In this document: one piece after another, positions 1 through 33,646 of the stretch
Position numbering within the stretch: the first letter of the stretch is position 1
How the letters are laid out: each line of letters begins with the position of its first letter
Source: Lachnospiraceae bacterium
GTDB lineage: Bacteria; Bacillota; Clostridia; Lachnospirales; Lachnospiraceae
Assembly: GCA_017436865.1 (NCBI GenBank)
Contig: JAFSCH010000037.1
Location: 1 to 33,646, forward strand
Length of the DNA: 33,646 nt
Direction: 5' to 3'
Made by a program: the position numbers and the translations under genes
The notes under the pieces: model-generated
The model's database searches: none
Seen by the model: the letters and a program-made list of their open reading frames with translations, nothing else
What the model was told of the DNA's origin: nothing

Positions 1-142
1 TATGTTCATAATAATCGGTAAAAATGGATTGTAAAATATTCATAGTTGAATTTTACAATAAAGTAACACAAAGAAAAACCCCTTACCCCTCATGATTGAG
101 GGGCAGGGGAGTTGAGAGTGTCGAAGACACTTTTTTACTTTA
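1..142 (+). terminator. Stacked hairpins ending in a Rho-independent terminator
   Basis: Three hairpins follow one another. The first pairs ATTGTAAAAT (28-37) with ATTTTACAAT (50-59). The second pairs CCCCT and CCCCTC (79-83, 86-91) with GAGGGG and AGGGG (98-103, 105-109). The third pairs AGTGTC (117-122) with GACACT (126-131) and runs into six T, a normal intrinsic terminator. The gene it ends lies to the left of the window. No coding sequence is recognised here. Confidence 0.65.
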
Positions 143-233
143 TAGGAAAGTGCTGTAGCGTAGTGGCAGTTAGACAAGAATTTCGTAAGAAATTCTTGCC
201 AAAGTGCGTGCGCTGGCACGCACTATTTTTATT
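143..233 (+). repeat. Terminator-trailing palindromic repeat, copy 1
   Basis: This is a ~90-bp unit beginning TAGGAAAGTGCTGTAGCG. It holds two perfect hairpins: CAAGAATTTC-gtaa-GAAATTCTTG, and GTGCGTGC-gctg-GCACGCAC followed by TATTTTTATT. Nearly identical copies lie at 24679-24769 and 31079-31164, and a variant at 14786-14877. The copy starts 6 bp after the T-run of the terminator at 117-136. The second hairpin with its T-rich tail could itself end transcription. Confidence 0.85.
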
Positions 234-451
234 TTATGTTGTGCAAGTTTCCCACTTGGTCCTTTCAGGAGAGTGGTGCGGTTCTGACTGACAGATGAAC
301 TGCAGAAAAGTAGATGAGTTTTTGAGAGATGTGAAGAGATAAGATTGGCACAAAAATGGCATGGTTTTGTCATTCAACAAAGTAGTATGTAGAGGTATGA
401 TTATATTGATAATTAGTTACGACTAACACATAATGGAAAGGAGATAATATA
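234..451 (+). other. Intergenic leader region with two-hairpin element
   Basis: The stretch between repeat copy 1 and the first gene holds the first copy of the two-hairpin element (252-303), listed separately. No convincing -35/-10 pair was found. The strong ribosome binding site AAAGGAG lies at 437-443. Nothing else is recognised, and the long distance from the hairpins to the GTG start leaves it unclear whether they act on the next gene. Confidence 0.4.
252..303 (+). promoter_or_regulatory. Two-hairpin leader element, copy 1
   Basis: Hairpin A pairs CCACT (252-256) with AGTGG (272-276), with an inner CCT/AGG pairing. Hairpin B pairs GCGGTTC (278-284) with GAACTGC (297-303). The second copy (2097-2148) has GCAGTTC in hairpin B, so a G-U pair here is an A-U pair there and the stem is kept. 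It may be a cis-acting RNA element or the leader of a deleted paralogue of the gene at 2162. Confidence 0.55.
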
Positions 452-1264
452 GTGGCTGGAAAAATAAAAAAAGGATTGGGATTATGTGTAATAATGTTAA
501 GTGCAGTATGTGCTAATTTAACTGTTTTAGCAGCAGAAATGAAAAGTGTTGAGAGGGATGATGTTTCAACTGCAATAGAACAAGCTGTAGAGCCAGTAGA
601 AGGTGAAGTTGTTCGTATTGACATTCCAACTGAAGGTGGAGAGTTTATTACGTTGGAAGGAGAGGAAGCGAAAAAGTGGTATATGGAAGCGACTCAAGAA
701 ACGGTAAAAGCACTGATAGAGGATGAAAGTATCCAAAATTATATGGAAAATGTGAATGATAATAGCAATAGGATTATGCCATATGGAGCATTTAAGTATC
801 AATATAGGTATGTGGAGTCAAAACGTACTAATAATGTCAAGAGGACGGATTTGAAAAGAAATGTAACAAATGAATTAACAAACTACACATCAACAACACA
901 ATCTTATCAATTAACGCTTAATGTTTCCCAATCATGGACGATTAATTCGGAAGTGACAGGAAAATATAAAGATGCTGTTACAACTGCTTTGGGCGGTGAA
1001 TGGGGAAAAAGTTATAGTAAAAGCGAATCATTACATATCAATATAGAACCTGGAAAAACTGTTCAAGTGCAATTTGTTCCTATAATGGATAAATCAGTTG
1101 GTGTATCACAAAAGTATTATATTCCTAGAGGCGGAATGAGTAGTAAACCGATTATAGAAAAGAGTGTTTCTGTAACAACATACAATCCTAAATATACTAC
1201 ATGTAAAATAGGGCCATTTACAATGAAATCAGTATATGGGGCATATATATGGATTGAAAAATAA
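452..1264 (+). CDS. Secreted beta-rich protein of unknown function
   Basis: The protein has 270 residues and probably starts at GTG 452, eight bases after AAAGGAG. Residues 1-28 form a Sec-type signal peptide (GKIKKGLGL, hydrophobic core, cleavage near VLAAE), so it is exported. The first ~90 mature residues are acidic. Residues ~105-265 are rich in Ser, Thr, Tyr and Val with alternating polar and apolar residues, a pattern suggesting a beta sandwich or long beta hairpins. The stretch GGEWGKSYSKSES followed by INIEPGKTVQVQFVP recalls aerolysin/ETX-MTX2-type beta-pore-forming proteins, but that is only a resemblance. No anchor or transmembrane helix follows. It stands alone, with a terminator at 1435-1487. 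Existence of the gene is well supported; function is not. Confidence 0.75.
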   Translation: MAGKIKKGLGLCVIMLSAVCANLTVLAAEMKSVERDDVSTAIEQAVEPVEGEVVRIDIPTEGGEFITLEGEEAKKWYMEATQETVKALIEDESIQNYMENVNDNSNRIMPYGAFKYQYRYVESKRTNNVKRTDLKRNVTNELTNYTSTTQSYQLTLNVSQSWTINSEVTGKYKDAVTTALGGEWGKSYSKSESLHINIEPGKTVQVQFVPIMDKSVGVSQKYYIPRGGMSSKPIIEKSVSVTTYNPKYTTCKIGPFTMKSVYGAYIWIEK

Positions 1265-1434
1265 TAGGGATAAACACATTATATTTTCAAATAAAACACT
1301 TTTAGAGAATGTTCGTTTTGTTTGAAAGATTATATGGCGATACAGGATAAAAAAAGATGAATCATAAGTATTATCAAAGGTTACAAAGATTCCGATAATA
1401 ATATTGGAACACAAAATAACACTTAGCTAAGGAT

Positions 1435-1487
1435 AGCGTTATATTTTCATGGAAGATTACCATGTAAAATATAACGCTGTTTTTTTG
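1435..1487 (+). terminator. Strong Rho-independent terminator
   Basis: AGCGTTATATTTTCATGG (1435-1452) pairs with 1460-1478 apart from one bulged A, closing a seven-base loop, and a run of T follows. It lies 170 bp after the secreted-protein gene and just before the next gene, so it separates the two transcription units. Confidence 0.8.
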
Positions 1488-1527
1488 CTTTTTGTTCTTT
1501 TAACAAAATGATGAAAGGAGAAATGCA

Positions 1528-2094
1528 ATGAATGTAAAAGGAATAGGAGGCACATATTCGTATATTTATGATGCTTCAACAGGAAAACTTGCGACCAAGG
1601 ATGGTTTTAAGAATGAGTTTGTAGATTATTACAATGGTGAGTTAAAAGGCGAAGATTCAAAGAGTTTAAATGGTTTTGATGCTAGGATGAAACACGATAT
1701 TGAAAATATGATTATGATTTTTTCAGCTGGTATAGGGAAAAATCCCTTTGTTAATACCATAGAGGACAGTAAATTTGAAATAAGTGGAAATATTGTAGAT
1801 GCTGTGACGACAGAGTATTCGGTTGATGGGCAAAAACTCTTTACTTCTCATTCGGGAATGTCTCTGTCAATTCCGGAAATGTTGGATTATATAGAAAAAA
1901 GTCAGCCTTTTGAGAAACTAATGGCAGAAGGTAATGACTTAACGACAGAACAAAACGTTCATTTGGACTTTGTAAAAGAGGTAGGTATATATACAGATAA
2001 GAGTGTGTCTATGAGTGATGCACAGCAGTTGGTTATGTCACGGTTGGAGAAATATAGCTATCAAATGTTGGCAGATAGAGTGAGGTTTTTTTAA
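1528..2094 (+). CDS. Unknown lineage-type protein, 188 residues
   Basis: ATG 1528 follows GAAAGGAG by seven bases. There is no signal peptide or membrane helix, so the protein is probably cytoplasmic. The N-terminus (MNVKGIGGTYSYIYDASTG) resembles the short Gly/Tyr-rich starts of a family often found in several copies in Lachnospiraceae. The middle contains an Asp/Lys-rich stretch and FDARMKHDIENM, and the C-terminal half is probably helical. I do not recognise a catalytic motif. It sits directly before the larger protein at 2162, with the leader element between them starting 3 bp after its stop codon. The pair probably form one functional unit. Confidence 0.7.
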   Translation: MNVKGIGGTYSYIYDASTGKLATKDGFKNEFVDYYNGELKGEDSKSLNGFDARMKHDIENMIMIFSAGIGKNPFVNTIEDSKFEISGNIVDAVTTEYSVDGQKLFTSHSGMSLSIPEMLDYIEKSQPFEKLMAEGNDLTTEQNVHLDFVKEVGIYTDKSVSMSDAQQLVMSRLEKYSYQMLADRVRFF

Positions 2095-2096
2095 TA

Positions 2097-2148
2097 CCAC
2101 TTGGTCCTTTCAGGAGAGTGGGGCAGTTCTGACTGACAGAGGAACTGC
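2097..2148 (+). promoter_or_regulatory. Two-hairpin leader element, copy 2
   Basis: Hairpin A pairs CCACT (2097-2101) with AGTGG (2117-2121), with an inner CCT/AGG (2106-2108/2112-2114). Hairpin B pairs GCAGTTC (2123-2129) with GAACTGC (2142-2148). The ribosome binding site of the next gene, AAAGGAG (2151-2157), begins three bases later, so folding or protein binding here could control its translation. Most of the ~52 positions match copy 1 at 252-303. Confidence 0.65.
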
Positions 2149-2161
2149 GGAAAGGAGAATT

Positions 2162-3484
2162 ATGCAGATAGGTAGTTGTATGAATGTGGGATATTATATG
2201 CCGTATCAGAGTAGTGTAGGTGTCAAAAAGGATGCTGCAATAGTGCAAGGAACACAGAATGAGTTTGAACAAAATGAATGGACAAGCGCAGTGTCTATAG
2301 CGGAAACAAAGGCTGAGGGAGAGATATTAGGGATTACCATGGTGCCGGAGGAAGGAGAGTCTGTTATATATGGTATGAAGGCAATACTAAGTAACAGGTC
2401 TACACATGATAATCCGATTGTTCAGGTGGTTTCGAATCTTGGTGGAGAACAGGTTCTCTATGATGTAGAAGTGAATAAGGTGAATCCGAAAAATGCGACA
2501 CAGTTAGAGATGTTTGCCTTGTTAAGCTATACCGACAAAATGGGTATTACAGATAGAGGAACCTTTGGTTCGCATCAACGATTAGAAGTGTATAGTAAAA
2601 ATGCAAGTGAGCTTGGATATTGTAATAGTCTGTCTGGAAAAGATGTATTTTTGAATGAGAGATTTGATTGGGCTTCTATTATGGAGAAAATGATACAAGT
2701 GTATCAGGAAGCAGGAATTACGAATCAAGCACAAAATTGTGAAGAACTGTTTGATTTCCTTGATGAATATACACCACAAAGTGAGCAGAAAACAGATGTG
2801 AAAGCTGATTATGAACGACTTGTATCAAATTATGCCAATAAGGTAAAACAGGTATTGGAGGAGGGGGAACCTTCTTATCAAATTGGTTCACAGTCCTTTA
2901 GTGAAAAAGAATGGGATGAGTTTCTTGATAAATTTGATGCAGTGGAAGAGGTTATTAAGGATCAAATGAAGGAAGAACAGGAAAGACGAGAAGAAATGGA
3001 AGAAGCAGAAATGCTGTTAACAACGCCATCTACTTCTTGTGTGTATGAGACAGCAAATCCCAACGATAACGACAATCGATACATTACATGGTATACCGAG
3101 GAAGGTATTTTTTGTAGAAAGGCTGGGCAAACAGAAGGATATGAGTGGACAATTCCTTTTGAAAATGCAGAACAATATAATAAAGTAATCGAATTTATTG
3201 AGCAGTTCCCGTCTGACTGGAATATGCGCTTTGCGGCACATGAAAACTTCTGGAATGATTTTCTGAATAATGAGATTGATATGGATGGCTTTATGGAGTT
3301 TATGAATGGAACGAATAAAGGTGTTCCAGATTTCAGTATGAAGATAGGCGATTCTACCTATATTGATAAAAATAAAGTACAGTGGGCAAAATATACCAAT
3401 CCATTAGGAGCAAGGTTTTATACAGCGGAAGAAATGCAACAGATGCAGAGGGAGATGATTGCCGCTAATAAAAGAAAAATGTAA
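2162..3484 (+). CDS. Unknown conserved protein, 440 residues, with central coiled coil
   Basis: ATG 2162 lies four bases after AAAGGAG and directly downstream of the two-hairpin leader. There is no signal peptide. Residues ~50-200 carry GITMVPEEGESVIYGM, VQVVSNLGGEQVLYDVEVN and MFALLSYTDKMGITD, which I recall as typical of a paralogous family in Roseburia-like genomes (perhaps DUF6033 or DUF3879; not certain). Residues ~235-290 are highly charged (KEEQERREEMEEAEM) and probably a coiled coil. The C-terminal part (FSMKIGDSTYIDKNK, ARFYTAEEMQQMQREM) is soluble and helical. No catalytic motif is visible. The gene follows the 188-residue unknown protein. Confidence 0.75.
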   Translation: MQIGSCMNVGYYMPYQSSVGVKKDAAIVQGTQNEFEQNEWTSAVSIAETKAEGEILGITMVPEEGESVIYGMKAILSNRSTHDNPIVQVVSNLGGEQVLYDVEVNKVNPKNATQLEMFALLSYTDKMGITDRGTFGSHQRLEVYSKNASELGYCNSLSGKDVFLNERFDWASIMEKMIQVYQEAGITNQAQNCEELFDFLDEYTPQSEQKTDVKADYERLVSNYANKVKQVLEEGEPSYQIGSQSFSEKEWDEFLDKFDAVEEVIKDQMKEEQERREEMEEAEMLLTTPSTSCVYETANPNDNDNRYITWYTEEGIFCRKAGQTEGYEWTIPFENAEQYNKVIEFIEQFPSDWNMRFAAHENFWNDFLNNEIDMDGFMEFMNGTNKGVPDFSMKIGDSTYIDKNKVQWAKYTNPLGARFYTAEEMQQMQREMIAANKRKM

Positions 3485-3896
3485 CGATGAAGGTCTAGAA
3501 TAGTTATCTATAAATAAAATGACATGCTGTGAGAGGAGTTTGTGATAAATTACGGATACTGCTCAAACAGCATGGTATTTTTATATTTATCTTGCATTTT
3601 TAGTAGCTTTCTTATATAGTTAATATATTCTAAAATAAATACAGCTTTTGGGTCATAAGAGGTTGTATTTCTTCAAATCTAAGTGTCTATAAGTAGCGAT
3701 AAGTTTGATATAGTTACTTGTGTAAACAAATCTAATTATCTATAATAAATTCAAAGAATCTTTTTCAAAAATCCCACATAAAAGATAAAATTGGTATAGA
3801 GTAAAGATGTTATAACAAAGTTTAGATGAAATACTTCTGATGGATTGAAGGCTGATATTTGTTTTGGATAAGAATAAAAACAATGGAGGACGAAAG
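3485..3896 (+). other. Gene-free stretch with weak hairpin and candidate promoter
   Basis: At 3481-3509 lies a GTAAC-GATGAAGGT-type sequence ending TAGTTATC, related to the perfect hairpin at 20113-20139. CATGCTGT (3523-3530) pairs with ACAGCATG (3567-3574) ahead of a T-rich stretch, a weak possible terminator. A candidate promoter is listed at 3718-3746. No gene is recognised in the rest. Confidence 0.45.
3718..3746 (+). promoter_or_regulatory. Candidate sigma-A promoter of the Rpn-family gene
   Basis: TTGTGT (3718-3723) and TATAAT (3741-3746) are 17 bp apart. The pair lies ~150 bp upstream of the next start codon, in a stretch without a better candidate. Confidence 0.4.
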
Positions 3897-4820
3897 ATGT
3901 CAGAAGTAACCGTAGTAACAACAGAAAAGGACAGAGTGTTTAAAATTATTTTTAGCGACAGGGAGAAGCTTTTAAGCCTGTATAATGCATTGGCGAATAC
4001 TTCTTATGAAGATGCAAGTAAGCTGGAGGTAAATACGCTAGAGGATGTAGTTTTTATTGGGATGAAAAATGATTTATCATTTATTTTAGATGGAAGAATG
4101 AATCTTTATGAACAGCAGTCAACGATAAATCAGAATATGCCCTTACGCGGGTTGTACTATATTGCGGATTTGTATAAGCAAAGGTATCATGGTAAACAGC
4201 TTTATTCATCGAAATTAATTAAGATTCCGACACCACAATATATTGTTTTTTATAATGGAATAAAGGAGTTGCCTGACAGGCAGGAATTGAGACTTTCGGA
4301 TGCGTTTGAGCATCCAACAGATACCCCGGATGTAGAAGTGATAGCACATATCATCAATATAAATATTGGGCATAATGAAGAGTTGTTGAATAAGTGTAAA
4401 GTGTTATGTGATTATTCTGTTTTTAATCAGCGAGTGCGTGAATGCATAGCAGGAGGCATGGCGAAAGAAAATGCCGTAGAGAAAGTGGTAGATAGTTGTA
4501 TTGAGGATGATATTTTAAGAGAAATTCTCAGAAAGGATAGGGCGAGGATTATGGCATCAATATTATCAGAATTTGATGAAATAGGATATGCACAAATGTT
4601 AAGAGAAGAAGGAATTGAGGAAGGAATGACTTTGGGAGAAATGAAAAAACTGATAGAACAGGTGTGTAAAAAATTAAGAAAAAATAAAACTCCCAAATTG
4701 ATAGCAGAAGAACTAGAGGAAGAAGAATTTATGATAAAGAAAATTTGTGAAGTAGCCAATAAGTATGCACCAGATTATGAGATAGATAAGATTTGTGATG
4801 AGTGTTGGCAACTGTTGTAA
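3897..4820 (+). CDS. Rpn-family recombination-promoting nuclease/putative transposase
   Basis: The start is ATG 3897, six bases after GGAGGA (3885-3890); an upstream in-frame TTG at 3864 has no site. The 307-residue protein has the layout of the Rpn (PDDEXK transposase-like) family: an N-terminal KDRVFKIIFSDREKLLSLYN segment, VFIGMKNDLSFILDGRMNLYEQQST with the acidic residues and E-x-Q expected of the PD-(D/E)XK core, then LYKQRYHGKQLY and TPQYIVFYNG. The tail (~200-307) is charged and helical. Known Rpn proteins are DNA endonucleases linked to RecA-independent recombination. No terminal inverted repeats were seen, so it is a stand-alone gene here. Confidence 0.85.
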   Translation: MSEVTVVTTEKDRVFKIIFSDREKLLSLYNALANTSYEDASKLEVNTLEDVVFIGMKNDLSFILDGRMNLYEQQSTINQNMPLRGLYYIADLYKQRYHGKQLYSSKLIKIPTPQYIVFYNGIKELPDRQELRLSDAFEHPTDTPDVEVIAHIININIGHNEELLNKCKVLCDYSVFNQRVRECIAGGMAKENAVEKVVDSCIEDDILREILRKDRARIMASILSEFDEIGYAQMLREEGIEEGMTLGEMKKLIEQVCKKLRKNKTPKLIAEELEEEEFMIKKICEVANKYAPDYEIDKICDECWQLL

Positions 4821-4889
4821 AAACACGTCAATACTGATATACTAGACAGGATATTAAATTACGAGTTGTAAAAAGAGGAGAATAGATTC

Positions 4890-5834
4890 ATGGATGAGAT
4901 TGCAGTATTAATTCCTTGCTATAATGAGAGTAAAACCATTGAAAAGGTTATAAAGGATTTTCAGGCAGCATTGCCAGAGGCTGTTATTTATGTATATGAT
5001 AATAATTCTACAGATGGAACAGACGAGATTGCAAGAAATGCAGGTGCGATTGTTCGTTATGAATACCAGCAGGGAAAGGGTAATGTAATCCGTAGAATGT
5101 TTCGTGAGATCGATGCAAAGTGCTATATCATGACGGATGGAGACGATACCTATCCGGCAGATGAGGCAAGAAAGCTTTGCGAACCAGTGTTGCAGAGAAA
5201 TGCTGATATGGTAGTAGGGGACAGGCTTTCGTCTTCTTATTTTGAGGAGAATAAGAGACCATTCCATAACTTTGGAAATTCGATTGTGCGTGGCTCGATC
5301 AATAAGATGTTTAAGAGCAATATCCGTGATATTATGACAGGATATCGTGCATTCAGTTATTTATTTGTAAAGTCTTTCCCTGTATTGTCCAAGGGATTTG
5401 AGATTGAGACAGAGATGAGTATTCATGCGATTGATAAGAATATGCGTGTGGAGAACGTGATTATTCAGTATCGTGACAGACCAGAGGGTAGTGTTTCTAA
5501 GTTGAATACTTTCTCAGATGGATTTAAGGTGCTTAAAACGATTGTGAAACTTTATAAGAATTACAAGCCATTCGGGTTCTTTACATGGATAGCGGCATTG
5601 TTAACATTGCTCGCCACAGTATTTTTAGTGCCGGTATTGTGTGACTATGTTTCCACAGGTCTAGTGCTGCGATTCCCAACGCTGATTGTTTGTTGTTTTG
5701 TATATTTAAGTGCGATACAGGCATTTTTTGCCGGTATCATGCTTTCTACAATCAGACAAAAGAATTTACAGGATTATGAGGCAAGGCTTGTAACTTTGCA
5801 GAGTATCTATCAGAGCATTGTAAAGAATTCGTAG
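4890..5834 (+). CDS. Family 2 glycosyltransferase, membrane-anchored
   Basis: The 314-residue protein starts at ATG 4890 after AGAGGAG. The N-terminus IAVLIPCYNESKTIEKVI is a GT-A nucleotide-sugar binding start, and MTDGDDTYPADE carries the metal-binding DXD-type motif. GYRAFSYLFVKSFPV and the following glutamates resemble dolichyl-phosphate mannosyltransferase or DpmI-like enzymes. Two C-terminal hydrophobic stretches (~225-250 and ~258-285) should anchor it in the membrane. The likely role is transfer of a sugar from a nucleotide donor to a polyprenyl phosphate for cell-surface glycan synthesis. The acceptor cannot be read from the sequence, and no other glycan genes flank it. Confidence 0.85.
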   Translation: MDEIAVLIPCYNESKTIEKVIKDFQAALPEAVIYVYDNNSTDGTDEIARNAGAIVRYEYQQGKGNVIRRMFREIDAKCYIMTDGDDTYPADEARKLCEPVLQRNADMVVGDRLSSSYFEENKRPFHNFGNSIVRGSINKMFKSNIRDIMTGYRAFSYLFVKSFPVLSKGFEIETEMSIHAIDKNMRVENVIIQYRDRPEGSVSKLNTFSDGFKVLKTIVKLYKNYKPFGFFTWIAALLTLLATVFLVPVLCDYVSTGLVLRFPTLIVCCFVYLSAIQAFFAGIMLSTIRQKNLQDYEARLVTLQSIYQSIVKNS

Positions 5835-5855
5835 TTTGAAAGAAATAAGGTTATA

Positions 5856-5892
5856 TTACACCGAGAATAGGAATCTAATAATGTCGGTGTAA
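5856..5892 (+). other. Perfect hairpin upstream of the radical SAM gene
   Basis: TTACACCGA (5856-5864) pairs perfectly with TCGGTGTAA (5884-5892) around a 19-nt loop. There is no T-run, so it is not a classic terminator. It lies ~20 bp before the next start codon and may affect translation or mRNA stability. Confidence 0.5.
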
Positions 5893-5912
5893 AGGATAAA
5901 TGGGAACAGAAT

Positions 5913-7730
5913 ATGAAGCGAGTTTTATTAGTTGGAGTGAATGCAAAATACATTCACTCCAATCCTGCAATTTACAGCTTGGAAGCTTATGCGAGAGCTC
6001 ATATAAATAGAGAGCTTGCAGACGGAGCGTTAGAGCTGATGGAATATACGATTAATCAGAATATGGAAAACATTTTGGCAGATATTTACCGTAGAAAACC
6101 GGATATAGCTGCCTTTTCCTGTTATATCTGGAACTGGAATATGATTCAGGATATCTTAATGGAGCTTCCAAAGGTTTTGCCAGATATTAAGATATGGCTT
6201 GGAGGGCCTGAGGTGTCCTTTCATGGAGAACAGATTTTAAAGCGCTTTTCGGCTGTACAGGGTATTATGCTTGGTGAGGGTGAGATTACCTTTGCGGAGC
6301 TGTTATCCTATTATCAATGGGATAAGGAAGAAGGAAAAGCGCTTGAAAGCATTGGTGGATTACTGCTTCGAAGTGGTAGAACAGGAGCACAAAAGCCGGT
6401 AGCTATGGATGAATTACCTTTTTTCTATGAAGAGAGTGAAGGCAATAATAGTGGATTAAAACGCTTTCAGAATCGTATTTTATATTATGAATCTCAAAGA
6501 GGCTGTCCTTTTAGCTGCGCGTATTGTTTGTCGTCTATTGATAAAACAGTTCGATTCCGTAGTCTTGAGAAGATTAAGAAACATATGCAGTTCTTTTTAG
6601 AACAGAGAGTGCAGCAGGTTAAGTTCATAGACAGAACGTTTAACTGTAATGCCAAGCATGCACTCGAAGTATGGAAATATCTAAAAGAAAATGACAATGG
6701 TGTCACTAATTTTCATTTTGAAATAGCAGCTGACCTTTTGACTAAGGAGCAGTTAGAGGTTATGGAGGGTATGCGTCCAGGACTCATACAGTTGGAAATA
6801 GGAGTACAGTCTACGAATAAGCAGACACTGCAGGCGATTCATCGTGATATGGGGATGTCGCATTTGCGAGAGATAGTAGAAAAGGTACATTCTTTTGGAA
6901 ATGTTCATCAGCATTTGGATTTGATAGCAGGACTTCCTTATGAAGATTATGTAAGTTTTGGAAAATCTTTTGATGATGTTTATGCGATGAATCCACAACA
7001 GCTTCAACTAGGCTTTTTGAAGGTGTTAAAGGGTTCACCGATGGAGGAAAAAGCTACCGAATATGGTATTATTTACAACTCGAAATCGCCCTACGAAGTG
7101 TTATACTCTAAGTGGCTGTCGTATGAGGATGTGTTGAGACTCAAAGGCATTGAGGAGATGGTAGAGCTTTATTATAACAGCAATCAGTTTGTGCATACGA
7201 TAAGAGTACTAGAAACCGAGTTTTCTTCTGCCTTTAAGATGTATGAAGCTTTGGCTGCTTTCTATGAAGAGAATGGCTATGCAGTCCATACTCCGGCAAG
7301 AGCATATCGTTATCAGGTTCTTTTGGATTTTGCGTGTAAGATAAATCCTACAAAAAGAGAGCTGTATGTGGAGCTTCTCACCTTTGATCTGTATTTAAGA
7401 GAGAATTTAAAGAGCAGACCGGCATTTTGTCCTGTATTAAATCCAACAAAAGAGGATGGAATCCAAGTGAAGGAGTTCTATCAGAACGAGGCGCAAAATC
7501 CGAGATTTTTAACACATTACAAGGGGTATCAAGGAGCACAGCTGATGAAAATGACGCATTTGGAGGCTTTTTATTATGCCGTATGGAGCAAGGAGCCGCA
7601 AGAATGTACCAATAGACTGGAGAAGCCAGTTTATGTGTTGTTTGATTATCAGAGTCGAGATGCTCTTACACATGATGCCCGTTTTGTTGTAATAGGAGAA
7701 TGCTTAGAAGATTGTCAGGTTGCGAATTAA
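5913..7730 (+). CDS. B12-binding radical SAM protein with DUF4080 C-terminus
   Basis: The protein has 605 residues. Residues 1-~135 form a cobalamin-binding-type Rossmann domain (RVLLVGVNAKYIHSNP, WLGGPEVSF, GEGEITFAELL). The radical SAM core follows with the 4Fe-4S motif CPFSCAYC (Cys198, Cys202, Cys205), then VKFIDRTFNCN, LEIGVQSTN and HLDLIAGLPYEDY. The C-terminal ~180 residues match the DUF4080 type (LKVLKGSPM, ARAYRYQVLLDF). Such enzymes use S-adenosylmethionine and often cobalamin for radical methylation or rearrangement; the substrate of this subgroup is unknown. It precedes the endonuclease III gene by 72 bp, probably without functional linkage. Confidence 0.9.
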   Translation: MKRVLLVGVNAKYIHSNPAIYSLEAYARAHINRELADGALELMEYTINQNMENILADIYRRKPDIAAFSCYIWNWNMIQDILMELPKVLPDIKIWLGGPEVSFHGEQILKRFSAVQGIMLGEGEITFAELLSYYQWDKEEGKALESIGGLLLRSGRTGAQKPVAMDELPFFYEESEGNNSGLKRFQNRILYYESQRGCPFSCAYCLSSIDKTVRFRSLEKIKKHMQFFLEQRVQQVKFIDRTFNCNAKHALEVWKYLKENDNGVTNFHFEIAADLLTKEQLEVMEGMRPGLIQLEIGVQSTNKQTLQAIHRDMGMSHLREIVEKVHSFGNVHQHLDLIAGLPYEDYVSFGKSFDDVYAMNPQQLQLGFLKVLKGSPMEEKATEYGIIYNSKSPYEVLYSKWLSYEDVLRLKGIEEMVELYYNSNQFVHTIRVLETEFSSAFKMYEALAAFYEENGYAVHTPARAYRYQVLLDFACKINPTKRELYVELLTFDLYLRENLKSRPAFCPVLNPTKEDGIQVKEFYQNEAQNPRFLTHYKGYQGAQLMKMTHLEAFYYAVWSKEPQECTNRLEKPVYVLFDYQSRDALTHDARFVVIGECLEDCQVAN

Positions 7731-7802
7731 GTAGCATTTTAGTATGTTGATGAAGCAAAATTGTGGTAAAAAAGTGATAAAATCAAAAAGGAGGCGGATG
7801 TT

Positions 7803-8456
7803 TTGAATAAGAGAACGAAGGCGATTTTGGATGCATTGGATGAGCGATACGGAACGGATGTATACTGCCACCTTGATTTTGAAACACCGTGGCAGCTTTT
7901 GATTGCGACCATGCTTAGTGCACAATGTACCGATGCGAGAGTTAATCTTGTTACAAAAGATTTATTTCAGAAATACCAAAGTATAGAAGCGTTTGCAAAT
8001 GCAGACTTGGGAGAATTAGAGCAGGATATTCGTTCCACAGGCTTTTATCATAATAAGGCAAAGAACATCATAGCCTGTTGCCGGAAACTTCATTATGAGT
8101 ATCAGGATGAGCTTCCAAGTAGTATAGAAGAGTTGACCGGATTTGCCGGTGTGGGGAGAAAGACTGCGAATGTGGTGCGTGGACACATTTTTCATGAACC
8201 TAGTATTGTTGTGGATACTCATGTAAAACGCATTAGCAGACGACTTGGATTTACGAAAGAAGAAGATCCGGTTAAGATAGAATTTGACTTGATGAAGGCG
8301 CTTCCGAAGGAACACTGGATTCTGTATAATATGCAGATTATTTCTTTTGGAAGAGCGATTTGCAAGGCACCAACACCAAAATGTGAGGAATGCTTTTTGG
8401 TGGATTACTGTAAGAGCAGGGATAGGAAGGGGACTAAAAAGAAAAAGACGAAATAA
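7803..8456 (+). CDS. nth: Endonuclease III, base-excision DNA glycosylase
   Basis: The gene starts at TTG 7803, seven bases after AAGGAGG (7789-7795). The 217-residue protein removes oxidised pyrimidines and nicks abasic sites. The helix-hairpin-helix LTGFAGVGRKTANVV carries Lys120, and VVDTHVKR carries Asp138, at the same positions as in the E. coli enzyme. The 4Fe-4S cluster ligands Cys187, Cys194, Cys197 and Cys203 (C-x6-C-x2-C-x5-C) also match E. coli. A Lys-rich tail (KGTKKKKTK) follows. All key residues are present, so it should be active. The exonuclease gene follows in the same direction, 90 bp on. Confidence 0.97.
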   Translation: MNKRTKAILDALDERYGTDVYCHLDFETPWQLLIATMLSAQCTDARVNLVTKDLFQKYQSIEAFANADLGELEQDIRSTGFYHNKAKNIIACCRKLHYEYQDELPSSIEELTGFAGVGRKTANVVRGHIFHEPSIVVDTHVKRISRRLGFTKEEDPVKIEFDLMKALPKEHWILYNMQIISFGRAICKAPTPKCEECFLVDYCKSRDRKGTKKKKTK

Positions 8457-8506
8457 TACAAAAGACAAGAAGGATAAAGTTAAAAAATACAAATGGAGGA
8501 TAGGAA

Positions 8507-8534
8507 AGTTACTGGAACGTAGTGAACAGTAACT
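8507..8534 (+). repeat. GTTACTG palindrome between nth and the exonuclease gene
   Basis: AGTTACTG (8507-8514) pairs perfectly with CAGTAACT (8527-8534) around a 12-nt loop, with no T-run. A degenerate relative (GTGAACAGTAAAATGGAACG) lies at 10222-10241 upstream of the VanW gene, so this is probably a small dispersed palindrome. It ends two bases before the weak ribosome binding site of the next gene. Confidence 0.5.
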
Positions 8535-8546
8535 TAGGAAATAAGT

Positions 8547-9311
8547 ATGCTGACAGATTATGTTGCAATGGATTTGGAGACAACTGGCTTGAATCCGCGC
8601 ATGGAAAAAATTATAGAAATTGGAGCGGTACGGGTTCGCAATGGTGTAGTAGAGGAAACATTTTGCACCTATATAAATCCTGCAAAGGCCATACCACAGA
8701 GGATAACAGAACTTACGGGAATTACAAATGAGGATGTTTCGAAAGCACCCTATATGGAGGAAGTGCTTCCTAGGTTTTTGGAATTCTTGGGAGAGGATTA
8801 TCTGCTGGGGCATAATATTATCTTTGATTATTCTTTTGTGAAAAAGGCGGCTGTGAATCAAAAGTTATCTTTTGAAAGAAAGGGTATTGATACGTTGCGA
8901 ATAGCAAGGCGCTTTTTGACGAATCTGGAAAGCAGGAATCTTGGATTTCTGTGCAAGCATTACGGGATTCCACTAGAAGAAGCTCATAGAGCATATCACG
9001 ATGCGCATGCAGCGCATTTGTTGTATCAAAGACTTAGTGAAGAGTTCTATGAAAAAGAAGAAGCGACTTTTTTACCAAAGCCGCTTGTATACAGTGTGAA
9101 AAAAGAAGTTCCTATGACGCCAAGACAGAAAACATATATTTTAGACTTGGCACAAAAATATCATATGGAAATCGAAAATGGACAGATAGTATTACCGCCT
9201 GTGCTTGTAGAAAAACTAGGAGACAGACTGGATATCGAACATATGACGAAAAATGAGGCAAGTCGACTCATTGACTGCGTATTGAGTAGAATGAAAGCAA
9301 CGATTCAATAG
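8547..9311 (+). CDS. DEDDh 3'-5' exonuclease (DNA polymerase III epsilon/PolC-type)
   Basis: The 254-residue protein starts at ATG 8547, with a modest AGGAA site and the hairpin above it. Exo I is MDLETTGL (Asp9, Glu11), Exo II is GHNIIFDYSF (Asp94), and Exo III is HRAYHDA (His147, Asp152): a complete DEDDh active site for 3'-to-5' removal of nucleotides. Residues ~190-254 form a small helical extension (MTPRQKTYILDLAQKY, MTKNEASRLIDCVL), seen in Lachnospiraceae homologues. It is too short to be a whole PolC and lacks a polymerase domain. A role in proofreading or repair is likely. It is in line with nth and may share its transcript. Confidence 0.9.
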   Translation: MLTDYVAMDLETTGLNPRMEKIIEIGAVRVRNGVVEETFCTYINPAKAIPQRITELTGITNEDVSKAPYMEEVLPRFLEFLGEDYLLGHNIIFDYSFVKKAAVNQKLSFERKGIDTLRIARRFLTNLESRNLGFLCKHYGIPLEEAHRAYHDAHAAHLLYQRLSEEFYEKEEATFLPKPLVYSVKKEVPMTPRQKTYILDLAQKYHMEIENGQIVLPPVLVEKLGDRLDIEHMTKNEASRLIDCVLSRMKATIQ

Positions 9312-9365
9312 AAATTCGCAAGTAGTGCGGATCCTTAAATAAAATGTAATATGTATAAGCAATCA

Positions 9366-9980
9366 TTAACAAGAAGAACAAACAGAATGTAAATGCTGTA
9401 AAATAGAGTTCTTCATGATAGATTGAATGCCTTCAGCCTGCTTGATCAGAGTCTGTATTTTCTCTGGTGTACCAACCTGGGTATAAAGCTCAGAGAGCAG
9501 ATAAAAGCTTTTGCTTACATCGCTTCCGGTAGAAATAGCATATTCTAACACAAGGATGGCATTTTTTTTGTCGTCCGATTCCGCAAGCTTTTCCGCGAGC
9601 TTATGGAGAATGGTGACCATTTGCGTATAGTGAGCATCATATTCACTTAAAGGTGTGATGTTTGCCGTACCATAAGTGAGCTTTAAGTCAGTATTGCTGA
9701 TACCTGTCAGGTTTACGATTTTTAAGGAAGACATATCCTTTAAATCCTGCAAATACGAAAGGATTTGTGAAGTGGGCTGAAGTGGTTGTAAAGTTAGGAT
9801 TTCTTCCGGGATGGAAATATAGTTCAAATTCTCCAAAGATTTTTTTCGGACAAAATTAGACTTATATTCTTTGTTCCAGAAGTTTTGATCTATATTTTCT
9901 TGTTTGTTTTTGTCTCTTGTAATAGAAATAGCAACAAAACAACCCAGGATCAGGGTGCTTGCAAAAATAAAAAAATTCAT
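9366..9980 (-). CDS. Membrane-anchored TPR-like protein of unknown function
   Basis: This is the only convincing minus-strand gene. The start codon is at 9980 and the site GAAAGGAT lies just upstream on that strand. The 204-residue product begins with one hydrophobic helix (MNFFIFASTLILGCFVAIS, residues ~1-20), followed by a basic stretch, so the bulk is probably cytoplasmic. Residues ~100-200 are helical and resemble tetratricopeptide-type repeats (LAEKLAESDDKKNAILVLEY, SFYLLSELYTQVGTPEKIQ). The protein ends in CSSC, a possible disulfide or metal pair. I recall similar hypothetical proteins in Lachnospiraceae but know no function. It is divergent from the small peptide gene at 10029 and convergent with the exonuclease gene. 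Confidence 0.8.
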   Translation of the reverse strand: MNFFIFASTLILGCFVAISITRDKNKQENIDQNFWNKEYKSNFVRKKSLENLNYISIPEEILTLQPLQPTSQILSYLQDLKDMSSLKIVNLTGISNTDLKLTYGTANITPLSEYDAHYTQMVTILHKLAEKLAESDDKKNAILVLEYAISTGSDVSKSFYLLSELYTQVGTPEKIQTLIKQAEGIQSIMKNSILQHLHSVCSSC

Positions 9981-10028
9981 TTATAATATCCTTTCAGTAT
10001 AAAGATTATGGAATGGAGTGGTAAGATT

Positions 10029-10136
10029 ATGAATATACATAATAAGAAAACACAACGAACCATAGCTGCAGTAATCGTAATTGTTCTGATTCTTGCAATG
10101 GTGATTCCAAGTTTCCTTAGTATAGTAGGTGTTTAA
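10029..10136 (+). CDS. 35-residue single-span membrane peptide
   Basis: A short open frame runs from ATG 10029 to TAA 10134-10136, with a possible site TGGAGTGG at 10013-10020. The product is 35 residues: a basic start (MNIHNKKTQR) and one hydrophobic helix (TIAAVIVIVLILAMVIPSFL). This layout fits small single-span membrane proteins often found in Firmicutes, such as DUF4044-type peptides, though the match is not certain. It is divergent from the TPR-like gene, 48 bp away. Codon choice and start context support a real gene, but a small ORF this size can arise by chance. Confidence 0.55.
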   Translation: MNIHNKKTQRTIAAVIVIVLILAMVIPSFLSIVGV

Positions 10137-10272
10137 ATTCAGAATCCTAGTTATATTTTATAAAAATATTATGTAAATTACAAGCACTTGTGTTATATTT
10201 GTCTGAATTGTTATGAAAGCGGAGTGAACAGTAAAATGGAACGAAGTGAAGAGTAACATGCAGGAGGAGAAT

Positions 10273-11847
10273 ATGAAAAAATTGAAAGAGAAGAAATGTT
10301 TTACAATTTCTACAGTGTTATTTGCTGTCATGGTCATGTTAATGTCATTGCCTATGCAGAAGGTGCAGGCGAGAAGTGAAGATAAAACCATATTAGATGG
10401 TATTTATATGGATCAGATTGATTTGTCAGGCATGACCGTAGAGGAAGCAACCAATACAGTAAATGCCTTTGTGGATGAATTGAAGCAGCGAGTTGTTACT
10501 TTTGGTGCAGTAGATGAGCATTATGTAGCAATTACTGCCGGAGAGTTAAACCTTATTTGGACGAATCCGGAAGTGTTGGAAGAGGCAGCGGGTCTTGGAA
10601 AAGAAGGAAATATTGTACAAAGATATAAAGCGATTCAGGATTTGAAGCATGGGAAAAAGATATACCCTCTTGCATTAAGTGTGGATAAGGATATTATTCG
10701 TACGGTTATGACAGAACAGTGTGCAGAATATGATATTCCTGCAGTGAATGCTTCCTTACGACGTGAGGGAGAAGGTTTTATTGTAATTGAAGGGCAGACA
10801 GGACTTAGTACCAATATTGAAGAAACGATAAATAAAACATATGACTATTTGACGAAGAATTGGGATTATCAGGATGCGGCGATTGATGTTGTTGTTGATG
10901 TAACACAACCAAAAGGCGATGCACAGGAGCTTGCAGCGGTAAAGGATGTTCTTGGAACTTTTACTACAAGCTATTCGACTAGCGGTAAGGCAAGAAGAGC
11001 AAATGTAGAGAATGGTGCTAGATTGATTAATGGTATTACGTTATATCCGGGAGAGGAGTTCTCTACCTATGAAAGTGTAAGACCTTTTACGGAAGATAAT
11101 GGGTATTATCCGGCAGGTTCTTATCTGAATGGTAAAGTAGTAGATAGTATTGGTGGTGGAATCTGTCAGGTATCAACTACGTTGTATAATGCAGTTCTTT
11201 TGTCAGAGCTTGAGGTAACAGAGCGACACAATCACTCCATGATTGTCAGCTATGTAGAACCATCCATGGATGCTGCGATTGCCGAATCTGCAGGAAAAGA
11301 CTTTAAATTTAAGAATAATTTGAATTACCCGATTTATATAGAGGGTGTAACAGCAGATAGAAAAGTGACTTTTACTATTTATGGACTGGAAGAAAGAAGT
11401 CAGGATCATAAAGTGAAGTATGAAAGCGAAGTGCTCAAGGTAACAAAGCCGGAATCTGAGACAATTGTTCAGGATGCGGGTATGCCAATTGGTTCTGTGG
11501 TAGTGGAATCAGCACATATCGGTTATGTTGCACAGCTTTGGAAAGTCATTGAGGAAAATGGACAGGAGATTAGTAGAGAGGTTATTAATAAAAGTAACTA
11601 CAAGGTGTCTCCTAGAAGTGCAACGGTAGGAACTGCAACCGATAATCCATTGCATGCGCAACGCATACAGGCTGCCATTGCTACGGGAAGCATTGACCAA
11701 GTCAAAGCAGAAGCAGGGGCGATTAAGGCAGAGATGGCAGCTGTTGCGGCTCAACAACAGCAGATTGCTCAACAGCAGGCAGAGTTAGAGGCGTATTATA
11801 AAGCTTTGGCAGAACAAGAAGCAGCGGAAGGTGTAGCAGCACCTTAA
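10273..11847 (+). CDS. VanW family protein, exported
   Basis: The start is ATG 10273 after AGGAGG (10262-10267); an upstream GTG at 10246 is less likely. The 524-residue protein has a signal sequence or anchor (MKKLKEKKCFTISTVLF, hydrophobic core to about residue 28, VQARSED). Residues ~35-215 look like two peptidoglycan-binding type 4 repeats (GMTVEEATNTVNAFVDEL). The VanW domain follows (~225-370) with the hallmark GGGICQVSTTLYNA and ERHNHSMIVSYVEPSMDAAI. A further beta domain and a Gln/Ala-rich helical tail (AAVAAQQQQIAQQQAELEA) close it. Such proteins act at the cell wall, but their exact reaction is unknown. No vancomycin-resistance genes are nearby. Confidence 0.9.
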   Translation: MKKLKEKKCFTISTVLFAVMVMLMSLPMQKVQARSEDKTILDGIYMDQIDLSGMTVEEATNTVNAFVDELKQRVVTFGAVDEHYVAITAGELNLIWTNPEVLEEAAGLGKEGNIVQRYKAIQDLKHGKKIYPLALSVDKDIIRTVMTEQCAEYDIPAVNASLRREGEGFIVIEGQTGLSTNIEETINKTYDYLTKNWDYQDAAIDVVVDVTQPKGDAQELAAVKDVLGTFTTSYSTSGKARRANVENGARLINGITLYPGEEFSTYESVRPFTEDNGYYPAGSYLNGKVVDSIGGGICQVSTTLYNAVLLSELEVTERHNHSMIVSYVEPSMDAAIAESAGKDFKFKNNLNYPIYIEGVTADRKVTFTIYGLEERSQDHKVKYESEVLKVTKPESETIVQDAGMPIGSVVVESAHIGYVAQLWKVIEENGQEISREVINKSNYKVSPRSATVGTATDNPLHAQRIQAAIATGSIDQVKAEAGAIKAEMAAVAAQQQQIAQQQAELEAYYKALAEQEAAEGVAAP

Positions 11848-11887
11848 TAACATATTATAGACAATAAATGAATACAGAGGATAGGTT

Positions 11888-12997
11888 ATGAATTTTGGAA
11901 AGGTATCGGAGAGTGTTTATAAGCGCACCGTATATAAAACCATTCATACAATTGGATATTTTGATAAAGAAACAAAAAATGGCGCAGTACTGGGGGCAGA
12001 CTGCGCCTTTTTTCGGCTTACGCCGAAAAAGTCAATAGGTGCGCACTCGTTTGAAGATGAAGAATGTCGCAAGCGACCACACTCGGCGCAAGAATGTGCT
12101 ATGCACATTCCATCTTTAGGTTCATTGGTTACGGCTAGTGGGCAGGCATGGGGAAAGGATGCTGCGGTAGCGACAAGGGCAGCACACCATGCATTAAACC
12201 ATTTGGCGACAATGGGGGCCTTGTGTGATGTGGAAGAAGAAAAAGCAATTGCTTATATCACCTTAAATATGAATATTCCAACAGAGTATCGGGAAGCAAA
12301 GTTGCGGGCAGTCTTGGAAAAAGTGACACAGACAATGGCAGCGATGCGTGTGTCGATTCTCACAACGGAGGTACAGGTTATACCGGGGATTACAACTGTT
12401 CTAGTAACAGCGCATGCGTATGCTTATGGTACAAAGCAAGCAATTCTTGTACCTGGAGGAGCACAACCGGAGCAGGATGTTGTAATGACAAAATGGCTTG
12501 GACTTGAAGGAACAGCAACGATTACAGATAGAAAAATGCGAGAGTTGTTGACTCGTTATCCAGCAGGATTATTAGAGGAAGCTGCAGGGTTTGAAAAATA
12601 CCTGTCGATTATTCCGGAGGCAGCAATCGCCGCACAGTCCGGCGTTAGCGCGATGCAGGTGGTACGCGAAGGTGGCATATTTGGCGCACTTTGGGAGCTT
12701 GCAGAGGAGAGCGGCGTTGGACTGGTCATAGACTTAAAGAAGATACCCGTGAAGCAGGAGACAATAGAGGTTTGTGAGTTTTTTGATGCAAATCCGTACA
12801 AACTGTTAGCAGGAGGAAGCCTTCTGTTTACGACGGACAAGGGCGTGGACCTTGTAGAACTGTTAGGGGAACATGGTATTGCGGCAACTGTAATCGGAAA
12901 GACCATAGAAGGAAATGACCGTATTCTAGTGAACGAGGAAGAGAAGAGATTCCTTGAGCCGGCACGAGAAGATGAATTGTACAAGGTGCTGCAATAA
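11888..12997 (+). CDS. PurM/HypE-like (AIR synthase-related) protein with palindromic insert
   Basis: The 369-residue protein belongs to the AIR synthase-related superfamily that includes HypE, ThiL and PurM. The start MNFGKVSESVYKRTVYK and GADCAFF match its family start and ATP/metal-binding Asp motif. The second half is well preserved: VTKWLGLEGTATI, VREGGIFGALWELAEESGVG, IDLKKIPVKQETIEVCEFF, NPYKLLAGGSLLFTT and VIGKTIEGNDRILVN. Residues ~43-75 are an Arg/Cys/His-rich stretch (RLTPKK to CAMHIPS) that does not look like the family and is encoded by a palindrome-rich insert (12009-12110). The expected DPITGT-like segment after it is also altered (TASGQAWGK). Substrate unknown. Whether the protein still works is unclear. 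Confidence 0.8.
   Translation: MNFGKVSESVYKRTVYKTIHTIGYFDKETKNGAVLGADCAFFRLTPKKSIGAHSFEDEECRKRPHSAQECAMHIPSLGSLVTASGQAWGKDAAVATRAAHHALNHLATMGALCDVEEEKAIAYITLNMNIPTEYREAKLRAVLEKVTQTMAAMRVSILTTEVQVIPGITTVLVTAHAYAYGTKQAILVPGGAQPEQDVVMTKWLGLEGTATITDRKMRELLTRYPAGLLEEAAGFEKYLSIIPEAAIAAQSGVSAMQVVREGGIFGALWELAEESGVGLVIDLKKIPVKQETIEVCEFFDANPYKLLAGGSLLFTTDKGVDLVELLGEHGIAATVIGKTIEGNDRILVNEEEKRFLEPAREDELYKVLQ
12009..12110 (+). repeat. Palindrome-rich in-frame insert inside the PurM-like gene
   Basis: Within ~100 bp lie TTTTTCGGC-ttac-GCCGAAAAA (12009-12030), the palindrome GTGCGCAC (12039-12046), GTCGC-aa-GCGAC (12066-12077) and GAATGTGC-tat-GCACATTC (12092-12110). The stem-with-short-loop style is like the dispersed repeats elsewhere in the window. 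It keeps the reading frame and adds roughly 30 residues, much as Rickettsia palindromic elements do in coding sequence. Confidence 0.6.
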
Positions 12998-13077
12998 AAC
13001 GGGATAGGTCATGAGAAAATGAATATGATTCAGGGAGTCATAGAGTGCGATATTATAAGGTAAAGGAGAATGAGACT

Positions 13078-13560
13078 ATGAGAGAAAAGATTTTGTCTAT
13101 TATCGAGAAGAACAGTAGAATTGATTTAAAAGAGCTTGCAGTGATTCTTGGTGTAGAAGAAGTAGATATTGTAAATGAAATGGAGCTTATGGAGAAGGAA
13201 GGTGTAATCTGTGGTTATCATACTTTGATTGACTGGGAAAAGACCAGCGCAGAGAAGGTAAATGCTTTGATAGAGGTAAGAGTAACACCACAGAGAGGAA
13301 ATGGATTTGACAGTATTGCAGAGAAAATCTATAAGTATTCTGAGGTGCATGCTGTTTACTTGATTTCCGGTGGTTATGATTTACTTGTAACTTTAGAAGG
13401 AAAGTCTTTGAAGGAAATTTCAAGCTTTGTATCAGAGAAGCTTTCTACACTGGATTCAGTATTAAGTACAGCAACACATTTTATTTTGAAGAAATATAAG
13501 GATCACGGAACCATTCTTGCAAAAAAAGAAGTTGATGAAAGGATGCAGGTGACACCATGA
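13078..13560 (+). CDS. Lrp/AsnC-family transcriptional regulator
   Basis: The start is ATG 13078, nine bases after AAAGGAG (13062-13068), giving 160 residues. Residues ~1-55 form a winged helix-turn-helix (ILSIIEKNSRIDLKELAVIL, EKEGVICGYHTLID). Residues ~65-150 form the ligand-binding RAM domain (ALIEVRVTPQRGNGFD, VHAVYLISGGYDLLVTLEG). Such proteins respond to amino acids. The stop codon overlaps the start of the aminotransferase gene (ATGA), so the two are translationally coupled and the regulator probably controls this operon or amino-acid metabolism. Confidence 0.92.
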   Translation: MREKILSIIEKNSRIDLKELAVILGVEEVDIVNEMELMEKEGVICGYHTLIDWEKTSAEKVNALIEVRVTPQRGNGFDSIAEKIYKYSEVHAVYLISGGYDLLVTLEGKSLKEISSFVSEKLSTLDSVLSTATHFILKKYKDHGTILAKKEVDERMQVTP

Positions 13561-14735
13561 GAAATCCATTATCAGAAACCATCGTAGGGATTAAGCCTTC
13601 AGGCATCAGAAAATTCTTTGACATCGTAAGTGAAATGAAGGATGCCATTTCTCTTGGCGTTGGTGAGCCTGATTTTGAGACTCCGTGGCACATAAGAGAT
13701 GAGGGAATTAAGTCCTTAGAAAAAGGAAAAACATTTTATACATCCAATTCCGGTCTATTAGAATTAAGACAAGAAATGTGTAATTATTTAAAAAGAAGAT
13801 ATGATATAACCTATCGTGCAAGAGAGGAAGTATTGGTTACCGTTGGCGGTTCTGAGGCTATTGATATTGCGCTTCGTGCTATGGTAGACCCAGGTGATGA
13901 GGTACTCATTCCTCAGCCAAGTTACGTTTCCTATGAGCCTTGTGCTGTGCTTGCAGGAGCAAAGCCGGTTATCATTGAGCTAAAGCATGAGAATCAATTC
14001 CGATTGACAGCAGAAGAATTAGAAGCTGCCATTACGGATAAAACAAAGATTTTGATCTTACCATTTCCAAATAATCCAACAGGTGCGATTATGGAAAGAG
14101 CTGATTTGGAGGCAATTGCAAAGGTAATCGAGAAGCATGATTTGTTTGTTGTTTCAGATGAGATTTATTCTGAGCTTTGCTATACAGAGAAGCATGTTTC
14201 CATTGTAAACATTCCGGGAATGAGGGAGAGAACGATTTTAATCAATGGTTTTTCAAAATCCTATGCCATGACTGGTTGGAGACTTGGCTATGCTTGCGGA
14301 CCGGAAGAAATCATTGCTCAGATGACGAAAATTCATCAATTTTGTATTATGTGTGCACCAACTACAGCACAGTATGCAGCGATAGAAGCACTTAAAAATG
14401 GTGATGATGATGTTGCTATGATGCGTGAATCTTATGATCAGAGAAGAAGATTTTTGGTACACGCCTTTAAGCAGATGGGCTTGGAATGCTTTGAACCGTT
14501 TGGAGCTTTTTATATATTCCCATGTATTAAGGAATTTGGTATGACAAGTGATGAGTTTGCAAACCGCTTCTTACAGGAAGAAAAGGTTGCTGTTGTACCG
14601 GGAACTGCATTTGGTGAATGTGGAGAAGGATTTATTCGTATTTCCTATGCATATTCTATGGAACGATTAAAAGAAGCGATTGGAAGATTGGAGCGCTTTG
14701 TGGCAAGACTTCGTGAGGAAAAAGCGAAGAATTAA
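13557..14735 (+). CDS. PLP-dependent aminotransferase, class I/II
   Basis: This is a 392-residue fold-type I aminotransferase. LGVGEPDFETPWHI is the substrate-end motif, VTVGGSEAIDIALRAM the cofactor-binding glycine loop, FPNNPTGAIM the Asn of the cofactor pocket, VSDEIYSEL the Asp that binds the pyridine nitrogen, and NGFSKSYAMTGWRLGY the Schiff-base Lys. YSMERLKEAIGRLERF ends the small domain. All core residues are present. It probably moves an amino group between an aromatic or aspartate-type amino acid and 2-oxoglutarate; the exact substrate cannot be read. It overlaps the regulator gene by four bases, and a terminator follows at 14751-14778. Confidence 0.93.
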   Translation: MRNPLSETIVGIKPSGIRKFFDIVSEMKDAISLGVGEPDFETPWHIRDEGIKSLEKGKTFYTSNSGLLELRQEMCNYLKRRYDITYRAREEVLVTVGGSEAIDIALRAMVDPGDEVLIPQPSYVSYEPCAVLAGAKPVIIELKHENQFRLTAEELEAAITDKTKILILPFPNNPTGAIMERADLEAIAKVIEKHDLFVVSDEIYSELCYTEKHVSIVNIPGMRERTILINGFSKSYAMTGWRLGYACGPEEIIAQMTKIHQFCIMCAPTTAQYAAIEALKNGDDDVAMMRESYDQRRRFLVHAFKQMGLECFEPFGAFYIFPCIKEFGMTSDEFANRFLQEEKVAVVPGTAFGECGEGFIRISYAYSMERLKEAIGRLERFVARLREEKAKN

Positions 14736-14750
14736 TAAAATGGTATATAA

Positions 14751-14778
14751 AGTGCAAGCTACTGGGCTTGCACTTTTT
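14751..14778 (+). terminator. Terminator of the regulator-aminotransferase operon
   Basis: AGTGCAAGC (14751-14759) pairs with GCTTGCACT (14766-14774), followed by TTTTT. It lies 16 bp after the aminotransferase stop codon, and repeat copy 2 follows 8 bp after it. Confidence 0.85.
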
Positions 14779-14785
14779 GAAATAA

Positions 14786-14877
14786 TAGAAAATTGCTGTA
14801 ACGAAGTGGTAGTTAGACAAGAATTTCGTAAGAAATTCTTGTCTAACGTGATTGCTACTGAGCAGACACTTTTTTAG
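14786..14877 (+). repeat. Terminator-trailing palindromic repeat, copy 2 (variant)
   Basis: The first half matches the other copies (TAGAAAATTGCTGTAACG, then GACAAGAATTTC). Here the main stem is longer: TTAGACAAGAATTTC-gtaa-GAAATTCTTGTCTAA is a perfect 15-bp stem. The second hairpin is replaced by a different sequence ending in GACACTTTTTTAG, similar to the terminator at 117-136. It begins 7 bp after the T-run at 14774-14778 and ends about 23 bp before trmL. Confidence 0.8.
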
Positions 14878-14899
14878 TGAGAAAGAGGTAAATGTCATT

Positions 14900-15391
14900 A
14901 TGAATATCGTATTACACCAGCCGGAGATTCCGGCAAATACTGGAAATATTGGAAGAACTTGTGTGGCAACCAATTCCACGCTTCATTTGATAGAGCCACT
15001 TGGTTTTCGTTTGACAGGAAAAGAGTTAAAACGTGCAGGAATGGATTACTGGGAGCATCTCGATGTCAGAAGATATATGAATTTTGAAGAGTTTTTGGAG
15101 AAGAATCCAAATGCAAAAATCTGGATGGCAACTACAAAGGCAAAGAAAACCTATACCGAAGCACAGTTTGGACCAGATGATTATATTATGTTTGGTAAAG
15201 AAAGTGCTGGTATCCCGGAAGAGATTTTGGTGGATTATGAAGACACCTGTATTCGTATTCCGATGCTTGATAAGGTAAGGAGTCTCAATTTGTCCAATTC
15301 GGTAAGTGTTGTGTTGTATGAAGCACTCAGACAGAATGATTTTGCCAATATGCAGTTAGAGGGAGAGTTGCATCATTTGTCGTGGAAGTAG
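14900..15391 (+). CDS. trmL: tRNA (cytidine(34)-2'-O)-methyltransferase
   Basis: The start is ATG 14900 with AGAGG at 14884-14888; an earlier in-frame ATG at 14852 lies inside the repeat and lacks a site. The 163-residue protein is a minimal SPOUT methyltransferase: MNIVLHQPEIPANTGNIGRTC at the start, FGKESAGIPEEIL in the middle, and IPMLDKVRSLNLSNSVSVVLYEAL as the knot that binds S-adenosylmethionine. It methylates the wobble-position ribose of certain leucine tRNAs. Length and motifs match TrmL/YibK. A palindromic repeat copy sits directly before it. A terminator follows at 15459-15502. Confidence 0.95.
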   Translation: MNIVLHQPEIPANTGNIGRTCVATNSTLHLIEPLGFRLTGKELKRAGMDYWEHLDVRRYMNFEEFLEKNPNAKIWMATTKAKKTYTEAQFGPDDYIMFGKESAGIPEEILVDYEDTCIRIPMLDKVRSLNLSNSVSVVLYEALRQNDFANMQLEGELHHLSWK

Positions 15392-15844
15392 TAGGTATGT
15401 TGAACGATATTAATAGCTGTTATTGAAAAAATAAGGAAAGCGATTTTACGCATGCTTTAAAAAGCCAGAAACGAGACATTGGACTTGTTTTTGGCTTTTT
15501 TTCAATAGGAAAGTTATATGAACTGTTCTACTGAAAAAAATATGCGTAGAATGAAATAAGGAAATTATTACATTGTTCTTTTAGAATGTAAAAAGTGCCA
15601 AAAACTGTTGTGTCCAATGACAAAAAATAAGAAATGGGGGAAAAGTATAGATACATTCCCGAAAAAATATAGATTATCTCTGTTTTTGAGAAAAAATACG
15701 CTAAAAGCCTTGATAAGTTATACAAAATACATAAAATAGAAAGAGTAAGCGACAAAAATATAGATAACATAGCCAAAAGCAAATAATGGCACAAATGGCG
15801 TAAAATAAGCAAAAAATGGAAGAAAACAATAAAAACAAGGAAAT
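15392..15844 (+). other. Gene-free stretch, terminator then A-rich remnant DNA
   Basis: After the trmL terminator, ~300 bp are strongly A-rich on the plus strand and broken by stop codons in all frames checked by eye. The motif AAAA(A/G)TATAGAT recurs three times (near 15643, 15664 and 15755). No gene is recognised. The following isomerase fragment starts abruptly, so this stretch may be the far side of a deletion or insertion. Confidence 0.4.
15421..15507 (+). terminator. Terminator after trmL
   Basis: AAAAAGCCAGAAAC (15459-15472) pairs with GTTTTTGGCTTTTT (15487-15500), followed by T. An outer pairing, TATTGAAAAAA (15421-15431) with the T-rich tail and TCAATA (to 15507), could extend the stem. 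Confidence 0.75.
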
Positions 15845-16630
15845 AAGAAGCCTGAAATTCTTCCTAAGCTTGCTCAGTATGAGTTAACACTTCTTGACTG
15901 GGTTGAAGAGCATAGAGGATACAGAAAGTATGTTGCTATCGCAGGAAAGTGCTGGCCAGCATTCCAGACACAGTTCGGATTCGTTCCTTGCTATGTAAAC
16001 AGCCGTTTAACTGGACGTGGAATCCCGGTTTCCTGTGAGGTAGATATTTATGGTGCATTAAGTGAGTTCATTGGTACTGTAATCAGTGAAGATGCTACAA
16101 CATTACTTGATATCAACAATACAGTTCCATCTGATATTTACGAAGCAGATATCAAGGATAAGTTCAACTATACATTAAATGATACATTCATGGGCTTCCA
16201 CTGTGGAAACACATTCTCTAAGAAGTTATCATTCTGCGAGATGAAGTATCAGCTTATCATGGCTAGAAGCCTTCCAGAAGAAGTAACACAGGGTACTCTT
16301 GAAGGAGATATCGTTCCTGGAGATATCACATTCTTCCGTTTACAGAGTACAGCAGATTGCCAGATTCGTGCTTACATCGCACAGGGTGAAGTTCTTCCAG
16401 TAGCAACAAGATCCTTTGGTGCAATCGGTATCTTTGCAATTCCTGAAATGGGAAGATTCTATCGTCATGTATTAATTGAGAAGAATTATCCTCATCACGG
16501 AGCTGTTGCTTTCGGACACTTTGGAAAGGCTCTGTATGAAGTATTCAAGTATATCGGTGTTCCATTAGAGGACATCAACTTCAACCAGCCAAAGGGTATG
16601 ATGTATCCAACAGAGAATCCTTTTGCATAA
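15845..16630 (+). pseudogene. 5'-truncated L-fucose/L-arabinose isomerase-type gene
   Basis: An open frame without a start codon runs from ~15845 (in-frame TAA at 15830) to TAA 16628. The 262 residues match the C-terminal half of L-fucose isomerase-like enzymes: KPEILPKLAQYELTLLDW, FGFVPCYVNSRLTGRGIPVSCEVDIYG, LLDINNTVPSD, FHCGNTFSKKL and FGHFGKALYEVFKYIGV. The residues expected for metal binding (Glu in SCEVD, Asp in LLDIN, His in FGHFG) are kept, but the N-terminal half (~200-300 residues) is missing. The nearest in-frame ATG is 16190. Codon use resembles the strongly expressed msmK gene, and no internal stop has formed, so truncation is probably recent. Xylulokinase lies 2 kb downstream. 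Confidence 0.75.
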
Positions 16631-16642
16631 GGTAAATAAAAT

Positions 16643-16931
16643 GCCTGATTGGATTTCGAGGTTGTGAAGGCAAGCGAATCCATATTCTTGTCTCTTGCTA
16701 GTCGTTTGAAGTCAAGATTTTCTAAGCACCTCTATATAGAGATGTAAGACGGTCGGGTCGGTGCAAATTCGCATCCATGCTCAGTTGCACCTTGCGCGTA
16801 CATCCGTGTACGCGCAGCCCTGCTATGTTAAAGAGGTGCTAAGTAAATCTAAGACTTCTCACTAAATCGCAATTCAACAAGAATACTGGATTTGTTGCCA
16901 GGCAACGTTGAGATTCCAATCAGGCTTTTTT
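16643..16931 (+). ncRNA. 289-nt long-hairpin element with terminator-like end; candidate structured RNA
   Basis: GCCTGATTGGA (16643-16653) pairs with TCCAATCAGGC (16915-16925), followed by six T. Inside, the two arms stay complementary, imperfectly, for about 90 bases: CCATATTCTTGT with ACAAGAATACTGG, and AGCACCTCT (16725-16733) with AGAGGTGCT (16832-16840). At the tip are two hairpins: GGTGCAA/TTGCACC (16760-16766/16785-16791) and TGCGCGTACA-tccg-TGTACGCGCA (16793-16816). It begins 12 bp after the isomerase fragment. It may be a structured RNA, or a palindromic element lodged in the loop of the old isomerase terminator. I do not recognise it as tmRNA, RNase P, SRP or 6S RNA. Confidence 0.5.
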
Positions 16932-17144
16932 GAAGCTTAATTGGTTGTTTTTGAATAGTTGGTATTCTAATATTCAAACTTTAATCAGTATTTTTGCTTT
17001 GCATTTTAATTGGCTGCTTGTGAGTAAAAGTATATCGTTTAAAATTTCCTTTAAAGTTTGCGAGTGCTGAAAAGGGTATAAAAATGCTTGAAAATTATGA
17101 CTATATTAATCTGCCTTGTGTTGAAGGCGACATAGAGGAGTAAG
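16932..17144 (+). other. AT-rich spacer, no gene recognised
   Basis: The stretch after the hairpin element is AT-rich. GAATA-gttgg-TATTC is a small hairpin near 16957. A frame starting ATG 17084 is short and stops at 17141. Nothing else is recognised. Confidence 0.35.
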
Positions 17145-17498
17145 TTGTTATTTTTGTCTAACAATCAACAGAAAAGATATGAACATATTTTATCGGTTAC
17201 AGAGCGAATTGATAAGATTGCCATACAGTATGGATTGGTTGGAAAAGATAGTATAAGCATTCGCGATTCAGCAATTCGTGAATTTCAGGAAGAGACAGGG
17301 CTTACTATTTCCAAGATAGAAAGCAAAGGGTTTTATTATTGGGAAGGCGAAGATGATTTCAAGTATTTTGTATTTTTGTATAAGGCAACAGAATATACAG
17401 AAGAGTTGAAATCAGCTATGGATGAAGGTAACGTGTTTTGGATGGATAAGAAGGAACTGGAAAGCTGTATAGTTATAGTATGGACATATGGAGAATAA
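17145..17498 (+). pseudogene. NUDIX hydrolase remnant, chimeric N-terminus
   Basis: The open frame of 117 residues has only a TTG start (17145) and no good site. Residues ~45-105 match a NUDIX protein: IRDSAIREFQEETGLTI carries the R-E-x2-E-E-x-G-L part of the box, followed by GFYYWEGEDDFKYFVFLYKA and MDEGNVFWMDKKEL. The glycine-rich first half of the box (GGH-x-E-x-GE) is missing. In its place is NQQKRYEHILSVTERIDKIA, which looks more like the first helix of an HD-domain hydrolase. The C-terminus ends oddly (CIVIVWTYGE). The whole looks like a join of two gene pieces and is unlikely to be active. Confidence 0.55.
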
Positions 17499-17730
17499 AA
17501 CAAGGAAAAATGTCCAAAAAAAGACTTTTTTTCTTGAAAACAGTGGGGTGTAGACTACTTTTGGACATATATGAACCAAAAATAGTCTGTATGTCCAAGA
17601 TATTTCATATTTTTGGACATAGGAGCAGAGAGTAAGGAATATATGTCCAATCCACATGATAAAGTATCAATTTGAGCAGGAAAACAGATACATTTTGGAT
17701 GTTATAGTTGTGTTTGGTTGTATATGTCCA
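17481..17730 (+). repeat. Four 36-bp inverted-repeat units with TGGACATA/TATGTCCA arms
   Basis: TGGACA and TGTCCA occur in inverted pairs with identical 30-bp offset: 17481 and 17511, 17562 and 17592, 17614 and 17644. A fourth unit is degenerate: TGGATG at 17696 with TGTCCA at 17725 (29-bp offset). The arms extend to TTTTGGACATA and TATGTCCAA in most cases, while the ~20 bases between them differ. Each unit can form a hairpin or hold two operator half-sites. The spacing between units is irregular. Confidence 0.7.
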
Positions 17731-17778
17731 AAATGATAAAAAACGTAGATAATAGACATGGTAAATGCTGGAGATTTT
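17499..17778 (+). other. Intergenic stretch occupied by the 36-bp units
   Basis: Apart from the 36-bp inverted units nothing is recognised here. A small possible site GGAGA (17770-17774) precedes the pyrophosphatase fragment. Confidence 0.4.
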
Positions 17779-17928
17779 ATGATGATGGGAAATATTGTAA
17801 CAGTAGCTGTTGATAGACCGCTTGGTAGCTATCACCCAAAGCACAAGGATTTGTATTACCCGATTAATTATGGCTACATCGAAGGTGTAATGGCACCGGA
17901 TGGAGAAGAACAGGAATTGCAACGGTAA
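17779..17928 (+). pseudogene. 5' fragment of an inorganic pyrophosphatase-like gene
   Basis: ATG 17779 (or 17785) to TAA 17926 encodes 49 residues: MGNIVTVAVDRPLGSYHP, then HKDLYYPINYGYIEG and MAPDGEEQ. This is the start of a short inorganic pyrophosphatase-type protein known from Lachnospiraceae (usual length ~110 residues). At about 17912 the match ends and the sequence switches to an HD-domain protein in another frame, causing the early stop. The fragment should have no activity. Confidence 0.6.
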
Positions 17929-18449
17929 GACATATTATTGATGGATATGATTATGCTATTTCAAAAGGTTGGGATGAAGTCGCAAGGGTGTGTCTTACAC
18001 ATTCATTTCCTGTTAAGGATATAGAAGCAGATATAGGAAAAACTCTTAACAAAGAAGAAATCGTAGGATATGTAGGAATCTTGAGCATAAATGAGGTGCC
18101 TGAACCACAGATATGGAAGTATAATGGAGAGGACTTAATCGTATGTGATAACAATTATCAGTGGCTGACTATCATGCCTAAGAATGATTATTATTGTCTG
18201 ACTGTCATGATGAATGAAAATCGTGAAATGCAGGTGTGTTACATCGATATGATTGATGAGCAAGGATATGATGAAGAAGGTGTTCCGTATTTCTATGACC
18301 TGTACCTTGATCTCGTTGTTTATCCCGATGGAATAGTCATCGAAGACGATATGGATGAATTACAAGAAGCACTCCCAAAAAGCGATATTACACAGCAGCA
18401 ATATGAGCAGGCACTTTTAACGAGTGAAAAGCTAAAAAAGGTTTGTTAA
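17912..18449 (+). pseudogene. Chimera of HD-domain fragment and DUF402 domain
   Basis: From ~17912 an open frame reads TGIATVRHIIDGYDYAISKG and then VARVCLTHSFPVKDIEADIG, which resembles the C-terminal half of an HD-domain phosphohydrolase (DGY, R-x-C-L-T-H-S-F). From ~18090 it continues in frame into EPQIWKYNGEDLIVC, ITMMPK-like NDYYCLTVMM, CYIDMIDEQG, VPYFYDLYLDLVVYPDG and IEDDMDELQEALPKSDIT, typical of DUF402 proteins (the family that includes nucleoside diphosphatases). The only start-like codon is GTG 17988. The part from 18090 may still form a folded DUF402 domain of ~120 residues. Together with the pyrophosphatase piece three gene fragments are joined here. Confidence 0.55.
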
Positions 18450-18496
18450 ATGATATGGATGTATTTAAAGAATATGTACAAAGGCTGTATGAGAAA

Positions 18497-18522
18497 GTGA
18501 CAATCTAAACGGATGATATAAT
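18497..18522 (+). promoter_or_regulatory. Candidate extended -10 promoter of xylB
   Basis: TATAAT (18517-18522) is preceded by TG one base upstream (TGATATAAT), an extended -10. GTGACA (18497-18502) is a possible -35, with a short 14-bp gap. It lies ~100 bp before the xylulokinase start. Confidence 0.45.
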
Positions 18523-18619
18523 AGGAAATTTTGAATAGAAGTGATGCTTTCAGTTTTGCGGATAAATGATTTCTAATTTATTTAGCACAATTGTCTATCA
18601 ATCAAAGGAGGAGATTGAA

Positions 18620-20095
18620 ATGTATTACATAGGTGTTGATTTAGGAACATCGGCAGTAAAATTATTGTTAATGGAGGGAAATGGCAAGATTGCAAATGTC
18701 GTTTCCAAGGAATATCCGTTGTATTTTCCGCATCCAGGCTGGAGCGAGCAGAAGCCAGAAGATTGGTGGGAAGCTGTAAAGACAGGATTAAAAGAGCTTA
18801 CAGAAGGCTTTGATAAGTCTCAGGTAGCAGGTATTAGCTTTGGTGGCCAGATGCATGGACTTGTTATTCTAGATAAGGATGATAATGTCATCAGACCTGC
18901 CATTCTTTGGAATGATGGTAGAACACAGGAAGCGACAGATTATCTCAATAATGAAATTGGTAAGAGCAAGCTGTCTGAGTGTACAGGAAATATCGCATTT
19001 ACAGGCTTTACTGCACCAAAGATTTTATGGGTAAAGAACAAAGAACCTGAGAATTTTGCTCGTATCGAGAAGATTATGCTTCCAAAGGATTATATCGCAT
19101 ATAAGCTTTCCGGAAGCTTCTGTACCGATGTTTCCGACGCATCCGGTATGCTTGTATTTGATGTAAAGAACAAGTGCTGGTCTAAGGAAATGTTAGATAT
19201 CTGTGGTATTAGAGAAGAACAGATGGCTAAGATTTATGAAAGCTATGAAACAGTTGGAAACTTAAAGGTTGATGTAGCAGCTGAGCTTGGATTACCTGAA
19301 ACAGTTAAGGTTGTTGCAGGTGCTGGAGATAATGCAGCGGCAGCAGTTGGTACAGGAACAGTTGGCGATGCGATGTGTAACATTTCTCTTGGAACAAGTG
19401 GTACGATTTTCATTTCCAGCAAGGAATTTGGTGTAGATAAGAACAATGCACTTCATGCATTTGCTCATGCAGATGGAAAATATCATCTCATGGGCTGTAT
19501 GTTAAGTGCGGCATCATGTAACAAGTGGTGGATGGAAGAAATTATGCAAACCAAGGAATTTGCAGCAGAGCAGGCTGCGATTACCGAGGATATGCTTGGA
19601 ACCAATCATGTTTACTTCTTGCCATATCTGATGGGTGAGCGTTCTCCTCATAACGATGCAAATGCAAGAGGTACCTTCATTGGTATGACAATGGATACCT
19701 CCAGAGCAGATATGTATCAGGCAGTGTTAGAGGGTGTTGCTTTTGCAATTCGTGATTCCTTTGAAATTGCAAAGAGCCTTGGTATTGATATTAAGCGTTC
19801 TAAGATTTGTGGTGGCGGTGCAAAGAGCCCACTTTGGAAGAAAATGATTGCAAACATCTTAAATATCGAAATTGATGTTATTGAAAGTGAAGAAGGACCT
19901 GGCTACGGCGGAGCTATGCTTGCAGCGGTTGCATGTGGTGAATATGCATCGGTAGAAGAAGCAGCAGAAAAGTTGGTTAAGGTAATCGATACCGTGAAGC
20001 CGGATGCTGAGATTGCAGCTAGATATGAAGAAAGATATCGTCAGTTTGCGCAAGTATATCCAACAGTAAAAGAACTGTTTCCTAAGATTCAGTAA
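18620..20095 (+). CDS. xylB: Xylulokinase, FGGY family
   Basis: The start is ATG 18620, eight bases after AAAGGAGG (18604-18611); an in-frame ATG at 18566 would add 18 unrelated residues. The 491-residue protein has both FGGY domains: MYYIGVDLGTSAVKLLLM is the phosphate-1 loop, GGQMHGLVILD and WNDGRT bind the sugar and Mg, AGAGDNAAAAVGTG holds the catalytic Asp, SLGTSGTIF the phosphate-2 loop, and KICGGGAKSPLWKKM the adenosine motif. It phosphorylates D-xylulose with ATP for the pentose phosphate pathway. The truncated isomerase upstream would be a natural partner. A terminator follows at 20147-20207. Confidence 0.95.
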   Translation: MYYIGVDLGTSAVKLLLMEGNGKIANVVSKEYPLYFPHPGWSEQKPEDWWEAVKTGLKELTEGFDKSQVAGISFGGQMHGLVILDKDDNVIRPAILWNDGRTQEATDYLNNEIGKSKLSECTGNIAFTGFTAPKILWVKNKEPENFARIEKIMLPKDYIAYKLSGSFCTDVSDASGMLVFDVKNKCWSKEMLDICGIREEQMAKIYESYETVGNLKVDVAAELGLPETVKVVAGAGDNAAAAVGTGTVGDAMCNISLGTSGTIFISSKEFGVDKNNALHAFAHADGKYHLMGCMLSAASCNKWWMEEIMQTKEFAAEQAAITEDMLGTNHVYFLPYLMGERSPHNDANARGTFIGMTMDTSRADMYQAVLEGVAFAIRDSFEIAKSLGIDIKRSKICGGGAKSPLWKKMIANILNIEIDVIESEEGPGYGGAMLAAVACGEYASVEEAAEKLVKVIDTVKPDAEIAARYEERYRQFAQVYPTVKELFPKIQ

Positions 20096-20112
20096 GAATC
20101 AATAAGAAAAAG

Positions 20113-20139
20113 GTAACTATGAAGGTACTGAATAGTTAC
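20113..20139 (+). repeat. GTAACTAT palindrome after xylB
   Basis: GTAACTAT (20113-20120) pairs perfectly with ATAGTTAC (20132-20139). The same sequence type, degenerate, is at 3481-3509 after another gene (shared core GATGAAGGT/TATGAAGGT and GAATAGTTA). It is probably a small dispersed palindrome; no T-run follows directly. Confidence 0.5.
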
Positions 20140-20141
20140 AG

Positions 20142-20207
20142 AAAAAGCGAGTGTATGGAAGCCTCAAGGTTAATGCTTGAGAGTGATACGATGCACTTGC
20201 TTTTTTT
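20142..20207 (+). terminator. Terminator of xylB
   Basis: GCGAGTGTAT (20147-20156) pairs with ATGCACTTGC (20191-20200) including two G-U pairs, with an inner CTCAAG/CTTGAG hairpin. Seven T follow. Confidence 0.75.
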
Positions 20208-20255
20208 GATATCTAGGAAAGACTTTGTCATACTAATGTGTAGAGAGGATAAAAA

Positions 20256-20319
20256 TGCAAATGATTCGCAAAAGTGTTGACGGACGAAAAAGAGTGGTAT
20301 ATAATGCAAATAATTTGCA
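20256..20319 (+). promoter_or_regulatory. Promoter with two Zur-type operator palindromes
   Basis: TTGACG (20277-20282) and TATAAT (20300-20305) are 17 bp apart, a near-consensus promoter. The perfect 7-1-7 palindrome TGCAAAT-a-ATTTGCA (20305-20319) overlaps the last base of the -10 box. A second copy with one mismatch, TGCAAAT-g-ATTCGCA (20256-20270), lies just upstream of the -35 box. The two centres are 49 bp apart. The regulator gene starts ~55 bp downstream, so zinc-dependent autorepression of the operon is likely. Confidence 0.7.
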
Positions 20320-20373
20320 AATGTTAAATTGTGACATAACATTTGCGGCCAATAGAAAGGCATGGGGATTCGT

Positions 20374-20781
20374 ATGCAAAAGGGGTACAGTACAAAAGTT
20401 AGCAGAGCAATGGAGAAGTATTTGGAGAAACAAAGAAATACCAGCTTTTCTGTTGCAGATGTATATGATTATATGCAAAAGGAAGGAATACAGGTAAATC
20501 TGGCTACGGTTTATCGAAATTTGGACAAGCTTGTAGAGAGAAAAATGCTAGTGAAGTATAAAACGCAAGGAGAAGATGGCTATTCTTATCGCGTTGGAGA
20601 TGAAAATGGAAACTGTCACGAGCATTTACATTTGCAGTGTATGAAATGTGGTAAAATTCTTCATTTTGATACTGAGTTGATGGATGAGATGTCAGTTTAT
20701 CTAAAAGAGCAGTTTGGATTTTGGCTGGATTGTGAGAAATCAACCTTGTGCGGAATATGTGCACAGTGTAAAGAAAATTAG
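20374..20781 (+). CDS. zur: Fur-family regulator, probably the zinc sensor Zur
   Basis: I take ATG 20374 (after GGGG at 20364) as the start, giving 135 residues; ATG 20362 would add four. Residues ~5-60 form the winged helix (SFSVADVYDYMQKEG, VNLATVYRNLDKLVERKML). The dimerisation domain has CHEHLHLQCMKCGKILHFD with the His cluster and the Cys89/Cys92 pair, and the tail CGICAQC supplies Cys129/Cys132, the usual structural zinc site. Fur, PerR and Zur cannot be told apart by motif alone; the operon of zinc transport genes directly downstream argues for Zur. The promoter upstream carries two matching palindromes, so it probably represses itself and the operon when zinc is plentiful. Confidence 0.85.
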   Translation: MQKGYSTKVSRAMEKYLEKQRNTSFSVADVYDYMQKEGIQVNLATVYRNLDKLVERKMLVKYKTQGEDGYSYRVGDENGNCHEHLHLQCMKCGKILHFDTELMDEMSVYLKEQFGFWLDCEKSTLCGICAQCKEN

Positions 20782-20822
20782 AAGGATACTGGAACAGATA
20801 GGAAAAGGAGGTGTGCAACGCT

Positions 20823-21137
20823 ATGATATCAGGAAATCAAAAAAACAAGACTAAGAACATACTTGTAATCTTATTGGCTGTTCTTATGTTATTTGTGACA
20901 TTTGTGTCTTATCAAATTATTGTAGAAAAAGCACACCATGAATGTACAGGAGAGAACTGTTCTATCTGTATACAGCTGGAGGAAGCGGTATCCTACCTCA
21001 AATCTATAAAATATGTTCCCATTTTGTCGTTTCTTGCGACAATTCTATGTATTGTTACAAAGTGGGTACCACACAAGGTTCCAGATGTTTGTGTGAGTCC
21101 GACATTAATTTCCCTAAAAGTAGAAATGTTGAATTGA
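20823..21137 (+). CDS. Small membrane protein with Cys/His motif in the zinc operon
   Basis: The start is ATG 20823, ten bases after AAAGGAGG; a GTG at 20811 sits too close to the site. The 104-residue protein has a basic start (NQKNKTKN), a hydrophobic helix (~15-35), a short outer loop EKAHHECTGENCSICIQLE, and a second helix (~60-80). The loop has a HH-x-C-x4-C-x2-C arrangement that could hold zinc. It lies between the Zur-like gene and ZnuA, so it probably shares their transcript. I recall similar small proteins in zinc-uptake loci of Firmicutes but know no proven role; assisting metal capture or transfer is an inference. Confidence 0.75.
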   Translation: MISGNQKNKTKNILVILLAVLMLFVTFVSYQIIVEKAHHECTGENCSICIQLEEAVSYLKSIKYVPILSFLATILCIVTKWVPHKVPDVCVSPTLISLKVEMLN

Positions 21138-21210
21138 TTTTCAAACAATGAGTTTATGTAAGTGTTGAAGCAGTAGATGGTGTTGCCTATACAACGCTTT
21201 ATTTGACGTT

Positions 21211-21231
21211 AGAATGTGTGTGGGACATTCT
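21211..21231 (+). other. Hairpin between the small membrane protein gene and znuA
   Basis: AGAATGT (21211-21217) pairs perfectly with ACATTCT (21225-21231) around a seven-base loop. No T-run follows. It may set processing or relative expression inside the operon; TTGACG just upstream (21204-21209) could also mark a second promoter, but no clear -10 box follows. Confidence 0.35.
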
Positions 21232-21300
21232 TAATTTCGATAAAAAATTGTTACACAGATAGGTGACAGTTGGAATTAGATTTGTTTGGAGAGAAATGAT

Positions 21301-22506
21301 ATGAAAAAAAATAGAATATGGAAAATGGTTGCAGGTTGTCTTAGTGGAGCTTTGTTATTGACAGGATGTGGGGCACAGGCATCAGATGTTGGCAGAGTAG
21401 ATACCGTATCAGCCAGTGCATCTAAAAAGAGTATTGTATGTACTACTTATCCGCAGTATGACTGGGTTTGTGAAATTCTAGGAGAAAAAAAGGATCAGTT
21501 TGAAGTGACCTTACTTCTTGACAATGGTGTAGATCTGCACAGTTATCAACCAACGGCAATGGATATGGTAAAGATTAGTACGGCAGATGCATTTATCTAT
21601 GTTGGAGGAGAATCTGAAAATTGGGTAGAGGATGCTTTAAAAGAAGTTACCAATAAAAATATACAAGTAATGAACATGGTAGATGTTTTAGGAGAACGTG
21701 TAAAACCAGAAGAATTTGTAGAAGGCATGGAGCATCATCATGATCATGAACATGATGAAGAGCATGAAAATCATGAGCATGACGACGATCATGAACACGA
21801 TGAAGAGCATGAAAATCATGAGCATGACGACGATCATGAACACGATGAAGAGCATGAAAATCATGAGCATGACGACGATCATGAACACGATGAAGAACAT
21901 GAAAATCATGAGCATGGCGACGATCATGAACACGATGAAGAACATGAAAATCATGAGCATGAACACGAAACAGATGAGCATATATGGCTTTCTTTGAAAA
22001 ATGCTAAGCTTTTGGTGGAGAGTATCACAGATTTAGTAGTAGAAATGGATCGTGAAAATGAACTTGTTTATGAGAAAAATTGCAACGATTATGTAGAAAA
22101 ATTGAATGCATTGGATCAGGAATATGAACAGCTGGTAAATGCATCGGAGAAGAAAACGGTAGTGTTTGGGGATAGATTTCCGTTCCGCTATCTAATGGAT
22201 GATTATGGTATTTCCTATTATGCAGCATTTGCAGGATGTAGTGCTGAGACAGAGGCAAGTTTTGAAACAGTGACATTTTTGGCAGGAAAAATAGATGAAT
22301 TATCACTAAAGAGTATTTTGGTATTGGAAAATGCAGAGACAAAGCTTGCAGAGACCATAAAACAGAATACCACAACAAAAGATCAAAATATTTTGCATAT
22401 GGATTCCATTCAAACCGTAACACAAACAGATATAGCAAATGGATTTACTTATTTGAAGGCGATGCAGGAGAATTTGGAAGTGCTTAAAGAAGTACTTGGA
22501 ATGTAA
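21301..22506 (+). CDS. znuA: Zinc-binding lipoprotein of a ZnuABC-type transporter
   Basis: The start is ATG 21301 after GGAGAG (21288-21293). The 401-residue product has a lipoprotein signal (LLLTGC, Cys23). The mature part matches cluster A-I metal-binding proteins: VCTTYPQYDWVCEILGEK, NGVDLHSYQPTAMDMVKI with the first His ligand, and DEHIWLSLKNAKLLVESI with the second. Between them, residues ~143-226 form a His/Asp/Glu loop of five 15-residue repeats. The usual third His region (H-x-A-F/Y) reads VFGDRFPFRYLMDDYG, so that ligand seems absent; EASFETVTFLAG follows. It captures zinc outside the membrane and hands it to ZnuB. Confidence 0.92.
   Translation: MKKNRIWKMVAGCLSGALLLTGCGAQASDVGRVDTVSASASKKSIVCTTYPQYDWVCEILGEKKDQFEVTLLLDNGVDLHSYQPTAMDMVKISTADAFIYVGGESENWVEDALKEVTNKNIQVMNMVDVLGERVKPEEFVEGMEHHHDHEHDEEHENHEHDDDHEHDEEHENHEHDDDHEHDEEHENHEHDDDHEHDEEHENHEHGDDHEHDEEHENHEHEHETDEHIWLSLKNAKLLVESITDLVVEMDRENELVYEKNCNDYVEKLNALDQEYEQLVNASEKKTVVFGDRFPFRYLMDDYGISYYAAFAGCSAETEASFETVTFLAGKIDELSLKSILVLENAETKLAETIKQNTTTKDQNILHMDSIQTVTQTDIANGFTYLKAMQENLEVLKEVLGM
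21742..21966 (+). repeat. Five tandem 45-bp repeats in znuA
   Basis: Five units of 45 bp start at 21742, 21787, 21832, 21877 and 21922, each encoding DHEHDEEHENHEHDD or a close variant. They differ at only a few bases, so they arose recently and may vary in number between strains. They lie in the metal-collecting loop of the protein. Confidence 0.95.
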
Positions 22507-22537
22507 TAGATTGTTGAGAAAGGCAAGGTTTTCGTGG

Positions 22538-23248
22538 ATGGCGTATATTACTTGTAATCATTTGACACTTGGCTATGACGGGAGAGAAGTGGTGTCAGAT
22601 TTAAGCTTTTTGGTGGAAAAGGGAGATTATCTGTGTATTCTTGGGGAAAATGGAGCAGGGAAAAGTACCTTGATTAAGACACTATTATGCTTGCAGGATA
22701 GGCTGGGTGGTGAAATGATTATGGGTGATGGGCTAAATCCCTATGAAATCGGATATTTGCCACAGCAAACAATGGTGCAGAAGGATTTTCCGGCTACGGT
22801 TTGGGAGATTGTGTTATCAGGAACGTTATCAAAATGTGGAAGAAAGCTTTTCTATGGTAAGGAAGAGAAAAGACTTGCCAGAGAAAGCATGGAGAAGCTT
22901 GGTATTTGGGAGTTAAGAAAGCTATGTTTTCGACATTTGTCCGGAGGACAGAAGCAAAGAATACTTTTGGCACGGGCGTTATGTGCAACGAGCAAGGTAT
23001 TGTTGCTTGATGAGCCGATTACAGGGTTAGATCCAAAGGTAACAAAAGAATTTTATCAGCTTACAAGGCAGCTAAATGAGGAAGGGATATCCATTATTAT
23101 GGTATCCCATGATATTCAAGCGGTTGCGTACGCATCGCATATTTTACACATACAACAGGAAGCTTCTTTTTATGGAACGAGAGAGGAATATGAAAAAAGC
23201 GACTATTGGAAGCTTTTTGAGTTGCAAGGAGGTATAAAACATGAGTAG
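22538..23248 (+). CDS. znuC: Zinc ABC transporter ATP-binding protein
   Basis: I take ATG 22538 as the start (MAYITCNHLTLGYDG); only TTG codons lie further up, and no strong site is visible, so translation may depend on the upstream gene. The 236-residue protein has Walker A GENGAGKST, the Q-loop LPQQTMVQK, the signature LSGGQKQR, Walker B VLLLDEP and the switch His in IIMVSHD. It drives the permease with ATP. Its end overlaps the next gene by eight bases, so the two are translationally coupled. Confidence 0.93.
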   Translation: MAYITCNHLTLGYDGREVVSDLSFLVEKGDYLCILGENGAGKSTLIKTLLCLQDRLGGEMIMGDGLNPYEIGYLPQQTMVQKDFPATVWEIVLSGTLSKCGRKLFYGKEEKRLARESMEKLGIWELRKLCFRHLSGGQKQRILLARALCATSKVLLLDEPITGLDPKVTKEFYQLTRQLNEEGISIIMVSHDIQAVAYASHILHIQQEASFYGTREEYEKSDYWKLFELQGGIKHE

Positions 23249-24626
23249 TTTACTGTTCTATTTGCAATATCCGTTTGTAAGATATGCTTTGATTGTTGGA
23301 GTGTTAATAGCACTTTGTTCCTCCTTGTTAGGAGTTACACTAGTGCTAAAACGTTTTTCATTTATAGGAGATGGCCTGTCGCATGTGGCATTTGGAGCAA
23401 TGGCAGTTGCAACAGTATGCAATATTGTAAATGACACATGGATTGTTATGCCGATAACCATAGCTGCAGCAGTTTTGCTCTTAGGAATGGGGCAGAATGC
23501 AAAAATTCGTGGAGATGCGGCAATCGGTATGTTGTCGGTTGGCGCTTTGGCAATCGGTTATATGTTGATGAACGTTTTTTCAACATCGGCTAATATTTCC
23601 GGGGATGTGTGTACTACGTTGTTTGGTTCCACGTCAATTTTAACGTTGACAAAAGAAGAGGTAATACTGTGTATTGTGATGTCGATTGTGGTAGTGGCAT
23701 TTTATGTTCTTTTTTATAACCGAATATTTGCAGTTACCTTTGATGAGGATTTTGTCAGGGCAACAGGAAAAAATGCAAAAATGTATCATATGCTGATTGC
23801 TGTAGTAACGGCGGTGATTATTGTACTTGCAATGAATTTGGTAGGTTCTTTGCTGGTATCTGCATTGATTATTTTTCCGGCAGTATCAGCCATGCAAAGA
23901 GTACACAGTTTTCGTGGAGTAGTAATCTATGCGGCGGTATTGTCTGTCATAGGAGCTTTTGCGGGGATGTTGATATCGATTCTTTGTTCTACACCGGTTG
24001 GAGCGACGATTGTAGTGATGGATATCGTTCTCTTTGCACTAAACTGTGTGGGAGCAAAGAAACCGAAGGCTCTTGCAACAATGGTATGCATGTGCTTCCT
24101 GTTATCAGGTTGTGTAGAAGATGGGAAGGTGCTCGTGAAGGAGGAAAGTACGAAAAGTATTAGTGAGTCTGCGGTAGAAGAGGAAAGTACGGAAGGTGTT
24201 AGCGAGTCTTTCGTGGAAGAACAGACCACACAGGAAAGTGAAAAGTCAAATGAGGTGGATTATGATCTTACGTTGATGGGAAGTGATATGGTATATGCAA
24301 CCGTATATCAGTTGATGGTAGACCCGCAAACGTATGAAGGGAAGACTTTTAAGATAGAAGGTCAGTATTATCCGGCCTTTTATGAACCAACCCAGAAATA
24401 TTATCATTATTGTCTTATTACAGATGCACTGGCCTGCTGTTCTCAAGGCTTAGAGTTTGTCTGGGAGGATGGAACGCATAGCTATCCGGAAGAGTATCCG
24501 CAGCCAGGAGAGAACATAGTTATTACGGGGAAATTTGAAACATACCAGGAAGGTGGAAATACAAGTTTGTATTGCAGAATTCAGGAAGCTAAGTTAGAAG
24601 TAGTTAAAACTGAAAATATAAAATAA
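23241..24626 (+). CDS. znuB: ZnuB permease fused to a lipoprotein-like domain
   Basis: The gene starts at ATG 23241, inside the end of znuC, after AAGGAGG. Residues 1-~270 are a cluster-9 (ABC-3) permease with about eight membrane helices; VLKRFSFIGDGLSHVAFGAMA and NLVGSLLVSALIIFPAVSA are its conserved blocks. The usual protein ends near there. Here it continues with KKPKALATMVCMCFLLSGC (lipobox Cys291), an internal segment looking just like a lipoprotein signal peptide, then a Glu/Ser/Thr linker (~295-335) and a domain (~335-455) with GKTFKIEGQYYPAF, ITDALACCSQGLEFVW and PGENIVITGKFETYQEGG. That domain resembles the C-terminal part of TIGR03943/DUF1980-type proteins that accompany zinc regulons. 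A single protein of 461 residues is predicted. Confidence 0.88.
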   Translation: MSSLLFYLQYPFVRYALIVGVLIALCSSLLGVTLVLKRFSFIGDGLSHVAFGAMAVATVCNIVNDTWIVMPITIAAAVLLLGMGQNAKIRGDAAIGMLSVGALAIGYMLMNVFSTSANISGDVCTTLFGSTSILTLTKEEVILCIVMSIVVVAFYVLFYNRIFAVTFDEDFVRATGKNAKMYHMLIAVVTAVIIVLAMNLVGSLLVSALIIFPAVSAMQRVHSFRGVVIYAAVLSVIGAFAGMLISILCSTPVGATIVVMDIVLFALNCVGAKKPKALATMVCMCFLLSGCVEDGKVLVKEESTKSISESAVEEESTEGVSESFVEEQTTQESEKSNEVDYDLTLMGSDMVYATVYQLMVDPQTYEGKTFKIEGQYYPAFYEPTQKYYHYCLITDALACCSQGLEFVWEDGTHSYPEEYPQPGENIVITGKFETYQEGGNTSLYCRIQEAKLEVVKTENIK

Positions 24627-24633
24627 GCAGAGA

Positions 24634-24672
24634 AGAAGGTATACGAAAATAGATTGTATACCTTCTATTTTT
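24634..24672 (+). terminator. Terminator of the zinc operon
   Basis: AGAAGGTATAC (24634-24644) pairs perfectly with GTATACCTTCT (24656-24666), followed by ATTTTT. It lies just after the last gene of the zinc operon and 6 bp before repeat copy 3. Confidence 0.88.
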
Positions 24673-24678
24673 AAATAT

Positions 24679-24769
24679 TAGGAAATTGCTGTAACATAGT
24701 GGTAGTTAGACAAGAATTTCGGCAGAAATTCTTGCCAAAGTGCGTGCGCTGGCACGCACTATTTTTATT
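24679..24769 (+). repeat. Terminator-trailing palindromic repeat, copy 3
   Basis: TAGGAAATTGCTGTAACATAG starts the unit; the first hairpin has CAAGAATTTC and GAAATTCTTG around a changed loop (ggca), and the second hairpin GTGCGTGC-gctg-GCACGCAC with TATTTTTATT is identical to copies 1 and 4. Confidence 0.85.
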
Positions 24770-24869
24770 AAGGTAGGTCAAATATTCAGAATATGATAAA
24801 AAGTTTATACAATTTCAAAACAATATGTGATATACTAGCATATATATATGTGAAAAATGTTATATCTTT

Positions 24870-24898
24870 TTGTAAAAAAGTGCATACTGTAGTTATAT
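24870..24898 (+). promoter_or_regulatory. Candidate promoter of the lactate dehydrogenase gene
   Basis: TTGTAA (24870-24875) and TTATAT (24893-24898) are 17 bp apart, 26 bp before the start codon. The -10 box is poor, so this is tentative. Confidence 0.35.
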
Positions 24899-24923
24899 CT
24901 ATAAGAAAGGACACCCATCTAGT

Positions 24924-25904
24924 ATGAAAATAGCATTTTATTCTACAAAACCATACGACAGAATCTATTTTGAGCCAATGAGCGAGGAATATGATATCAA
25001 AATACATTTTTTTGAAGTACCGTGTAATGAAGAAACGATTCCGCTTGCAAAGGGGCATGATGCAGTCTGTATTTTTGTAAATGATTATCTGAATGCACAA
25101 ATGATCCATGAGTTAAAAGAAATGGATTGTAAGGCGATTTTGCTTCGAAGTGCAGGTTTTAACCATGTGGATATTAAGGCGGCAGCAGCGTGTGAGATTC
25201 CGGTATTGCGCGTACCAAGCTATTCACCGGAGGCAGTTGCTGAGTTTGCAATGGCGTTGCTCTTAACGGTGAACAGACATACTCACCGTGCCTATACCAG
25301 AACCCGAGATTTTAATATGAATATCAATGGGTTTATGGGAATTGATTTACATGGAAAAACAGCAGGAGTTGTTGGAACCGGTAAGATTGGGCAGGCGATG
25401 ATTCGTATTTTACAGGGATTTGGTATGAAGATTGTTGCCTATGATCCGTATCCGAATCCTAATCTTGATATTGAGTACGCTTCTATAGAAGAGGTATTTC
25501 AAAGAGCAGATGTGATTACGCTACATTGTCCTTCAACAAGAGAGACAAAGCACATTGTGCAGGCAAAAACGATAGAGCTGATGAAAGATGGTGTTTATCT
25601 GATTAATACTTCAAGAGGAGATTTGATTCGAACAGAAGACTTGATAGAAGGGCTTCTTCAGAAAAAATTCGGCGGAGTTGGTTTGGATGTGTATGACGAG
25701 GAGGGCGGAGTCTTTTATGAAGACCGTTCAAATGACATAATGGAAGATCCAAATCTGGCAAGACTGTTATCGTTTCCGAATGTGTTAGTGACTTCGCACA
25801 TGGGATTTTTTACGAGAGAGGCTGTACAGGCAATTGCAGAGGTTACTTTGAAAAATGCAGATGCAGTACAAAAAGGATTACCTTTAGAAAATGCAGTGCA
25901 ATAA
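24924..25904 (+). CDS. ldhA: D-lactate dehydrogenase (D-2-hydroxyacid dehydrogenase)
   Basis: The 326-residue protein starts at ATG 24924 with AGAAAGGAC upstream. It reduces pyruvate to D-lactate with NADH, regenerating NAD during fermentation. The N-terminus MKIAFYSTKPYDRIYFE and LLRSAGFNHVDIKAA are typical of fermentative LdhA. The NAD fold is GVVGTGKIGQAMIRILQGFG with the Asp of VAYDPYPNP. The active site is complete: Arg in INTSRGDLI, Glu in YDEEGGVFYEDRS and His in VTSHMGFFTREA. It has its own upstream region after the zinc operon terminator. Confidence 0.93.
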   Translation: MKIAFYSTKPYDRIYFEPMSEEYDIKIHFFEVPCNEETIPLAKGHDAVCIFVNDYLNAQMIHELKEMDCKAILLRSAGFNHVDIKAAAACEIPVLRVPSYSPEAVAEFAMALLLTVNRHTHRAYTRTRDFNMNINGFMGIDLHGKTAGVVGTGKIGQAMIRILQGFGMKIVAYDPYPNPNLDIEYASIEEVFQRADVITLHCPSTRETKHIVQAKTIELMKDGVYLINTSRGDLIRTEDLIEGLLQKKFGGVGLDVYDEEGGVFYEDRSNDIMEDPNLARLLSFPNVLVTSHMGFFTREAVQAIAEVTLKNADAVQKGLPLENAVQ

Positions 25905-25940
25905 TTATAGAAAAGTCACTTTTTATGGGGTGAGATTAGG

Positions 25941-26468
25941 ATGATATTGGGAAAAAGGGAAACAAAAATCATAAAGAATTATCAAATGCAGGAGGAAAAG
26001 CCGAACATAGTAGTGCGTTCGGCTTACAGGGATGAATGGGATGACGCCATGGCGTTAGCGTGGCGCACCTTCATGCGGTTTGAGGCGGATGACTATTCGA
26101 CAGAAGGGATAAAAAGCTTTCAGGATTTTATAACGGATACAACGTTATACCGTATGTTTGTAATGGGAGCATATCAGCTATTTTGTGCTTTGGATGGAAA
26201 GAAATTGGTTGGCATGATTAGTCTTAGAAATGAAACGCATATATCATTATTGTTTGTAGATGCTTCTTATCATAAAAAGGGTGTTGGAAGAGCTTTAATT
26301 GAGCATGTAGGAAAATATGTTCTTTTGGAAGAAGGTTTTCATAGACTGACTGTGAATGCAGCACCGTATGCGGTTGGTTTTTATCATAAACTAGGTTTTC
26401 ATGATACAGATACAGAGAAGATAAATGATGGAATTCGCTATACACCAATGGAAAAGAAACTGGTGTGA
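25941..26468 (+). CDS. GNAT-family N-acetyltransferase
   Basis: The 175-residue protein starts at ATG 25941. After a polar start of ~28 residues, VRSAYRDEWDDAMALAWRTF begins the GNAT fold, LVGMISLRNETHISLLFVD is the central strand pair, YHKKGVGRALIEHV is the acetyl-CoA pyrophosphate loop, and VNAAPYAVGFYHKLGFHDTD the last motif. It transfers an acetyl group to an unknown small molecule or protein. It follows ldhA by 36 bp and precedes the HD-GYP-type gene by 18 bp, so the three may share a transcript. Confidence 0.88.
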   Translation: MILGKRETKIIKNYQMQEEKPNIVVRSAYRDEWDDAMALAWRTFMRFEADDYSTEGIKSFQDFITDTTLYRMFVMGAYQLFCALDGKKLVGMISLRNETHISLLFVDASYHKKGVGRALIEHVGKYVLLEEGFHRLTVNAAPYAVGFYHKLGFHDTDTEKINDGIRYTPMEKKLV

Positions 26469-26486
26469 TACATAGGAGGGGACAAA

Positions 26487-27743
26487 ATGGCAATAGAATA
26501 TATTACAAGTAAAAATCTGTTTTCGTTAATCTGTGATACTTTAAAATTAATGGATAAGTCTTTGGTAAAGCATGGAAAAAGAGTTAGCTATATCATGTCA
26601 AAAATGCTGGAATGCAAAGGGGGATATGAAAAATATGAGATAGCTGATTTTATGTTGCTTGCCGTTTTACATGATATCGGAGCTTATAAAACAGATGACG
26701 TGAGAAAGCAGCTTACCTTTGAGGCAAAGAATCCATTGCCACATTCCATTTACGGTTATCTTTTTCTGAAGTATCTTTCTCCGCTGGAGGAGCAGTCTAA
26801 GATGATTTTGTATCATCATGCGGATACGTCACAGATAGCGCATGTTGATTATACATATATGGATGAAGCGGAGATTTTAAAGGTTGCAGAAATCATGGAC
26901 ATTTGGATGAAAGCCTTTGGTGAGAAGTTCGATCCGCATATGATTGATCGTTATCGAGGAACGAAATATCAGGATGAGGCGTGTGACTTATTGTTTGAAG
27001 CTGTGGAAAAATATGATATTTTCACAAAACTTAAGGATGGTTCTTATGAGAAGGAATATGAGGAAAGTCTGGAATACATTTTGCTTTCAGATGAAGAAAA
27101 GGAAAAATATTTAAAGATGCTGATGTATTGCACAGGTCTTAGGGATGAGACTATGGTATCGAGTACCATTGCGACTATTTATGTCAGCAGAGAAATTGGT
27201 AAAAAGTTGCGAATCAGCGAGTTGGATAAGAATGAGATTTATTATGCAGCACTGTTACATGACTTAGGAATGCTTGCTATGCCAAAGGAATTAATTGATG
27301 CACCTAGAAAATTGGAAGAGGCAGAATTGAATCTCATTCATACACATGTGGAACTGACAAGTGAAGCACTTAAGGGCAAACTTGCGCAGAGTATTATTGA
27401 TATATCAGCTACTCACCATGAGCGTTTTGATGGTAGTGGATATCCACGTGGCATTAAAGGTAGTGTTATGAATAATAAGCAGGCAATTTTGCAGATTGCA
27501 GAGTTGGTAGTAAACTTGAGCAGTGATAAACCATATCGAAAGGCGCATTCCAAGGAGGAAATCGTAAAAGAACTCAATGATGGTATTGTATCCGGTAAGT
27601 TTGATGGTATTGTAACGGATACCTTCTTAAAGTACTATGATGAGATTATGGAAAAGGCAATGGAAAAAGCGTCGGCAGCACTTGTGCTATATCAGAAGTT
27701 GCAACGTAACAGTGACCAGGTTTATAAGAATTTTACAAAATAG
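26487..27743 (+). CDS. HD and HD-GYP domain phosphohydrolase
   Basis: The 418-residue protein starts at ATG 26487 after AGGAGGGG. It has two HD modules. The first (~10-150) has LLAVLHDIGAYKTDD and ILYHHADTS. The second (~225-400) is HD-GYP: AALLHDLGMLAMPKEL, LIHTHVELTSEAL, ISATHHERFDGSGYPRG, then ILQIAELVVNLS. HD-GYP proteins hydrolyse cyclic di-GMP or related cyclic dinucleotides. No sensor or receiver domain is attached, so the input is unknown. The last codons (YKNFTK and stop) are repeated after the lectin gene at 28874-28895. Confidence 0.9.
   Translation: MAIEYITSKNLFSLICDTLKLMDKSLVKHGKRVSYIMSKMLECKGGYEKYEIADFMLLAVLHDIGAYKTDDVRKQLTFEAKNPLPHSIYGYLFLKYLSPLEEQSKMILYHHADTSQIAHVDYTYMDEAEILKVAEIMDIWMKAFGEKFDPHMIDRYRGTKYQDEACDLLFEAVEKYDIFTKLKDGSYEKEYEESLEYILLSDEEKEKYLKMLMYCTGLRDETMVSSTIATIYVSREIGKKLRISELDKNEIYYAALLHDLGMLAMPKELIDAPRKLEEAELNLIHTHVELTSEALKGKLAQSIIDISATHHERFDGSGYPRGIKGSVMNNKQAILQIAELVVNLSSDKPYRKAHSKEEIVKELNDGIVSGKFDGIVTDTFLKYYDEIMEKAMEKASAALVLYQKLQRNSDQVYKNFTK
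27721..27739 (+). repeat. 19-bp direct repeat flanking the lectin gene, left copy
   Basis: TTTATAAGAATTTTACAAA forms the end of the HD-GYP gene here and recurs exactly at 28874-28892, 1.15 kb downstream, after the lectin gene. Both copies read YKNFTK followed by a stop codon in the same frame. Confidence 0.9.
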
Positions 27744-27859
27744 TATAGATAGTTAGTAATTGAAGGTTGAAAAATAAACAGCGTTAGTGTATAGTTTTCT
27801 GATGTGTATTGATTTACATAACCAATACAAAAAGAGAAGTTATGAGGAAGGACAAAACG

Positions 27860-28849
27860 ATGAAAAAATTTGGAACAAAAGTATTTGTAGCACTAACGAC
27901 AATAGGATTGGCTTTAGGTAGTATGCCATTAACAATCAATGCTGCAGAGCCACAGGCTGCTGTAATGATTCCAGCGAATGCAGGAACATTTAATGGGCAT
28001 TATTATTATGTATTTAATAATGAGAATTATACTTATGAACAGGCTAAACTGTTTTGTGAAGCTGTAGGAGGATATCTTGCAACAATTACAAGTCAAGAAG
28101 AGAATGATTATGTATTTCAGTATATGAAGCTTTCAGGATATCAAAGTGCATATTTTGGACTTAGTGATTCTGCAACTGAGGGAACATGGACCTGGTCCAA
28201 TGGTGAAACTGTAAACTATACAAATTGGTCAAAGAATGAACCGAATGCAGAGCGTAGTGATGAAGATTATGCAATGTTTTACTATAAGTATGAGACTGGA
28301 AAATGGAATGATGGTAATTTCGGAAATGGAACAGTACGTGGTGGAAAAGCATTTATCTGTGAATGGAATGGAGATGCAACAGGACAAGTACCTGTAGCAA
28401 CAGAACCAGTAGTAGCACAGCCGACCACAACAATTCCAATGCCGGTAGATGCAGGTGTGTTTAATGGTCATCATTATTACATATATAATGGTGCAGGCTA
28501 TACATATGAACTGGCTGCTCAACACTGCATTATGGCAGGGGGATATCTTGCAACAGTTACAAGTCAGGAAGAAAATGATTACTTATATCAATATATGAAG
28601 AATGTTGGATATGAGAGTGCATATTTTGGATTAAGCGATGCAGCGTTAGAAGGAACATGGGTGTGGTCTAATGGTGAATTGTTAGAGTATACTAATTGGG
28701 CACAGGACGAGCCAAATGCTGTAAGTAGTGGAGAAGACTATGGAATGTTCTATTATAGAAATAAAGATGGAAAATGGAACGACGGAGACTTTGATTCAGG
28801 TACTACAATAGCAGGTGGTAAAGCATTTATTTGTGAGTGGAATTACTAG
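27860..28849 (+). CDS. Secreted protein with two tandem C-type lectin domains
   Basis: The start is ATG 27860, after AGGAAGGA (27845-27852); a longer in-frame version from 27809 has no good site. The 329-residue product has a signal peptide (MKKFGTKVFVALTTIG, cleavage near INAAE). Two domains of ~125 residues follow (~40-165 and ~195-325), joined by a Pro/Thr/Val linker. Each has GHYYY or GHHYY, the first-helix Cys in LFCEA or QHCIM, GGYLAT-x-TSQEENDY, YFGLSD, WTWSNGE or WVWSNGE, EPNA, KWNDG and AFICEWN. EPN and WND are the calcium- and sugar-binding motifs of mannose-type lectins. No membrane or wall anchor follows, so it is probably released. Sugar or matrix binding in the gut is likely. 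Confidence 0.9.
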   Translation: MKKFGTKVFVALTTIGLALGSMPLTINAAEPQAAVMIPANAGTFNGHYYYVFNNENYTYEQAKLFCEAVGGYLATITSQEENDYVFQYMKLSGYQSAYFGLSDSATEGTWTWSNGETVNYTNWSKNEPNAERSDEDYAMFYYKYETGKWNDGNFGNGTVRGGKAFICEWNGDATGQVPVATEPVVAQPTTTIPMPVDAGVFNGHHYYIYNGAGYTYELAAQHCIMAGGYLATVTSQEENDYLYQYMKNVGYESAYFGLSDAALEGTWVWSNGELLEYTNWAQDEPNAVSSGEDYGMFYYRNKDGKWNDGDFDSGTTIAGGKAFICEWNY

Positions 28850-28873
28850 AATTGATTATCATAAATGAAGATA

Positions 28874-28895
28874 TTTATAAGAATTTTACAAAGTG
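28874..28895 (+). pseudogene. Relic of the HD-GYP gene 3' end after the lectin gene
   Basis: The 19 bp at 28874-28892 are identical to 27721-27739. Including the bases before and after, the frame reads N-E-D-I-Y-K-N-F-T-K and a stop, close to the real end N-S-D-Q-V-Y-K-N-F-T-K. It looks like the last ten or so codons of a second copy of the HD-GYP gene, or the far side of an insertion that carried in the lectin gene. Confidence 0.6.
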
Positions 28896-28911
28896 ATTTT
28901 CACCCAATTTA

Positions 28912-28940
28912 TTGAAATGAAAAATGAAACATAGTATTAT
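28912..28940 (+). promoter_or_regulatory. Promoter of the DUF624 gene
   Basis: TTGAAA (28912-28917) and TATTAT (28935-28940) are separated by 17 bp, ~40 bp before the start codon at 28980. Confidence 0.55.
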
Positions 28941-28979
28941 ATTTTCTAGCAGTTTTTGCTCGAGAGGAGAAGGTATACT

Positions 28980-29684
28980 ATGTTTAAATTAGACAGTCCA
29001 TTGATGAATTTTTTGGGAAAAGTATGTGACATTATGATTCTGAATGTCCTAGTGATTGTTTTCAGCATTCCCATATTCACAGCAGGTGCAGCAATCACGG
29101 CAGCCTATTCCGTTGCGTATAAGATGGTGAAAAACGAAGAGGGGCATATTACAAAAGGTTTTTTTAAAGCGTTCAAGGAGAACTTTAAACAATCAACAGC
29201 AATTTGGCTGATTTTCCTTGCAGTATTTTTTATATTATTCTTTGATTATAGAATTATGTTCTATTCCGAAGTGGAATTAAATGAGTTGATACAGTATGGT
29301 GTAATTGCGGTAACGGTGATTCTGGCGATGGGATTTTCTTTCGTATTTCCGCTTCAGGCAAGATTTAGTAATACAGTAAAGAATACGATTAAGAACTCAT
29401 TTTTAATGGCGTTATCCCATTTGCCAAGTGCGATATTGTTTGTGGTATCTTACGCAGTTCCAATTCTTGCGTTTTACTTCTTGCCTCAGTTAGGTCCTGT
29501 GGTACTCATGCTTGCTTGTGGTTTACTTCCTTATGCAAAGTCATTCTTGTTTTTGAAAATCTTCAAAAAATATGAGGTTATGATAGCAAATAATGAACAA
29601 GAGGAAGAATCGACTGGAGAAGGAATCTTTGCAGTTAGTGATGCAATGGAGAAAATGTCTGAAAATAATAAGAAAAAGAAGTAA
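28980..29684 (+). CDS. DUF624 (YesL-like) membrane protein
   Basis: The start is ATG 28980 after GAGGAGAAGG; a TTG at 28956 is less likely. The 234-residue protein has about five membrane helices. The start SPLMNFLGKVCDIMILNVL, IFTAGAAITAAYSVAYKMV and KGFFKAFKENFKQSTAIW are hallmark blocks of DUF624/YesL proteins, which usually lie beside sugar ABC transporters. A charged tail (~205-234) is cytoplasmic. The next gene encodes the shared ATPase of such transporters, which fits, but no permease or binding-protein gene is seen here. Function is unproven. Confidence 0.85.
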   Translation: MFKLDSPLMNFLGKVCDIMILNVLVIVFSIPIFTAGAAITAAYSVAYKMVKNEEGHITKGFFKAFKENFKQSTAIWLIFLAVFFILFFDYRIMFYSEVELNELIQYGVIAVTVILAMGFSFVFPLQARFSNTVKNTIKNSFLMALSHLPSAILFVVSYAVPILAFYFLPQLGPVVLMLACGLLPYAKSFLFLKIFKKYEVMIANNEQEEESTGEGIFAVSDAMEKMSENNKKKK

Positions 29685-29746
29685 TTACAAGAGAATAAAA
29701 AATACATATTCGTCAATCTGTACATGTAAAAGTATATGGCTTAGTC

Positions 29747-29794
29747 AAGTTGCTTACTGAGCGGACAAATCGTTCGTTTGGTAAGCAACTTTTA
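29747..29794. terminator. Long hairpin between the DUF624 gene and msmK
   Basis: AAGTTGCTTAC (29747-29757) pairs perfectly with GTAAGCAACTT (29781-29791), then TTT. The stem continues inward with several G-U pairs, giving about 20 pairs in all. It could end transcription of the DUF624 gene; the A-rich left flank would allow the same on the other strand. Confidence 0.5.
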
Positions 29795-29905
29795 CATAAC
29801 GTCTAAAAAATATTTGTGGATTTGTGGCATAGCATTTTTAAATAAATTCTTATATACTTAGAGCATACGAAAACACGATATAATATTTTTCGGGAGGAAA
29901 GAAAA

Positions 29906-31018
29906 ATGGCAAGTTTATCTTTAAAAAATGTGTGCAAAGTATATCCTAATGGATTTGAAGCAGTAAAGGATTTCAATCTTGAAATCGCTGACAAGGAATT
30001 CATCATCTTCGTAGGACCTTCAGGATGTGGTAAGTCTACTACACTCCGTATGATCGCAGGTCTTGAAGATATTTCTTCAGGTGAATTAAGAATCGGTGAT
30101 AGATTAGTAAATGATGTAGAGCCTAAGGACAGAGATATCGCAATGGTATTCCAGAACTACGCTCTTTACCCACATATGACAGTATATGATAACATGGCAT
30201 TCGGTCTTAAGTTAAGAAAAGTTCCTAAGGCTGAAATCGATAAGATGGTAAAAGAAGCAGCTAAGATTCTTGATCTTGAGAAGCTTCTTGATCGTAAGCC
30301 AAAGGCTTTATCCGGTGGTCAGAGACAGCGAGTTGCTATGGGACGTGCTATCGTTCGTAATCCTAAGGTATTCCTTATGGATGAGCCTCTTTCAAACTTG
30401 GATGCTAAGTTACGTGTACAGATGCGTATCGAGATCGCTAAGTTACATCAGAGATTAGGTACAACCATCATCTACGTTACACATGACCAGACAGAGGCTA
30501 TGACTCTTGGTACAAGAATCGTTGTTATGAAGGATGGTATCGTACAGCAGGTAGATACACCACAGAACTTATATGAGAAGCCACAGAACTTATTCGTTGC
30601 AGGATTCATGGGATCTCCTCAGATGAACTTCCTTGATGCAAAGGTAGAAGTTACAGGTGATGTAGCAAACTTAAAGATTGCAGATCTTACTATTGCACTT
30701 CCACCAGCTAAGTCTAAGAAGTTAATTGAAGGCGGATACAACGGAAAGACAGTTACTTTCGGTATCAGACCAGAAGATATCTATGATTCTCAGATGATGG
30801 TAGAAGCTAAGTCTGGAAGCACATTCGAGACAACTATCCGTGTATACGAGTTACTCGGTGCAGAAGTATTCTTATATGCTGATTTAGCTGACTTCCCTAT
30901 CACAGCTAGAGTTGATCCTAGAACAACAGCTAGACCTGGCGATAAGGTTAAGTTCGCTATCGACGTTGAAAAGATTCACGTATTCGATAAGGAAACAGAA
31001 AAGGTTATCACAAACTAA
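29906..31018 (+). CDS. msmK: Sugar ABC transporter ATP-binding protein, MsmK/UgpC type
   Basis: The 370-residue protein starts at ATG 29906 after GGGAGGAAAG. It has Walker A GPSGCGKST (residues 37-45), the Q-loop VFQNYALYPHM, the signature LSGGQRQRVAMGRA, Walker B VFLMDEPLSNLD and the switch VTHDQTEA. Residues ~240-370 form the MalK-type OB/TOBE domain (VAGFMGSPQMNFL, FGIRPEDIYDS). Proteins of this type energise several carbohydrate importers encoded elsewhere. Codon use is much more selective than in its neighbours (many ATC, GCT, CTT and GGT), pointing to high expression. A TATAAT box lies at 29879-29884, and a strong terminator follows. Confidence 0.94.
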   Translation: MASLSLKNVCKVYPNGFEAVKDFNLEIADKEFIIFVGPSGCGKSTTLRMIAGLEDISSGELRIGDRLVNDVEPKDRDIAMVFQNYALYPHMTVYDNMAFGLKLRKVPKAEIDKMVKEAAKILDLEKLLDRKPKALSGGQRQRVAMGRAIVRNPKVFLMDEPLSNLDAKLRVQMRIEIAKLHQRLGTTIIYVTHDQTEAMTLGTRIVVMKDGIVQQVDTPQNLYEKPQNLFVAGFMGSPQMNFLDAKVEVTGDVANLKIADLTIALPPAKSKKLIEGGYNGKTVTFGIRPEDIYDSQMMVEAKSGSTFETTIRVYELLGAEVFLYADLADFPITARVDPRTTARPGDKVKFAIDVEKIHVFDKETEKVITN

Positions 31019-31040
31019 TCTGAATATATGTTGTAAATTT

Positions 31041-31069
31041 ACCCGAGTGGTTCGCCACTCGGGTTTTTT
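31041..31069 (+). terminator. Terminator of msmK
   Basis: ACCCGAGTGG (31041-31050) and CCACTCGGGT (31055-31064) form a perfect 10-bp stem with a TTCG tetraloop, followed by T. Repeat copy 4 starts 9 bp further on. Confidence 0.95.
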
Positions 31070-31078
31070 GTTCCTTTA

Positions 31079-31164
31079 TAGGAAAGTGCTGTAGCGTAGT
31101 GGCAGTTAGACAAGAATTTCGTAAGAAATTCTTGCCAAAGTGCGTGCGCTGGCACGCACTATTT
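31079..31164 (+). repeat. Terminator-trailing palindromic repeat, copy 4
   Basis: It is almost identical to copy 1 (143-233) from TAGGAAAGTGCTGTAGCG through both hairpins, and differs only in the tail (TATTTGTTCG in place of TATTTTTATT). Confidence 0.85.
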
Positions 31165-31305
31165 GTTCGTATAAATCTAAATATCTCTTAAAATACCGTT
31201 TACGCTCTAATTATGACCGTTCGCGAAAAAAATGAATTCCTAGATTTTTTTATGATACAATGACAAACGGTTAGTATACATGGTGAAAAGAGGAGAGTTG
31301 TAAAT

Positions 31306-32529
31306 ATGAAGAGAGGAAAAATACTGTTATTAGCTTTTATATTTGTATTACTGACGGCTTGTGGAAATAGTGAGGTATCTACACAGACAGAAGATGAAAT
31401 AACACAAGAAGTAGAAGCGATACAAACAGAAGAAATAACAGTTGAGATGATATCTGATAGTGAGCCTTTCGTAACAAGAAGATATGAAGAAGGTTTGCCA
31501 GTATATGATGCATGGGAAGAGGATTTAACAGAGCTATATGAGTTAAAAGAGAATACACCGGATTTGAGTTTTAATGGATTTCGTTTCGGGAAATATAAAG
31601 TTGATTCCATTGAGGCAGCTGGGAAGAGTGTAGCCGAGTTAGCTTTAGAATTAAGAGATAACATGGATAACATGAGAATTACATACATTGGAGATGAAGA
31701 TAGTCACGTATTATGGGGCCAGGATGAAGTACTGGCAGAGAATGTAGTAGATGAGGAAATAAAAACGATTGAGGATATACAAGCGGCTATGCTTGCAATG
31801 GTAGAGAGTGAAGAACAGAAAGTAGATTATAATGATTATATCAATGGATTAATCTTTTTGATGAATGGGGAAACGGTAGAGGAGTCAGATGGGTGTGTAG
31901 AAATACATCTTCAAATTAGAGATGGTGTTATTGAGAGTAAGTCTATGGAATTCAGTGGTACGATGAGAAATCCGGTATCGTATTTGTTTTTTGCATTTAT
32001 TATAAATGAAACAGAGGCTAAAATCTTTGATGTAGAATGTAAAGAGAACCCGGAAATAATCAAAGATCATTCTAGAGATAATTTATACGAGCTTGACTAT
32101 AAAGTTGATGTATTGGAGCAGTATGGTATTGATTTAACAATTGATGAGATACAGTGGAAAGATGAAATAGGAAATAGTGATTTAAGGATGAGGCTTACAT
32201 TTGTAAACAATACAAAATGTGAGTTTTTGACACAGCCAAGAAATGATCTTGTATTAGATGACAAAGGAGAGCGAATTTACACATTTCTAACATGGTCAGA
32301 AACAATACCAGCAGGAGAAACAAAGACGATTGATGTTAATATTGGAAATGTGGGTAAAGTGATTTCGAGTATTGAAATGGGATTTTATGCGACGATTGTT
32401 TTAAATGCTGATGTAGAGACAACTGTTTTAAAAATAAGTGACTTTACAAATGGAATGCCAACAATATCTTTTGATGGTCAGATTAAGGATGTGGGTAGTA
32501 AGTACTTTGAAATGGTAGGAGAACTGTAG
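31306..32529 (+). CDS. Lipoprotein of unknown function, 407 residues
   Basis: ATG 31306 follows AGAGGAGAG. The start MKRGKILLLAFIFVLLTACG has a lipobox (LTAC, Cys19), so the protein is a membrane-anchored lipoprotein. A Glu/Thr-rich linker (~20-55) follows. Residues ~55-230 hold SLNGF-like DLSFNGFRFGKYKVDS and a helical segment; residues ~240-400 appear beta-rich (MRLTFVNNTKCEF, ETIPAGETKTIDVNIGNVGK, TVLKISDFTNGMP), like an immunoglobulin-type or DUF4352-like domain. No enzyme motif is visible. It lies ahead of a membrane protein gene (57 bp), which may be a partner. Confidence 0.8.
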   Translation: MKRGKILLLAFIFVLLTACGNSEVSTQTEDEITQEVEAIQTEEITVEMISDSEPFVTRRYEEGLPVYDAWEEDLTELYELKENTPDLSFNGFRFGKYKVDSIEAAGKSVAELALELRDNMDNMRITYIGDEDSHVLWGQDEVLAENVVDEEIKTIEDIQAAMLAMVESEEQKVDYNDYINGLIFLMNGETVEESDGCVEIHLQIRDGVIESKSMEFSGTMRNPVSYLFFAFIINETEAKIFDVECKENPEIIKDHSRDNLYELDYKVDVLEQYGIDLTIDEIQWKDEIGNSDLRMRLTFVNNTKCEFLTQPRNDLVLDDKGERIYTFLTWSETIPAGETKTIDVNIGNVGKVISSIEMGFYATIVLNADVETTVLKISDFTNGMPTISFDGQIKDVGSKYFEMVGEL

Positions 32530-32585
32530 GGTTGTAATGTCATTGAGGCATAATAATATATAACCAATGAAGCAAGGAGGATTTT

Positions 32586-33497
32586 ATGAAAGCAAAAGAT
32601 ATTTGGTTAGGAACAATGAAGTTTAACTGGATTAAGCTTGGTGTAGGATTAGGGTTTGATTTGGTAGCGCTAATACTGTTAATTGTATTTTGTGCAATTG
32701 GAGCAGTGATTGGAGAGTTTATTGGTGCGTATGTTGCATTTTTAGTTTGGGGATTTACCGTTTTTAAATTGTATCATGTGGTATCTGATTATGTAAGCTA
32801 TATGATTAAGTCTGCCCACATTGCATGTATGGCAGTGGCAGTGCAGGAAGGAAAGATTCCTGAGAACATGGTTGAAACAGGTGCACAATTGGTAAAGGAA
32901 AGATTTGTTTCTTCTAATGTATACATTGGAGTAGATAAGCTCGTAGGTGGTGCAGTTGGACAGCTTCAGAGAACTGTTGGTAAGATTGGAGGCTTTCTTG
33001 ATTTCATTCCGGGAATGGATAATGCAGTTGAAATCTTACAGAAGTTTATTGGCATTTTTTTAGGATATGTAGATGAGTGTTGCTTAGGTTATACTTTTGT
33101 TAATAAAGACCAGAATGCATGGAAGAGTGCATGCGATGGTGTATGTATTTACTTCCAGAACGTTAAAACATTCTTAAAGGAAGCGGTAAAAATTACATTT
33201 ATTGTTATGGTATTTACTACAGTAGTAGCGATAATAGCAATGCTTCTTATGCTCGGTCTTGTTGGTATTTTTAATGTACCTTCTTTAGGAGCTGTTGTGT
33301 TGGGAATTATGGTTGCTTTGACTTTAAAAGAAGCCTTTGTCGATAGTTATATCATGTGCCAGATGTTAACTGTTTTCTTACAGGTAGCGCCACAGACAGA
33401 ACTGAGTGTGGATGTATATGGAAAGCTTTGCGGATTATCAAGCAAGTTTAAGGAAATGTGGCAGAATGCTGGATTACAGAATCAGGATGTTGCATAA
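32586..33497 (+). CDS. Multispan membrane protein of unknown function
   Basis: The 303-residue protein starts at ATG 32586 after AAGGAGG. Hydrophobic stretches at ~18-62 (two helices) and ~205-255 (two helices), with a weaker one near ~150, give about four to five spans. The middle part (~75-190) is amphipathic with HIACMAVAVQEGKIPENM, VGQLQRTVGKIGGFLDF and YVDECCLGYTFVNKD. I recall similar hypothetical membrane proteins in Lachnospiraceae but no function. It follows the lipoprotein gene directly, so the two may be co-transcribed. Confidence 0.8.
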   Translation: MKAKDIWLGTMKFNWIKLGVGLGFDLVALILLIVFCAIGAVIGEFIGAYVAFLVWGFTVFKLYHVVSDYVSYMIKSAHIACMAVAVQEGKIPENMVETGAQLVKERFVSSNVYIGVDKLVGGAVGQLQRTVGKIGGFLDFIPGMDNAVEILQKFIGIFLGYVDECCLGYTFVNKDQNAWKSACDGVCIYFQNVKTFLKEAVKITFIVMVFTTVVAIIAMLLMLGLVGIFNVPSLGAVVLGIMVALTLKEAFVDSYIMCQMLTVFLQVAPQTELSVDVYGKLCGLSSKFKEMWQNAGLQNQDVA

Positions 33498-33646
33498 AGA
33501 GTAAAGTACTTAAACTTCCCACACCCAAAAGGTGTATTGAACCTTGAAAACTCTATATTGTAGCCAATAAAAAAGGCATAAATCTTGACTTTTTGGTATA
33601 ATTGAATCGCTAAAACAAATTACCTAAGGAGATTTATGCCATGTCA
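33498..33646 (+). other. Right-edge region with inverted repeat and start of a further gene
   Basis: ACACC and GGTGT form a small hairpin at ~33521-33537. GGCATAAATC (33575-33584) and GATTTATGCC (33631-33640) form a 10-bp inverted repeat around a TATAAT box (33597-33602). AAGGAG (33626-33631) and ATG 33641 then begin a coding frame of which only two codons lie in the window. The layout could be the left end of an insertion sequence, but this cannot be decided here. Confidence 0.35.

Follow-up and report, generated by a model that had tools for sequence, protein, structure and literature searches.

The stretch of Lachnospiraceae DNA analysed here (the window, 33,646 nucleotides) contains four copies of a palindromic repeat, all on the + strand and each behind a terminator. 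This raises the question of whether the repeat is inserted at terminators, as is known for some mobile introns, or belongs to them as a functional addition.

The repeat and its terminators in the window

Copies 2, 3 and 4 share 68, 89 and 98% identity with copy 1 (98 nt compared). The initial annotation had placed each copy 6-9 bp behind the T-run of a separate terminator; the measured gap from the last T to the AGGAAA or AGAAAA motif is 7, 8, 7 and 10 nt in copies 1 to 4, in agreement with that spacing, the annotated starts lying one base earlier. A hairpin and T-run of its own was found at each of the four copies, with differing stem sequences and energies of -8.8 (about 114-136), -17.2 (14749-14778), -16.4 (24634-24672) and -18.8 kcal/mol (31041-31069). 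The word palindromic applies in the sense of two hairpins, one central and one 3′, the latter followed by a T-run.

The limits of the window copies are approximate, as they were inferred from genome-wide boundary statistics (see below). Copy 1 (138-230) consists of the 6-nt tip CTTTAT, the AGGAAA start, the central hairpin, the 3′ hairpin and ATTTTT, and lies behind the hairpin and T-run at 114-137. Copy 2 (14781-14875) is a divergent subtype with an extended central hairpin, and its landing site is the terminator behind an aminotransferase gene (14749-14780). This terminator hairpin is similar to the one at the 3′ end of element subtype D and may itself be an old element remnant; among 30 genus loci compared, the element was seen at this place in genomes G000 and G014 only, and one other locus (L182) has a terminator-like hairpin without the element. 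Copy 3 (24674-24766) follows the terminator at 24634-24673. Copy 4 (31074-31166) follows a terminator plus GTTC (31041-31073), and its right end, TTTGTTC, is the motif also present on its left; at the same site G021 has kept the hairpin and does not carry the element. The 3′ end is listed as terminator-like in three of the four copies.

The tip is also found with other bodies, both on the + strand. At 15460-15545, a terminator (-19.5 kcal/mol) is followed by TAGGAAAGTT and a different body, which is likely to be another family with the same tip. At 20200-20245, a T-run is followed by a sequence beginning ATATCTAGGAAAGAC, which is a third family with this tip and is related to a sequence of contig C41; directly before this T-run, no strong hairpin was found.

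Genome-wide placement, empty sites and hairpin conservation

The genome-wide search proposed in the initial annotation found the 5′ module of the repeat 138 times in the genome of the window (4.2 Mb), while a reversed-pattern control gave none. According to the boundary statistics, the element is about 93 nt long and gene-free; it begins behind the T-run of the host and closes with a hairpin of its own followed by ATTTTT, a right end that is terminator-like. Tandem units follow one another head to tail every 93-94 nt, and a short variant measures 67 nt.

Enrichment behind terminators and a single orientation hold as a genome-wide rule. A terminator hairpin and T-run lie directly upstream, in the element's own orientation, in 43 of 52 isolated copies, and face the opposite end in none of the 52. 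When tandem copies are included, 106 of 122 have a hairpin immediately ahead of the T-run, as against 253 of 1500 ordinary T-runs of the same DNA (a sample of 8601); there is no obvious hairpin upstream in about 10 of the 122. By sequence comparison, the orientation relative to the terminator is thus shown to be fixed. In stretches longer than 8 kb, 50 of 55 copies are on the G-rich strand; coding shares this bias (91%), so the replication-strand bias of the copies is uninformative.

Empty sites, for which a search in relatives had been suggested, were found. Orthologous flanks were compared in two congeners, 15 in each (21 distinct sites); the element was seen at none of them, and a hairpin with a T-run is nearby at 13 of the 15 in each. 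Empty sites include C44:62686, C71:1837, C37:31474 and C17:27356. Since the element-free flanks keep the hairpin and T-run, the terminators are shown by sequence comparison to be older than the insertions at these sites. A supposed filled site in G014 (C103:1171) was dropped, as the G014 copy lies at the opposite end of the matching stretch. Six congeners carry related, species-specific versions of identical layout, with 16 matches in G011 and 17 in G021 (the latter counted under G065, which was equated with G021 from identical places). The genome-wide enrichment, the one orientation and the empty sites that keep a terminator together support insertion targeted to terminators.

The hairpins of the element are conserved. 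Sixty-five distinct bodies were collected, 63 of them of normal length, and 61 were aligned as A1 (two were left out); 40 rows of A1 were split into A2 and 16 into A3, and five mixed-type rows were not counted for covariation. A and B/D types were counted separately because their pairing registers differ. In the element hairpins 99% of the cells are paired, and double-change cells number 25 in the B/D set against 7.7 in shuffles, and two in the A set against 0.1, indicating that the hairpins are kept by paired changes.

Conserved hairpins, and the terminator-like 3′ end of three of the four window copies, are what would be expected of a host module under selection (a second terminator, RNA end protection or a small RNA source) that is not mobile. 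The element-free congener flanks, the species-specific versions and the tandem arrays argue against this reading, which is very improbable and, as an account of the element's origin, already unlikely. Of the functional add-on proposed in the initial annotation, what stands is a possible consequence of insertion, since copies end in a terminator-like hairpin; it does not explain the distribution.

Element ends and possible routes of movement

The 5′ module accompanies the A hairpin in 69 cases and is missing in none, and accompanies the B hairpin in 34 with one exception; 5′-truncated copies elsewhere are under-sampled in these counts, as the 569 kb examined were fetched around 5′ modules. D-type hairpins lack the module in three of nine cases, and in each case the hairpin is the terminator that precedes another element. 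About nine of 124 copies are without the 3′ part (by eye). These figures bear on retrotransposition in trans by the reverse transcriptase of a group IIC-type intron, by which element RNA ending in the U-run of its own terminator would be copied into terminator DNA, as a bacterial SINE. Bacterial-C introns are described as using the same class of target (PMC8919778), the genome holds three GIIM matches, and a degenerate group II intron lies behind the terminator of one element. However, incomplete copying predicts 5′ truncations, whereas the 5′ module is missing from none of the 69 A-type 3′ hairpins and from one of the 35 B-type ones in this sample fetched around 5′ modules, and the part that is lost is the 3′ one. 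We consider this route improbable.

The boundary statistics (samples of 78 and 49 copies) show that the left flank correlates with subfamily identity at positions -6, -5, -3 and -2 (z 11.2, 10.1, 10.3 and 5.5) and does not from -7 outward (z at most 2.5); in the right flank a correlation is seen at positions 4 and 5 (z 4.4 and 2.9) and is not clear beyond (z at most 2.5). In A-type copies without GTTC, the right T-run is 5 T in 14 of 19, and left T-runs vary from 4 to 8. The sharp left boundary and the near-constant right T-run argue against target duplication. Duplication of the 7-nt linker is likewise not supported, its similarity being equalled in 192 of 1000 shuffles (139 of 1000 for A-type only). 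The motif after the T-run is the same on both sides in 34 of 52 copies, against 22.9 when shuffled (0 of 5000 as high), an agreement driven by TTTGTTC; without the GTTC rows it stands at 27 of 38 against 24.1 (604 of 5000 as high), which is not significant. The lengths of the left and right T-runs are weakly correlated (r 0.30, p 0.02, 48 copies; r 0.35, p 0.07, 19 copies), and the 12-mers beside the element, T-run included, are slightly more alike than shuffled ones (9 of 1000 as high). The GTTC coupling, the 12-mer similarity and the T-run length correlation leave some room for target duplication.

A classical inverted-repeat MITE is another candidate; an unseen DDE transposase would move it and would duplicate about 6-7 bp of T-rich target. 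TTTGTTC coupled on both sides and the correlated T-run lengths would agree with it, as would the sister palindromes of G000 and G011, which have T-run inverted repeats; against it, no clear terminal inverted repeat is seen in the element (alignments A1-A3, by eye), 7 of 11 copies with a left G have an A on the right, and the right T-runs hardly vary. We rate a MITE of this kind as quite improbable.

No transposase matching the element's ends was found in G000 or the genus. In ten assemblies, all incomplete, a Y1 transposase search gave matches in G000, G001, G029, G004 and G031, and none in G011 and G021 (96% complete each), G014 (78%), G027 (74%) and G009 (94%). G000 has two full tnpA copies, whose Y1 proteins we take to be of the IS200 TnpA type. 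Of 15 IS200 loci read in the genus, the three nearest to the G000 protein lie behind terminator-like hairpins (by eye), a precedent for such placement. IS200 tnpA of G000 and the genus was not adopted as the mobiliser, as the ends of the genus's IS200 copies, as read by eye, differ from those of the element and several carriers lack a Y1 match. Rfam gave no match at the copies. The element had no match in searches of phages and plasmids, nor in exact-pattern scans of viral contigs, and nothing thus points to its being spread by them.

The two 96% complete carriers without a Y1 match would be accommodated if there were no dedicated enzyme at all: replication would stall at the terminator hairpin, and the nascent T-run end would switch to another T-run, copy one unit and return, so that the element spreads by T-run microhomology. 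The T-runs on both sides of the element, the lack of a clear target duplication and the right junction of C37:31474, where about 12 nt of host sequence found in G014 are missing (by eye), are consistent with such switching. By this process any sequence between two T-runs should spread, yet a few one-tip families dominate; the left boundary at -6 is sharp, and 5′-truncated copies are hardly seen. Template switching is rated as unlikely.

The explanation that we favour, with confidence that is about even, is that the sequence is a non-autonomous mobile repeat of about 93 nt which lands, in a single orientation, immediately 3′ of the T-run of a terminator that is already there, of the intrinsic kind. 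A trans-acting enzyme would move the element as single-stranded DNA, cutting after a T-rich target motif (TTTTTA or TTTGTTC) and after the same motif at the right end, a scheme that would follow the ‘peel and paste’ logic of IS200/IS605. Extrusion of the terminator hairpin would leave the T-run single-stranded, and every new copy would rebuild the target, which would account for the tandem arrays and the absence of gene damage. The mobiliser may belong with a longer element that shares the 5′ tip TTTTTACTTTATAGGAAAGT and is found at contig ends in two species. More tentatively, the repeat could represent a genus-wide, minimal lineage of mobile DNA with terminators as its niche, rebuilt at each insertion; its machinery would differ from both a resident Y1 transposase and a group II intron, and might be a new transposase, perhaps one carried by the longer element that shares the 5′ tip, or a switch of replication template at the T-runs of terminators.

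Relation to known systems

Group IIC introns, one class of retroelement, are already known to land safely at terminators. In the present genome the same niche is occupied more than 100 times by a DNA repeat that has no gene and measures about 93 nt. The repeat would regenerate the niche, so that arrays of terminator-like hairpins would grow behind genes. The recognition of a terminator as an insertion site thereby becomes testable with a tiny substrate, and the element may add backup terminators to many operons. Several copies are situated at contig ends, so the element is probably also one of the causes of contig breaks when assemblies are made from short reads.

A search of open-licence papers for a terminator-targeted short repeat found no such paper. 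Elements of the IS200/IS605 group make no target duplication, insert 3′ of a short motif that is repeated at the right end, carry hairpins near their ends and keep one orientation. The repeat is like them and their non-autonomous derivatives in its hairpins and one orientation, and may also be like them in making no target duplication and in having an end motif like the target; it is unlike them in that no transposase of matching ends was found and some carriers gave no Y1 match.

REP and REPIN sequences, which go with RAYT transposases, are described as short, gene-free, palindromic, high-copy repeats hypothesised to be moved in trans (PMC3733652), and the element shares these features. REPs are 20-40 bp long with a terminal GTAG, while the element is about 93 nt by the boundary statistics and no RAYT was recognised in G000; a strict place behind terminators is not reported for REPs in the main text of PMC3733652, from which the word ‘terminator’ is absent. 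The SPRITE repeats of Streptococcus pneumoniae are presented as terminator-like small repeats enriched at the 3′ ends of genes (PMC3049150), and the element is likewise small, terminator-like and located at gene 3′ ends. By description, on which this comparison is based, SPRITE itself resembles a terminator, and landing behind existing terminators or stacking does not form part of the account in PMC3049150.

Group IIC (bacterial-C) introns are described as inserting just behind intrinsic terminators (PMC8919778). They are intron ribozymes with a reverse transcriptase, whereas the element is about 93 nt long without an intron match, Rfam giving none in the window at the gathering threshold. The parallel drawn in the initial annotation thus does not extend to the element itself, which is not a group IIC intron, and holds for its placement, just 3′ of an intrinsic terminator.

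Copies in the window and the genome

All four copies of the repeat in the window lie on the + strand (about 138-230, 14781-14875, 24674-24766 and 31074-31166). Each is preceded by a hairpin and T-run (hairpin energies -8.8, -17.2, -16.4 and -18.8 kcal/mol), and these hairpins are unlike each other in sequence; the arrangement described in the initial annotation, of one strand and a separate, different terminator before each copy, is present as claimed. Over 98 nt the other three copies are 68, 89 and 98% identical to copy 1. The folds of the copies contain a central hairpin, and the 3' hairpin and T-run of copies 1, 3 and 4 are themselves listed as terminator-like.

The window's own genome (G000, in which the window is contig C30; 4.2 Mb, 169 contigs, completeness 99.7, contamination 7.7) contains 138 matches to the 5' module when at most 3 mismatches are allowed, of which 82 are forward and 56 are reverse (100 of the places were listed); the reversed pattern gave 0. 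Allowing up to 6 mismatches, 124 copies were found in 568,817 fetched, non-redundant bases, a sample collected around copies and hence not random DNA. Given the contamination, a second strain may have contributed part of the contigs; the site of window copy 4 is repeated on C167. A 3' end of recognised type was assigned in 107 copies, 28 with another element directly upstream by pattern and 79 with none.

By a strict pattern, a hairpin and T-run lie no more than 70 nt upstream in 101 of the 124 copies, and all but one of these terminators end 6-16 nt before the element's AGGAAA; among random positions, 50 of 3000 had a hairpin and T-run ending 6-30 nt upstream. By RNA folding, 106 of 122 copies have a hairpin at least as stable as -6 kcal/mol immediately ahead of the T-run, compared with 253 of 1500 ordinary T-runs in the same DNA; two copies with too short a flank were dropped, and tandem copies score the terminator of their neighbour. 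Isolated copies have an upstream terminator in the element's orientation in 43 of 52 cases and one facing its 3' end in 0 of 52. The enrichment behind terminators and the single orientation thus extend from the window to the genome. The 16 copies below the folding threshold comprise three behind another element or remnant, three just short of it (-5.7 to -5.9) and ten with no clear hairpin (contig:position C10:8771, C22:3904, C33:33721, C44:64475, C84:5591, C88:3458, C88:7061, C126:145, C155:7263 and C118:33206, the last doubtful as a copy).

Boundaries and structure of the unit

A base that travels with the element is expected to correlate with the subfamily of its body (statistics on 78 and 49 copies). 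On the left, such correlation is seen at -6, -5, -3 and -2 before AGGAAA (z 11.2, 10.1, 10.3 and 5.5) and is absent at -7 and beyond (z <=2.5); on the right it is seen at positions 4 and 5 after CACT (z 4.4 and 2.9), with none clear further out (z <=2.5). Because the correlation stops there, the unit is put at about 93 nt, with the left T-run probably belonging to the host terminator and the right one to the element. This length is near the tandem period of 93-94. In 19 A-type copies the right T-run is mostly 5 T (14 copies) and the left one 4-8. A short target duplication is possible, since the two T-run lengths correlate weakly (r 0.30, p 0.02, 48 copies), 12-mers are slightly similar, and TTTGTTC is coupled (both sides in 7, right only in 5, left only in 2); this motif stands behind only 5 of 253 control terminators.

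Paired cells are kept at 99% in each type set (A and B/D), against 32-54% in slid controls. Cells changed on both sides number 25 in the B/D set versus 7.7 in shuffles (0/500 as high), and 2 in the A set versus 0.1 (1/500 as high). The 3' hairpins occur with and without the 5' module in 69 and 0 cases for A, 34 and 1 for B, and 6 and 3 for D, hairpins close to the start of a stretch being left out; the three D hairpins lacking the module are terminators ahead of another element.

Empty sites and related families

Thirty-five upstream flanks, picked for an open frame from 64 candidates, gave 18 matches in G014 and 24 in G021, two congeners. Fifteen loci were read in each, covering 21 distinct G000 sites. 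With these flanks as queries the element was seen at 0 of 15 loci in either genome, and a hairpin and T-run lay within about 120 nt at 13 of 15 in both; the search used the upstream flank only, so downstream orthology holds solely where the alignment shows it. One locus (L238) stops about 20 nt past its T-run, and in the relative of C148:42791 the aligned part is downstream only. Clean empty sites are C71:1837, C37:31474, C17:27356, C111:16559 and C44:62686. Judged by BLAST positions, G014 apparently has filled sites too at C44:60614, C70:58368 and C8:22035, and likewise at the window's 14787 copy. Among the 30 genus loci printed for the aminotransferase gene ahead of that copy, the element is seen behind it in G000 and G014 only; L182 has a terminator-like hairpin there and no element.

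The search covered 60 genomes, G000 among them, and 10 had a match; these 10 all belong to one genus. When named genomes were scanned for the exact pattern, 11 stretches came up in five Lachnospiraceae MAGs (four goat gut and SUG387), several contigs being ~99% identical to G000, which suggests that G000 is likewise a Lachnospiraceae MAG. In G011, G021, G027, G029, G001 and G014 there are related versions that share the tip, the hairpins and the position behind terminators. The loci given for these relatives list 89 sites of T-run and tip, of which 55 have a hairpin at least as stable as -6, a few of these 55 being non-elements by eye; at least six element-like sites lack a strong hairpin (L054, L063, L069, L139, L202 and L208, by eye).

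In G000, TAGGAAA has a T-run within 14 nt in 127 of 241 cases, whereas six control 7-mers reach 7-13%. The present element accounts for 104 of the 127; the other 23 are different sites, about half of these behind terminators by eye. On sequence grounds, the tip is common to further families in this genome. Contigs of both G000 and G014 end in a longer sister element with the same tip, ACTTTATAGGAAAGTTCTC (L013 end, L107 end, L258 and L263), its interior missing from the assembly. At window 15460-15545 a strong terminator behind a trmL-like gene comes just before TAGGAAAGTTATATG..., which looks like a further repeat family sharing the tip, and at 20200-20245 a T-run precedes ATATCTAGGAAAGACTTTGTCATACTAATGTGT, related to a C41 sequence (L024) with inverted T-run ends. 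In G000 and G011, palindromes with such ends (TTTTTATTCCATAGGA...TCCTATGGAATAAAAA and the like) follow terminators or elements (L021 150-205, L061 and L264). An in-frame palindromic stretch at about 12086-12112 (protein EECRKRPHSAQECAMHIPS), in an AIR-synthase-like gene, resembles another palindrome family found behind terminators. The window also holds a TwoAYGGAY RNA (16701-16865, - strand, Rfam), a 57-nt direct repeat, 93% identical (CCACTTGGTCCTTTCAGGAGAGTGG..., 252-308 and 2097-2153), and a 45-nt tandem repeat (21685-22013) that, in frame with a zinc-binding-lipoprotein-like gene, encodes a stretch rich in His, Asp and Glu.

Candidate mobilisers

A group II intron maturase domain has three matches in G000, one of them part of a degenerate intron that follows an element on C134; its Rfam match begins about 88 nt past the element's T-run, and by eye the intron starts directly behind that T-run. 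The Y1 transposase has two full and two partial matches in G000 and matches in G001, G029, G004 and G031; none was found on searching G011, G014, G021, G027 and G009. By eye, genus IS200 copies have ends other than the element's, and among the 15 copies read the three closest to the G000 protein are immediately preceded by hairpins that have T-rich tails. At L293, L294 and L295, in three species, an IS200 copy sits directly behind a terminator-like hairpin by eye. Directly upstream of an IS200 tnpA (L287, - strand) is a sequence that by eye resembles group II intron domains V-VI.

Insertion targeted to terminators, which the initial annotation had proposed beside a functional add-on, is well supported by the genome-wide context, the fixed orientation and the empty sites with terminators; that the element is a non-autonomous repeat inserted in this way is almost certain. 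Because the targeting is well supported but an IS200/IS605-like route is without its enzyme, the combination of such a repeat with single-strand transfer of this kind is about evenly balanced. The single-strand IS200/IS605-like route is itself proposed tentatively, as the best fit to the ends and orientation of the element.
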